Origin: Prosopocoilus inquinatus
Taxonomy: Eukaryota > Arthropoda > Insecta > Coleoptera > Lucanidae
Assembly (NCBI GenBank): GCA_036172665.1
Contig: CM069876.1
Coordinates: 5,084,001 to 5,148,000, forward strand
Direction: 5' to 3'
Length of the DNA stretch: 64,000 nt
Part shown: positions 1 through 64,000 of the stretch, piece after piece
Layout of the letters: the number at the start of each line of letters is the position of its first letter
Numbering within the stretch: the stretch's first letter is position 1
The notes under the pieces: model-generated
Told to the model about the DNA's origin: nothing
Database searches by the model: none
Seen by the model: the letters and a program-made list of their open reading frames with translations, nothing else
Made by a program: the position numbers and the translations under genes

Positions 1-387
1 GAGTCAATTCAGTTACTAGATTATTACATGGGTTATTGCGAGACGACAGGAAATTTCCGAACGTATAAACCATTTTGTATTTTTAAATATTTAAAATTAA
101 TTGATGAAATACTTCGAACTAAATTTTAACGTTAACGTTTTATTTGTTGCTAGTTGTCGTTTTTTTTATTGTCATTGAATTGTTGTCTTGGACACATTCC
201 GCCTTTTTTAAACTGGGGTTAATTTTGAGTTGGAATTATAGTCGATATTGTGGTCTGTATCCTCCAGTTGGCTCCTCCTGGTTAATTATTGTTAAATACA
301 CTATTTTTTTGTGAATTTCCTCTTTTACTCCACGCCCTCTCCGACTATAGCTGCCGTTGATATCACGCTGTGTCCCTTGACATAACA
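1..387 (+). repeat. LTR-like repeat, 3' part, copy 1
   Basis: This segment matches 19961-20452 along its length (shared blocks CCGAACGTA, TTGTCTTGGACACATTCCGC, CTCCACGCCCTCTCCGACTA). It ends ATAACA, followed by a 5-nt spacer and TGGCACCCAACGT at 393-405, which resembles a tRNA-Lys-type primer-binding site with the expected TGG start. That layout suggests the end of a 5' LTR. The left part lies outside the window and no gag or pol was recognised downstream, so this is either a remnant or a different kind of repeat. Confidence 0.45.
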
Positions 388-1940
388 ATTTTTGGCACCC
401 AACGTAACACACTCGTTGTGTTTGGCATCCCGTTTGAGTGCATTTCTCTCAGGAAGGCTGAAATGAGGGTGACGGCTTAGAGCCGGGTTTCAAGCTTTAC
501 TTCGATTAAAGCCGTGTTCACACGAGTTTCTGCCCCCTTTGCTTACTAATACGTATCTAGTTTTTAAACAAACTTTTTGTGGTTAGGAGGTTATATCCAA
601 TTTCTTTGTACTATAAACCACAGTCTCCAATACATTTTAATTACCGTTAATTGTTAGAGGCTCCTTCAGAGCTGTAATTATTTTGGGATTAGTTCAGTTT
701 TGAACGGTTCATTTTTTTTTTTGAGGCGAAAATTTAAAGATTGTTAAAATATAGGAGTACATTTTTTTGCGTGTTGACACTGTTTTGGGTGTTGATTTAT
801 TTTCTCGGTGTAAGCCGACATTTGAGTACTCCCGTAGCCATGTGTGCAACGCGTGCAGTGCACTCGGACGCTATGTTCAAGGGGCGGCAATTGGCCTCTT
901 AGTCACTGGACACATTATGTGATTTTCTCGCCAAAAAAAATAATGGGAAATAGTTTCTTGTCTGGTGAAAATTCGAAAAAAATTATCCACAAGACCGAAC
1001 TATCTTGATGAAGGTAAAAAAGTATATTACGTAAGCTATTACTTACGGTTTCGTTAAAAAAAAAACAAATTACATTTTACTTTTTAAGTTTTCAGAAATT
1101 TAAGTTCCTTTTGTTTTTGTGATTTAGTTTCTTTTTTTTCTAATATTAATAGTAAACGTGCTTCGCTCAGTTGCACACCGGGGGGTCTGCACAGAGACCT
1201 CCTTAGTCAGATGAGAAGAAAGCGCTTCGCGCTGTTTGGGCTGCTCGTCTCTGGGGGCTCGCGGCAGCTGGGAACTTGAAAAAAGTGAAGGAAAATGTTT
1301 AGAAAGTGAAGGAGAATGTTTAGAAAATGACGGAAATGTTTAGAAAATGAAGGAGAATGTTTAGAATGTGAAGGAAAATGTTTAGAAAGTGCAGGAGAAT
1401 ATTTAGAAAGTGAAGGGAAATGTTTGGAAGGTGAAGGAAAATGTGTGGAGAGTGAAAGAAAATGTTTTAAAAAGTTAAAAAAATTTTCGTTTCAAATTTT
1501 TTTTAATTTTTGTTTTTTCCATTTTTTGTTTCTTTTATTTTTTTTAACAATCTTGATAATTGACTGTTTTTGTATGTCCCAACTCATCTGTCAGAGGGCA
1601 CCAAAGTATGGAGTGGCACGCGGGCGGGTTCTGGCCTCGCGGGGGCCCTGAATTAAGGCATGATCGTTTGTCCGTCCCGTATTCGGACGAATGTGCACAT
1701 ATTTCAGTTTTGTACGAACGTGACGACGAATTATAATTAAAATTCTGATCTACGACCGAAGTGACTTTCTTTTGTGTCATTGTCAGGGTTGCGGGGACTT
1801 TACGACGCTTAGGGAAAAGATTTTACACTCGATTACGAGTCCCAGGGTATTGGGCATTTCGCGGACGGATCAGAATACATTCGGCATTGCGCAGTCCTGT
1901 CTAGTACAGTTTGAGACAGGACGTCTGCTGCGGACGTGCT
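388..1940. other. Unassigned sequence right of LTR-like repeat
   Basis: No gene was recognised. It holds the primer-binding-like TGGCACCCAACGT at 393, GC-rich patches (about 1157-1270 and 1600-1660) that contrast with the AT-rich surroundings, and the minisatellite listed separately. The GC-rich patches could be internal remnants of the LTR-like element, but no protein match was seen. Confidence 0.5.
1285..1473. repeat. 20-bp minisatellite
   Basis: There are about nine imperfect head-to-tail copies of a roughly 20-bp unit of the form GTGAAGGAAAATGTTTAGAA. The G/A-rich strand gives a run of purines broken by TGTTT. A short apparent ORF here is an artefact of the repeat. Confidence 0.85.
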
Positions 1941-2010
1941 GCTAGTGAATTAATTCAGAACAACAATTTTCACAAACTTATTGTAATTTATTTCCTTTTC
2001 CATAGTCAAT

Positions 2011-2046
2011 CAGCCTGATGATGGCTTCGGCCGAAACCGGTTGCTG
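2011..2046 (+). ncRNA. Hammerhead-ribozyme-like motif, family II
   Basis: The order read directly is CAGC (stem I), CTGATGA (core), one unpaired T, GGC-TTCG-GCC (stem II), GAA, ACCGGT (palindromic stem III), T (position 17), GCTG (stem I partner). All conserved core bases of a type I hammerhead are present. Stems I and II are short and an extra nucleotide precedes stem II, so activity is uncertain. Self-palindromic stem III is typical of the dimer-acting hammerheads reported in Penelope-like element terminal repeats. The surrounding element (about 1950-2110) was not otherwise recognised. Confidence 0.5.
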
Positions 2047-2644
2047 TTAAACATCTAAACAATAATAAACAATTTGCGGTTTATAAGTTTTATACACTCT
2101 CGTTCATTTTTCAGAATACACTCTTCCGGCTGTATATCCTCTTTACAATTAGCTTGCGCAATCACTGCCGGAGGTTGGTTTATCCGGTAACAACTTTTGC
2201 GTTTTCCCACGCCGTTTCCACTGAGTCGGCAACGTTACTTCACCCTGATCAACAGCATGGTCCTCGAGGGTCCAAACGACTCGGTTCTGAGTATACGGTA
2301 AGTTACGGATTGGCGTAAGCCCTCCTTCGTTTTTTTACGGTCTTGGTCCAACAGCGCTGGGCGCTCCCTAGTCGTCACTTGTCCCAAATAGGTGGTGACA
2401 AGTAATACTATGTATAACTAACCCCAGCGATTTTTCCAAAATATTCCTTATTTTTGACCTTCCATAAAATTTTTATTTCAAAATGCATTTGCTTCAATGG
2501 TTTCTACATTAGTTTTCGTTAAAAAAATCGCGTTTATGTTTACTTTTGTTATTAAGCCACAGTCCATTTTTTTATTGATTTCACAAGTTTAATAAAACTG
2601 TAGGAGCTGTTAATAATAAAAGTCAAGGAAATTATAATACTTAC

Positions 2645-2836
2645 TTCCTTCTTGAAGACCCACAGAGTACCACTAATAATAACAATGGCCGAAATAAGAA
2701 CGTTAATAATAAGAGATCTTGTTATCATTGGCTCCTTTGTGTTTCTGGGTTTCTGCCTAATCACATCTTTCTCAACCGGTTCGACTCCTAAACTTTGAGC
2801 GGGAGGACCGTCCATTATGATGTTGATCCACAAAAT
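2645..2836 (-). CDS. SPoCk: SPCA-type Ca2+-ATPase, exon H (M6-M7)
   Basis: This is the last exon found of a secretory-pathway Ca2+/Mn2+-ATPase, which loads Ca2+ and Mn2+ into the Golgi. It encodes 64 residues (674-737, counting from the first whole codon of exon A). It starts with [20 protein letters not shown], the M6 helix and its cytosolic loop; N678 and D682 match the M6 ion-binding pair of this family. The hydrophobic M7 ([20 protein letters not shown]) follows. The acceptor is CAG at 2837-2839 and the donor GTAAG begins at 2644. The exon ends in phase 0. The M8-M10 exon(s), expected to contain a TFTCFVFFD-like stretch, were not found to the left, so the gene probably runs off the window. 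The symbol follows the Drosophila orthologue and is assigned by similarity from memory. Confidence 0.93.
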
Positions 2837-2892
2837 CTGAAGACACATTTCATTAGGAATTATCAACAAAATAATTATTGCGAGCGAGAATC

Positions 2893-3024
2893 AGGCCCAG
2901 TTTTACAATGACGGTTTAACTTTGAGCCGAAGCTTAAATCCTTCACAACAATTGTTGAAATAATCGTTGCTAAGGGTTTAAGCCTCAGCTCAAAGTTGAA
3001 CCGCATTTGTAAAACTGGACCTTA
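2893..3024. mobile_element. Palindromic MITE in intron G-H
   Basis: Two inverted arms of about 55-60 bp start AGGCCCAGTTTTACAA on the left and end TTGTAAAACTGGACCTT on the right, with a short unpaired centre. It fills most of the 194-bp intron between exons G and H. Without it the intron would be about 62 bp, like the gene's other small introns. Its right end lies 6 bp from the exon G donor. Confidence 0.8.
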
Positions 3025-3030
3025 GTGTAC

Positions 3031-3172
3031 CTGCATTGCGTTAAGTGGATTAGGTATGCCCATTAGTGTAGCTAAAGCAATCAGAGACAACGCAGCTATT
3101 GAAGTGGACAACTGAAACCGCACGAAATTCCTGATATTGTAGAATATACTTTTTCCTTCTTCTATTGCAGAT
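3031..3172 (-). CDS. SPoCk: SPCA-type Ca2+-ATPase, exon G (P domain end, M5)
   Basis: The exon is 142 nt: one base completing Ile626, then 47 codons (627-673) from [20 protein letters not shown] through the M5 helix [17 protein letters not shown] to PNPLNAMQ. The acceptor is TATAG at 3173-3177 and the donor GTACAC begins at 3030. It is too short and lacks a Met, so simple ORF finding misses it. Both neighbouring exons join it in frame. The Penelope-like insertion begins only 28 bp upstream of the first exon base, so its acceptor tract (a T-rich stretch overlapping one copy of the insertion's target duplication) sits directly beside foreign DNA. Confidence 0.93.
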
Positions 3173-3251
3173 CTATAAACAAAAAAATAAGAAGTTTATA
3201 AGTACAAAGTTTTCTTTTAATCTCGAACCGGACAGAAATATGAAGGGAAAA

Positions 3252-3293
3252 CACTCAACGTTTCGCTATAGATTTATAGCTTCGTCAGGAGTG
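3252..3293 (-). ncRNA. Hammerhead-like motif of PLE, minus copy
   Basis: On the minus strand: CACTC (stem I), CTGACGA (core), unpaired A, GCTATA-AATC-TATAGC (stem II, 6 bp), GAA, ACGT (palindromic stem III), T, GAGTG (stem I partner, 5 bp perfect). It is identical in sequence to the motif at 8247-8288 in the other half of the composite. Penelope-like elements are known to carry hammerheads of this layout in their terminal repeats. The extra A before stem II and the T at the cleavage position make strong activity doubtful. Confidence 0.6.
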
Positions 3294-4064
3294 AAAAAAA
3301 AAGTAAATAAACAAGTTGTCAAGAGAAACGAAAAGGTAACATGATTTTAAACTAAAATACGGGTTGTCCGGAATAAAGAGAAAAGTAACTAGAACTAAAT
3401 TAAAACTATTTTATTTTTTTTTTAAATTAATTGACAGATCTACATCCTGTTTAAAGAGTCTAGAAAACTAAAAAATATGTCATTTAAATTTTCAAAGTCC
3501 GTACGTTTATTAATAGAATTTGGAGACATTTTAATTTTACACATTTCTATGAAACGTCTTTTAAAAATATTAAATTCACTGTACAAAATGTCAGTATTAT
3601 CAAAATCAAAATTATGATTATTTACTAATGAATGCTCTACAAGCATTGAATGATTTTGATTATTCTTTTGAATATGATATTTATGTTGGTCTAAACGTTT
3701 TTTTTTTTTAATTTTGGCTCGTTTCACCTACATAAACAGAATTACAATTTGAACATTTGATTTCATAAACCACGTTAGGTTGTTTTAATTTCGTTTTTTT
3801 TTTGTTTTTAAATTCGAAAAAATTAAATTTAAATAATTCACAGATTTGCTGGCTAAAATTAAATTATGTTTTTTGAAAATGTGTTTCGGTGTAATGGTTC
3901 AATGTAAGGCAAAGATATGTATTTATGGTTCGAAGTTTGTCTAATGTTATTAGAGACATTTGAATTTTGGAAGTATTTAATACGATTTTTAATTACTGAT
4001 TCAATAAGATCTATTGGATAAGAATTTTGAATAAGAGTTTTCTTTATTAAATGTAAGTTATCAT

Positions 4065-6294
4065 TAGAGAGCGGATTTATATGCGAGTAATTTTGATGAA
4101 ATATGCGCATATATATGCACTAAAAAATGATGAAATATGCACATATATATGCACTAAAAATGGCGAAATATGTGCAAGATAGGCCGAACACTTCAAATAA
4201 TGCAATAACTGGTCTACTGTGTTTTATGGGCATTCTTATTCAAATAAAAATTGCATTTTACATTTATTTGTAAACGCTTATATGAAGGAAGTATGTATAT
4301 TATGTATGTACATTATTAAGTAAATATTATAACGACTAAAAAAATCTTCGATTATAATTTACAACAATGTGTTTTTCCAAGTTCTCTACCAGGAAATTTT
4401 GCCTTTTATCTGACAAAATATTTTTATAAATTGAAAAACTCCTTTCAACATCCACGGAGGTAATTGGGGCATATTTAAAGTGACTCATAGCTGAAAATTC
4501 TACACTTAAGTCAATTTCAAAGTTTCCATTCAAAATTTCGTAAATTTCCTCAAGGGTTTTGAAGCCGCTATTTTTATCTAAAACGGATAAATATTTTTTA
4601 TTTACTGAACTGCCGATTTTACCTGGAACTTTTGAAATATTCTCTTTAAATTCTTTAACAATTTTAACGGATTCTATTAAAGACATTTTCGGTTTTTCTA
4701 AATTGTTTATAGTTTGTATTACAAAACTGTAATGCATTTTGATGAAGTTCAGTTGATTTGCCAATGAAGTTTTTGTTACAATATTTTGTGCCTTTGCAAT
4801 AGCAGCACTATCTTGGGCATTAAACTCTACAACCAATTCCTTAATTGCTACAAAATGTTCAGCATAAAACATTGCCGCTTCCAACCAAGTTCCCCACCTA
4901 GTCAACACTGGTTCGGGAGGTAAAGGTACATTCGGCAATTTTTCCCTGTACAACTGAACTCGTAGGGGACTTTTGACAAATATTTTTTTAATGGTACTAA
5001 TTAGTAGATTTACATCAGAAAATTCACATCTAATATGTTCATCCATGAGCTAAACAACTCACGTGAACTAAATTTTTATAAATTGTTTTAAATTGCTGCC
5101 CGGCTTTAACCATGTAAGGGGCAGCATCTCATACCATAAGTAAAATTTTTTCAGTAGGAACTACATTAGGTGAGAAAAATTTCATAAAACATTCATTAAC
5201 AGATCTTAAAATACTTAAATGATTAGTTTTGTCTAACTGTGTATAGGCTATTAAATAAGATTCACTAGGTTTATCTTCCCGCAAAGACCCTATTAACAAA
5301 TTTACAATGTAACGCCCACAAGAATCAGTAGTTTCATCCACAATAAAATAAATATATTGATTTTCTACGATTTTCTTGACTTCTTTTAGAGTATCGTTGT
5401 AGATGCGAGGCACGTAATTTTTTCTTAACGTACTTTCATCGGGAACATTTTTCTTGGTATATTTTTCCAAAAAACTTTTAAAAATAGAATTTTGCAGTTT
5501 TTTCAAAGGTACGTTTGCACAAATCATCGCCTCGAATAAATCAGCATTAAATTCTTGTTGTTCATTAGATGAAGTCATCAACGACGGTCCACTGTCTAAG
5601 GGTAATTGAAATGTTTTCGATTCATTCATCTTCTTGCATTTTGACTTGTGTAGTTCTGTCCCGACATGTTGTGTGACCGAAAATTTTCGTTGGGTTGGTA
5701 TCTACAACAAGAACTTGAATTTTTTTAAACTGTCTGAACTTTCGATATTCAAGAACCAAGCAAATATTTACCTAAGGATGAAGAAAACAAACTTAAAACT
5801 TACCATTTTACTACAGGCTTTACAGAATACGCTTCCATTGGTGTAAGCAAGCTCGGGATAGCTTCTGATCCAGGAATTAACCAGGCTCGAATTGTCTTTC
5901 GGCATATTGCACTTCTCACAAACAAAAATACTTTTACGGAAGAACTAAACGTTCGCAGCAATAACCGACTAATAATCCGTGAAGAAGTGATGAAACAATA
6001 TTGCAAACATGAACGCCCCACCGCATCGTTAAGAAAGTACTTGGAAATCCCTAATTCACTACTTGGAAAATTCTGCCTGCTTAAGCCCAAGAAGGGTGCA
6101 AACTAGACCCTAATTAATGCAACAACATGTTCTGACGAATTAAGAATTCAGGAAAAAATTTACTCACTTCGACACAAATTCTTTCAAATATGCATATATA
6201 TGCACGTTTTTAAGAAATATGCGAAAATTGAACAAAATGCTCAAATATGCAAAATATGCATGCAATATGCATTTAGCATAGAATCCGCTCTTTA
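4065..6294 (-). mobile_element. hAT DNA transposon inserted in PLE
   Basis: The element is 2230 bp with 8-bp target duplications GTTATCAT (4057-4064 and 6295-6302), which is diagnostic for hAT. The terminal inverted repeats are imperfect, about 16 bp: left TAGAGAGCGGATTTAT, right (reverse complement) TAAAGAGCGGATTCTAT. Subterminal regions carry repeated ATATGCA/TGCATAT motifs (4100-4170 and 6185-6270), probable transposase-binding sites. It encodes a decayed transposase on the minus strand and interrupts the minus PLE copy, so it inserted later than the PLE. Confidence 0.92.
4336..5905 (-). pseudogene. hAT transposase, decayed
   Basis: Exon 1 at 5804-5905 starts MPKDNSSLVNSWIRSYPELA and enters a zinc finger (FCKACSKM). 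A GT-AG intron (5702-5803) leads to exon 2 from 5701, which completes the finger (FSVTQHVGTELHKSKC), a layout like that of CGG-binding-protein-type hAT proteins. Exon 2 continues through a DDE-type core (FIVDETTDSCGRYIVNLLIG, the block after LLMV with DAAPYMVKAG, VSCLAHG) to the C-terminal dimerisation motif (PITSVDVERSFSIYKNILSD) ending at 4336. A TGA at 5129-5131 replaces a sense codon, and a frame break near 5045 separates the two large open pieces. Without those two lesions the reading would be continuous. Confidence 0.85.
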
Positions 6295-7773
6295 GTTATC
6301 ATAAATGAAAACTTTATCAGAAAGTAAAATAGCTCGATGTGTTAATGAAATAATAGTTGCAATTTCATAATTTTTGGGTGTGTACGAGTGAAAATTTATG
6401 TATCTATCTGACCAGGTAGTTTTATGAAACCAATTAGTAATTAATTTACCATTCTGTCTTATAATATTTACATCAAGAAAACTCAATGAATTATTATTTT
6501 CTTTTTCTACCGAAAATTGTAATCCAATAGTGGAAACTTTCAATATTATTAATAAAATAGAGAAATCCGTTGAAATTAGTAATATTGTCGCTAAATCTCT
6601 TAAAGTACATCTCATATTTTCTAAATTATACTGTATTCCAAAAATTCATAAACCTAATACCCCTCCCTCTTCGTCCTATAGTTTCCACTATTGGTTCTTC
6701 TCCATATTTCTTATCTAAATTTATTTCAAAAATCATTACTCAGGTTACTAGTAAATCAGAATATTTTATAAAAAATTCTTTTGAACTCGTAGAAAAATTG
6801 AAACAAATAACTGTACCAAATAATTGCATTATAATTTCTTTAGATGTTATTTCTTTATTTACTAACATTCTTAAAGATTTAGCTTTAAAAAGTATTAATG
6901 ATAGGTGGTTAGAGATTAAAGATTTTACTAATATTTCGAAAGGTAACTTTTTAGAAATAGTTGATTTATGTTTTGAAACATCTTATTTTGCTTTCAATGA
7001 AAAATTTTATAAACAGATTTTTGGTACAGCAATGGGTTCTCCTTTATCTCCGGCTTTAGCTGAAATTGTTATGCAAGAACTAGAAAAATCAGTTATTAAC
7101 TCTTTATCATTCGATTTAACGTTATATTTTCGTTATGTAGATGACATTTTACTGATTTTGCCTTCTGATAAGGTAGATTTTGTTTTAAATAAATTTAATT
7201 CTTTTCATAATAGATTACAATTTACAGTAGAAAAAGAAAATAATAATTCATTGAGTTTTCTTGATGTAAATATTATCAGACAGAATGATAAATTAATTAC
7301 TAATTGGTTTCATAAACCTACCTGGTCAGGCAGATACATAAATGACTCGTACACACCCAAAAATTATAAAATTGCAACTATTATTTCATTAACAGATCGA
7401 GCTATTTTACTTTCTGATAAAGTTTTCATTTATGATAACTTAAATTTAATAAAGAAAACTCTTATTCAAAATTCTTATTCAATAAATCTTATTGAATCAG
7501 TAATTAAAAATCGTATTAAATACTTACAAAATTCAAATGTCTCTAATAACATTAGATAAACTTCGAACCATAAATACATATCATTGTCTTATATTGAACC
7601 ATTACACAATATATTTAAACACATTTTCAAAAAACATAATTTAATTTTATCCAGTAAATCTGTGAATAATTTCAATTTAATTTTTTCGAATTTAAAAACC
7701 AAAATACCGAAATTAAAACAACCTAACGTGGTTTATGAAATCAAATGTTCAAATTGTAATTCTGTTTATATAG

Positions 7774-7970
7774 AAAAATTTTGTGCAAATCGTTTTTGAT
7801 TGCAGTGGAAACCCCGAGCAGCCTCTGGACAGCTGTTTCAGCCCTGCTTGGAGCTTCTTCAGCAGAGACGTAGCTCGACATTCCCACTGCAGACCAAAAA
7901 CGACTTGCCCAATTTATTCGCAATTGCGATGTAAGAAAAAAGCGATAGTAAGATGTCGCTATTTTATCTG
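7774..7970. mobile_element. Hammerhead repeat (family I) locus 1, in PLE
   Basis: The locus has a minus-oriented part (7774 to about 7930) joined to a plus-oriented 3' end (AGCGATAGTAAGATGTCGCT...TTTTATCTG). The flanking duplication is TTCTGTTTATATAG (7760-7773 and 7971-7984). The minus PLE copy has the uninterrupted site (TTCTGTTTATGTAG at about 3728-3741), so this is a clean insertion into the PLE endonuclease region. It contains the hammerhead at 7821-7869. Confidence 0.88.
7821..7869 (-). ncRNA. Hammerhead ribozyme, family I, locus 1
   Basis: The 49-nt fold on the minus strand is GTCTCTG/CAGAGGC stem I (7 bp with one G-U), CTGAAGA core, AGCTC-CAAGCA-GGGCT stem II (with one wobble), GAA, palindromic ACAGCTGT stem III, and cleavage after C of GTC. 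All core bases match the hammerhead consensus. Stem II pairs right up to the core, so this family fits better than the PLE motif. Confidence 0.8.
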
Positions 7971-8246
7971 TTCTGTTTATATAGGTGAAACGAGCCAAAA
8001 TTAAAAAAAAACCGTTTAGACCAACATAAATATCATATTAAAAAAAATAATCAAAATCATTCAATGCTGGATATAGATCTGTCAATTAATTTAATAATAA
8101 TAATAAAAAAAAAAATAGTTTTAATTTAGTTCTAGTTACTTTTCTCTTTATTCCGGACAACTCGTAGTTTAGTTTAAAATCATGTTACCTTTTCGTTTCT
8201 CTCGACGACTTGTTTCTCTTGATAACTTGTTTATTTACTTTGTTTT

Positions 8247-8288
8247 CACTCCTGACGAAGCTATAAATCTATAGCGAAACGTTGAGTG
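8247..8288 (+). ncRNA. Hammerhead-like motif of PLE, plus copy
   Basis: Same layout as the minus-strand motif at 3252-3293: CACTC, CTGACGA, A, a 6-bp stem II with AATC loop, GAA, ACGT, T, GAGTG. It lies about 85 bp before the right end of the composite PLE, in the position expected for a PLE terminal-repeat ribozyme. Confidence 0.6.
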
Positions 8289-8412
8289 TTTTCCCTTCAT
8301 ATTTCTGTCCGGTTCGAGATTAAAAAAACTTTGTACTTACAATTTTCATCGGACAAGAACAAACTTCAATTAAGAAGTTTATAGTAGAAATTAATGTTCA
8401 AAATTAACTCAC

Positions 8413-8728
8413 ATAATAGTATGGAAATCATCGTCGACTAAAATCATATCGGCAGCTTCCTTGCAGACATCTGTTCCGTTCTTGCCCATTGCAATGCCAA
8501 TGTCGGCTTTTTTCAAAGCGACGCCATCATTGACTCCGTCTCCAGTCATACCTACTATGTACCCCGTCCTTTGCAATGATTTTACTATAGCCAATTTATT
8601 TTTGGGAGATACCCTGTAGAAAACCGTTGCAAGTGGTACCGCCGCATCTAATTCAGTTTCAGAAAAGTTATCTAACTGTTCACCAGATAGAACTTGAGAG
8701 TGAAATGTGTCTATACCAACAGATTGGG
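8413..8728 (-). CDS. SPoCk: SPCA-type Ca2+-ATPase, exon F (P domain hinge)
   Basis: The exon is 316 nt: two bases completing Ala521, 104 codons (522-625), and two bases of Ile626. It encodes the C-terminal half of the phosphorylation domain: [16 protein letters not shown], the Mg-binding hinge TGDGVND (582-588), and [20 protein letters not shown]. The residue after GVND is Gly, where most P-type pumps have Ala; from memory insect SPCAs share this, so it need not be a lesion. The acceptor is TTTTTAG at 8729 and the donor GTGAGTT begins at 8412. The preceding intron is only 64 bp. The following intron now contains the 5.2-kb Penelope composite. Confidence 0.95.
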
Positions 8729-8792
8729 CTAAAAATAACAAAATAACATTCTTCGTGTTTACACCCAAAAAAAAAAAAAAACAAAACATTAC

Positions 8793-9315
8793 CAATAGCA
8801 ACTGCAGTATCCATGGCATCCCCCGTAACCATTTTAACCTGCACACCCGACTGCAATAGTGTTGTAATGGACTCACGAACATACTGTCTTGGTGGGTCGC
8901 ATATACCAACCAATCCCATATAAACAAGCTCTTGAAGTGACGACCCCTTCGCCATGGCCACAACTCTCAATCCTTGCCTGCCGATTTCATACGCTTCTAT
9001 CATATAGTCTTGTTCTTTTTTGCTCGTCAATGGCTGAATTGTGCTATTTAAATAGTACTTTGTACATTTCGGCAGGATTTTCTCCATGGCACCCTTCACG
9101 AAAAATATCTCTTGCTTTTCATTGTCGTATTTAGGAACACATTTGACGGCCATCATTTTTTGTTCAGAGGAAAACGGATACTCTTGCAAACGAATGTATC
9201 TATCCCCGACTTTGTACATTCCGTGTTTCATAGCAGCAGCTAATAGTGCCCCTTCTGTCGGTTGCCCAAGTAGAACTTCATTGTTTATGATTGCATTATT
9301 GCATACCGCTCCCAC
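8793..9315 (-). CDS. SPoCk: SPCA-type Ca2+-ATPase, exon E (nucleotide-binding domain)
   Basis: This is the largest exon: 523 nt, 174 codons (347-520) plus one base of Ala521. It encodes the whole nucleotide-binding domain and the return to the P domain. Visible motifs are [35 protein letters not shown], the ATP-site KGA (K420 to A422), [20 protein letters not shown], and the conserved TGD (510-512). The acceptor is ACAG at 9316-9319 and the donor GTAATG begins at 8792. The donor is followed within 10-30 bp by an A-rich tract on the plus strand, giving a T-rich 64-bp intron. There are no stops or frameshifts, so the exon looks functional. Confidence 0.95.
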
Positions 9316-9639
9316 CTGTTACACGTAATGCAATTCGTATTATTTGTAATTCAAATTGTTTGTTGTAGTTAAGGCCCTTATGACTCGATGTTAATTTTGT
9401 GTAAAATTTGTTACAAAGTAAAAGAAAGAGACTGTGATAGTCTCAATAATTATTAGTTGATTTAATACTCTTTGGTAGGTACCACTAAAACCGCTACTTT
9501 TTATACTCCCGAACACTAAAGTCACAGATTTGCGAAATGTTCGGATTATCGAACGAAAGACAAAATATCCTCCATATTCTTAATTACCAGGGGGATGGAG
9601 CAAGTTAAGCAAGGCACGGGGACGTCGATTAAAAACTTT

Positions 9640-10340
9640 TAAATCGCAACTCGATCAATTTCAAGGTCAACCAAACTCGATTCAACAACTGAAACTTTCT
9701 TTTTTAATATTTAACGTCCACCCAATCCAACTGAATCCGACCTAACTCCATTCAACCCAAGTAAAAAATTAAGAAAAGAACTGTTAAAGAAATTAAAAGT
9801 AAAAGAAAATGTGAAAATGAATCTCAACAGATCACCAACTCGACTGAACTGAATTCAACCTGACTATAGTATTCAATTGAAGCAAAAAATCTAAAATGTT
9901 AAAAATTGAAAGTAAAAATTAAAAAACAAACGATTGCAGCGAGGTTCGACCATTATCAAGGTCAAACAAACTCAAAAAAAACGTGAATATGAAGCTCAAC
10001 TGATCGCAAGGTCAACCCAACTCAACTGAACTGAATTCAACCTAACTGTATTAAGTTGAAGCAAAAAAATTTAAAATACAAAAAATTGAAAGTAAAAAAT
10101 TAAAAAAAAACTATTCAAGCGAGGTTCGACCGTTATTAACGTCAACCAAACTCGACTCAACAACTGAACTTGATTCTATATTGATTCTATTCAACCAGAG
10201 CAAAAAAAAGCAATAAAAAATGATGTTAACAATTAAATGAAAAAGAAAAAATTTGACGTCAACCCAACCTAACTCCAATTCACGTAACAAAAGTTTAATA
10301 CAGATTAATACGAACCTCGGCTAATCTCAAAGTCAACTGA
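9640..10340. repeat. Degenerate satellite, about 180-bp period
   Basis: There are about four diverged tandem units. The block GCGAGGTTCGACC recurs at about 9938 and 10119 (spacing 181), and CTCAACTGAACTGAATTCAA-like blocks recur at about 9840 and 10020. Units are rich in CAACTGA/CAACCAAACTCGA words, which look like a decayed sub-repeat of about 10 bp. No coding signal was seen. Confidence 0.7.
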
Positions 10341-10349
10341 ATTCTCCCA

Positions 10350-11384
10350 ACTTATTATACAGGGTGTTTGAAAATTGCTAATGCAAAAAATAAAACTGTG
10401 GCATCTGGAAGTCCTAAGAAATCAAAAAAAAAACGTTTTTCTTAAATTTTTTTATTATTTGTACTTTAGAATTGCCACTCACAACAAAATAAAAATTAAT
10501 TCGCCATTTTGGTCGCCAGTTGCCATTTTAGAAAAGAAAAAATGTGAGCCAAACGGTTAACAAAGGTAACCGTCCGTGTGACGATAAATTGCCACGGTTG
10601 GCAAAACCGTCTGACTCTATCACATCGCAATTTTTGGAAGGGGGGCACCAATTATTGTTTACAAGCAAACTTAAATTCTACGGAAACGCAAAAAAGATGT
10701 TTTTCTAGTAATAAGAGCAGGTTTGAAATATTGTTTCTCTTAAAGTACGATTTGTTAATACTACTTAAGAGAAACGATATTTCAGAAATCTGATTTCTTT
10801 TTGACTAGATAAGCTTCTAATTTGGTCGTTTTATACAGATATCATACAAATATTTCCGGATTTATATAATTGTAGATTTTATGCGGATTTTCGATAATCT
10901 GAATTCTGACTGAACTGTCATGGGTTAAAAAATTTAAAAATTCACACACTGCAGATGGCGCAGATGAATATTTAAGTTTGAAAAATGAAAAACGTTAAGT
11001 TTAGAAATAATGGTGAGTTTAAATGTTCACAAATTAATTTACAAAGGCAAATTTAATTTGAATGGTTTTTCAGACAATTTCGAACGCAAAAGATATTAAT
11101 ATTTATTTAAGAAAAAATGTTAGAATTTTATGTTTATGTTTAAAAAAATGTAAGTTTTATTTCATTACAATGTATGTCGGCACAAATTCTCTATCGATGA
11201 TTTACTAATGTGTTGACGATCGAACGTGAAAACACGTCGGGGAATACCGTGCGAACGAAACGCGCTGCGCAAGCAAAAGGAATAAAGAAAATGAAATAAG
11301 GGCAGTATGCTGCAGTGAGTTGGCGCGCGGGTCGTTAACGTTTTCATTGGCATCTAAAACATTACATTTTGTTCAATTAGTATC
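10350..11384. other. Unassigned intron D-E sequence
   Basis: An ACAGGGTGT transposon-end motif lies at 10361. A short local inverted repeat at about 10725-10785 has complementary TTGTTTCTCTTAA-like arms (GAAATATTGTTTCTCTTAA against AAGAGAAACGATATTTC). The rest is AT-rich sequence without a recognised gene or repeat end. Confidence 0.5.
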
Positions 11385-11396
11385 TAAAACATTGTT

Positions 11397-11839
11397 TTAG
11401 AAAAATTTTGTGTAAATCGTTTTTGATTGCAGCGAGAACCTCGAGCAGCCTCTGGACAGCTGTTTCAGCCCTGCTTGGGGCTTCTTCAGCAGAGACGTAG
11501 CTCGACATTCCCGCTGCAAACAAAAACGACTTGCCCAATTTATTCGCATTTGCGATGTAAGAGTGATGAACAGATAAAATAGCGACATCTTACTATCGCT
11601 TTTTGACCTAACATTGCAGTAGGGTGGACAAATTGAAGCGGGATTTGCTCCTAATAAGTTCCCCATGCAAGGCGGCCATGCTTGCTGTCAAAGCATAATG
11701 AAAGATTTTAGAAAAATTTTGTGCAAATCGTTTTTGATTGCAGCGAGAACCTATTAGGAGCAAATCCCGCTTCAATTTGTCCACCCTACTGCAATGTTAG
11801 GTCAAAAAGCGATAGTAAGATGTCGCTATTTTATCTGTT
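11397..11839. mobile_element. Hammerhead repeat (family I) locus 2
   Basis: The locus is 443 bp with a 12-bp duplication TAAAACATTGTT (11385-11396 and 11840-11851). A minus-oriented stretch longer than one unit (GAAAAATTTTGTG recurs at 11400 and 11711, spacing 311) is followed at about 11752 by a plus-oriented 3' end finishing TTTTATCTGTT. This is a 5'-inverted, more-than-unit-length insertion. Confidence 0.9.
11448..11496 (-). ncRNA. Hammerhead ribozyme, family I, locus 2
   Basis: This is a consensus 49-nt fold on the minus strand: 7-bp stem I (GTCTCTG/CAGAGGC), CTGAAGA, stem II AGCCC-CAAGCA-GGGCT with five perfect pairs, GAA, ACAGCTGT, and C at position 17. No core deviation was seen. Confidence 0.85.
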
Positions 11840-12228
11840 TAAAACATTGTTGTTTAGTTTACTGCATATTTAAACATTGATCTTATTCGTGCGTGTCCAA
11901 GACGTTGAATTTTTGTTTGGTGTGCAACTTTGCAGTGGCATTGAGCTTTGGCGGTCGAAATACCCGAAATATGGCATTCACCCCGAATTGTATTTACTTC
12001 TCTTCCTTTATTTTAAAGAGTGCACCCCTTGAAAACCTAAAAGACCCTAACCCAAACCGACGGAAAACCCTAACTGAAACCGTAACGGAAACCAAAATTA
12101 AAACCGAAACCTTAACCCTAACCTTTTATAACATGCCTGTACATCCCTGTCAACAGTCTACGCAAGGCGCTAGCGTCAACGGGGGGGGAGGGAGAATTAC
12201 TTCTACTATGTTCTTAGCTTGAACGAAG

Positions 12229-12447
12229 TAACATGTGATCAAAAAGTCCCGGTTTTAGATGTCTAATCGTCAGTCTTTGCGTAAAGTGTTTTAACATGTA
12301 TCGATGAAGCTAATGCTATTCTGATTCTGATTAATAAAATGCTCTAAGGAAAGACATACGTTTACACCAAAGGTGATGGAATTTTGCGATTAAAAAAAAA
12401 AACATTCTAAGAGGGAGTGACGGGACTTTATGATCACATGTCATAAT
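12229..12447. mobile_element. Mariner-like MITE
   Basis: Inverted ends are TAACATGTGATCAAAAAGTC on the left and GACTTTATGATCACATGTCA on the right. The start ACATGTGATCAAAAAGTCCC resembles mariner termini next to a TA. It has no transposase ORF. Confidence 0.6.
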
Positions 12448-12779
12448 AAATTGTTGTATATTTAAGGGCACCAGGGAAATAATCCCAGCTGAAGTTTGCA
12501 ACGTGAAGAAGTTTCCCAAGATCCACAGCGTTCGCTGATGTTCTTAAACGTTCAAGAGATTTTGATTCACTCGTGCGTTCAGTGTAAGATTAGACAAATA
12601 ATGCAGCCCGTGGCATATCTAGAAGCAAGAGCCAGAGGAAGGGTGGTCGACGCCCTTATGCAAAACAATAAATATCGCTCTTCTTCCAAAGAAAAGGAAA
12701 CAAATTCACGAGAATTTATAGTTGTTTCAAAAAAAGAAAAACAGTTTGCATCATTTATAAGCCGACATTATTAGCTCTT

Positions 12780-13780
12780 ATACACTGTGAAATTGACTGC
12801 AGAGAAGGTATTACAAGTAATTCCATAGTTGCCAGATATTTTTTAAACTTGAATATATGCATTATTTTTCCAAAACTGTGTTAAAAAGTTAATTTTGACA
12901 AATTTTTGCTTAACTTTGAAGCAGTTTAAGGTTATAATTACTTAAAAAAGTCACAATTTCAATCGATTTGACATTTTTTTTCAGAATTCCATTTTTGACA
13001 GAAGACAGTCAACTTTTGTTTTTCAAATTGCACTGCTATTTCTTTTTTACTCATTTTTATAGACATGTTTTTCCTGAATTTAAAAATCTAAACAATTATA
13101 CCCAAGCATGGAAAAAGAACGAGAATTTAAGGAAGTAATTTAAAAATTTTAAAAATGAAAAAAATCACATTAAACAAAGACTAAGTGGGCTGTGCATGTC
13201 TTGTCTGTCAGTCGTGCATTTTACTAATAGTTTTCCACTGGTCGCACTTTCTAGCACTCAGTGCGCACTGAGATAAGAGATACACTAAGTGCACTTTGGT
13301 GCAGCCAGCGAAAAACGCTATTTAATTAACTTCAAAAATTTTTACATTTTGTAATTAAACAAAATTATGTGGATATTATTGAAGCATATTTTGAATGTGG
13401 AAAAAATGCTGCAGATCTATCAAAAAATAGACGTTAAAAAGAAAATTATTGCAGGTCAGGTTAAAATGTTTTTAAAGCGATTTTGTTTGACGTATCATTT
13501 CTTAAAATTGGATAAAAAATAAGGAAGTTGCAGCATCAAAGGATTTTGATATTCCACTCGGTACTGCTTACTACACTTCGTCGATGAGAAATTCAAGTCG
13601 TCCACGGATCGCAGTCAACGGACAAATTGTAGGGAAGACTGATTTGATAGGAACCGGGTCCAAAAGAAAAACCTCAATGATCACAACAAACATACCTGTT
13701 TGAAAAGTAAATAGTTCGTTGGATCGAGGTGCACATTTGTACATCAAAAGATACATGGAGTCAATTAACTTCTAGATAAT
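12780..13780. other. Unassigned intron sequence
   Basis: AT-rich sequence without a recognised gene. A T-rich/A-rich stretch around 12830-13160 and GTGCACT-rich words at 13240-13310 were the only structure noticed. Confidence 0.4.
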
Positions 13781-13784
13781 TCGT

Positions 13785-14545
13785 TTAGTTGAATCTTGCA
13801 ATCACTAATTGCACAGATTCACGGAAAAATGAACAAACACAAAGTGCTTCGAACATGTCGCTAGCGATAATGGCGAAATGGAGTCGTTTCAGAGCGCATT
13901 TCCGTCTTTTTCAGTCTTCTAAGCGGATCAAAATCGCTCAACAAATCGGGAAAAGATGACGTCAGGTTATTTGAAGCTGGCATTTCAAACGAGATGAAAG
14001 GGATAAAGTTCCGGTTCACAATAACAGATGGCGCCATAAATGTCTGTTGTTTATTTGAAAAACTCCCGAAAGCCAGTGCTAAGCGGAAATATGCTTCGAT
14101 TGTTTCTCTCAAACACTTTCTCGAACGAAGAAGAAGTGTGTTTTCAGCTGCTTTTAAACTTTCTCGAAAATCAAAGAGAACAAAATTAATTGCGACTACA
14201 ACTTCACTTACATTGGAAACTTCTTGTGTCCTAAGCTATTTCTGTTCGACTTTATTTATTCTAAATTGTTTTTCGTAAAACGTTATTTCTTGAATCTTCT
14301 AAGCGTTTCCAGTTGCAAATAAAGAAGACAAAGTTACGACTCATCGTTTAATTGAATCTTGAAATCACTAATTGCACAGGTTCACGGAACAACGAAATGG
14401 AGTCGTATTAGAGCGCATTTCCGTCTTTCCCAGTCGTCTAAGCGGATCAAACTTGCTCAACAAATCGAGAAAAATGACGTCAGGATATTTGAAACGACAG
14501 ACAAATAAAGAGCTAGTATTTCAAAGGAGATGCAGCGATCATTTC
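13785..14545 (+). repeat. Direct repeat pair, about 200 bp each
   Basis: Blocks 13785-13990 and 14343-14545 match in the same orientation (shared ATCACTAATTGCACAG, AGAGCGCATTTCCGTCTTT, CTAAGCGGATCAAA, ATGACGTCAGG). The spacing is about 555 bp. Short ORFs inside are not conserved between copies. A DNA-element remnant or a local duplication are both possible. Confidence 0.65.
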
Positions 14546-14721
14546 CGGGAGGCAAGGCGACGTTGCCTCGTCTACAAGCGACCCAAGACGCGGAAGCGCT
14601 GTTGCCGAAAATGGTTCGGTCAATTCTGACAGTAACATTTTCTGTTTTTAACAAATTTTTTACAAAAATTATCACTTTATCATACGAACCTCATAATAAA
14701 TAAACAAAGATATACACCTAC

Positions 14722-15014
14722 CTCTAACAATTGGTAAACGCTTTCTCTAGCTCGATCTGGTGAATCACATTTATGCAATAAAACTTGCCCGTGATCATTG
14801 TAACCTGCACCGGTAACTTCTGCAAGATAACCATCGGCAGTTACCAAGACAGTAACTGTCATTTCATTTCTTGTGATCGTGCCAGTTTTATCAGAGCATA
14901 TTACATTAACACAACCCAGAGTCTCAACCGTAGGAAGTTTCTTCACAATCGCATTGCGTTTTGCCATTCGCATCACGCCCAGTGCTAAAGTCACCGTCAC
15001 CACAATTGGCAATC
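14722..15014 (-). CDS. SPoCk: SPCA-type Ca2+-ATPase, exon D (M4 end, phosphorylation site)
   Basis: The exon is 293 nt: two bases of Gly249, then 97 codons (250-346). It completes the M4 PEGLP motif ([20 protein letters not shown]) and carries the catalytic phosphorylation loop [15 protein letters not shown], with the aspartate that forms the acyl-phosphate at residue 290. The loop reads DKTGTI rather than the more usual DKTGTL, a conservative change. The acceptor is TTTTAG at 15015 and the donor GTAGGT begins at 14721. It is separated from exon C by a 56-bp intron. Its downstream intron to exon E is 5.4 kb and full of repeats. Confidence 0.95.
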
Positions 15015-15070
15015 CTAAAACCAAGAGTTTTAATTAACCAGTTCGTTTGCATTTTTGAATTGTAGAATAC

Positions 15071-15308
15071 CCTCAGGGATTGCAGCAACAGCCAAGCTCA
15101 CCCCAATAGTGAACATCTCTAAAGTTTGTTTGCCCTGTATCCATCCAACCAACATGATCAGGGCGATTATAGCGAAGGAATAGATTGATAATTGAGTTCC
15201 TAGGCTGTCCATGGATTTTTGGAGGGGCGTTTTTGGGGCTTCTTCTTCCAGCATCATTCGAAACACTGAACCAAATTCACTGTTGACCCCAGTACTAACC
15301 ACAATGCC
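15071..15308 (-). CDS. SPoCk: SPCA-type Ca2+-ATPase, exon C (M3 and start of M4)
   Basis: The exon is 238 nt: 79 codons (170-248) plus one base of Gly249. It opens with [16 protein letters not shown] (end of the actuator domain), then [20 protein letters not shown], the M3 helix [14 protein letters not shown], and the start of M4 ([10 protein letters not shown]). E248 in this motif is the M4 Ca2+-binding glutamate of the family. The acceptor is TTCAG at 15309 and the donor GTATTC begins at 15070. Reading through that donor gives a spurious extension ending [12 protein letters not shown], which should not be annotated. Confidence 0.95.
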
Positions 15309-17820
15309 CTGAACAATGTTGTAGTAGATAAAAAATTGGTGTTATTTATTTCAAGATCAAAAGAATAATGCAACAACTAATTGCAATTAACTCATTTAAA
15401 ACATTTAAAATTTGTAACAAAACGTCTTAAAGCAATGTGTAGAAGAATTACACCAATAAATAATAACAATAAGAACTTTAAAAATATTGAAGTTGTACCC
15501 AACGGTCAATAAATAACGATATCATATTTGCTAAATTATCATAAGTTACATTTTTTTGTGAAAATGAGATGAGATGTTTTAAGCACTATACAGGGTGACT
15601 CAGACAATCTTTCAGCCTGGGGTCTTGCTTATTATAAGAGATACGAATTCGGTTAAATGGCTTGAATTGTTCGTTAAGCATTAGGACAATTATAAACTGT
15701 TTTAAAATTTAAAAATTCCACGTGGTTCGGGAATTGTAGCAAAAAAAACAACATTTTGAAATTTCGTTATTCTATAAGAACTTTTATAAAAAAAAGTTTA
15801 AAACAAAATTTCAAAAAATAATAATAACCGTTTTATATGAATTAATATAAAATTGATTCTCGTTTACATTTTCATGTCTGAAGCCAACTGGAAATTATCC
15901 AAAATTAATTTGATATTGAGTTGATTTATATTTTAATTATGAACATTTCTTCATGAAACTTAGTATCAACTAACTTTATGGGATTCTTGAATATAGTGTC
16001 GTATCTTCAGATTTGAAGTAAAAAAAAATCGCTGTCAAGTTTTGTCATTTTTGGCTTTGAAAAAAATTCATGAAGGGCCTTGAGAATTAAAATCCGGCAA
16101 GAGAGCACAAATATACTTATACTTTGCAAGTAAACGTTAAAGAAATTTCCAAATATTTATGTTGGATGCATTGGAAAAGTTTGAAATAAATTCAGTTTTT
16201 TATAGAAATGTGCACTTTGGACGAATTTATTCGGACAGGTTGGTTTTATTTTTCTCTTTTCCACATTTAGACAAAAAAAGATAGATGGCGCTGGCGAAAT
16301 AGCAGATGTAAGTCATCATAATAATGTAAAGTATATAACGCCGGGTGCTCTTTTAAATTTCTTTATCAACTCTTACTATAAAATTTAGAGGGCATATAGC
16401 TTTACTGTAATATAACCTCAGGCTTACTTTTCAGTTAAAAAGCCGATGTTCCACTGTCAATATTTTGATTTCTATCAAAATAATACATATTACTTAAGTA
16501 AATTATATCATAGTAACAATATCAATACATTTTTATAAGAATTTAATAAACACATAAATGTTTCCACCGTCATAAAAGCATATTATTTAATTTTGATGGA
16601 AATTTTGCTCAAAGGTGGGATATCAGCTTGTTGCGAGCCCAGATTGCTTAAGCTGTAGGACACTGGTCGCACTATGTCACCTAAACACGTCCATTTCTCT
16701 TCTAGTTTTTTTTTTGCTATTGCATTCGACCGGAATTTTTGCTCTTTGGAACCTCTTTGATTACTTAGGTTGGCTTCCGATTTATTTGCTGCTTCTACCG
16801 AGCGAGTTACCCTCTCCATTTTACCCGCGTCGTCGAGTTTTCGACTAAAACGTCTCTATAATTTTTTTGTTTAACGCGTGGTCATGTTTCATCTTAATAG
16901 TTATATTATAATTTTCAACTTTTTCAAGATTCTGTAACTAAGAAACAATTTATACCGAACTATCAGCACAATCTTGATCAATGATAGTGAAAACTAGACA
17001 GTTAATTAATAAATCTAGTAATTTTTGAAAAAGATTGATAGAAAAAAGCCTTTCCAGTAATTAGTTTAATGTTTACTGATCAAGGCTGTGTTGATAGTTT
17101 AGCATAAGTTGAATTTCGTTACTGATTTTTTTTTATATCTTGAAACTGAGCGAATGAAAAATTCTCAAACTTCACAGACAGATTCGTCTTGAAACGCACT
17201 TTAAAAGAAACAGAATGGAATTTTGCTCTAAAATAATTAGGGAAGCGAATATTCGAGCGCCTTTAAATTAACATGAGATTTCCTACGGTGCTTTTCAAAA
17301 CGCAGCACCCCTGCATACGTCGTTGATCAGTTATCATTTGCATTTGACTTGACACATATCCATGGGCGTGCCCGAGATCTTGTTTAGGGGAGAACAAAAT
17401 TAAATAAATCCTGTAAGTAAATGAGAATCGCCGTAGATCTTTTATGAAACTTTCGAGGACGTCATTTGCAAATTTCTGGTTATATCAACGTACTCTTTTT
17501 CTGTGTAATCTGTTTTCTTTCATAACAGATCTTAATATAACTGCGTAACGCAAAAGGAAAAAAATGAAAAAATTGAAAGAAAAATATTAGAATTAAATCT
17601 TTTAAAAATGAAAAAAGTAAAAATCGTAAAGAATTTAAACACAACATTAACGTCAGAAACAACAGAAATTACCGTTATTATAAAACAAGAAAGATGGAAA
17701 ATTTTAAAATGAAATTCTAAAAAACTGTAAAAAAATTTAAAATAGAAAAATTAGAATCTTAGAAAAGTTAAACACAATATTTTAAAAAATTGAAGAAATA
17801 TTTTAAAGTTAACCTAATTA
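15309..17820. other. Unassigned intron B-C sequence
   Basis: This stretch contains a TACAGGGTGACT transposon-end motif at 15590 but no identified partner, and AT-rich sequence throughout. Short ORFs at 16583-16848 on both strands overlap each other and match nothing recognised. Confidence 0.4.
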
Positions 17821-17829
17821 AACAGAACT

Positions 17830-19190
17830 GAAGCGAACCCAACCCAACTAAACCAGAGCTAAGCGTACACCGGTGCTTAAAAGTTTCGAAACGAAAAGCA
17901 ATAAAACTGTTCGAATGTGACCCTTATTGAAACAGGTCTAATTTATTTTGAACCTTAAGAAAGGAGGGTACTTTCTCCGCACCCCGATAAGAAGGTCGTT
18001 AATCCTCTTAAATTGCTGCCGCCGGTGGATGTTTATGATGCGTTGAATTTTGTAGGAACGCACGTATTTAGTTTCATTTATCATTTATCAAAAATGTAAC
18101 CACAATTTTATTTTACCTAAATTAGAATATTTTATTTTCTTACATAACAGACCTTTATATATCTAAAGAAATACATGAATTTTAAATTAGTTTAAAGGAT
18201 CGATGGTGTAAATTAATTGGAAAAATTATAATTATACGCAATGTTTGATTTGTTCTTTAATTTTTTATTTCACAAAAGTTTTATTACTTTATAGAAATTT
18301 TTATTCTAAAATTTTAATTACGAGAAAAGAGTAAAGAGATGTTTGGTAAATGTGAAATATACAAAAATGAGCTGAGCGAGATGTATAGGGTAATTTTTAT
18401 ATGTTCCAATGTTTTATTTTAGGAGCTGAGAAAAAGCTTATATAAAAAAATTCTAGGTTTTTTACATATTATCTTCTAGAGTTACTACAAAAAAAACGCA
18501 CTGCAAAATATATTAAAAAAACTTATACAATTTTATATAAAAAATATGCGTAATACCAAAATTACTATGGCAAGAAATAAATTAATGTTGATCATTGGAA
18601 ACAATTAAAATAACTGTATGGAGAATCATTATTGAGGATATCAGAGAAACTATTGTTTACCTAAAGCATGCGATTATGATTAGGGCATTCGAAGTAATTT
18701 ATGAATTCTGACAATTCATAACATGCATGCTCTTTATTATTTTAGCCTTCTTGGAATTGAAATAAAAACAGTTTTCGCAAGTTTGCATTAATTCAGAAGT
18801 TAAAAGTAAATTATTCAAACTTATAACCTTTAATTTGTCAAAATATGCGAATGATGGGACATTTATTCTTGATCATTTAATTTAATTCAGAAAAAATATT
18901 ATACAAAATCAATTAATACTATTTATTTTTTTTCGTATTCTAATAATATAAAATGCGCTTTCCGTATAATGAAGTTCTAGTCAACAAAGCTATTAATTAG
19001 TAAGCAAATAATATGTATATCGCTTTAAACTATAAAATCTATTTATTTACGAAAATAATAGATTTTATTTAATTTATTTATTTAATAATAATATCAATAA
19101 AAAAGTCTTTATTGATAATAATGATATGCACGCATAGTCACATTTCATTTCACTATATTTATCAAAGATTCAGAAATTTTAATTTCACAT
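17830..19190 (+). repeat. Dispersed repeat, copy 1 (pair with 56627-57870)
   Basis: It aligns by eye with 56627-57870 in the same orientation: TGCTTAAAAGTTTCGAAA, TTTCTCCGCACCCCGATA, TTATAATTATAC, ACAAAGCTATTAATTAG. It has no recognised ORF. It could be a large non-autonomous element or LTR-like sequence directly upstream of the repeat at 19202. Confidence 0.6.
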
Positions 19191-19201
19191 TATTTTCCTT
19201 A

Positions 19202-20452
19202 TGTTACGGTCGAAGTCGCTTGTATTTGTGGTAAATATTTCAGTTAGACAATCGGCAGCTCTCACTTCCTCTCGACTCCGCACGTTCATTTCGCCCTCGT
19301 TTCAGAGTAAAACTTTCTCTGGTAAGGGGCGCACGCCCATTAGAGTTTGCTCGTGCAGAAGCTAACAGGTGTTAACCTATTTTGATTGACGTAACCTTTC
19401 CCCAAGGGTGAATTGTTTTCTTCGCTTGAGAAATACTTCGTTGGTGTCAAAGTTAGTCGTTTATTACTGATTCGGGCTGACTTGGTGAGTTGATTCTCTT
19501 TTTTTTTGGAAATTTTACTTAAAATTTTTGATGTCCTATCCTGTTTCCTATTACGACAGTACTATTACACTTCCTGATCTGATAAATCACTGGGCATCAA
19601 ACGGTCGTCCCGACAAGGAAGTTTACGTACTCGAAGCGGAATATCGAACATCGTTCACGCCTGATGTTTCCTCCGGAAGGCTGGTGTCGTACTCCGAAGA
19701 GGATTTTCGAAGGAGCTTCGAGATTGAATCGTCGACTACCACCATAGGTTCTGTCATATAAAGTAACCGTTTACACCTTTTTCATCGTCACTTCGGTTGA
19801 TCGTCGCAACTTACATCCAGACTCATCTTGCAGTATATTCTTTTTGTCCTTTCAACTTACGTGCAACTTTATTTGCCTAGTTTATGTCTCACCCTTTCGT
19901 CAGACAATTTAATTCAATCAACACAATTGTCAGTGGTAACTTTACTGATTTTGTTGACGTTTGAGTCATTTCAGTTACTAGATTTTTTTGTTACATGGGT
20001 TATTGTGAGACGATAGGAAATTTCCGAACGTACAAACCATTTTGTATTTTGAAATATTTAAGATCATTTGATGAAATACCTTTTTATTTGTTACTATTTG
20101 CCGTAAATTGTTTTTGCTCTGTCATTGAATTGTTGTCTTGGACACATTCCGCCTTTTAAAACTGAAGTTAATTTTGGGTTGGAATTATACCGTGGTCTGT
20201 ATCCTCCAGTTGGCGCCTCCCGATTAATTATTGTTAAATATACTGTTTTTGTGGATTTTCTCTTTTACTCCACGCCCTCTCCGACTATAAAAAAACTGCC
20301 ATTGGTACCACGCTGTGTCCGTTGGTGATGACAACAAATCAATTACTGGAAATCCCGTGTACGCAGGTAAGAACTACCCTGCCTCGCTCTATGTACACAT
20401 GTTATGGTTGTTTATTTATTTGATACAACAAGTAGAATCCCAACGTATAACA
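19202..20452 (+). repeat. LTR-like repeat, copy 2
   Basis: It starts TGTTACGG and ends ATAACA (short inverted TGTTA/TAACA ends). A 5-nt spacer and TGGCACCCAACGT (20458-20470), a tRNA-Lys-like primer-binding site, follow. The 3' 490 bp match 1-387. It has a roughly 110-bp extra segment at about 20325-20440 that copy 1 lacks. No retroviral protein is recognisable downstream, so if it is a 5' LTR the internal region is gone. Confidence 0.45.
19528..19761 (+). CDS. Small ORF inside LTR-like repeat, unknown
   Basis: A 77-codon ORF (MMSYPVSYYDSTITLPDLIN...) with balanced amino acid composition and mixed third positions, unlike the low-complexity ORFs around it. No homologue was recognised. The product is predicted soluble and slightly acidic, with no membrane segment. 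It starts about 325 bp into the LTR-like repeat. It could be a short element-encoded protein or chance; copy 1 of the repeat does not include this part in the window, so conservation cannot be judged. Confidence 0.25.
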   Translation: MMSYPVSYYDSTITLPDLINHWASNGRPDKEVYVLEAEYRTSFTPDVSSGRLVSYSEEDFRRSFEIESSTTTIGSVI

Positions 20453-20470
20453 ATTTTTGGCACCCAACGT

Positions 20471-21970
20471 AACAAGCTACGTGTCGTAATAACAAAAAAC
20501 GTGCGTTTTTAATTCCGTTTTCTATTACATGCAAAAACTAAAAACTCTAAATTGTTAAATTATTAATGTCACACGTTTTCGATTTTGTTTCGTGCGAATC
20601 GATCCAATTCCATATAAATCGATTCAATTCGGTGCGAATGGATTTGATTCGATTTCATTTGTAATGAAATGATTAATTCGATTATACAATCGAATCGCAC
20701 ACGCGTATTCGGATTGCTGAAAACGCGGTAGATTTTTGATGTGTAGATGTAATTTCAGCGAACGTGTCCAGTTTCAGAAAACGAGTCGAAGACGAGTGTT
20801 CTAAATGGACAAGTACGCCAAAATGTCTTATGAAACGGATACTTTTTATACTACGTTTTCTATTTTGGTTCTTAGATACGAAAAAATGCCTTATTTTGTA
20901 ATTTAATATACGAAAATTTTGTTTTGTTTACGGCGGCTGGTAACATTGGCTGACGCTTGAAATAATTTCAAACAAATGTCAGTTTAAATGTTATGCTTGT
21001 AATATCTGTTTTTTATTTATTTATCATCGAAGTATGCCGTGAAAGTTTAGGGAAAAAGTGGTACTTATGCAAGTAACTAAACTTTGACAATGAAAGTCAT
21101 TTTGATTTTAGTTTAAAGTTACTGCGAATGAAGCAATGTTGCAATATTTTCTTTTCGTCACAAGGTGTATTTTTCTTTTCTCAAATTATATTGCCAAATT
21201 AGTCGTTGCAAATCTTTTCTGAACATGTAATTTATAAATTTGTCCATAGCAATAGGTTTGCCAGAAGAACTTTCGAATTCGTCTCGTTTTTTCGCCAATA
21301 TATCCCTTATACAGTTTTGTGACATATACAATAAATATTTCTAAATGAAAAGTACGCTTACAAATTTTAAATATTGTACTCACTGCAAAAAATTCCTCTA
21401 ATCTTTCAGTATTTTCCATTTTTCCCAAATTTGGCCTGTCATTTTAGCATACAATAATTAATTATTTACATAACGAATTGACTTGTAAACTTTTTAAAGT
21501 TGAGAGTTGACAATACCGGTTGATCTATCTGATTTGAAGTGTCACATTTTGGCATATGTTGTAATGACATGAAATTAATTTGTCTAATTTAACTTGAATA
21601 CCTAACCTAATAAAATAAATTCACGACCTACTTGATGGTAAATAAGTAAAAAACACATATTAATTAAATATTTTGTGAGTTTATGAAATATTTTAGTTAC
21701 GTTTATAATTTGCGATGTCAACAAATAAAGGTAATTTCAAAACATTTGCAATTTTCCAGCAGGTTATCATTTGTAATTTGAAGATTTGAACAAACGTAAC
21801 TAAGTATAATGCAACCAACCTAACAAAATAAGACTTCGAAATGTTGTACCTTATGAAACCCAAATGACTCATTTGAGTTTTATAACATAAGCCATTAAAG
21901 TACCAAATTAGAAAAATAGAATTTACATTATTAAGTTTTTGCTTTTATTTTGAAAATTACATAAGAAACG
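20471..21970. other. Unassigned sequence after LTR-like repeat
   Basis: It includes a stretch of repeated GAATCGATTC-like words (20595-20700). A phrase at 21851-21885 (ATGAAACCCAAATGACTCAT) recurs at about 55345, indicating a dispersed repeat. No coding region was recognised. Confidence 0.4.
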
Positions 21971-21978
21971 AGAGAATT

Positions 21979-23660
21979 ACAGGGTGTCCCAGAGTTCCGT
22001 AAAAGTTCCATAACTTTCTTGCCAATCCAGGTATCGACTCGATTTTCTTTTTGTATGATAGGAGCGCTTCTATTGCACATTCTAAAACTATTTTCCGTTG
22101 TATACAGGGTGTCCAAGTATTATAAAAATATTAAAGTTACATTTTTTTTTAATTGAAACACCCTATTTTCACTTCATTTTTGAATTCTACACTAAACTTT
22201 GCGTTAAATTTATTTTTACGTATCAATCATACTTTTTGATGTGAGTCATTTTTTTCTTAAAAATTCCGGGATGCAAGGTTTCATTCAAAAATTCGTAACT
22301 TCTAAATCACTAAAGATAACGCAACCGATTTTTTTTTTTCAGTTAATGCCGTGTGCTTTTAGATCAAGCCGAGTCGTGAAGAGCTGTTCCAAGGCTTCCT
22401 ACGATTTTTTGAATATGAATAATTATAAATAACAAAAACTTCATTTTTTCAAGTGGAACACCCTGTATATTTTCACACCATTCCATAGCCTTTTTGACAA
22501 GCTTTTCAATGACATACAGCTTGTAGGGTCCAATTTTGATATTCGACGAGTTATTGAGGAAATAGTAATTTTTAGGTATAAATATTTAACAAAACACTGA
22601 AAGTTTGTAGTAGGCCGGTGTTAAAATGAAAATCGATTAAGATTTTAAACCAATCTCAGATCAGTTACGGACGTAATGTGTCAGTAGGAGCGAATTTCTT
22701 TAGTTTAATATTTTATTCGCTGTGCATGATCATCCGTGATCGATCAATAGGACTGCGGCTTTAATTTCAAAGTTATCCTCCCAGTTCGCGTGAATTAGAA
22801 GTTCTCCTGATGATTCATGAAAATTCTAACTTGATTACTCGGGAGAAACATATACAAGTCAGTTTCTTTTGAGATTTCCTGAGTACTCAAGTTAGAATTT
22901 TCATGAATCATCAGGAGAACTTCTAATTCACGCGAACTGGGAGGATAACTTTGAAATTAAAGCCGCAGTCCTATTGATCGATCACGGATGATCATGCACA
23001 GCGAATAAAATATTAAACCAATGAAATTCACACTTTTTAATGCAGTACGTCCGTCACTGATCTGAGATTGGTTTAAAATCTTAATCGATTTTCATTTTGA
23101 CACCAGCCTACTACAAACTTTCAGTGTTTTGTTGAATATTTACAAATTGGACCCTACAAACTGTATGTCATTGAAAAGCTTGTCAAAAAGGCTATGGAAT
23201 GGTGTGAAAATATACAGGGTGTTCCATTTGAAAAAATGAAGTTTTTGTTATTTATAATTATTCATATTCAAAAAATCGTAGCAAGTCTTGGAACATCCCT
23301 TCACGACTCGGCTTGATCTAAAAAGATTGGCCACAGCTTCGGCATTGACTGAAAAAAAAAACTGGTTGCGTTATCTTTAGTGGTTTAGAAGTTACGAATT
23401 TTTGATTGGAACCTTGCATTCCGGAATTTTTAAGAAAAAAATGACACATCAAAAAGTATGATTGACACGTAAAAATAAATTTAACGCAAAGTTTAGTGTA
23501 GAATTCAAAAATGAAGTCAAAATAGGGTGTTTCAATTAAAAAAAAACGTGCAAATGTGCAATAGAAGCGCTCCTATTATACAAAAAAAAAAAAAATCGAG
23601 TCGATACCTGGAATAGCAAGAAAGTTACGGAACTTTTACAGAGCACTGGGACAGCCTGTA
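21979..23660. mobile_element. Palindromic element, about 1.7 kb
   Basis: Two inverted arms of about 800 bp start ACAGGGTGTCCCAGAG and end TGGGACAGCCTGTA, folding at about 22855. The left arm has an extra segment of about 60 bp with another ACAGGGTGT end (about 22095-22160). Arms match nearly base for base in the inner half (the GATCATCCGTGATCGATCAA region at about 22730 mirrors about 22985). There is no transposase. The motif ACAGGGTGT(T/C)CC is shared by many elements here. Confidence 0.85.
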
Positions 23661-25327
23661 TATTTTAATTCGCGAAATATTTCCACAGTTTAATTTAAAA
23701 TACACCGGTTTTTTTGAAATTTTTTTCACACATCGCCAGGGGCATTGTTACTAGCGTTTTAAAGAGAAACTAACATTCCCCTTAAAATTCGAAATATTTT
23801 TTTCAGCTTTTCCAACTCGTTTCAATCTCATATTACCAGCAACTTTTACAAATGTTAATTCATTAGCCTTTAACTATTTACGTCGACAAACGCACCTTTG
23901 TACATTACGCACAAGACAAATTATCAACAAAGCAAAAAAAATCGCCTTTTCCGCACACCCGAGTAAATTTCGGCGAAAACACGGATGCTTACCCCCAATA
24001 CATTGAATTTGACTTCTTGATGCCTGAACATCGGTGGAACGACGCGATACTTCAAAATCTATTTTACTACTGCACACCAGAACATACGACCCATTGTTTA
24101 CCTTATGGTGTTTACAACGGTGGAAACAAGTAAACTGAACGTTGCTTGAGCGCGTTTGAGTTTGCTACAGGTTGTGTACTTGTTCCCTAAATTAGGGCCG
24201 GCAAGAAAACGCAAACCGCAAGACGATTTTAATTTTTGAGTGTCGAAAATAGCTTCCATATTTAGCGATTCAAAAAAGCGAAGCTAACGGATAATTTTAA
24301 CGAAAATGAAATATAAAAAACGTAACTAGACAATACAGGAAGATTCAGGCAACCCATTCATTAAGAGTTTACGGACTTCTCCTTTGAATTTCTGTTTCAT
24401 ATTTTGCAGTTACAAGTTAAAGATAAGGATCTATCAAAATATAGTATTTTTAAATTTCGGACACTTCCGCTTATACCGGAAGTCTCTAGCAACTTTCTTA
24501 TTTTAGATGGACTAACCCATTTTATTGCATTTTTGGGATCTCCAAGAAATTCTAGAAATATTTTGTGCAATATGATACAAGAAAAATTAATCGTTTCCGA
24601 GGTATTTCCATTTTTTTTTAAAAGAGCTCAGACTTGCAGTCCCTTGTTTATGATAGTGCCATCTTTGTGCAACAAAAACTACGATGCCCATTTTTGTCCT
24701 GTAGTAGGCTACAGTAACATTCTTTCAGATCATATCCAATTTTGCACTTGATTGCTTACAGGCTGATTGAAAAGTAACTTCAATTCGAACTAATTTCAAC
24801 TGTCGAAAAGTCATATTTTTTAAATGGAACGCCTAGTATATTTTTATACCATGTGACTCAGGATTAAATGTTCTTTCGTCCTGTATTAGCATTCCCTATA
24901 CCTATCTCTTATAGTTTACTAGTTATCGATGTGTTCTTTTTAATTACAATTTTTGAAATCATCCGTCTAGTAGGAATTAAAAAAAAACAATTTAATCGCT
25001 ACAAAGAACCAAAAATGAATATTCAAACACAGACATATTAAATGTATTTGATGATAAAAAAACCGACAATTCAAGAAGTTAGTAAAAAAAAAAATTGTTA
25101 TATCACAGAAAATATGTTATTACTTAGACACAATAGAAAGTTATTACTAATAAATAATAACTGACGACAACTTAGAGTCGATATTATAACCACCAATTTG
25201 TGTATTATTTTTAATATTTCTGATTTATTTATTAGTTTTCATAAAATTCTGTTTTGTAAGTGTAAGTTTCTCTTTGTAAAATGTCATAATAAGAATTCTA
25301 ATACATGCGTCATATGTAAATAAAAAC

Positions 25328-25581
25328 TTAGAAAAACTTTGTGCAAATTATTTTTGATTGCAGTGAAAACCTCGAGCAGCCTCTGGACAGCTGTTTCAGC
25401 CCTGCTTGGGGCTTCTTCAGCAGAGACAAAAAATTTTTCTAAATCTTTCATTATGCTTTGACAACAAGCATGGCCGCCTTGCATGGGGGACTTATTACGA
25501 GCAAATCCCGCTTCAATTTGTCTATCCTACTGCAATGTCAGGTCAAAAAGCGATAGTAAGATGTCGCTATTTTATCTGTTC
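25328..25581. mobile_element. Hammerhead repeat (family I) locus 3
   Basis: A 254-bp insertion with a 12-bp duplication GTAAATAAAAAC (25316-25327 and 25582-25593). The minus-oriented part with the ribozyme (to about 25427) is joined to a plus-oriented part ending TTTTATCTGTT. The same 5'-inversion architecture occurs at loci 1 and 2. Confidence 0.9.
25379..25427 (-). ncRNA. Hammerhead ribozyme, family I, locus 3
   Basis: Consensus fold, identical in core, stem II, stem III and stem I to the copy at 11448-11496. The inversion junction lies directly at the end of stem I. Confidence 0.83.
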
Positions 25582-26341
25582 GTAAATAAAAACATTAAAT
25601 GATAGACATGTATTTAAACATTATTTCTCGGTTTTTAAAAAGAAATTGAAATTACAGTCAGAAATTAATTAAAAAAAAACCTCAGTTTGTTGAATTTTCA
25701 TAACACACTATTCAGGAATAATACAGAAAAGTGAAAATTGATTTGTCAGAGAGAAAATCATGAATAGAAAGAGAAATGTAAGAGATGGGTATAGAGAATA
25801 AAGTTCGAAAGAATATTTAATTCTGAGTCACATGGTATAAAAATATACTGAGTATTCTATTTAAAAAACGTGACTTTTTGACAGTTGAATTTAGTTCGAA
25901 TAGAAGTTACTTTTCAACCAGCCCGTAAATAATTTTGTGTAAAATTAGGTATGACCTGAAAGCCTATGACTACAGCCTACTGCAGGCCAAAAATTTAAAT
26001 TATAGCTTTTGTTACACACAGATGGCAGTATCATAAACAAGGTACTGCACCTTTGAACTTTTCTTAAAAACTGGAAATACCTTTAAAACGGCTAATTTTT
26101 CTAATGTTACACAAAGTATCTTTAGAATTCTTTGAAGATTTCAGAAATGCAATAAAAAATGGGGTATTCCATTGAAAATAAGAAAGTTGACAGCAACTTC
26201 CGGTACAAGCGGAAATGCCCGAAAGTTGGAAAGATCATATTTTAATAGATCATTATCGCTAACTTATAACCGCAAAATATGAAACAGAAATTCAAAGAGG
26301 AAGTCCGTAATGAATGGGTTGCCTGAATCTCCCTGTACAGT

Positions 26342-27842
26342 GTGGCCCATTTTTGATGGTTTCACAGGGTTTCTCAGTTATTTATAGGAATAGAAGAAAA
26401 CCGTTTTCGCGACCCAATGCTACTTTTTCGAGAAAAACTCAGTGGAGAAAACCAAAGGTAGCTATCTCGATTCGTTTGGGAAATATCGGCCGAAAACGAA
26501 TTTTTCCGAAAAATTATTTTTCACAATATCTCAGTTGTTTGACAAGATATTTTGAAAATTCAAAAACTATTTTATTCAGAAATTAATGTAGATTTCAATG
26601 GAGTTATTACTTTTTGTAGAAATTGCATCAGTTCTGCGAAACAGACTATAACTTTCTAATTTTAAATGGGAACCGCAGTTGGCTATGGCACAAATAAATA
26701 GCTTGTTTAATGAAGTTTTCAAAAATATAAAGTTTGATATAATTATTTTTACAAATAATAAAGATACTAATTATTTTTCGTTTTTCGGTAGCTAACAAGT
26801 TACCTGTGGCAACAAAAACAAGAAATTAGTTCAGTTTTTTTCCACAAAAACAGAATTATTATTATTAAATAAAACAGCTAACTTAATGAATAAATAAATA
26901 GCTTCATGTATCTATTAGACACTGACATAAAACCACAAGTATGTAAAAATGAATTAAATCCACTTAAACAGTTCTGTAATTATTAAAATGAACAGCTAAG
27001 AGATTTTTATATATTTTAAATTGTTTTAATTAGTGTGATTCTTTAAAAAATTATTAAGTTTCAGATATTTCTTAAGTTTAACTACTTTTGTATATTAATA
27101 AATTTAATCACGGGTAAAAGTGAAATAAACACATCTAAGAATTTTTGGTAATTCAAAATTTAGGATTTAATAATTTCAAAGGAGCATATAACATATAATT
27201 CCTCAAAACTGCATTGATATTTATTTATATTTATATTACTCGTAGTTTTATGAGCTCTCTAATAGCATTATGCATTTATTGTTTTAAATTTAATTACCTG
27301 TATTATTTATTCTAAGAATAGTTTTTTGAGGAAAACAACTGAATTTTCCTTTGTTTCTACTGTCGTAGATAGCTTGATAGGTACTGCAAAGTAATGAAGT
27401 TAGTATCTTTGTTATTAAAAAAATAATTATATCAAACTTTATATTTTTGAAAACCTCATTAGACAAGCTATTTATTTGTGTCATAGCGAACTGCGGTTTC
27501 CATTTAAAATTAGAAAGTTATAGTCTGTTTCGCAGAACTGGTGCAGTTTCAACAAAAGATAATAACGTTAGTAAAATCTACATTAATTTCTGAATAAAAT
27601 GAATTTAATTTTCAAAATATTTTATTATTATTTTTAAACAACTGAGATATTGTGAAAAATAATTTTTCGGAAATATTCATTTTCGTCCGATATTTCCCGA
27701 ACGAATCGAGATAGCTAACTTTTGTTTTTCCCACTGTGTTTTTCTCGAAAAAGTAGCATTGGATCGCGAAAACGATTTTCTTCTATTCCTATAAACAACT
27801 GAGAAACCCTGTAAAACCATCAAAAATGGTCCACTCTTTACA
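26342..27842. mobile_element. Palindromic element P3
   Basis: The inverted arms are about 700 bp. The left arm includes GGCCCATTTTTGATGGTTTC and TTTCTCAGTTATTTATAGGA; the right arm carries the mirror images ending at the CCATCAAAAATGGTCCA block near 27815-27840. The fold centre is around 27080. It is directly abutted by P2 on the left and P4 on the right. Confidence 0.8.
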
Positions 27843-30800
27843 GGATGGCCCAACGACGCGTATTTCTTCTGTGAGGCCTATAGGACAAAAATTAGGAAAA
27901 AAATCTATAAAGAATTTTATATTAAACAATACGCGACATATTGTAAAATTATTTTGAACCATACAGAGTGATCAGAAAAATGGTGGTTCGTGGAAACTTA
28001 TTTTTTTTTTAAATGGAGCAACCTGTATATTTTTAGAGATTCGGATGCGCCACAGTGAGCTGATTACAACGGTATAAAGATATATTGATTTCATTGAATA
28101 ACTTATGTAAAATATCTGACACGATATTTTTAGGACTTTGGCCTTTATGAAAATGTGAACAAAATTAAGATATCTTTTTGCATTATACCGAGCGTTCGAT
28201 ACTTACGAAACATTCGGTATCACATTTTTTTTAAATGGATCGGCCTACTTTTTATTTCAGAAATGGATAGCACTTGAATGTAGCTTTCTGCTGATATAAC
28301 GTTACACAGAAAAAAATGAGTAGTAAAAAGTAACACAATTGTAGTAAAAATGGAGACAGACACAAATTATAGCAAATATTAGAAGAATTGTAATAAATTT
28401 TACGATAAGAATAGAGACCTGCCTCACAATTGTATGAACAATTCCTACAATCCTACGAATATCTCCTACAATTTGTTTCTGTCTCCATTTTTACTACAAC
28501 TTTTTTTCTGTGTATGTATCTTTATTTTTAATAATTTCGTCACTAAATATTTTCTTTTTATAAGTATTTCATTGGTCCGCTTTTTAAACTACACATCCAG
28601 TGTTGCTACTTTCCTGCCTAAATTTAATCATTCGAAGTCATTTTTCGATCATTTGATTCTACTTTCAAAGATCTCTAATTTGAGTACCAGATAGGATTTA
28701 TTTTACCAAAAATAATTTGAAAACCGACCATTGAAATACTTGTAAAAAGAAAATTTCTAGTGACGAAATTATAAAAAATAAAGGTATATAACCCTGTATC
28801 AGCAGAAAGCTACATTTAAGTGCTACCCATTTCTGAAATAAAAAGTAGGTCGTTCCATTAAAAAAAAATGAGATACCGAATGTTTCGTAAGAATCGATCG
28901 CTCGGTAAAACGCAAAAAGATATCTTAATTTTGTTCACATTTTCATAAACGCCAAAGTCCTAAAAATGTCGTGTTAGATTTTCATTCGTCTGTATTATCT
29001 TAGTAATCAGAAATTCATATTCAAACTGACTGAATTTTTGAAAAATTTTTCTTTGAGAAAAATTTGTTTTACTAAAGTATTAATGAAATCAATATATCTA
29101 TACAGGGAGATACAGGCAACCCTTTCATTAAAAGTTTACGGACTTCCTCTTTGAATTTCTATTTCATATTTTGCGGTAATAAGTTAGCGATAATGATCTA
29201 TTAAAATATAATATTTCCAACTTTCGGGCACTTTCGCTTATACCGGAAGTAGCTGTCAACTTTCAATGGACAACTTTATTTTCAATGGAATACCCCATTT
29301 TTTATTGCATTTCTGAAATCTTCAAGGAATTCTAAAAATATTTTGTGTAACATGTGATACAAGAAAAATTAGCCGTTTTAGAGATATTTCCATTTTTTAA
29401 AAAAAGTTCAAAGTTGCAGTACCTTATTTATGATGCTGCCATCTTTGTGTAACAAAAGTCATAATTTCAATTCTTGGCCTGTAGTAGGCTGTGCTCATAA
29501 GCTTTCAGGTCATACCTAATTTTACCCCAAATCCTTTACAGGCTGGTTGAAAAGTAACTTCTATTCGAACTGATTTCAACTGTCAAAAAGTCTTGTTTTT
29601 TAAATAGAACACCCAGTATTTTTATACCATGAGAATGAGAATTAAATATTCTTTCGAACTGTATTCGCATTCCCTATACCCATCTCTTACCTTTCTTTTT
29701 CTATTCATGATTTTCTCTTTGACACATCAGTTTTTTCACTTTTCAATATTATTCCTGAATAGTGTGCTATGAAAACTTAACAAACTTAGGTTTTTTTAAA
29801 CTAATTTCTGATTGTAATTTCAATTTCATTTTAAATACCGACAAATAATATTTAAATATACATCTATCATCTGAACTTTTTGTTTACATATGCCGTATGT
29901 ATTATATTATATTCTTGGTATGACTATTTACACATTTACAAGGAGAAATTTACACTTAAATACAAAATTTTATAAAAAGTAATAAATAAATCAGAAATAT
30001 TAAAAATAATACACAAATTGTTGGTTATAATATTGGCTCTAAGTTGCCCTCGGCTATTATGTATTGGTAATAACTTTCTACTGTATCTAAGTAATAATGC
30101 ATTTTCCTCGATATAACAACTTTTTTATTAACTTCTTGAATTGTCGATTTTTTTTATCATCAAATACATTTAATACGTCTGTGTTTGATTATTCATTTTT
30201 TGGTTCTTCGTAGCGATTAATTTTTTTTTATTCTTATTACACGGATGATTTAAAAAATTATGATTTCTCTAGTTTTCATAGCCCACTATTTAAAAATAAT
30301 ACCGAAAAATGGAAAAAAATTACGTGTTAAAAAGAAATCATCGCTAACGAGTGAACAACAGATAGGTATAGGGAATGCTAATACAGTTCAAAAGAACATT
30401 TAATCCTGAGTCACATGGTACAAAAATATACTAGGCGTTCCATTTAAAAAAACATGACTTTTCGACAATTGAAATTAGTTTAAATAGAAGTTACTTTTCA
30501 ACCAGCCTGTAAGTAATCAAGTGAAAAACTGGACATGATCTGAAAGAATGTTACTGTAGCCTACTACAGGCCAAAAATGGGCATCATGGTTTTTGTTGCA
30601 GAAAGATGGCAGTATCATAACCAAGGTTCTGCAAGTCCGAGTTATTTTTAGAGAATGAAAATATCTCGGAAACGGTTAACTTTTCTTGTATCACATGTTG
30701 CACAAAATATTTTTAGAATTTTATGAAGATTTCAAAAAAGCATTAAAAATTGGGGTATTCCATTTAAAATAAGAAAGTTGACACCAACTTCCGGTATACG

Positions 30801-31172
30801 CGGAAGTGTCCGAAATTTAAAAATACTATATTTTGATAGATCCTTATCTTTAACTTGTAACTGCAAAATATGAAACAGAAATTCAAAGGAGAAGTCCGTA
30901 AACTTTTAATGAAAGGGTTGCCTGAATTTCCCTGTATATTATATTATATTGTAATCTGCTCACTGAGGCGCATCCAAATATTTAAAAATATACAGGGTGT
31001 TCCATTAAAAAAAAAACTTAGTTTCCACGAGCCGCCATTTTTATGATCACTCTGTACAGTTCAAAATAATTTTACAATATGCCGCGTGTTGTCCAGTATA
31101 AAATTCGATTTTTTTCCTAACTTTTTCCCATAGGTCTCATATAAGAGATACGCATCGTTGGGCCACTGTGTA
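27842..31172. mobile_element. Outer palindrome P4 with nested elements
   Basis: The outer arms pair 27842-28100 (ACAGGATGGCCCAACGACGC) with 30955-31172 (GCATCGTTGGGCCACTGTGT). Inside are a second palindrome (about 28120-28990, folding near 28565) and a complete P2 copy (29104-30944). Reconstructed order: P4 first, P2 later into it. Confidence 0.75.
29104..30944. mobile_element. Palindromic element family P2, copy 2
   Basis: It starts ACAGGGAGATACAGGCAACC and ends GGTTGCCTGAATTTCCCTGT. It matches copy 1 (24334-26337) through both arms, without the hammerhead insertion, so it serves as the empty-site reference for locus 3. Confidence 0.8.
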
Positions 31173-31445
31173 CAGCAAACTATTAAATGAACCTATAATA
31201 ATAATAATTTTATTTCATCTTATAAAAACGAAAGAACTTACGCCACACAAGCCATCTCATCATTTATAACTATTTCTCAAGAATTAGTATTTTTGGGTAG
31301 GTACTTTGAATTTATTAGCTATTCGGTGAACTTTCAATATTATTTAGGTAGTTCTAAAATAGGGGAAGAGATTTTAGCGGTGTATAAATAACGGCACAGA
31401 ACTAAAAAAAAGTGACATTTTTCCTTGTAATCCAAAACAACTTAC

Positions 31446-31707
31446 CTTTCCACTTCCGCAACGAACAAGTGTCCCCATGAAGGCTATGTTAGTCTTGGAG
31501 GTATGAGCTCCGTTTGGCCGTAGAATAGGCGCCGTGTTCTTTTGAGCTGGTTCTGTTTCACCGGTGAAGCTGCTTTCATCGATGGTGAGATCGACGGCCT
31601 CGAAAAGTCTCAGGTCCGCCGGGACGCGGTCCCCTATGTTCAGGAGAACCACGTCTCCCGGAACCAACTCCCTGGCGAGGAATGTTTCGGGGTTGCCCTC
31701 TCGTAAA
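31446..31707 (-). CDS. SPoCk: SPCA-type Ca2+-ATPase, exon B (actuator domain)
   Basis: The exon is 262 nt: one base completing Cys82, then 87 codons (83-169). It encodes the actuator domain: [36 protein letters not shown], and the dephosphorylation loop TGE at 130-132, ending [15 protein letters not shown]. The acceptor is CCAG at 31708-31711 and the donor GTAAGT begins at 31445. A Met at the middle of the exon (MVPGDV when mis-framed) is not a start; the true frame enters from exon A. The flanking introns are 16.1 kb and 16.8 kb and consist almost wholly of transposon-derived sequence. Confidence 0.94.
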
Positions 31708-32337
31708 CTGGATGAAATAAACGGGAAAATAATATCGATAAATAAGCCGTAAAACTCACATGTGTTGAATAAAGAATCGAAATCGAAAGCCGTTTCTTGG
31801 TCAGTGATACCGAGTTCAGTCTTGGATAATCCATAAATATTTATACGCGTTTTAACATTTAATTCACGTCTAAGTTTTATTTTCTAAGGTAAGACATCTG
31901 TTGCATTGCACGAGGGATGGAAGAGAAAATATCGACGTATTTTTTACTCCAATATTATTTAATATTGCCAGGCCCGGTTACGTTGTACACTTTAATGTCT
32001 TAGTAACAGTTATCAAGGCATTAAAGTATAAATAAAATTTTACTTGCGTTTATGAAACCGAATCTAAATCGTAAGAAAAATATGTCTGATTTATCGACAA
32101 CGTAAAAGAGTTTCTTCAAACAAATGTGAAAAATATGATGTATACAAAACTGTCAAAAGTGGATAATCACTATAATTCACTCATAGCTTTTCCAAAATTA
32201 CATTCTACTCACAGTGTGTCCGCTAACTGTTTGCAATAGTCCAGTGGCATAAGGTTTTGAACAGCTCTCAGTTTTTTCTTTTGTTTTAAAACTGTTTTCT
32301 TTCTTTAAAAATTGAAGCCGCAATTAAATTGGCCATA

Positions 32338-32942
32338 TACAGGGAACTCCAATTCCAATTGCACTGAAGGTTTTCAGAATGGAACGACTTTTTAATAGTG
32401 GAAGCTAAAACAATTACAAACACAACATCTTAATCTACATCTCTGGGAGATTTTTATTTTACTTGAAAACTGACTTCCTTCTTCTGCTGCACATTCTTTT
32501 AGCCGTCGCTCGAAATCATCCATCACTCAGCCCAACATCTACAGTGGAATTAGTTTTGTTGTTGTAAGGTTTTGTTTGAACTCTTGAAAACTACAGGGTC
32601 TACCACTGTATACACGATTTTTAAAATTTTTTACAGAGTAATGCGTGATTTCGACTATACTCGGTTTTTTAATTTGGAGGAGTACTTTGAAATATTGGCG
32701 CTTAAAACGAGCTTTGTCATTTCTCAATTCCGGCCAGCTACCAATGATAAAGCTCGTTTTTAGCGCTAAAATTTCAAAGTACTCCTCCGAATTAAAAAAC
32801 CGAGTATAGAACAATATGTAATAGAAGAAAGAAGCCACTAACATCATTTTCTTTTAGGTAAAAAGAATTCCCAGTGTAAGTTGTAGATTAAGATGTTTTC
32901 CATCTCGAAACCTTAGTGCATTTTGGAATTCTCTGTACATAA
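32338..32942. mobile_element. Foldback element with internal hairpin
   Basis: The ends ACAGGGAACTCCAATTCC and GGAATTCTCTGTACA are imperfectly inverted. An internal inverted repeat pairs about 32655-32735 with 32745-32815 (TTTGAAATATTGGCGCTTAA against TTAGCGCTAAAATTTCAAAG). Confidence 0.65.
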
Positions 32943-33029
32943 TATACAGCGTGTCTCTAAACCTATGTCTTTAATTAAAACCACAAATAGTGGTCAAGAA
33001 GCAAAATTTGTTATACACCCAACCAGCAA

Positions 33030-34830
33030 TTTATGGTAAAACTCGCGCACAATTTTCTTGTGTGTGAATCGTGTCGACACTTTTTATAGCACTTCTGTCT
33101 CAGTGCAAATTGTGTCCAAAATATTTATGTTTGTGTCTACACATTTCCAACTTATTGCGTCAAAAAAATGTAAGTGTCTAAATGGTTACATTTGAAACAC
33201 ATATGTTTAAAATGTCTCTAATTTGAATTCTTTAAATATATCTGGGCACAGATGAGTCGACACTAAATAGACTCAGTTTGTCTGATTTGTTTCTTGTCAC
33301 GATGTTTCTGTTCTGTTACTGGGATGAGTTGAGTAGACACAATAATTTCCGTATGGGTACATTTTAAACATAGAGTTTCTTTATTGTTTCTACGATGTGT
33401 TAGTACGGGCACATACAGATCCGTACGGAAACATTTTACGCACATAATTTTCATTTTGTTTCTACAAATGTGTTCTGTAAATCTGGTCAAAGTGTTGTGT
33501 ACATAATGTACGTACGATAAATGTGGTACAGTACAAAACATGTAAACAAATTTCGAAAGCGCTGAAAGTGAGGTTACGAAATACGAATGTGTTGTGTTCG
33601 AATCTCGTCTATTTCAGCCACCACAGGCGCAATTTCAGATACAAATTTTCTGAAATGTATCCACTACTAAATAAAGACGCATTTTGAACGCATACCAAAC
33701 GCAGGTTTCTTACAGGTTACCGAATTGTATCTGTGTGACCGTTTACTCACATTGCAGCGAATTTTTGGCTACATCACGCGTACATTTGGATACATAAATC
33801 TAAATTGTTTCTTCCGGTTTCACATGTGTCAGTGTAGACAATTTGTAGGCAAATTTTTTTCACATTGTGGAAACATGTTCCTTTTTGGACGCCATACCAC
33901 AGCCATACATAATACGCCATGTTTCAACATGCAAACGCTTCGACACGAAAGTAAAAAAAAATCTGGTTTTTCGATTATTATTTCAAACTTGAACTTTCGA
34001 CACTATTTAGGAAAACATTTTAGTAAACATAATGCCCTTAATAATAAAATATTATAGGTATTGATTTTTCAGAGTATTAAAATAAAAAAAAATTTTATGG
34101 ACAAAAATTAAAAAATCTACTCAGTATTTGTAAGGCGCGTTTAATTTTTAGAAGTACCATGTCAACTATTATCAGTAAACATGGGTTCGCAATAGTACCT
34201 ACTCGAGTAATCCAGATATACAGAGGTAAAATCTTGTTTGTTTCGGCCTAAGAAGATGAACATGCTTAACATTCAACTCCTTCAATTTTGTCTTCATGAT
34301 GTATCCAAAATGTATCGAAAATAAACTTAATTTGTGTCTACTTGGGTTTATTTTGTTACACTACTGGATAGGAAATAATAATTCTGGTAAAATTTAGAAC
34401 ACTCTGTGCCGACTTTGTGACTATAAATAGATCAGAACAATGGAAACATTTTGGAAACAATGTGATCACACACCAGACACATACAAGTTTACATTTGGAC
34501 ACATAATCGAAACATATTTTGATCAAGTTCGGCACAAAACAGATACATTGTGGACACATCAATGTTTTATTTTAGACACATGATGGGAACGAAAGACGCT
34601 ATCGAGACATATTTTAGAAAACTTTTAGGTATTCTTTAGACTCACGTTTGGACATATTTTAGGTATTAATTAGAACACATTTTGACTGACATTTTGGTCC
34701 CATTTCCCACTTACAACGCTCCGAAAGTCGACAGTGTGCCTTAAAAATGTGTCGTGCCCAAATTACAGTGTCGACAAAGCGTCGACATTTCGTCCAAAAT
34801 GAGCCGGATATTGCTACTTGGGCAACTATT
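33030..34830. repeat. GTGTC/GACAC-rich block
   Basis: Dozens of short degenerate words of the type TGTGTCCAAA, GGACACAT, GAAACAT and GTGTCGACA in both orientations are spread over 1.8 kb. The right boundary is CCCAAGTAGCAAT-like (reverse strand, about 34820). It looks like a non-autonomous DNA transposon dense in protein-binding repeats. It has no coding signal. Confidence 0.5.
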
Positions 34831-35641
34831 GGTTAGGTAGCAATAATAAGGCAGATAAAAATTATTTTACTCTTTCATAGAAATTGTTTGAGGGTCGCTG
34901 AATGCAGCTTAAATGTTCCGGTGGAGCTTGGTTTTCGACTATTCTCCGACGTCCGAGGCCATAAAAAGTCATAAAAACGACCTAAAACACAGATATTGTA
35001 CTTAAGGCAGGACAAGTATCGTGTTATTTTGTTAATTTTAATAATAGTTTAAAATATTTCGTGCGTGTTGCATTAATTGATGATTAGTTTTGTGCTAATG
35101 TGTACTTTAACAGTTACATTTAAGAAATTCAATCTAAAGGCGATCGAAAAAGTGGAAATTCTTACATCATATTAATTTGTAAATTGTCAATAATCAACTT
35201 ACAATGTTGATTACTAAAATTTATTGAATATGTACAGGAAAAATTAATTTGTTTATTTATTAAACCGACGAAATAAACGTCTGTACTAGGCGAGAGCTTT
35301 TATGTCTTTGTGGTTTAAGCCGACGCGAAAATTCAAGTTCAATATTATCCTTAATAAAACATGTTTTTTATGTTTGAATGTAAACAATTAAAAAATAGTT
35401 CGATTGAGAGCTAGCGAAATTATTCAAGCTTATTTTGAACCCATAGATTATTGTGTGTACAAGCAATCTAATTTATTTACATTTTTCATCGTATCATACT
35501 CCAATTTTTGCTTTCCGTTTTTACAATAGGAATAGTTTCTGCTCTTGCAATACTTATTCTGTAGCTGTTAGTGCGATAATTAAAAAATAATTTCACGCAT
35601 TTTCGACGCAATTACAAAACTAGAGTACGAAGATGTTTAAT

Positions 35642-35874
35642 AATCACAAAGCAACACAAAACCTGTGGCTGTAATCCAAATAAATAGTGAGAAAACCCCT
35701 CGACCACATTAATTCACTGAAAGCGAATACGTATTTCGGTAACGAAGTTACCATCTTCAGCGCTAAACTGATATTGATAATATCAGTTTAGCGCTGAAGA
35801 TGGTAACTTCGTTACCGAAATACGTATTCGCTTTCAGTGAATTAATGTGGTCGAGGGGTTTTCTCACTATTTAT
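35642..35874. mobile_element. Hammerhead-like repeat, family III
   Basis: It is flanked by a 16-bp duplication TACGAAGATGTTTAAT (35626-35641 and 35875-35890). The body is an almost perfect inverted repeat of about 90-bp arms (35681-35769 and 35778-35872). Each arm carries CTGAAGA, T, GGTAAC-TTC-GTTACC, GAA, ATACGTAT and T, framed by AGCG/CGCT. Like family I it is a small, 5'-inverted insertion with a long duplication. Confidence 0.75.
35779..35822 (+). ncRNA. Hammerhead-like motif, family III
   Basis: Located in the right arm: AGCG (stem I), CTGAAGA, unpaired T, a 6-bp stem II with TTC loop, GAA, ATACGTAT palindrome, T, CGCT. A mirror copy is in the left arm on the minus strand. The core is conserved; short stem I and the extra T make activity uncertain. 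Confidence 0.5.
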
Positions 35875-36532
35875 TACGAAGATGTTTAATTACTTCAGCA
35901 AAAATCTAACGAAGATCAGGTACTCGTTTTTAACATAATTGTTAATGTGTATTACAAAGATATGCGTAAACAAATGTTTTTACTTATCGCATGTTGAAAA
36001 TTCAAATAAACATGCCGATGTTTGCAAGTCGGATTCATATTCGTATACAATAAGACCTTGACCGAGTTCTTCTAAATGTAAATAAAAATTTTATTGCTGT
36101 TTATTGTTTTTATCGTAATAAATTGCTGAAACAAGTCGTAAACCAAGCAGAGGTTTCAAAACAAAGGGATTGCGCTCGCTTGTGATAGGTCAGTTTTTCA
36201 TTTTTGGGCAAAAAATTTCAGATTTGGAGAATTAATTTCTTATGTAATGAGGAACTTACAGTATCATTTAAAGACAGAGGTTTTGAGACACGCTGTATAA
36301 ACTGTCCATGAACGTAACTGAACGTAACAGTAAATATGAGAATTTAATTTACACAATCTATTAGACATTTTATAACAATTTAAAGTACTTATTATTACAT
36401 AAAAACTACGATACTGAACTATAAGCTTCAAGTATCTGAGAGGCTATACACATGTGTCATTCGTAGTAACAAAACAACGAAAGTTTCAACTACTGTTTTA
36501 AATTAGCAGGAGGTAACTAAATTAAAATATAC

Positions 36533-36712
36533 AGTGCAATCTCTGATAAGCGGACACGAACCGTCGCCAATTATCTGTCCGCTTGTAAGAGGTGTCCGCT
36601 TATTAGAGACAATTTTATTAAAAGATTCTATAGAACAGTTCCCCAATTTTGTCCGGTTACGAGAGGTGTCCGTTTATCAGAGGTGTTCCTAATGAGACAG
36701 TTTACTGTACAT
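36533..36712. mobile_element. Pogo/Tigger-like MITE
   Basis: The ends are TACAGTGCAATCTCTGATAA and a mirror ending GACAGTTTACTGTA. Internal GCGGACA/TGTCCGCTTAT motifs are typical of pogo-group Tc1/mariner ends. It is about 180 bp, with TA at both ends and no ORF. Confidence 0.7.
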
Positions 36713-37372
36713 GTTTAGTATAAGTTAATAATTATTATAATATAATAATTGAAGTCGATTCTTGTCAATTTAATTTAAAATAACAAAGTCGATAATCATT
36801 TGTTACTTTCCGATCGTCATTTGTTTTCATTTTTAGTAAGTACTGGCGATCCAGGTAAATTACTAAAACATTTGTAATATACTTAATATTTCTTGCACTA
36901 GTTTTGTAATTTTGCTATCTTTCAAACCACTCATGGGCATACTTTGACGACACAGACGCGGCCGTTTAAGCGTTCGTGTAGAATGGTCCTCATTTGGTTA
37001 TTGCATGGTTTGTGCAAAACAAAAACGTAATAAGCACATGGCGGATAGAAAAAAGTGTAACGCTTTACTATTGCAACGAAGCGGTGCGATGTTATAAATA
37101 GATTGTGTACACGCCTCAACATATTTGCCGGCGCTGCGCGTCTAGCTGATAGTGAAAAATCGGTAAGCCAAAGTAATAATGCATTCGTTAGGACGGCATG
37201 ATTCACAATAATGTCGCGGTTGACTGCGATGCTCGGGCACGATGCGCACGAGAGAGTGTGCTGCAGAGACGTGTCGTGCTTCTATTTAATTCAAATCAAC
37301 TAAATTGATGTTTCTAAATTCAAGAAAGAGCTGTTATTAGTAATAATAAAGTATGTAGGTATTGTTCAAAAT

Positions 37373-37749
37373 ATAGAGTGTTCTTTTACTGTGTGCAAAT
37401 AAAAAACCTCAGTATAAGTACACGAAATGCTACCTTCTGTGAGTATTTTTTGGTGGCTACCGTATCATAGCCAAAAAAATTGTAAAACATTCGTTTTGAC
37501 TGACCAGCTGATCGGAGCGGCTGATTTACGTCGTTCCTGCTCAAGATCAAGTAAAATACTGACCCTGGCTTTTTGGCTTCGGATCATAATTGAAGAGACA
37601 GCCGCGTTCCAATTTTAGCTATGCCAGCAGTTCTCAAACGGTTTAGTGAAAATCTAAAATTTATGTTAAGAACATATGAGTTCCATCATCACCATTTATG
37701 GTGATATATTACAGGTTTAAATATTTGCACAGTAAAAGAACAACCTGTA
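37373..37749. mobile_element. DNA element, deletion derivative (pair with 48846)
   Basis: Inverted ends are AGTGTTCTTTTACTGTGTGC and GCACAGTAAAAGAACAACCT. The sequence matches the two ends of the longer element at 48846-49763 (in opposite orientation) but lacks its middle. Shared internal blocks include TGATTTACGTCGTTC and AACCTCAGTATAAGTACAC. Confidence 0.75.
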
Positions 37750-37873
37750 CAACCAAACCCTCTGAGAACAATAAAGAAATAATATCATTGAAAAAATAAA
37801 CGTGCAATAAATTACTTTCTTTTAGAAAATATTTTATAAAATGTAACAATATTAAAAGAAAAATAACATTACG

Positions 37874-38585
37874 GCGCTTTCGACTGACTGCTCTTGGCTA
37901 CTCTGAGAGTATCTCCATCCTCCGTTTTTACATGAGGTTAAAACAAGATAGAGGTACTCTGAGAGCATCCCAGAGCAGTCAGTCGAAAATGCCATTAAAA
38001 GAAATGCCTGTGAAGGTCAAGAACTTTATTATACGAGTAATAGGTTGTTCGGAAAAATGTTTTCTTCTTAATACAAAATGTTTACGTTATACGAAGTATA
38101 CCGTGTTTTTTTTAACTGTGGCCATAGGAATTTACGTCCAAAAAATTTTACCTCGTGTTAACTTATGTTCTGCTAAGAATTTTAACCCAATTTTTGTTTT
38201 TAATAACCAATTACAAAATTTATTAAAAAATAAACATTACCAGAATAAGAGGCGCGTCATTAGTTTAATTATTTTAATGTGTAAAGTTGAAATTATTAAT
38301 GACCAAATACGAATCAACTAGGTCAAAATCAAAAATGAATTTGTCAGACAGATATTTAGTGACTAATTTCTCTTTAACGTTGACCTACTTGATTCATTAA
38401 AAATTTCCACTTTTAATATTAAAATAACTAATTGAAAGATGCATCTGTTATTCTGGCAATGTGTAAATTCTAATAAATTATGTAATTGATTATTAGAAAC
38501 TGAAATTAGTTTAAAATTTTGAGCGGAACATAAGTTAACACGAGTACGTAAATTCCTCTGACAACAGTTAAAAAAACCACTGCAT
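37874..38585. repeat. Two adjacent inverted repeats
   Basis: The first hairpin pairs 37874-37925 with 37950-37992 (TTTCGACTGACTGCTC against GAGCAGTCAGTCGAAAA). The second pairs about 38105-38335 with 38345-38580 (AATTTACGT, GTTAACTTATGTTC against GAACATAAGTTAACACG). A 129-codon ORF across it is a by-product. Confidence 0.65.
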
Positions 38586-38989
38586 AAATTTTGATTAAAC
38601 TGTTAATCACCATTTGCATTAGTGACCCTTTACTATCATTCTGCCAGTATTTGTATTCCTCGATGATACTAGCCAACTTCTCTCAAGTCAAAACGTATCG
38701 ACAAATTTCATTAAAATTTCTGTCGTAAGGAAATGTTTTTGGTCTTAGCTGTTAACGTTTTGTCTTATAAAATGTGCCAGATTAGCCGTCCTATGTTACT
38801 TATAATTAAGTCTTGTCGCCAGAATAAATTTTTTATCAATGCAGGCAGGGCGGCTCGTCTATACGTGCTGCTGAGCTGCAGAAGCACCAAACCTTAATAC
38901 TAGGAGTATTAATTACTATTTATACTAAATGTAATAAAATGCTCGTATTTTCCAAGGAACTTCGAGCCTATTCGCGAATACTCTTATAC

Positions 38990-40000
38990 AGGCTGTCCAT
39001 TTTTCGAGCCCATTTGAAGATATTGAGAAAAAACTAAAATTTTTCATTTTCGTTTTTATTTTTTAAATTGAAAACCGATAAAGCTAGACATTTATAACTT
39101 ACACATTATTAAGGAACTTTTTTACGTAGAATCTAAATCTGTAATTACATTTACCCGAGCTGTCAAAATTGCAGAAATATGACACTGTCAACTTTTTTCT
39201 TTCTTACGGGCGCCACCATTGGATATTCATGGCAAGAGTAAAATCCGTACCTACCATGTTTTCTTAAGCAAGAGACTTATGAATGTTGAGTGACATAATA
39301 ATCTTAAGTTAAGATAAACAAATAATTTGTTTGCTCTGTAATTATAGCAACTAACATAAGGGTCTCAATATTTCATGTATTTTTAAAAACCGTAAAAAAA
39401 TTAATACTGAAGAAACTATTAATGATAGATATCGATAACCCTATATCATTGAAAAGAGAATTAAATAGCGCATCTTATAATGATAGAAGTTATATGGCAT
39501 TCCATTAAAAATAAATAGTTACAGCAGTTTGAATATTCTCAAGTTTATTAATTCTTTCTTGAGAACTTATGTTGCTAGAATTTTTTCTTTACAGTGTAAC
39601 TGAAAAAGCGTTTCAAGACGAAACTTTTGCAAAAAACCACAAGTCCCTAACGTCATTTGTTCGGAAGATATTTGTATTTGTTTGAGGTACTGCAAGAGCG
39701 ATAATTTTTTTAAAAAGTTAAATAATGCGAAAACGGTTTAGATTAAACTCTATGTATGGTACACAAGGTCACATTAAAATACAATCCAGAACCCGAAAAT
39801 ATAAAAATATATAAGGTGTTCTATTTAAAATAACAAAGTGACCTAACGCCCAGGGTAAACGGAACACTCTGTACATGTCAAACTAATTTTAAAATATGCT
39901 CCACATGATCCTGTGAAACTTTCATTTGAAACATTTTTTCGTGAAATTAATAACTAGAGAGGTATGAAAGAATCTGCCTTAAGTGGAACACCCTGTATAT
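38990..40000. repeat. Half copy of palindromic family P7
   Basis: 39550-40000 matches one arm of the palindrome at 58205-59240 (AAAGCGTTTCAAGACGAAAC, ACCCTATG-like, AAACTTTCATTTGAAACATT). It ends CACCCTGTATA at about 39994. Confidence 0.65.
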
Positions 40001-41400
40001 GGAATAGACTGGCTAATATGGAATACCCGGTATTTTTTAAAATAAGAAGCGCCATCTGTTAAACGACTCAGCCGGTAAGATTGCATAACTTTACAGTACA
40101 TGATTTTGTGAATTTATCGTTTTGGAAGTTTTCGCGCGGTACCAGAAAAATGTATTTTGACGTATTTTTTAAAATAAAAGTGTTTTTTACACCAAAGTTA
40201 GTTTGTTATCGTGTAGATTAGTACAACAGTTGATATTTCACCTTATAAATTGAAAGTGTTGCATATTTTTCCTTATTTCATATCGCCCCAACTGACTATT
40301 CCATATTACCCGCCATTTTAAATCATATCATGAAAATGCAGTTTTTTTAATTTGTTACAGAATTTTCCCAAAAAAATATGTATTTCTTAAATTTATTATA
40401 TGCAACCGCTGGAAAACAACATAAAGTATTTTTAATTAAATTATCTGAGTATTTAGTACCTTAGTTCAGAATTTATGACGGCCCAAAGAATGGGTATTCC
40501 ACATATGCCGACTTTACTCTATCAATAAAGTCACTGTTTTTCGATTTTACTTTTCTTCTCAATAAATTTAAGTCGTTAGAAAGAGGACATATTTCAGTAC
40601 CATACTGTATACAAATTACACATCGTTCATTTCATGGTTATCCCAATTTACTAAATAATTTAATCTGATGATAAGGTGTATCGGTAAATACGAGCACACA
40701 AACAACCTTTTGTTTATTTAAAGTATATACCAAGTGAATTAACAATATCATCGTTATCAATGATAATTCGTATTGCGTCAAACGCAGCCAATCATCACAC
40801 TATCCGGATTTTCGCAGACAAGTCGAAAGTAAGTAATATTAATCGCATTATCGATTGTAGCTCTAAATATAGCTCTAATTTATGAACAACGAGTTCGATA
40901 AGCAGAAGGCAACATAAAATAATTCGCTTGTCCCACAATTCTTGTTAGTATGTGGTTCAAGGGAAAAACATTTTGCTCTTAATTCTTATATGAAAACTTT
41001 TCTGTAAAGCTGTAACGTTACTCTCGTATAATGTTGCATGTTTATCTGCGCTCGTTTAAAAATAGCACGATCGGAAAGGCCGGGATAGAAAAGAAACCAA
41101 TAAAGCTCGCGGCATAAATCCACATCTATCGTATGGCGGAGCGATGAATTTTCCGACCAACATAAATAGAACAGCAGGAAACGAAAAATAAAACAAACAG
41201 ACGCAGAGAAATTAACGGATTAAAGATTAAAATTTATATATCTGGATTGCAGTAGATTGTAAACAAATAAATACGAAATTCCAAAAATAATAATAATAAT
41301 AATGTTTTATTGTCACTTATCACATGGACATGGACATTTTGAGAAGATCCAAAAAAAAATCTTTTAAGGACGGATATAGAAGTTAAAGGTGCTGACGTTA
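40000..41400. other. Unassigned intron A-B sequence
   Basis: No gene was recognised. An (AAT)n run at about 41290-41310 followed by GTTTTATTGTCACTT reads on the minus strand as a polyadenylation-like AATAAAAC plus (ATT)n tail, as found at 3' ends of some non-LTR retrotransposons. Confidence 0.4.
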
Positions 41401-41414
41401 ATTCTAGGAAGTAT

Positions 41415-43304
41415 GTACGGGTGGATTAAATTCGATGTCTCTTATGGGCATCTCCGTAACTATAAGGGATAGAAAAAAACTAGTGGCCAAGTCCCGATCT
41501 CTTTTTTGGAGATTAAGTCAAAACCGTAAACAAAAATCGGCTAACTTCTTTTGTTTTCAAGTTATGGCCAAAAAATGACATTTTCGACTTTTCGTTTTTC
41601 GGTCATATCCCGTTTATTTTTAGAGATATTAGAAAACTGTTTGATCATTATTAGGACACTTTTTGGAATACAATTCAGTGGTGTAGTTAGTTTTTTTAAT
41701 ATTTACTTAAATTTTCAAGTTATAACATAAAGTTATATTTTTTTAAATAGAAATCATAGTAGGCAATGTTCTCATTAAATAGAGATTTTTTTTCTGTTTT
41801 CAAAAATATATACTTTGTTGGGTTTATTTCTTATAATAAATAGGTAAAATGCCATTTTTGTTATTAGCCTTGCGTATCCTAGTCTCAGTACGCTGGCTTC
41901 AATGCAGTGTCGACATTTTTTTTTGTTTTTATTAAATATTAACCAACTTTCAAACCTTTAGACAGTTTTGGCCGCTTAAAAAATTTCACATGCACTTTAT
42001 TTTACAAAATTCCGTTTGAGAAATGTAGCACCCATCGCGACCGATCTGGCAAAATGTTTTTTTTTGTTTTTATTAAATACGAATGCACGGGAATTTAGTT
42101 TGATACATATCCGATTTTGTTTATATTTTACTATTTGTGTGTTTGTTTTTGTTTTTCGTGTTTTTAATAAAATATAACTCGAGAGAAACAAAAGAAAAGA
42201 AAGCCTAATTTAGTTCTAATTTAGTAATTATTACCTTTATGTTTATCCGAACAACTTGTATTTTAGTGTAAAATCATGTTATCTTTTCGCTTCTCTTGAC
42301 AACTCGTTTATTTACATTTTTTCACTGACGAAACTATGAAGCGATAGCGAAACGTAGAATGGTTTTGCGATTTCACAGTGTCTGCTTTAAAGTTTAACAA
42401 CTATTTTCTCTCACATATTTCATCGAACAAGAGTCGACTTCAATTACAAATTTTTTATTGAAGTCGTTTCTTGTCCGATGGAAATTGTATAAAAATTGTT
42501 TTCAATTTTAAAAAGATATTGTGAAAATTACAGGAACGTTCAACGTTTCTTCCTAACGAAGCTATAAACCGATAGTGAAACGTTGAGTATTCGAGCAATT
42601 TTGACTGTTTAAAGATTGAAAACAATTTCTATATAAATTGAATGATAAACTCATTTTCAATAGAAAATCAGACAGGAACTCTTATCAGAACGGTCGCTCA
42701 AAACGATAAAACGGAAATTTGTAAATTAACGCTAATACTAAATTATTTACGCAGTCAAAATTTTGAAAATATTTGAAAGCTCGTTAAAATTTAATAAAAT
42801 AACGGCTCCGTATTGAACCCAGTCTACTGAGACTAGGATATTTACGCAAGGATAATAATAAAAATGACAGTTTTTCCTATTTATTATAAGAAATACACCC
42901 AACAAAGTATATATTTTTGAAAACAGAAAAAAAATCTCTATTTAATGAGGGCATTGCCTACTATGATTTCTATTTAAAAAAATATAACTTTATGTTATAA
43001 CTTGAAAATTTAAGTAAATATTAAAAAAACAACTACACCACTGAATTGTATTCCAAAAAGTGTCCTAATAATGATCAAACAGTTTTCTAATATCTCTAAA
43101 AATAAACGAGATATCACCGAAAAACGAAAAGTCGAAAATGTCATTTTTTGGCCATAACTTGAAAACAAAAGAAGTTAGCCGATTTTTGTTTACGGTTTTG
43201 ACTTAATCTCCAAAAAAGATATGGAGACTCGGCCACTAGTTTTTTTCTATCACTTATAGTTACGGAGATGCCCATAAGAGACATCGAATTTAATCCACCC
43301 TGTA
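41415..43304. mobile_element. Palindromic element P5 with PLE remnant in its centre
   Basis: Inverted arms of about 500 bp start GTACGGGTGGATTAAATTCG and end AATTTAATCCACCCTGTAC. The centre (about 42200-42610) holds sequence matching the PLE 3' region at 8140-8290 (GTAAAATCATGTTATC, CGACTTCAATT) with two decayed hammerhead-like motifs. The PLE-type sequence therefore inserted into the fold centre of this element. Confidence 0.78.
42325..42590 (+). ncRNA. Decayed hammerhead-like motifs
   Basis: Near 42328, CTGACGA-A-ACTAT...ATAGC-GAA-ACGT keeps the core but has lost stem I pairing. Near 42549, CTAACGA-AGCTATA...CGATAGT-GAA-ACGT has the core G changed to A. Both look like inactive relatives of the PLE motif at 8247. 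Confidence 0.45.
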
Positions 43305-43599
43305 CAGTTTAGTATCGATTAGCATTACACATACACATTAGAATATAATATGGTATTGTCGTAATCGCCAACTTGACCTTTTGAACTCTTATATTGTATC
43401 TAATTGTAGCATATTATTATTATAAAAGATTAATCGTAAATTTAAAATAAATGATTGATTAAACTCAATGACAATAATCCATTAATTAATTTTTTAACTT
43501 TGACTTTTTGACTCAACTAAATTTAAAATATTCGCTCTTTTTAAAATTTACATTTCAGAAAAATGCAGAAGAAAATTAAAATTCGGACTTTGCAAATAG

Positions 43600-44953
43600 T
43601 ACCGTGCCTTCGATTGAATTCCTCATTAAAGTGGGCTATGATTTCACTGTTTTTTTTCTCCTAAGATTTGCAGCACTGATAGCCGTTCAATTATTTAATT
43701 AAACAAATGTCAAATTGACACTTTGTATTTTCAATTAATTCAAAATGTTAGAATTACAGCAGAAAATATTTATTGTTGAAAGTTATTTTCAAACCGGTAG
43801 AATAGAAAATGGAAATGGAAAAGTTTATTCAATTAATCAGTGTGTACAGAAGTTTCGATAGCAGTTTCCTAATTTTGCTATTACTTATGAATAGCTAGTT
43901 AAACATATCCATGCTTGTGTTCTTAAATTTCGTGAAACAGGAGGATCACTTGGACGCAAAACAGGGAGCGGAGCAGCTAAGAAAAAGAGTGCAGCCTGCA
44001 TTGAAGATGTTCGGGATCGAATGGAACACTCTCCCAAGAAATCTATTGCGAAACTTTCACAAGAAGTTCAGCTATCAGTGGGAACATGTCACACTATTCT
44101 TAAAAAAGACTGAAAGCTTTATCCATATAAGATTCAAGCAGTCCACGAACTCACGCCAGTAGATTTTCACAGAAGAACAGAATACTGTTAGTGGTTTCTT
44201 GATAACTTAAACAACGACGACATTCTTGACAAGTGGTTCTTTTCCGATGAGGCCTGGTTTCATCGCTCAGGGTATTTAAATAAACAGAATATGAGAATAT
44301 GGGCAGCAGAAAATCCCCATGAATTTGTGGAAACTCCATTACATCCATTAAAAATTGGTGTTTGGCTAGCAGTGTCAAGAAGGCGTATTATCGGACCAAT
44401 ATTTTTTAACGACTCAGAAACTGCTGAAAGATACCGAAATAAGTTATTAGAACCTTTCATTAATCAACTGCATGATGATGAACTTACAGAAGGTTTTTTT
44501 TTTCAGCAAGACAATGCTACTGCCCACACAGCTCATCAAACAATGACTTTCCTGCAGCAGTTTTTCGATAATCGGATTGTGAATTTTCCTGCAAGGTCTC
44601 CGGATCTCACAATTATGGATTACTTCATTTATCCGCACATGAAAAACACACTTTTTAGGACTACGCGTCACACAATCGAAGAACTTCGTGCGGGCATTAC
44701 GGATGTGTGTGCAAACATAACCCCCGAACACTTAACAAACGGGTTTGAAAACATGAAACGCAGAGTACACTTATGTATTCAAGCTGAAGGAGAGCACTTC
44801 GAGCGTCTACTTTAAACTTTAATGTTGTGTTTTTATTTGATGTTATGATCACTACTGACAGTTAATGACAACTGTTTTCTTTAGAATTATGTCGCCAACT
44901 TCATAAAAAAATCACAGCTTACTTTAATGAGGAATTCAATTGAAGGCACGGTA
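43600..44953 (+). mobile_element. Tc1/mariner-superfamily transposon
   Basis: The element is 1.35 kb with inverted ends of about 45 bp (left TACCGTGCCTTCGATTGAAT, right mirror ending GAAGGCACGGTA) and TA at both edges, the expected target duplication. It carries one transposase reading frame on the plus strand. Confidence 0.92.
43745..44815 (+). pseudogene. Mariner-type DDE transposase, stop-damaged
   Basis: A single frame of 356 codons runs from ATG at 43745 to TAA at 44813. An N-terminal helix-turn-helix region (QQKIFIVESYFQTGR, VLKFRETGGSLGRKTGSG) is followed by the DDE/D catalytic domain: FFSDEAWFH (first Asp), FFQQDNATAHTAHQ (second) and SPDLTIMDYFIY (third). At least four in-frame stops (TAG at about 43859 and 43892, TGA at about 44111, TAG at about 44189) lie in the N-terminal half, while the C-terminal 174 codons are open. 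No frameshift was seen, so decay is by point mutation. Confidence 0.9.
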
Positions 44954-45507
44954 TTATTTAATTATAATTTTAAGTAATTTATATGTTACATAGTGTGCGT
45001 AGAAAAATAATAATAACAAGATTGATAAGATTGAACTGTCAATATTAATTTATGCATTCATGTATCAAGTGTTCATTGCATTTTCCGGTAGCATTGGCGT
45101 TGCAAACAAAATTTTTTTTTAACGCATGTCGTAGCTTAACTTTACTGCAAACAGTACTGTCAATAGTGTGCTTAAATAAATGCTTAATAAATAAATAAAT
45201 AAATAAATAAAGTTAATTAAATACAAGCAAATATTGCATGCTGGCAGTGGTAGAGTAAAATATTAAGCTTGATCCAATGAGAAGATGCAATTGAAAGTGA
45301 AAGCACCAGATGAACTTAGTTTTCAAGGCAAGTGTCAGAAAATTAGAAGTTGTGGCACCAAAAATTTAAGTATTAGCAACGTTACTAAATTTAATAGGTG
45401 ACGAGGGTCTTACCGTGTAAATACATTTGAGTATATGCAGTTAGAAGAGAGTGACAAATCATTAAAATCTGGTGTATCAGCACTTTACATTTTTTAAGCA
45501 CGATCAG

Positions 45508-46008
45508 AAAAGTTGTGAACGACCGATTTATTCGCAATTGCGAAGTAAATAGTGATGAATAGATAAAACAGCGACTCCCTAACGATAAGATTGCATAAGG
45601 ATTGATAAAATGAAGCGGGTTTGCTACATAATAAGTCACCTCATGCAAGGCGGCCATACTTACTGTCAAAGCATAATGAAAATTAAAAAAAAAATTGTTG
45701 CAAATCGTAATTGCGAATAAATCGGTCAAGTTGTTTTTGGTTTGCAGTGGAAATCTCGAGTTACGTTTCTGCTGAATAAACCCCAAACAGAGCTGAAGCA
45801 GCTGTACAGAGGCTGCTCGAGGTTTTCACTGCAATCAAAAAGGATTTGCAACAAATTTTTTCTAATCTTTCATTATGCTTTGACAGCAAGCATGGCCGCC
45901 TTGCATGGGGTGACTTATTACGTAGCAAACCCGCTTCAATTTGTCAATCTTTATGCAATATTAGGTCAAAAAGCGATTGTAGCGTGTTGCTGTTTTATCT
46001 ATTCAATA
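45508..46008. mobile_element. Hammerhead repeat (family I) locus 4, diverged
   Basis: A minus-oriented unit (45508 to about 45710) is followed by a plus-oriented unit ending GTTTTATCTATT. The ribozyme at about 45764-45813 has the core CTGAATA (G to T) and a damaged stem II, so it is inactive. It is more diverged than the other loci, indicating an older burst. No clear duplication was found. Confidence 0.75.
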
Positions 46009-46046
46009 TTATTATCAATATTAACAACCAGTAAAGATAATAAGTG

Positions 46047-46433
46047 ATTTCTCGCGACTAACCGGTTACGAGGAGTTAGGCGAAATAAGTGACTTACCGA
46101 TAACTGTTGATATGACGTCACATATATTACTGCGGTTACTATTTTCCTAACCCGGTCAGAGAGTAGTGTAACGTTGCTGTATCTCTCTTATTTCTTACAC
46201 AGAACCGTGGTTCCGCGTGCTAACCTCAACTTGATTCAATCACAACTTTTTTTTTTCTAATAGTTAATTACACAATTCATTGTTGGACTGTTGTCAAATT
46301 TTAAATGCAACCGTCAGAAAGCCTGTAACCGTTTCGTTTTGGCGAATCTTACTAACCGTGACGTATTCTCGTGACCGTAACGTCACTACTGCTAACCATG
46401 CTATTCGTAACCGGTTAGTCGCGAAAAATACCT
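46047..46433. mobile_element. MITE with GTTAGTCGCG ends
   Basis: The inverted ends ATTTCTCGCGACTAACCGGT and ACCGGTTAGTCGCGAAAAAT enclose about 385 bp with further inverted GTAACGTCA/TGACGT words. It is flanked by a duplicated AT-rich segment (45000-45060 resembles 46625-46745). It has no ORF. Confidence 0.75.
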
Positions 46434-46860
46434 TAATGTAAAACGTTTACAAAATGCTATAAGTGTGGATCCAGTCTTAAGTAATGTTAAACATTATACC
46501 TTAACAGGTTGGCCTACCATAAAACTAATGCGTCAACAAATGTTAATACTTTTTGGTCAATTAGAAATGAAATTTATGAGCATGAAAATTCATTATACAA
46601 AAAAAAAACAGATAATAATACTTGTAGTGGGCATAGAAAAATAATAATAACAAGATTCGTAACATTGAACTGTCAATATTAATTTATGCATTCATGTATT
46701 TTATGTATTAAACTAATAAAGTTAATTAAATACAAGCAAATATTACATTATGATAGTCCGGGCAAAAAATTAGAATTTTTTTAAAATATATTTTAAAGTT
46801 TATCTTTCCGGGAGTATGAGATCCTTAGAAAATTAAAAAAAAATGATTGTTAAAAATAAT

Positions 46861-47002
46861 TTAGAAAAATTTCATTATGCTTTGACAGCAAGCATGGCCG
46901 CCTTGCATGGGGGACTTATTAGGAGCAAATCCCGCTTCAATTTGTCTATCCTACTGCAACGTCAGGTCAAAAAGCGATAGTAAGATGTCGCTATTTTATC
47001 TG
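46861..47002 (+). mobile_element. Hammerhead repeat (family I) locus 5, 5'-truncated
   Basis: The 3' 140 bp of the unit only, ending TTTTATCTG. The ribozyme is missing. The near-duplication is TTAAAAATAAT (46850-46860) and TTATAAATAAT (47003-47013), 10 of 11 identical. Confidence 0.8.
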
Positions 47003-47289
47003 TTATAAATAATGTTATAAATATCAGAAGGGATTTTAAATGATATAATGAAGCTAATTTTTAAATACATTACGAAAACCTTAAGCATTTTTTATATGGT
47101 TGTTAAAAATTTTAAAATGTAACAGTAGATGATTAATTTACAAAAACAATGAAATACGTTCAATAAAATCCGTTATCAAGAAAGCTATGAGCCTGCTTTT
47201 ATTTTTTGACGGCAAGTTATACCTTCAAAAAAATTAAAGTTTATTATTGAACAAATTTTATTATAATTTACTGTTTCCCCGGCGTGTTA

Positions 47290-48279
47290 TACCGGGTGGA
47301 AAATTTCAAACCAGAACATAGCAAAGTTCCATTGAAAACTACGTTTCTGTAGATTACTGCTCGCCATTTAAAGATTCAAAAATGGTAATGGTATTAAATG
47401 AAAGATAAAATTAAGGCCAATGTTATCCTGTTAAAATTATACCTATTGTGTTAATACTATTGAAATAGAAATTAAATTTGTAAATTTCAAATTAAAAATG
47501 TAGTCGCCTTAGTATGTCAGATTTGAAGTTTGCAATTTAATAACCAGAATTTTGTACAATATGCTTCTTATATAAAATTAAATTCCATTAATATGTGTAG
47601 CGTAATGACATTTGAAAAACGGTTAGGATTTATTTCTTTGCTCTTACATTACTTCACAAAATACTTTCCTATTATTCTTGTTAATTTCAATAGAATGTTG
47701 ATGGCAACTGGATTTGTGGAATTGATGTTTTTTTTTTAATATTCTTTACAGTTGTGTGTTACTTATTCTTGAACAGTGTGAAACTTATTTGATTCTTAGT
47801 GCAATTGAATTTAAAACTGATTTATTATCGACGTGTGTCGGTATTGATTGCCCATGGCATCATTTCAAGTTTATTGATAGTATCCGAAACAGTAATAGTA
47901 TTTTTGAGTGCAATGACGTAGAATACAATTATCATTCTAATAAAGAAAGAACTGTTGTAATTTAAACGACAAGAGTACCTTCCTATTATTTGCTCTGCAC
48001 AATAATTCATAATACTTTTTGACTGACGTATAAATTCTTTTCCATTTAAAAGAACTGAAAGTTTCAAATCTGACATAGGAGACTAAATTTTTTGTTTAAA
48101 ATTTGAAAATTTTATTTATATTTCGAAAGTATTAATATTTAGGAATAATTTTAACATCATAATATTGTCCATAATTTTCTCTTTTCTTTAATACCTAATA
48201 CCATTGCCATTTTATGCCATTTAACAAAGTTTTCAATACAAGTTTGCTATGTTCGGGTTTGAAATTTTTCACCCGGTAT
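47290..48279. mobile_element. Palindromic element P6, about 1 kb
   Basis: It starts TACCGGGTGGAAAATTTCAA and ends TTGAAATTTTTCACCCGGTA. The arms are about 400-450 bp. Short ORFs inside are products of the palindrome. Confidence 0.8.
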
Positions 48280-48538
48280 AAATGAAAAATATTAATGAAA
48301 AGTTTTGGATTCTCTAAGTCAGTAAATTACTGACAAAATAATCAGCGATGGGATAATTTATCTGATTTTTTAATCTAGATCATCTATTATAAATTATTGG
48401 TCTTACTAAAAAAAAAAACATGTTCACGTTTCATAATCATCCAATTCTTAAACATCACCGATAGTTGATAATACACGGCCGTAACTAGTTCATTTTATTA
48501 CAAAAAATATAGTTACTGACGATTCGTGATGGACTTAC

Positions 48539-48784
48539 CAATGACAAGAAGGGGGAACTAACTTTGTTAGTTCTTGTAAGGATTTCTCTGATCGATATTC
48601 TTGTACAAATGCCACTGTGACTACGATTACTATAGCTACGGTAATACTGATGGCGTCGTCAAACTGCTTCATGAAGACAGATACCAAGGCAGATGCAAGA
48701 AGGAGAAGGATGAGGGGATTCCTGAACTGCTCCAGGTATTTCTTCCAGGGCGGGTCTTCATCTTTTACGAAAAATTCGTTGTAC
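48539..48784 (-). CDS. SPoCk: SPCA-type Ca2+-ATPase, exon A (M1-M2)
   Basis: The exon is 246 nt: one base ending a codon from the previous exon, 81 codons (1-81), and two bases of Cys82. It reads [20 protein letters not shown], the M1 helix [27 protein letters not shown] and the M2 helix, then [20 protein letters not shown]. This is the characteristic start of SPCA pumps after their short N-terminal domain. The acceptor is TTTCAG at 48785 and the donor GTAAGT begins at 48538. Roughly 50-120 N-terminal residues, including any EF-hand-like region, are missing. No upstream coding exon was recognised between 48785 and 64000. Confidence 0.93.
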
Positions 48785-48845
48785 CTGAAAAGAAAAATAC
48801 ATTATTTGCCAATGCCTCTTCTAGATTTGCATTACATAATTAAAA

Positions 48846-49763
48846 TATACTCAGTGTTCTTTTACTGTGTGAAAATATTTATACCTGTAATATATCATCA
48901 CAAATGGAAACGATTGAACTCATTTGTTCTTAACAACAATTTAATAGTTTTTGAGAAAACTGCCGTGGCAGATTTTCACTAAACCGTTTGAGAACTGTTG
49001 GCATAGCTAAATGTGGAAGGCGGCCGCCTCTTCAATTATGTCCCGAAGCCGAAGTAGGGCAGGCTCAATACTTCACTTGATCTTGAGCACGAACGACGTA
49101 AATCAGCCGCCCCGATCAACTGGTCAGTCAAAACGTTTACAATTTAAATTAACTTCACTGTAAGTAGTTGCAAGTATTTTTAAATTAAAATCTAGTGCAA
49201 TTCAAGAAACTGCGGTTCGTAATTGCCGAACAAATCAAAAAGCAAGCTACAAATTGTAATTTCTAATTGTAATTTTTAATACACTTATAAAAAATTGACA
49301 TTTACTTTTTTCCACGGACCGTAAGAAGTAATACTTTCATAGCTAGCGGCATATTACAGTAAAAATTTATTTACGTAGAAGGGTGAAGGAAGAACATTTT
49401 TAACGCGCTTGCCTAATTAGTGCATAAATTTTCGGATTTATTCGTCGATAGTTGATATCGTAAAACATATTACTTCGCTTCGTGAATTAAAATTTTTAAT
49501 AAAATAATTAATAAACGATATCAGTGGTTATTACGAAAGGCCGCGTTGAAGATCGAGTGCGATATCGGTGGGCGTGTTCATATCGAGAAGAAGGCGAAGT
49601 TGACCTTCCTATCTTTCTCGCACATTTCAGCAGTTCCAAACAAGTGGTCCATCCGAAATTTTCTGGATATGATACGGCAGCCACCAAAAATATCCGCTGA
49701 AGGTATCATTTTGTGTACTTATACTGAGGTTTTTTATTTGCACGCAGTAGAAGAACACCCTGT
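48846..49763. mobile_element. DNA element, longer copy (pair with 37373)
   Basis: It starts CTCAGTGTTCTTTTACTGTG and ends GCAGTAGAAGAACACCCTGT. It contains the parts shared with 37373-37749 plus a middle segment of about 500 bp. It begins about 60 bp upstream (transcript sense) of ATPase exon A. Confidence 0.7.
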
Positions 49764-50613
49764 TTACGCTTAGATATCTCCTTCCTGATAGAAAGATTCT
49801 TTTGAAACAATAAATAAAACAATAAGAAAGAATCTCTCAAAACAATAAATTATTATTTATCTTGAAGACGCTCTCAACGTATGCGTTGGATCAATTTCGA
49901 TATCTGGATAAAACATTGGCACTTCTTAAAAACATTTAAATAATATTAATTTTCGTATAAGCTCTTGCATTAGAAGATTGTGTCGATTCGTTGCTCTGGT
50001 TCAATGTGTTAGATGCCACTATTGGTTTACCATAATTTAGTAAATCGTTCGGATTGATTTGGTAAGTTATTTTATTTAGGGTTGCCATCTCTCAAATTTA
50101 AAAACTAGGACAAAGATACTTAAAAATCCGGACAGCGAAGATATTTCACAGGTGGTTTTTCTGTGCAAAATTCTGAAACAGGTCAATTTTTAATTTTTAA
50201 AAGACACATTTTAATATAAAATTTTGTTGATCAGTATTTATTTTCCACTGTTATGTCAACGTTAATATTTTTAAAACTGAAGCCATAACTTTTTTTATTC
50301 AGCAGTTGATCGTCCTTCTTTTCAATTAAATGGTGACGTAAATTTTTAATTGCCTTGGCAGATTCTCTGTTTTGCGAGTCATTTATGGATTTGGGGCCTT
50401 GTTGAATTCCGAAACAGTTATCAACCCCTGCACAGTAGACGTTATTACTTTTTTTTATTATTTTTAATTAAATTAATTGATTTAATGTTTAGAAAAACAA
50501 ATGAATATCGCATAACTGAGACATAAACTGAAATTGATTTTTTTTTTCTTAAATGAAACATTTTAGAAAAATTTTGTGCAAATCGTTTTTGATTGCAGCG
50601 AGAACCTCGAGCA

Positions 50614-50662
50614 GCCTCTGGACAGCTGTTTCAGCCCTGCTTGGGGCTTCTTCAGCAGAGAC
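50614..50662 (-). ncRNA. Hammerhead ribozyme, family I, locus 6 minus half
   Basis: Consensus fold: GTCTCTG/CAGAGGC, CTGAAGA, AGCCC-CAAGCA-GGGCT, GAA, ACAGCTGT, C17. All stems are perfect apart from the one G-U in stem I. Confidence 0.85.
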
Positions 50663-51133
50663 GTAGCTCGACATTCCCGCTGCAAACAAAAACGACTTGC
50701 CCAATTTATTCGCATTTGCGATGTAAGAGTGATGAACAGATAAAATAGCGACATCTTACTATCGCTTTTTGACCTGACATTGCAGTAGAGTAAACAAATT
50801 GAAGCGGGATTTGCTCCTAATAAGTTCCCCATGCAAGGCGGCCATGCTTGCTGTCAAAGCATAATGAAAATTTTAGAAAAATTTTGTGCAAATCGTTTTT
50901 GATTGCAGCGAGAACCTCGCTAAAATTTTCATTATGCTTTGACAGCAAGCATGGCCGCCTTGCATGGGGAACTTATTAGGAGCAAATCCCGCTTCAATTT
51001 GTTTACTCTACTGCAATGTCAGGTCAAAAAGCGATAGTAAGATGTCGCTATTTTATCTGTTCATCACTCTTACATCGCAAATGCGAATAAATTGGGCAAG
51101 TCGTTTTTGTTTGCAGCGGGAATGTCGAGCTAC

Positions 51134-51182
51134 GTCTCTGCTGAAGAAGCCCCAAGCAGGGCTGAAACAGCTGTCCAGAGGC
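51134..51182 (+). ncRNA. Hammerhead ribozyme, family I, locus 6 plus half
   Basis: Same 49-nt consensus fold on the plus strand. This is the best reference copy: core, stem II, palindromic stem III and GTC cleavage triplet are all intact, and it lies within a head-to-tail repeat so a one-unit transcript could be released. Confidence 0.85.
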
Positions 51183-52102
51183 TTCTCGAGGTTCTCGCTG
51201 CAATCAAAAACGATTTGCACAAAATTTTTCTAAAATTTTCATTATGCTTTGACAGCAAGCATGGCCGCCTTGCATGGGGAACTTATTAGGAGCAAATCCC
51301 GCTTCAATTTGTTTACTCTACTGCAATGTCAGGTCAAAAAGCGATAGTAAGATGTCGCTATTTTATCTGTTAAATGAAACACTTGATATTTTTATACGTA
51401 TTTAAAATCTTAAATAATAATCGCCTTTTCTTTTTCAAACAAACTTTGTTTTTAAAAACTTTGTTTGATTAAATCCTAACATTTTGTCTAACAGATGATT
51501 TTAGGGATCAATGAAGACTTGAAAGATGTTGATGAACCTTTATGGGTCGGCTGGGGGGTCGATGAAGCTTTAGGAGTCTTTTAGGTGGTCGGAATTGTTA
51601 AGTCTTATTTAATACAGGCCTATCTGAACGTTCATAAAAAAGTTAAGAAGTTCCAAATAATATTAAATTACTTTGAATCAGCTCGTATAAAGGAGAAAAC
51701 AAAAGACGTTCAATTGATTATCAAAATCAAAATACACCTAAAGTACAGTCAACTCGAATAAACAGAAACAAAAGGCGATCGTCGAATAAGTCAGAACGAA
51801 AATAAAAACTGTACAAAACTCAATAAGTCAAATCGATACAAAATCTGGCTTTCATCACAACCAAAAATTTAATTCAAATTAATAATTACAATACAAAATA
51901 AATAAAATAAAGTCAATGCCAAAATATAATAAACATATAAAAGATAATTAAAAAAATAAGAAATCATGTCAAATAAAATTAAACCAAAGAGAAAACAAAA
52001 AGCAAATGATTAGTTGATAATTTAAAAGGAAAATTAAAAAAAAAGTCCATCAATTGAATTGATTTTCAACTGAGGAATAAAAATAATATAAAGTTTGATG
52101 AT

Positions 52103-52360
52103 AACCAGATAAAATACCGACATCTTACGATCGCTTTTTGACCTGACATTGCAGTAGGATAGATAAATTGAAGCGGGATTTGCTCCTAAGAAGTCCCCCA
52201 TGCAAGGCGGCCGTGCTTGCTGTCAAAGCATAACGAAAATTTTTAGAAAAATTTTGTGCAAATCGTTTTTGATTGCAGTGAAAACCTCGAGTAGCCTCTG
52301 TACAGCTGTTTCAGCCCTGCTTGGTGCTTCTTCAGCAGAGACTTGTCCAATTTCTTCGCA
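52103..52360 (-). mobile_element. Hammerhead repeat (family I) locus 7
   Basis: A single minus-oriented, 5'-truncated unit without inversion. The 3' end (AACCAGATAAAATA, reverse complement of the common TATTTTATCTGTT) is on the left. The ribozyme at 52294-52342 has one stem II mismatch (AGCAC/GGGCT) and A at the cleavage position. Confidence 0.82.
52294..52342 (-). ncRNA. Hammerhead ribozyme, family I, locus 7 (variant)
   Basis: Core CTGAAGA and GAA are intact, stem I is intact and stem III is palindromic. Stem II has one mismatch, and cleavage would be after GTA, a weaker triplet. Confidence 0.7.
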
Positions 52361-53329
52361 AAAAAAAATGATAAAGTTAGGACTAGAATAAAAATTATAT
52401 AAAACTAACAATAAGTCAAATTGATTTGAAAATTATCAAATTTTGTCACTATCCAAGGAATAAACCGTAAATGTTAAAGAAACATAAAACACAACATCAA
52501 ACAATAATTTAAAAAACACAATAAAATAAACGAAAAAAAAACCTGAATGTTTGAGTGAAAGAGAGTCAAAGTGATAATTCAAACATAAAATACAGTCAAA
52601 TAGAATCAAGAAGAGAAAAAAGACGATCGACTTATAATTAAAAAAGAAAATAAAGAAAAATAGGATAATATATTGTCACAATAAAAAAAAATATTAAATC
52701 TGAATGGGGGGTCGATGGAAACTTTTATTTTCTTGTCAAGGGTCGTGGAACTTTTTATTTTCCTGTAAGGGGTCGATGGTTAAAAGAGATTGGGAACCCT
52801 GCTTTATACGCATGTATCAGAACTTACTACTAATAAAATAAATAAATAAATAAATACTATTAAATACAAATATCTTGAAAACTACTCGTTTTACATAAAA
52901 TTATTTAGAGAAATTGTTATCAGAATTTAATTTGGAATCCAAATATATGCAAATATACCGAGTGTGCCATTTAAGAAAACAAAATGTGAATTTATATCCG
53001 GGTTATCCGATGTGCATTTGTTATTCGGTAAACGTCAGTAAAAACCTTGAATTCGTTTGTTACGTTAAGTCTTGCATTAAGTATATCTTTCTAAGTTCAA
53101 CAATAAAAAAGTTAAAAAGGGGAGCGGGAATGCTCGCATAGTCACCCTGTACCATAATTTTTATACTTTATATCAGACTTTTCATACCATCAGTGGTTCG
53201 TTTACGAAATTTCAAAAAGTTATAAAATAAAATAAAATAAAGCAACAAACAAATTCACTTAAAAACATGAAAGGCTATGGGACACTGAAAATACTGAAAA
53301 CTTAAACTAAGAATATTAAAAGAGACAGC

Positions 53330-53618
53330 GGTTTTGAAAAACGTAAATAAAATTTTCTTATCACAGTAAGTTTTTTGTCCGTAGGCAGGCGTGTCGATAG
53401 CTAAGCTGATATCTTCAGTCCACTCACGCATTAAACACTTACTAGTTAAAAGTACTTCATGAAACATTTGGTTGGTATGAACCTAATGTTCGCGCTTTTA
53501 GCTTGTGAATTGGTGCTTTTAAGTTGCGAATGTTTAAGTGATTGTACTGAAAATGGCAGCTTAGCTGTCGAAATACGTATCTGCGATTACAAACTTTTAA
53601 ACAATGATCACAATCTCT
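53330..53618. repeat. Hammerhead-like repeat, family III relative
   Basis: A minus-oriented motif at about 53385-53425 (CTGAAGATATCAGC-TTA-GCTATCGA) and a plus-oriented one at about 53549-53583 (CTGAAAA, T, GGCAGC-TTA-GCTGTC, GAA, ATACGTAT, C) face each other, echoing the family III structure at 35642. Core changes make both copies doubtful. Confidence 0.5.
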
Positions 53619-53626
53619 TTCTCAAG

Positions 53627-54570
53627 CAGTGTTGTTAAAGATACATTTCTAATAGTATCTAGATACAGATGCAGATACTTTCACAAATAAGTATCTAGAT
53701 GCAAATACAGATACTTTTCCGGAAAATATCTAGATACAGATACAGATACAAAAGAAAGTATCTGCAGTTATCAAGATGCATGCAAGTATAAAATTCAATA
53801 ACCTATGCAGTAGTGGAGGTACGGTATTATTTGCGATCCAAATCGACTTATTTTTGTGAAAATTGACGAAGTTTTCGTATGAATATGTGAATAATGTACA
53901 CACTAAAATCTGTGACAATTTTCATAATTTTTTTCAGCAGTATATGTCTTTTTAAATAGAAAATTTATCTTTGTAATTAAGTTGATCAATAAGCTGATAA
54001 GTAATTACCTGGTTTTGTATGAAACCAAATCAAGTCAACGTAAAATATAAAATTATCAACAGAAATGACTCTACATCCGTATCAGACAAGTTAAACGTCC
54101 AATGAATCTAGGATCCTTGGTTGCAACCTTGTTGTAGCTAAGAGAGCGTTCCAACAATCAAGAAAAGTTGATAAAATGAACAATACAGTCTTTTCCTTTT
54201 GATTTTCTCCTTTTGTCAATTATCTTTCCCAATTTTTAAAATAATTTTTAGGTTTCTGAACTATCAAGTCGCATTTTAAATAGAACAGTCAATTGACAAA
54301 CTGGAAAACAGAATTACAAAAGCGGAAAATCAAAAGAAAGAGACTATAAAATCGGAGGTTGCATTTCCGCCAAGGTCTGCTATTTTTATGGAAGTTCAAA
54401 ATGTATCTAAAATGTTTCTTAGTATCTCAAATGAATAGATACACTGTAATTGTATCTAGATGCAGATACAGTTACACTTTTTTAGTAGTATCTGAGATAT
54501 GTATCTAGATACCCAAAAAGTATTTAGATGCTCTATCTAGATACTTGCATCTAGATTCTTAACAACACTG
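53627..54570. mobile_element. Non-autonomous hAT element
   Basis: A perfect 8-bp duplication TTCTCAAG (53619-53626 and 54571-54578) and hAT-type ends CAGTGTTGTTAA...TTAACAACACTG. Both subterminal regions are packed with TATCTAGATAC/CAGATAC repeats (53650-53770 and 54405-54555), likely transposase sites. It has no transposase. Confidence 0.92.
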
Positions 54571-54584
54571 TTCTCAAGTAGGCA

Positions 54585-55725
54585 ATGAATAACCACCAGG
54601 TAATTCAGATTCAGATTTTGAAACATCTGTCACTTATTAGCAAAGTTACTAACAGCGTGAAATGTCGAATACTAAATGTATTAATAAAGGTGACAGGAAT
54701 TTTTAAAGATTTATTTATAATTATAATCGTTTTGAACATAAAAAAAATTCCAAGATTTAGAAATGCCAAACCATTATGGTCCTTTATTTAGTTGTAACCC
54801 TGTATACAATAATGGTTTAACAAAAGGAAAATAATTATCTGAATAATCGCAATCTGGATGTCGTGCAATTTCTTTACACCCGGACGCATGTAGGTTACCA
54901 TGCTTTTAGTTATTAATGTTATTATTCACGCTTCCCGGCTAACTTTTTATATAGTATAATTATGTGGTTAGCAAGGTAACGATACTATTTTGTTTAATAA
55001 GGAGAAAGGTTTAAGAGTAAGATCGTAATTGCGAAGATCAATTTCACAGATAATATTTAAATGAAATTACACGGTCCGGAAACATGTTTCCATTTTCCAT
55101 ATACTAGGTATCTTTTTGTTGTCCTTTTTTTCGGCGCCTATAACACTCGACAGGGGCAAAAACTTCAAACGCTATTTTTATTCAATGTAAAAGCTCTCTG
55201 TAAATAGTAGGATTACATTTTTTGTCGAGAAAAAATTTTGCATTTGCAAAGCGAAGCGAAGCGAATAAAACATACTGAACTAATGTAGCCTGTTGCCACC
55301 ACCAACCTGATAAAATAAAATTTCGAGCGCTTTAATATTATACTCTATGAAACCCAAATGACTCATTTGTGTTAGAACGAAAATACATGATTTACAGCTT
55401 TGGAAATAATAATAATAATAAACGTCTTTATTTCCCAAGAGCTTTAGGTTCTAAACCTTAAATAAAAAAAGAGTTGTACCAGACAAAAAAAAAACGCCTA
55501 TTAAAGAAAAGACAAAAAAATTCGTTGTCTTGGAAACCAAAAACCAAGTGAAACAAATTCGGACCTACCATGACCTGCAGATTCCAAATATGTAAAAATA
55601 TGCAAGCGGTTCCGTATAAAATAAGATATTTTTTTAGAAAAGGTACGATCAGGGCATTTCAAGAACTGTATCACAAACAGGATATTCACTCACTGACTAA
55701 GTGACTAATAATTGTTAATGTTATG
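54585..55725. other. Unassigned repeats right of hAT element
   Basis: No gene was recognised. Around 55405-55500 an (AAT)n run followed by AAACGTCTTTATTTCCC is, on the minus strand, an AATAAA signal plus (ATT)n tail, like the 3' end of a non-LTR retrotransposon. GCGAAGCGAAGCGAA words occur at 55253. Confidence 0.4.
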
Positions 55726-55733
55726 CGATATGT

Positions 55734-56025
55734 TGCGAATAAATTGGGCAAGTCGTTTTTGGTCTGCAGTGGGAATGTCGAGCTACGTCTCTGCTGAAGA
55801 AGCCCCAAGCAGGGCTGAAATAGCTGTCCAGAGGCTGCTCGAGGTTCTCACTGCAATCAAAAACGATTTGAACAAAATTTTTCTAAAAACTTTCATTATG
55901 CTTTGACAGCAAGCATGGCCGCCTTGCATGGGGGACTTATTAGGAGCAAATCCCGCTTCAATTTGTCTATCCTACTGCAATGTCAGGTCAAAAAGCGATA
56001 GTAAGATGTCGCTATTTTATATGTT
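55734..56025 (+). mobile_element. Hammerhead repeat (family I) locus 8, single unit
   Basis: About 291 bp, plus-oriented throughout. It begins GCGAATAAATTGGGC, only about 20 nt past the common 3' end in circular order, and ends ATTTTATATGTT, so it is nearly one complete turn of a 310-nt circle. The ribozyme is at 55787-55835. Confidence 0.88.
55787..55835 (+). ncRNA. Hammerhead ribozyme, family I, locus 8
   Basis: Stem I, CTGAAGA, stem II and GAA match the consensus. Stem III reads ATAGCTGT, replacing one pair by a wobble. The cleavage triplet GTC is kept. Confidence 0.78.
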
Positions 56026-56626
56026 ATTGTAAACGTTCGATTTGAAAGATCACTGTATGAAAATTGTCAGCGTCTTGATCCTGCGAGCACGTTAAATTTC
56101 TTTACGTAATATGATCCGCTTATGCAGCACTCCTCAAGTAAGTTCAATCGTCTTGATGTCATTTGTCAACATGGAATTCCCTCTATTAAAAAGTTAATTT
56201 TTAATTCATCTACCGAAAAGGACTTTGAGTTGCGAGCTAAACAGAAGTCGGTAAATCATGCTAGACAATTTTCGCGGCGATTAAATCGTACTTGCGAAGT
56301 GCTCACCATGCAATTTTGTCAATTAAACCCAAAAACACGCGCATTACATTCTGTATTGTTCTAGAAAGAGCAAACGAATTTTGATAATAATTTTTCAAAC
56401 GTGACAGGATAGGTACTAAACTCTTACAAGGAGCTATGACGTAAACTTGAATAATGTGCCGGAAGGGGTGTCAGGTTAATCAAATAATTTAAAATGTTGA
56501 TTTTGCTTTCGATTTTTAGAATATTTTATATTAACATTTAAATTTTTATTACAGATATGTTACTTGTAAATCAAGCAAAACTTTGACATTTTTTTTGTAA
56601 AATAAAAAAAAAGTCTTTTTTCCTCT

Positions 56627-57870
56627 TGTACACTAATGCTTAAAAGTTTCGAAATGAAAAGCAATAAAATCGTTCGAATTTGAACCTTATTGAAACGGGC
56701 CTAATATATTTCGAACCTTAAGGAACAGAGACACTTTCTCCGCACCCCGATAGGAGGGTTGTTTACTTAGGTCCTATTAAACCCCGGCCGGTGCAGATGT
56801 TTATGGTTTGTTGAATTTCGTTGCCAGTATTTGGTTCCGAGTATTTATTGAGGCGACGCGCGGTTGCGAACGCGGACGCGGTGGCGAATTTGTTTGTTCT
56901 CTTTTGCTTTAACTTAAAAATTGAACAAAAAATGTTTTTTTTTAATTAGAATATTTTATATTGTTAAATAACAGGATTTCAGATCATATTATAAAGACAT
57001 ATAAATGTTAAATTGCTATGAAGGATCGACGATGTTAATTAATCTGAAAAATTATAATTATACCAAATTTCTGCTTTTATACACTTCTGGTTTGTTTGAC
57101 TTCACAAAAATTTTATTCGTTTGTAGTTTGTGTATGTTTTTCTGTGGATTCTAAAATTTTCATTACGAGAAATACATAAATAGATTTTTAGTAAATATGA
57201 AATACAGGGTGATTTATTAGCTCACTGACAACCTTTGCCATACGGAAAGCTCACATAATTTTAAGAAAATAATAACAATTAGGACATATGTTCGATTTTA
57301 TTTATTTTTAAGTAAATAGAAGACCTCACAATTTTGATTCTAGTTATTTCGTCCCGTTCCTCTGTACAGCTGTTTCAGTCCTATTTGGGGCTTCGTCAGC
57401 AGAAGCGATCGCAGGATGTCGCTATTTAAGCGGTTTCTATTATGCTATTTAAGCATTTCCGTTATATTTTACATTTTTTCACGTCATCTTTATTTTATAA
57501 ATGTTAATATATTGATATTTTCAATTCAATTTTATCATACACGTCTTATTCACATGTCAAGAAAGTATTTGAAGTATTTTGTGAAAATATGTGAATGATT
57601 TTTGAGTATTTGAAAAAATATATAGAATGAGCTAGATTATTTAAATTTGTTTCTTATTATAGTAATATAAATGCTAAGAAGTTCTGCTCAACAAAGCTAT
57701 TAATTAGTTGCAAAACATATGTGTATTTAATGAAACTAGAAAGTTAAATTTAATTAACGAAAAATAACAGATTTTATTTTATTGACTTATTTAATTTCAA
57801 TTGCCAAAGTTTCAGAAATTTTAATTTCATAATGCACACATTATTTACTACACATGTTATAATATTTAGA
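56627..57870 (+). repeat. Dispersed repeat, copy 2 (pair with 17830-19190)
   Basis: The match runs from TGCTTAAAAGTTTCGAAA through CTCCGCACCCCGATAG to CAACAAAGCTATTAATTAG. It is interrupted near 57205-57430 by other repeats, including hammerhead repeat locus 9. It has no ORF in common with copy 1. Confidence 0.6.
57357..57430. mobile_element. Hammerhead repeat (family I) locus 9, fragment
   Basis: A minus-oriented ribozyme (about 57359-57406: CTGACGA core, stem II AGCCC/GGACT with a mismatch, ACAGCTGT, A17) is joined directly to a plus-oriented 3' piece (GATGTCGCTATTT). It is short and diverged, but keeps the family's inverted architecture. Confidence 0.65.
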
Positions 57871-58204
57871 AAATAAATTTTGTTAAATTTCTTATCCATC
57901 CAACTACAATGAAAGTCTTTCTAGCAGATTATTCAAGTTGGTTGAATAAGTTCGCATCTGTGTTAAATCGCTGTGTTTGCGATGACCGGTTTTATTATCG
58001 GGGTAGCAGGTACGGTTGTAAAAGCTATAAGTACTCCGAAAACTTTATAGCAGAAGTGTACACTCATCTGGGAACATCCTGTATACTAACCGACGGTTTA
58101 TTAAGTCGCACTTTATAATACAATTTAAACGAGAAACTGCGACTTGGTAAAATGCAGGCTACTATACTTATGTTGCAGGATATGCAAGCAAGCGTCAATA
58201 AAAC

Positions 58205-59240
58205 ATATACAGGATGTTCCACTTAAGGCGGATTCTTTCATACCTCACTTGTTATTACTTTTACGAAAAAATGTTTCAAATGAAAGTTTCACTGAATTAT
58301 GTGGAGCATATTTTAAAATTAGTTTAACGTATACAGAGTGTAGCCTGGGCATTAGGTTACTTCGTTCTTTTTTAACTAGAACTGATGGCTAAATTTTAAT
58401 GTGACTTTGTGTACCATACATAGGGTCTAATCTAAACCGTTTTCGCGTTATTAAATTTTTTTTACAAAATATCGCTCTTCCAGTACCTCAAACAAATGCA
58501 AATATTTTCCGAACAAATGATGTCAGAGACTTGTGGTTTTTGCCAAAGTTTCGTTTTGAAACGCTTTTTCAGTTACACTGCCAAGAAAAAATTCCAGCTA
58601 ACAAACAGTTTATTTGCTGTATAACCACAGCAACTAACAACAAATGTCAATGTTTTGTGTATTTTTAAAAATCGTAAAGAAAATCTAGGATACTGAAAAA
58701 ACTGTTAACGACAGATATTGACAACCCTAAATCATTGAAAAGAGAATTAAGTAGCACATGTAATAATAATAGCAAAAGTTATATGACATTCCATTAAAAT
58801 AAAAATTAGTTATTGTAGTTTGCTATGTTGCTATTTTTTTTTTTTTTGTTGAGGGTGTATCTGAAAAAGCGTTTCAAGACGAAACTTTTGCAAAAAGCCA
58901 TAAGTCCCTAACGTCATTTGTTCCGAAGATATTTGCATTTATTTGAGGTACTGCAAGAGCAATATTTTTTTTAAAAAGTTAAATAACGCGAAAACGGTTT
59001 AGATTAGACCCTATGTATAGTACAAAAAATCACATTAAAATTCAGTCCAGAATCCGAAAATATAAAATCATATAAGGTGTTCCATTTAAAATGACGAAGT
59101 GACCTAATGCCTAGGCTAAACGGAACGCTCAGTATACGTCATACTAATTTTAAAATATGCTCCATATGATACAGTGAAACTTTCATTTGAAACATTTTTT
59201 TCGTAAAAATTAATAACTAGAAAGGTATGAAAGAACCCGC
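58205..59240. mobile_element. Palindromic element P7
   Basis: The inverted arms fold near 58815. The left end is ATACAGGATGTTCCACTTAA. Both arms contain GAAACTTTCATTTGAAACAT-type blocks and AAGCGTTTCAAAACGAAAC. The right end is truncated before its terminal motif. Confidence 0.75.
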
Positions 59241-59529
59241 CCCTTTATGCTGTTACTGTCAATGATGAAATATCATGAAATAATTACGTCTCAAATATTT
59301 AAGAAACAACGGAAAAGCATATACTTAGTGTAGGATGACCAGACGTCCTTCTTTTTAGTTTCATATCCCATTGTCCACACAACCTTAAAACAGGACGCAA
59401 TTTGTCCCATTACGTGTCATTTGAATTTGTTCTCGAGCAATATCTCGATAATTACCGAAGGTACAAAAAAAGTTTCAGGATATTTTTGTATAAATTTTAG
59501 AGGTTTACAACACAAAATTATTTTCATCT

Positions 59530-60545
59530 ATACAGGATGAATCAGTGGTGCTGGATGCAACTTTTTATACTTCAAGCGGCACAATCCGTGTATGATATCA
59601 AAGTTGGATTGCTCATTGTTACGTTCGTATTTCGCTCTAACCATTCCGGTGGAGTAGGCTTCCCTTCGTGCACGCTTGTTAAGGGTGGTACGGTTGTTTG
59701 GTTGAAAGGTATTCGAGCGAAGTGGAGTGGCCCGGACTCGCTCTTGACGACGAACAAGCGTGCAGTAAAGTTGTATTTCACGTCTCAGAAGCGCTGTGAG
59801 TTTGGGCGTTATTTGAAACGATTTTGTCGTTGGATCAGTGAACCTACCGAGTTGTACGGATGCATTCACACGCTAATTGCTGTCTCGACAAGTTTGGGGA
59901 CCGTTTATTCGGCTTTGAGGGACATGTTAAACTTCTTTCCGGTTCGCTCTTCAACTGCGAGCTAAACGCCGTTTTGTTTCTCCCTTTTGTTACTTGTTTG
60001 GTTTCCTCGTGCGTTTACCGCCCTCGGTCGTAAATTTTCACACAATTTTTTCCATATAGCAAGCAATCCTGGGCAGTTTTCCACCACCGATTCAGTTCAA
60101 GGCGAGCTTCCGCGTCGCCTTGTTATACTCCTGCAGGTGTTACTCCGAGGAACGATGCGTTTTCCGTCGTCGCTTTTGGTTGTGGAAAAAAAAAACAAGT
60201 TTGAACACTCCCGTTTACGGGCTGTTGCGGCAATTTCAGTAGCGTTCCGTCCCGGAGGGCCGGAGTAAGAATTTTCCTTTCTGTTTTCCGCTCCGTATTT
60301 AGAAACAAGTTACGTGATGTCGCGCGTCGATCCACGGGCGTGCTGCAAGCCAGCGGCAGGGACCGTTGTAGGTCAGCAATTTTATTTTCCTTTCATCGAC
60401 GAACTCGGCGGAAGGATGGCTTTGCCATACAGTTTTTTGTAATTTTGTTTGTAGGCTTACATTGTTGTTTGTCCCATATTCTTGCGAATTTTATTATTTT
60501 CTGTTTGATTGATTTGGTCGATACGTGGTGGAAATCCATTTAAAC
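59530..60545 (+). repeat. GC-richer repeat, copy 1
   Basis: It shares with 62790-63370, in the same order, GTTGCTGTCTC, TTTCACACAATTTTTTCCAT, CCGATTCAGTTCA-like, ACGTGATG and CCCATATT...GCGAATTTTA blocks. Several ORFs of 60-142 codons exist on both strands, but none persists in copy 2, so no CDS is called. It could be LTRs of one family or a large non-autonomous element. Confidence 0.55.
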
Positions 60546-60699
60546 GTAGACGTAGATGTAAAAAAAAAACTAATCTTTTTTACTCACAATTTCCCCTATC
60601 TTTTATAAGGTTACAAAATTTCTTAAATGCTGCGACATGCTTCGCTTATTACTACAGCTTCTTTGGGTAGTAACACAAAATATCTTGGGGTCGGTTTTT

Positions 60700-61610
60700 A
60701 TACTTAATATTGAAACAGATTGACCAATGGTGAATTGTTAAGGTCTAACTGGCTATTCAATAAGTTGTCGGAATTCTTAAGCTTCTTTATTTTTAGGGAT
60801 TCCAGGAGGTCTAGTCTTTTACTTTTATTTTCTACGTGTAAAATTTTAAAATCGGTGCTGAAATTATGATGAGACTCAATGAGGTGTGAGGCGTAGTGTG
60901 ATTCAGTTTTTTTTTATGAATGAAGCGGGAAAAGTGTTATTTAATTCCTTTAGAGAAACTTCTACCTGATTGGCCTATATAAGTTTTTGTACAATCCCCA
61001 CATACTAGCTGATATACTCCTGACTTATTTTGTTTATCTATTTTGCTTTTACTATTTTTTTAATTTAGTGAGATACTTTTTGATGTTTTCGCTAGTTTTG
61101 CCTGCGTATGTAATAACTTTATAATTGTTATCTTTTTCTTTAGTTGGGCTAGAATATATCAAATCTATTGTTTTCTTATAGAGTTTTTTATTTAAAATGT
61201 TGTCCATCATTTGAGACGTATATCCATTATTTACTGCAATTTGTTTTATTATATAGAGTTCTTTTTGAAAATTTGATTTGTTTAAAGGTATTGTTGTTAA
61301 TCTGTGTATCATGCTGTGGAACGTTGCTAATTTATGTTGTCTGAGGTGATCTGATAAATTATGTATTGTTGTGTCAGTGTGAGAAGGTTTACGAAAAAAT
61401 GTGTCGGTTGTTTATTTTCTTAATCGTTAAATCTAAGAAGTTAATTGAATTGTCAGTTTCTTTTTCTATTGTAAATTTAATGTTGTCATATAGACTGTTG
61501 ATGAAATTGAGAAATTGGTCTAGTTGTCTATTTGTACCGACAAAACCTGCGAGAACATCCATCAACGTATCTGTGTCAATACAGGAATTTTTGGAAATGT
61601 AAATTTGGTT
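60700..61610 (-). pseudogene. PLE of a second lineage, RT C-terminus and GIY-YIG
   Basis: On the minus strand: RT palm end (DVLAGFVGTNRQLDQFLNFI, FTIEKETDNSINFLDLTI), thumb (MIHRLTTIPLNKSNFQKELY, QIAVNNGYTSQMMDNILN), linker (VITYAGKTSENIKKYLTKLK) and a GIY-YIG nuclease (GVYQLVCGDCTKTYIGQSGR near 60960-61020; SHYASHLIESHHNFSTDFKI). Stops and frame changes occur (after TKLKK, after KGI). The YVDD-containing part is lost at the right edge. It differs clearly from the PLE at 3201-8370. Confidence 0.82.
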
Positions 61611-61619
61611 TGTAACTTA

Positions 61620-62680
61620 ATAAAGAAACACCTTGTATGGTTGAAAATAATTTTAAGCTGTGCACAACTTAATAAAGTTCTTTTGGTTAAATGTAACGGG
61701 CGTCTAACAGTTATTGTAGTCCTAGGTGGCTGCGGAATCAAATATGAATATCGATTCTTACTTCGCATCGTTGAATTAACGTCTCAAAATTGGCGTCAAA
61801 GAACTAATAAATTCTTGTACACCTATTTATTGTTTTATTGTTTTATTGCAATTTCAAACAATAATTATTTGAAAATATTTTGCTCCACAGCTGCCCAGGA
61901 CTACGATAATTGGATGACCGTTACATATAATGCCATTTCCGTATTTCCTCGGAACTTTGAGACTTTCCTCAATTTTTTGTCGTTTCCTAAAAATGGTCAC
62001 CTGAATTTAGCGTTCCGCATTAATCCCGCAACGCTCCCGTTTCCGCATTCCCGCGTCGGTGTACTGGACCTTTAAGAATATTTACATTACACGTTCACAA
62101 CTTAAAAAACTCTACCATTCATTGCATTCATTGCACATACGCTTATTATTACATTCTAAACAATTTCCACGTGTAAAATTTTTTATTACAAATTCACAGA
62201 TTAGATTGCGCCGGTTGCGTAACCTTTGTAATTTTATTCACTTTTCAACGACCAAGGCAATCACGTTTTTCAAATAAACTCGTCCAGTTTAATAACAATG
62301 CCAGCATGATTTATTGCTTAAACTCGTTTGTAGCTTAGATATCGCACACTATACGGCTAAAAAAAAATATGGTTTAAAGAAAACAAGCGAAATTTATTAA
62401 TTTCAAAAGACAAAGCCCTCACGTATAAAATGCAATAGCTTCACCGGAAAAATTAATTAGTCTAAAACACAAACAACGCAAAGGTCGATCGATGGTTTGA
62501 GTGGTGTGACTGTAATTAAAAAGTTACACCCTTAAAGCTGGGCGGCCACTGCGAGCGAAGCGAAGCTACGATGAGCGAAATTGCGTTTTTTAACAGTTAG
62601 CTCCTATGAAATCTTACGTAGACGCGGCAAGTAAAGCTAAGCAAAGCGAATCTCAGCTAACGAAGTTTTAAAACGCGACC
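61620..62680. other. Unassigned sequence
   Basis: No gene was recognised. An ORF of 183 codons across 61524-62075 starts inside the antisense of the PLE remnant and has no recognisable domain. Around 62540-62720 are GCGAAGCGAAG-type words and an imperfect GTGGCC/CAGTGGTCACG pair, suggesting a MITE. Confidence 0.4.
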
Positions 62681-62789
62681 ACTGTACATGAACAAACGTC
62701 CAGTGGTCACGTCTCTAAAGCGTTGTGAGCTAGATTTTATTTGGATTAACTTTCTTGATGGATCCGGTTAAACGGATTACAGTCACATC

Positions 62790-63370
62790 GTTAGTTGCTG
62801 TCTCAGCGGGCCTTGGGACCGTTTGTTCGGTTTTGAGGGACGCATGAATCTTTTCCGGCTTGCTGTACACAAGCAAGGTAAGCGCCATTTTGATTCTTCA
62901 TTTTGTTACTTGGTTGTTTTCCACGTGCATTTACCGCTCACGGTCGTAAATTTTCACACAATTTTTTCCATAAAGCAAGTAGCCCTGGGCAGATTTCCAC
63001 TGTCGATTCAGTGCAGTGCAACGTGATTACCGTCTCACTTATTCCCGTAAGCGTCGCTCTGAGAGACGACACGTTCTCCTCGTGCTTTCTGTTGAGGAAA
63101 ATAAGTTCGACCGTTCCCATTTTAGAGTTGTAACAGCCGTCTCGTCGACATTCCGCCCCGGAGCGATTCAGTAATTTCCTTCTTTTTCTTTTTGTCCTTG
63201 GAAACGAATTACGTGATGCCAGTTCACGAGCGTGCGTATTTTCCCCGACGAATTCAGCGGTAGGGAGGCCTTGTTTGCTGTGATAACGTAGTCAGGGGAT
63301 TACACTGTTATTATCCCATATTTTGCGAATTTTACTATACTCTATTTTTTATTGATACGCGGAAATTTAC
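62790..63370 (+). repeat. GC-richer repeat, copy 2
   Basis: A diverged copy of the second half of 59530-60545 (see there). Its ORFs differ from those of copy 1. Confidence 0.55.
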
Positions 63371-64000
63371 TTCGCTCTTTTCGACTACAGTATATAGATT
63401 ATAGTATTTGTTAACTGTTAATTATAATAGACTATAGTATTTGTTAACTGTTAATTTTGTCTTGGCTCTGAGCACAGAGCGAATTCACATAATTTTGGCT
63501 CTTTTCTCCTTATTGTTTCTAGCCTCTTTTTTACTTTCAATCTGTTCTGTGCGTTTCACGTCATAATTTTTTGATATTCCGTTTGATGTTAAGAGACTGT
63601 AAGCAACGCGAGAGTACTCACGCCGATGCGCCAATGCCCTTTGTTCTGGGCGGTATACATTTGAATATTTGTATGCTTTAATAAACGTTCTGTTTTTGGC
63701 CGAACCTAAACATCTTTATTTATTAATTTCATTTCCTGGGGAGTTGTACCTTCAAGGAACATACAGGGTTATATTTTTCTGACAGCGTATTGCCCTTTGC
63801 TTGTGGGTTGTTGTTGGAACAAATGTTGTACATTATAGGCATGGTCGCTAGATGGAGTTTGGTGCTCCTATTTCTCAGTCTACCCCTTAAGAATTCTTAG
63901 ACGCCCGCCATTAGCCGGTAACAAACAAGAAGGCGAACCACCGGCAGCCACGTGCGGCGTGATCTCTTTAGCAATTATCAATTCTTATAGTTTTATAAGT
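63371..64000. other. Unassigned right edge
   Basis: It includes a direct duplication (TATAGTATTTGTTAACTGTTAATT twice within 63400-63460), an AATAAACG polyadenylation-like signal at about 63680, and a TACAGGGTT motif at 63763. No ATPase exon or other gene was recognised. Confidence 0.4.

Follow-up and report, generated by a model that had tools for sequence, protein, structure and literature searches.

Hammerhead-bearing retrozyme-like fold-backs in Prosopocoilus inquinatus and their likeness to Penelope-type insertions

Metazoan non-LTR retrozymes, as described by Cervera & de la Pena 2020 (PMC7229834), carry a type I hammerhead ribozyme (HHR) in units of ~170–400 nt that are low in GC and highly self-paired, with target-site duplications (TSDs) of more than 4 bp and Penelope-like elements (PLEs) in the same genome; they occur mainly as tandem dimers to multimers. 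PLEs are reported to carry pLTRs inverted head to head, with a 31-bp tail that may be present or absent and TSDs of 8–10 bp (PMC3846280). In a purified anole PLE the HHR cut lies at +26 and reverse transcription begins between +111 and +118; extension occurs on both DNA strands, which do not differ in start site (PMC11167929). In one case a foreign gene was mobilised in trans by the pLTRs of a PLE; in the rotifer study neither of two PLE types was seen to mobilise the other (PMC3846280). The latter result counts against a PLE as the mover of retrozymes. In the portions of the literature drawn on here, neither the mover of metazoan retrozymes nor a circular RNA template is demonstrated. Hammerhead repeats of the same ribozyme type, likened here by description only, include schistosome SMalpha, cave cricket pDo500 and a newt satellite.

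Here we describe nine copies of a hammerhead-bearing unit in a 64,000-nt stretch of P. inquinatus contig CM069876.1 (the window; Table 1). The family resembles the retrozymes of PMC7229834 in its type I HHR, unit size, low GC, self-pairing, TSDs and accompanying PLEs. It differs in that those retrozymes are mainly tandem, whereas here most copies lie dispersed as head-to-head fold-backs that have two fixed ends, and only L6 holds a forward tandem (more than one forward unit). The earlier description of the family does not mention its fold-backs, its fixed ends, its TSDs or the PLEs of the window.

Table 1. Retrozyme copies and Penelope-type features in the window (unit, position in the 310-nt unit; strand of each HHR in brackets)
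Feature	Position	Strand	Structure	TSD
L1	7774..7970	+	inverted arm running backwards from unit 3 to 150, HHR 7821–7869 (-); forward arm unit 107–143	7760–7773 and 7971–7984, 14 bp TTCTGTTTATATAG
L2	11395..11839	+	inverted arm 356 nt (>1 lap), HHR 11448–11496 (-); forward arm unit 55–142	11385 and 11840, 12 bp TAAAACATTGTT
L3	25328..25581	+	inverted arm with HHR 25379–25427 (-); forward arm unit 302–143	25316 and 25582, 12 bp GTAAATAAAAAC
L4	45518..46005	+	divergent; inverted arm, forward arm unit 163–144; main segments 83–95% identity; broken HHR ~45765–45813 (+)	none found
L5	46860..47004	+	inverted arm 9 nt (weak call); forward arm unit 8–142; no HHR	imperfect, 7 exact bases only
L6	50561..51369	+	inverted arm ~1.2 units, forward arm ~1.5 units; HHRs 50614–50662 (-), 51134–51182 (+)	50549 and 51370, 12 bp TTAAATGAAACA
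L7	52099..52360	-	one arm only, from unit 163 to 142–147, with unit ~180–214 missing; HHR 52294–52342 (-)	doubtful, 8 bases
L8	55734..56025	+	single arm, unit 163 round to 142; HHR 55787–55835 (+)	none found (6 bases)
L9	57359..57433	+	divergent; 43-nt inverted HHR from 57359 (-), ~25-nt forward terminal hairpin	none found
Terminal hairpin of unit	51020..51059	+	unit 101–140, inner stem AGCGA/TCGCT; insertions stop at its 3' foot	
PLE	3201..8370	.	head-to-head fold-back; minus arm 6524 to 3201, plus arm 6525 to 8370	3188–3200 and 8371–8383, 13 bp TAAGAAGTTTATA
PLE RT ORF	6561–7559	plus arm	RVT_1 match; insect PLE homologues	
hAT-like element	~4065–6290		interrupts PLE minus arm	
PLE minimal type I HHR, plus arm	8247..8288	+	relaxed descriptor	
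PLE minimal type I HHR, minus arm	3252..3293	-	relaxed descriptor	
Palindromic hammerhead element	35642..35874	.	one HHR per arm: 35790–35832 (+), 35722–35764 (-)	35626–35641 and 35875–35890, 16 bp TACGAAGATGTTTAAT

A non-coding 310-nt unit with a type I hammerhead motif

The unit has a GC content of 43.2% and no long reading frame, the longest stop-free run in a unit trimer being 96 codons. Its size, GC, lack of coding capacity and lack of LTRs fall within the retrozyme range (~170–400 nt, GC below ~45–50%), and the reverse transcriptase (RT) plus GIY-YIG frame of a PLE is absent from it, the RT frame belonging to the PLE that hosts L1. The label 'retrozyme-like' given in the initial annotation was thus right in kind (type I HHR, 310-nt unit, 43% GC, no long frame, self-pairing, TSDs), and these features support placing the nine copies with the kind of non-LTR retrozymes described in PMC7229834. 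The claim that nine loci share ~310 bp stands as to the nine copies but not as to their extent, since the full unit is found only in L2 and L6 and L9 comprises an HHR with the terminal hairpin; nor does an HHR-related motif occur at every locus, L5 having none. Searches of viral-contig and prokaryote genome-contig collections returned no relatives of the unit. When copies were aligned, segments shorter than ~20 nt lying outside them, and some inside L4, were dropped as alignment noise. The 9-nt arm of L5 was retained since it adjoins the forward arm and has its start at site 1 (see below); the outer end of L4 rests on a 6-nt piece.

The hammerhead observation is real. All eight HHR segments reported by the initial annotation were confirmed, with an intact core (CTGANGA...GAA) in eight motif copies spread over seven of the nine loci, and the decayed motif noted near 45764 was located at ~45765 with a broken core that reads CTGAATA. 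A scan of the window for the core pattern alone gave 21 matches against 7.8 expected (maximum of 100 shuffles, 16). Under a strict descriptor (stem I of at least 5 bp, stem II of at least 4 bp, stem III of at least 2 bp, H17), six HHRs pass in the window and none in 60 dinucleotide shuffles; those of L7 and L9 fail through a stem II mismatch. The core and three stems of a canonical type I motif are present in these six strict copies, as had been seen by eye, with stem III here drawn as a 2-bp stem on a palindromic AGCU loop. A 2-bp stem III with a tetraloop is likewise described for axolotl HHR_Amex2 and invertebrates (PMC7229834). An outer stem I, TCGAG/CTCGA, sits beyond an internal loop. 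The cleavage triplet is GTC in six motifs (L1, L2, L3, both in L6, and L8) and GTA in three (L4, L7 and L9), in line with the initial annotation, by which most copies keep GTC.

Scoring with Rfam covariance models, the check proposed earlier, gave no match at or above the curated cut-off. For two short stretches picked around the motifs of L2 and L9, the type I model RF00163 was the best match (11449–11495, 25.8 bits, E 6.7e-5, 76 bases searched; 57359–57405, 25.0 bits, E 1.5e-4, 91 bases searched), both below its gathering score of 34, and a scan of the whole window at gathering returned nothing. The whole-window E-value search lists a single hammerhead, the 57359 copy (E 0.1), and in 50500–51400 the sole hammerhead match was to Hammerhead_HH9 (16.3 bits), from one of the two L6 copies. 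In L9 the motif can be aligned with CCCAAAUAGG from the type I consensus of Rfam and carries the consensus loop AAAUA. Most matches in the wide E-value searches were sub-cut-off palindromes resembling microRNAs and were not taken as RNA genes.

Folded as a circle, the unit is far more stable than its shuffles (z -7.1; 0 of 200 as stable). For the HHR core, the most favourable predicted structure is not the hammerhead but a competitor (-20.8 vs -14.8 kcal/mol). Covariation gave no support for the HHR: its stems contain no two-sided compensatory changes, a result equalled by 500 of 500 column shuffles. We infer from the sequence that HHRs of the family may self-cleave.

Fixed ends and independent inversions

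Right ends fall at unit 142–147, at most 6 bases apart, in eight of the nine copies, at the foot of the terminal hairpin, ~195 nt beyond the HHR cut (probability ~8e-12 under uniform ends). Seven copies are head-to-head fold-backs, two of which (L5 and L9) rest on short arms. The inner junctions all differ among the seven; each inversion therefore arose at its own insertion, and descent of the fold-backs from one master copy is rejected on the same ground. The second arm starts in one ~12-nt zone (unit ~3–14) in five of the seven, a clustering matched by 107 of 500,000 simulations for a zone chosen after the fact, and five have one arm at each of the two start sites. Site 1, the unit ~3–14 zone, lies 57–68 nt and site 2, the hairpin foot, ~195–200 nt past the HHR cut. 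In addition, L4, L7 and L8 have forward arms with one and the same start base, unit 163 (6 of 500,000 simulations). Exact TSDs of 12–14 bp, well above 4 bp, flank four of the nine loci, a length of 12 being reached in 0 of 19,936 random window pairs; a clean TSD is absent from the other five. For L1, the empty site is preserved in the minus (sister) arm of the PLE at 3728–3741.

The cleavage site lies within eight copies, L5 being the exception, and in two of them, L2 and L6, the inverted arm is longer than one unit; a linear cleaved monomer was therefore not the template of these copies. The forward arm of L1 lacks sequence that its inverted arm contains, and a cDNA snap-back origin was rejected for this copy on that ground. 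A linear RNA of simple SINE-like form, ending at 163 and 142, is disfavoured because L2 and L6 retain the 143–162 spacer, which is also recognisable in the divergent L4.

These ends also bear on whether the hammerhead might be a chance resemblance within a MITE or satellite repeat of the usual sort that spread at the DNA level. Rfam scores that are sub-cut-off or absent, and fold-backs resembling MITEs, speak for this reading; shuffles that yielded no motif (0 of 60 strict, 0 of 100 relaxed), a right end fixed in 8/9 copies, inner junctions that are all different, 12–14-bp TSDs at 4/9 loci and a divergent L9, of which mainly the HHR and terminal hairpin survive, speak against it. We disfavour it as very improbable.

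TSDs of 12–14 bp and 5' inversions are LINE features as well, which counts for a LINE as the mover, acting by target-primed reverse transcription with twin priming to leave 5' inversions as in LINE-1. The 15-bp TSDs of Nematostella retrozymes have been likened to those of LINEs (PMC4918200), and LINEs are named as candidates in the literature drawn on. However, inversion in 7/9 copies and a repeated second zone in 5/7 exceed what twin priming, an occasional and microhomology-led event, would lead one to expect, the right ends of the seven copies inspected are without poly-A, and the same two-ended scar is found on the PLE-type copies in the window. We consider a LINE mover unlikely.

Penelope-type insertions in the window

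L1 is inserted in the plus arm of a PLE, at a place where the sister arm reads CNSVYVGET. This region is a candidate GIY-YIG-like endonuclease, the motif being recognised by eye and by a sub-cut-off Pfam match (14.6 vs a cut-off of 22.6 bits; a zinc-finger model, at 19.0, is also sub-cut-off). The PLE arms align at only 86–94% identity and are therefore old or derived from different RNAs. Their HHRs were found with a relaxed descriptor that gave 0 hits in 100 shuffles; no Rfam hammerhead match was obtained for the plus-arm copy. A palindrome at 35.6 kb is read as a PLE pseudo-LTR fold-back. In both elements the arms end unequally, the shorter stopping 46 (palindrome) or 56 nt (PLE) and the longer 84 or 87 nt past the HHR cut; fold-back, TSDs of 13 (PLE) and 16 bp (palindrome) and unequal ends make up a scar of the retrozyme type.

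Like endonuclease-positive PLEs as described (PMC3846280, PMC11167929), the retrozymes have head-to-head inverted arms, TSDs, an internal RT start, two alternative ends (tail or no tail) and a type I HHR upstream of the starts. Unlike in the anole PLE, whose strands share a start site (PMC11167929), retrozyme arms begin at two different sites, site 2 lying well beyond the 84–92 nt past the cut seen for PLEs. The 'tail' of the unit is ~130 nt vs 30–40 in the PLEs described, and PLEs encode RT and GIY-YIG and have a minimal HHR, whereas the unit has no long frame and carries an outer stem I beyond the internal loop. Head-to-head arms with two alternative internal starts, a mark of PLE machinery, are thus present in the family, but local alignment detected no recognition sequence shared with the PLE: its 3' region matches the unit insignificantly (score 19; 32% of 500 shuffles as good). 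The word AATTTTCAT near site 1 is common to PLE and unit and is only suggestive.

No active PLE was seen within the window. The host of L1 has the only RT frame of at least 150 aa identified there, among 5 scanned of 10 long ORFs; the search for shorter PLE fragments beside other copies covered DNA matches to this PLE. Such a scarcity of RT frames argues against the 310-nt unit being a pseudo-LTR fragment of, or a reduction from, an unseen PLE family with a canonical hammerhead, as do the HHRs of the PLEs in the window, which are minimal and differ from that of the unit. The 35.6-kb palindrome, as a lone insertion of such a hammerhead fragment, and the PLE-like insertion scars argue for it, and a review proposes retrozymes as reduced PLEs (PMC11722881). 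We hold this origin to be quite unlikely.

A possible route of retrotransposition

The motif, the fixed ends, the independent inversions, the TSDs, the empty site and PLE-type insertions with a matching scar are read directly from the window. We favour, with a probability of about 0.64, the reading that the copies are metazoan non-LTR retrozymes whose circular or multimeric RNA is copied by a PLE-type RT/endonuclease. An RNA of ~310-nt repeats would be cut by the type I hammerhead to unit length and closed into a circle by a host ligase. A PLE-type reverse transcriptase with a GIY-YIG endonuclease would then take up the RNA, as a circle or an uncut multimer, and nick AT-rich DNA. Copying would begin inside the RNA at a fixed site, the hairpin foot at unit 142–147, and the other DNA end would usually prime at the second zone, unit ~3–14, the outcome being a head-to-head fold-back insert with 12–14-bp target duplications. 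Within this route, both the circularisation of the RNA and the PLE as mover are steps that we infer.

The form of the template is less certain. An uncleaved linear multimeric transcript, with the hammerhead dispensable for transposition and no circle, overlaps our preferred explanation. In the anole PLE, HHR mutants left in vitro insertion unchanged and unprocessed RNA was regarded as the dominant substrate, as reported in PMC11167929; the more stable competing HHR fold points the same way, and the multi-lap arms of L2 and L6 fit multimers too. Against a linear multimer, the start of L4, L7 and L8 at unit 163 leaves them ~20 nt less than a full lap, and the inverted arm of L1 halts at 150, as if a lap of a circle had met its own start, although a small predicted hairpin at ~156–167 could instead stall the enzyme. 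We judge a purely linear template rather unlikely. We tentatively propose, at somewhat less than even odds, that retrozyme circles are direct substrates of the Penelope RT/endonuclease: both DNA ends would prime at two fixed places on one circle, and the lap would stop at its own start, writing the fold-backs.

If this is true, the genomic scars of the family would identify what moves metazoan retrozymes and reveal a circular RNA template. A single window that holds both retrozymes and PLE-type elements with a matching scar yields exact, testable RNA start sites, and the stop points of single-lap copies offer a way to separate circular from linear templates.

Hammerhead repeat at nine loci

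The initial annotation had described a hammerhead-bearing repeat family at nine loci. This is confirmed: the repeat is present at all nine (copies L1–L9), with a full unit of 310 nt (50920–51229, numbered from 50920) and 43.2% GC, the window having 32.7%. Unit positions 215–263 read GTCTCTG, CTGAAGA, AGCCC, caagca, GGGCT, GAA, AC, agct, GT, C and CAGAGGC, which on sequence is the layout of a type I hammerhead (HHR) that would be cut after unit 256, before CAGAGGC; an additional outer stem, TCGAG/CTCGA, lies beyond an internal loop. The full core is kept in eight motif copies at seven loci, with L4 broken and L5 lacking the motif, in agreement with the eight intact hammerheads and one decayed copy annotated. 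A strict descriptor was passed by six of the nine motif copies and by none in 60 dinucleotide shuffles of the window. The 'retrozyme-like' reading is right in kind.

In the suggested covariance-model check, Rfam Hammerhead_1 was the best match, core columns aligned, on stretches of 76 bases at L2 and 91 bases at L9; the scores of 25.8 and 25.0 bits, respectively, lie below its curated cut-off of 34 bits. At the gathering threshold, Rfam gave no match in the whole window; a whole-window E-value search listed L9 as the sole hammerhead (E 0.1), and a 901-base search around L6 returned only the HH9 model (16.3 bits), for one of the two L6 copies. In the nine-copy alignment 96.5% of pair cells are standard, compared with 28–50% once partners are slid. 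Covariation proof is absent, because two-sided changes were found at no pair of this alignment and column shuffles did equally well.

Treated as a circle, the unit folds at -110.9 kcal/mol (z = -7.1; 0/200 shuffles as low). A competing fold of the HHR core, in which GCTG is paired with CAGC, is predicted to have the lowest energy, 6 kcal/mol below that of the catalytic fold when tertiary contacts are left out of the model; this counts against ribozyme activity. Because the loop of stem III is palindromic, hammerheads could form as dimers, such as those described for newts and axolotl in PMC7229834.

Ends and arms of the retrozyme insertions

Breakpoints were placed by circular-unit Viterbi alignment. 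The right end falls at unit 142–147 in eight of nine copies (six at 142 or 143, L4 at 144, L7 at 147), and its sequence, ...CGCTATTTTATCTGTT, is the 3' foot of a hairpin. It lies not at the predicted cut but ~195–200 nt downstream, versus 84–92 nt for Penelope-like elements (PLEs). L9 retains little but the HHR and the hairpin and is too diverged for base-exact end placement. Seven copies (L1–L6 and L9) read head-to-head, an inverted arm preceding a forward arm; L5 and L9 are weaker calls because the L5 inverted arm is 9 nt and the L9 arms are 43 and 25 nt. The inner junctions (150/107, 272/55, 215/302, 291/163, 307/8, 269/1 and 220/110, in that order of copies) are all different, indicating that each inversion arose during its own insertion. 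The inverted arm has its outer end at unit ~3–14 in five of the seven (L1, L2, L3, L5, L6), at ~173–186 in L4 and at ~262 in L9. When seven points were placed at random, 107 of 500,000 simulations had five of them inside 12 nt, for a zone picked post hoc.

Exact target-site duplications (TSDs) adjoin the ends of L1 (14 bp), L2, L3 and L6 (12 bp each), and L5 has 7 exact bases within an imperfect repeat; searches at the ends of L4, L7, L8 and L9 gave no trusted one (4–8 bases). Mismatched ends reached a maximum of 9 in 56 pairs, and among 19,936 random pairs 11 was reached in three and 12 in none. L1 is inserted in the plus arm of the PLE at 3201–8370, and the minus arm of that PLE is continuous through the site: its bases 3728–3741 align to both L1 flanks and represent the empty site. 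Here the minus arm codes NCNSVYVGET, which we read as the probable start of a GIY-YIG domain; Pfam GIY-YIG scores 14.6 bits (cut-off 22.6), and a zinc-finger model that scores 19.0 bits likewise falls short of its cut-off.

Penelope-like elements and neighbours

A P-type ATPase gene (Pfam Cation_ATPase), which we take to be the secretory-pathway Ca-ATPase, lies on the minus strand, and the PLE sits between two of its exon-like stretches, apparently intronic.

Features of the window beside the retrozyme copies
Feature	Coordinates	Strand or arrangement	Remarks
P-type Ca-ATPase exon-like stretches	3000–3200, 8409–9318, 31374–31883	minus	Cation_ATPase match for 8683–9318; others by eye
PLE	3201–8370	head-to-head fold-back: 3201–6524 (minus arm) and 6525–8370 (plus arm)	13-bp TSD TAAGAAGTTTATA outside
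hAT-like element	4065–6290	inserted in PLE minus arm, which it splits	Dimer_Tnp_hAT and DUF659 matches below cut-offs
Nested inverted repeats	22357–23323	266- and 180-bp arms	94–97% complementary
Repeat block	24333–30937	inverted and direct copies, ~165–330 bp	direct ones ~4.6–4.8 kb apart
Palindromic element	35642–35874 (with TSDs 35626–35890)	arms ~100 nt, hammerhead on each	16-bp TSD
Decayed PLE 3' ends	42190–42620	one plus, one minus, tail to tail	decayed hammerhead-like stretches
DDE transposase remnant	44192–44815		DDE_3 match below cut-off

The PLE arms are 86–94% alike where aligned, which implies either an old insertion or the use of two RNAs. A relaxed descriptor (10 matches in the window, 0 in 100 shuffles) finds a minimal type I hammerhead in each arm, that of the plus arm not being recognised by Rfam, and also those of the palindromic element. 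The arms end 56 and 87 nt past the HHR cut, a 31-nt difference that matches the PLE 'tail'. Among the best 120 of 901 reverse transcriptase homologues, species-named rows are all insects except one archaeal metagenome bin, so the window is most likely insect DNA; the best named match among those listed is Vollenhovia emeryi (51% identity), and several PLE homologues among the matches listed carry PF01541 (GIY-YIG).

In the palindromic element the distances from the cut to the two arm ends are 46 and 84 nt, giving a one-sided tail of 38 nt. No coding sequence able to name it was found, and it is called PLE-like because of its hammerhead, TSD and arm-end anatomy; its matches to microRNA families in Rfam are below cut-off. 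The decayed 3' ends lie within a larger inverted repeat (arms 41419–41849 and 42871–43300). The anatomy of the PLE and the palindrome agrees with that described for PLEs in PMC3846280: pLTRs in inverted orientation, one of which may carry a 31-bp tail, and duplications of 8–10 bp.

Template and machinery

One retrozyme arm comes from the upstream zone, 57–68 nt past the cut, and the other from the downstream site; in the five clear cases the two arms never come from the same site. Judged from these ends, the retrozyme shows the same insertion pattern as the PLE, and since the arm pattern is common to both, we favour PLE rather than LINE machinery as its probable mover. Sequence similarity between the PLE and the unit was sought and nothing beyond chance was found. 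PMC11167929 describes extension of both DNA strands by a purified anole PLE, with an internal start at +111 to +118 of an ORF whose HHR cut lies at +26, which also agrees with the PLE anatomy seen here; no strand difference in start site was found there, and the two sites of the retrozyme fit this less well.

The cleavage site is crossed by eight of nine copies (all but L5), and the L2 and L6 arms exceed one unit, which excludes a linear cleaved monomer as template for those copies; a circle or an uncut multimer would remain. The forward arms of L4, L7 and L8 begin at the same base, unit 163, which is ~20 nt short of a complete lap; the L1 inverted arm stops at unit 150. Synthesis lapping an RNA circle may meet its own start and stop at ~163 or 150; alternatively, a small predicted hairpin may be the stall site. 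Retrozyme RNA, as circle or uncut multimer, copied by a PLE-type reverse transcriptase/endonuclease is the best explanation of the insertions, to which we give a little under two chances in three. Our confidence is lowered by the strand statement in PMC11167929 and the cross-mobilisation statement in PMC3846280, and by the weak GIY-YIG match.

Fold-back retrozymes with PLE-type ends were not found in print in the open-access literature searched, some of it accessible in part. As far as the searches go, the retrozyme family is new, and its interest to specialists would lie in the insertion scars rather than in the ribozyme.
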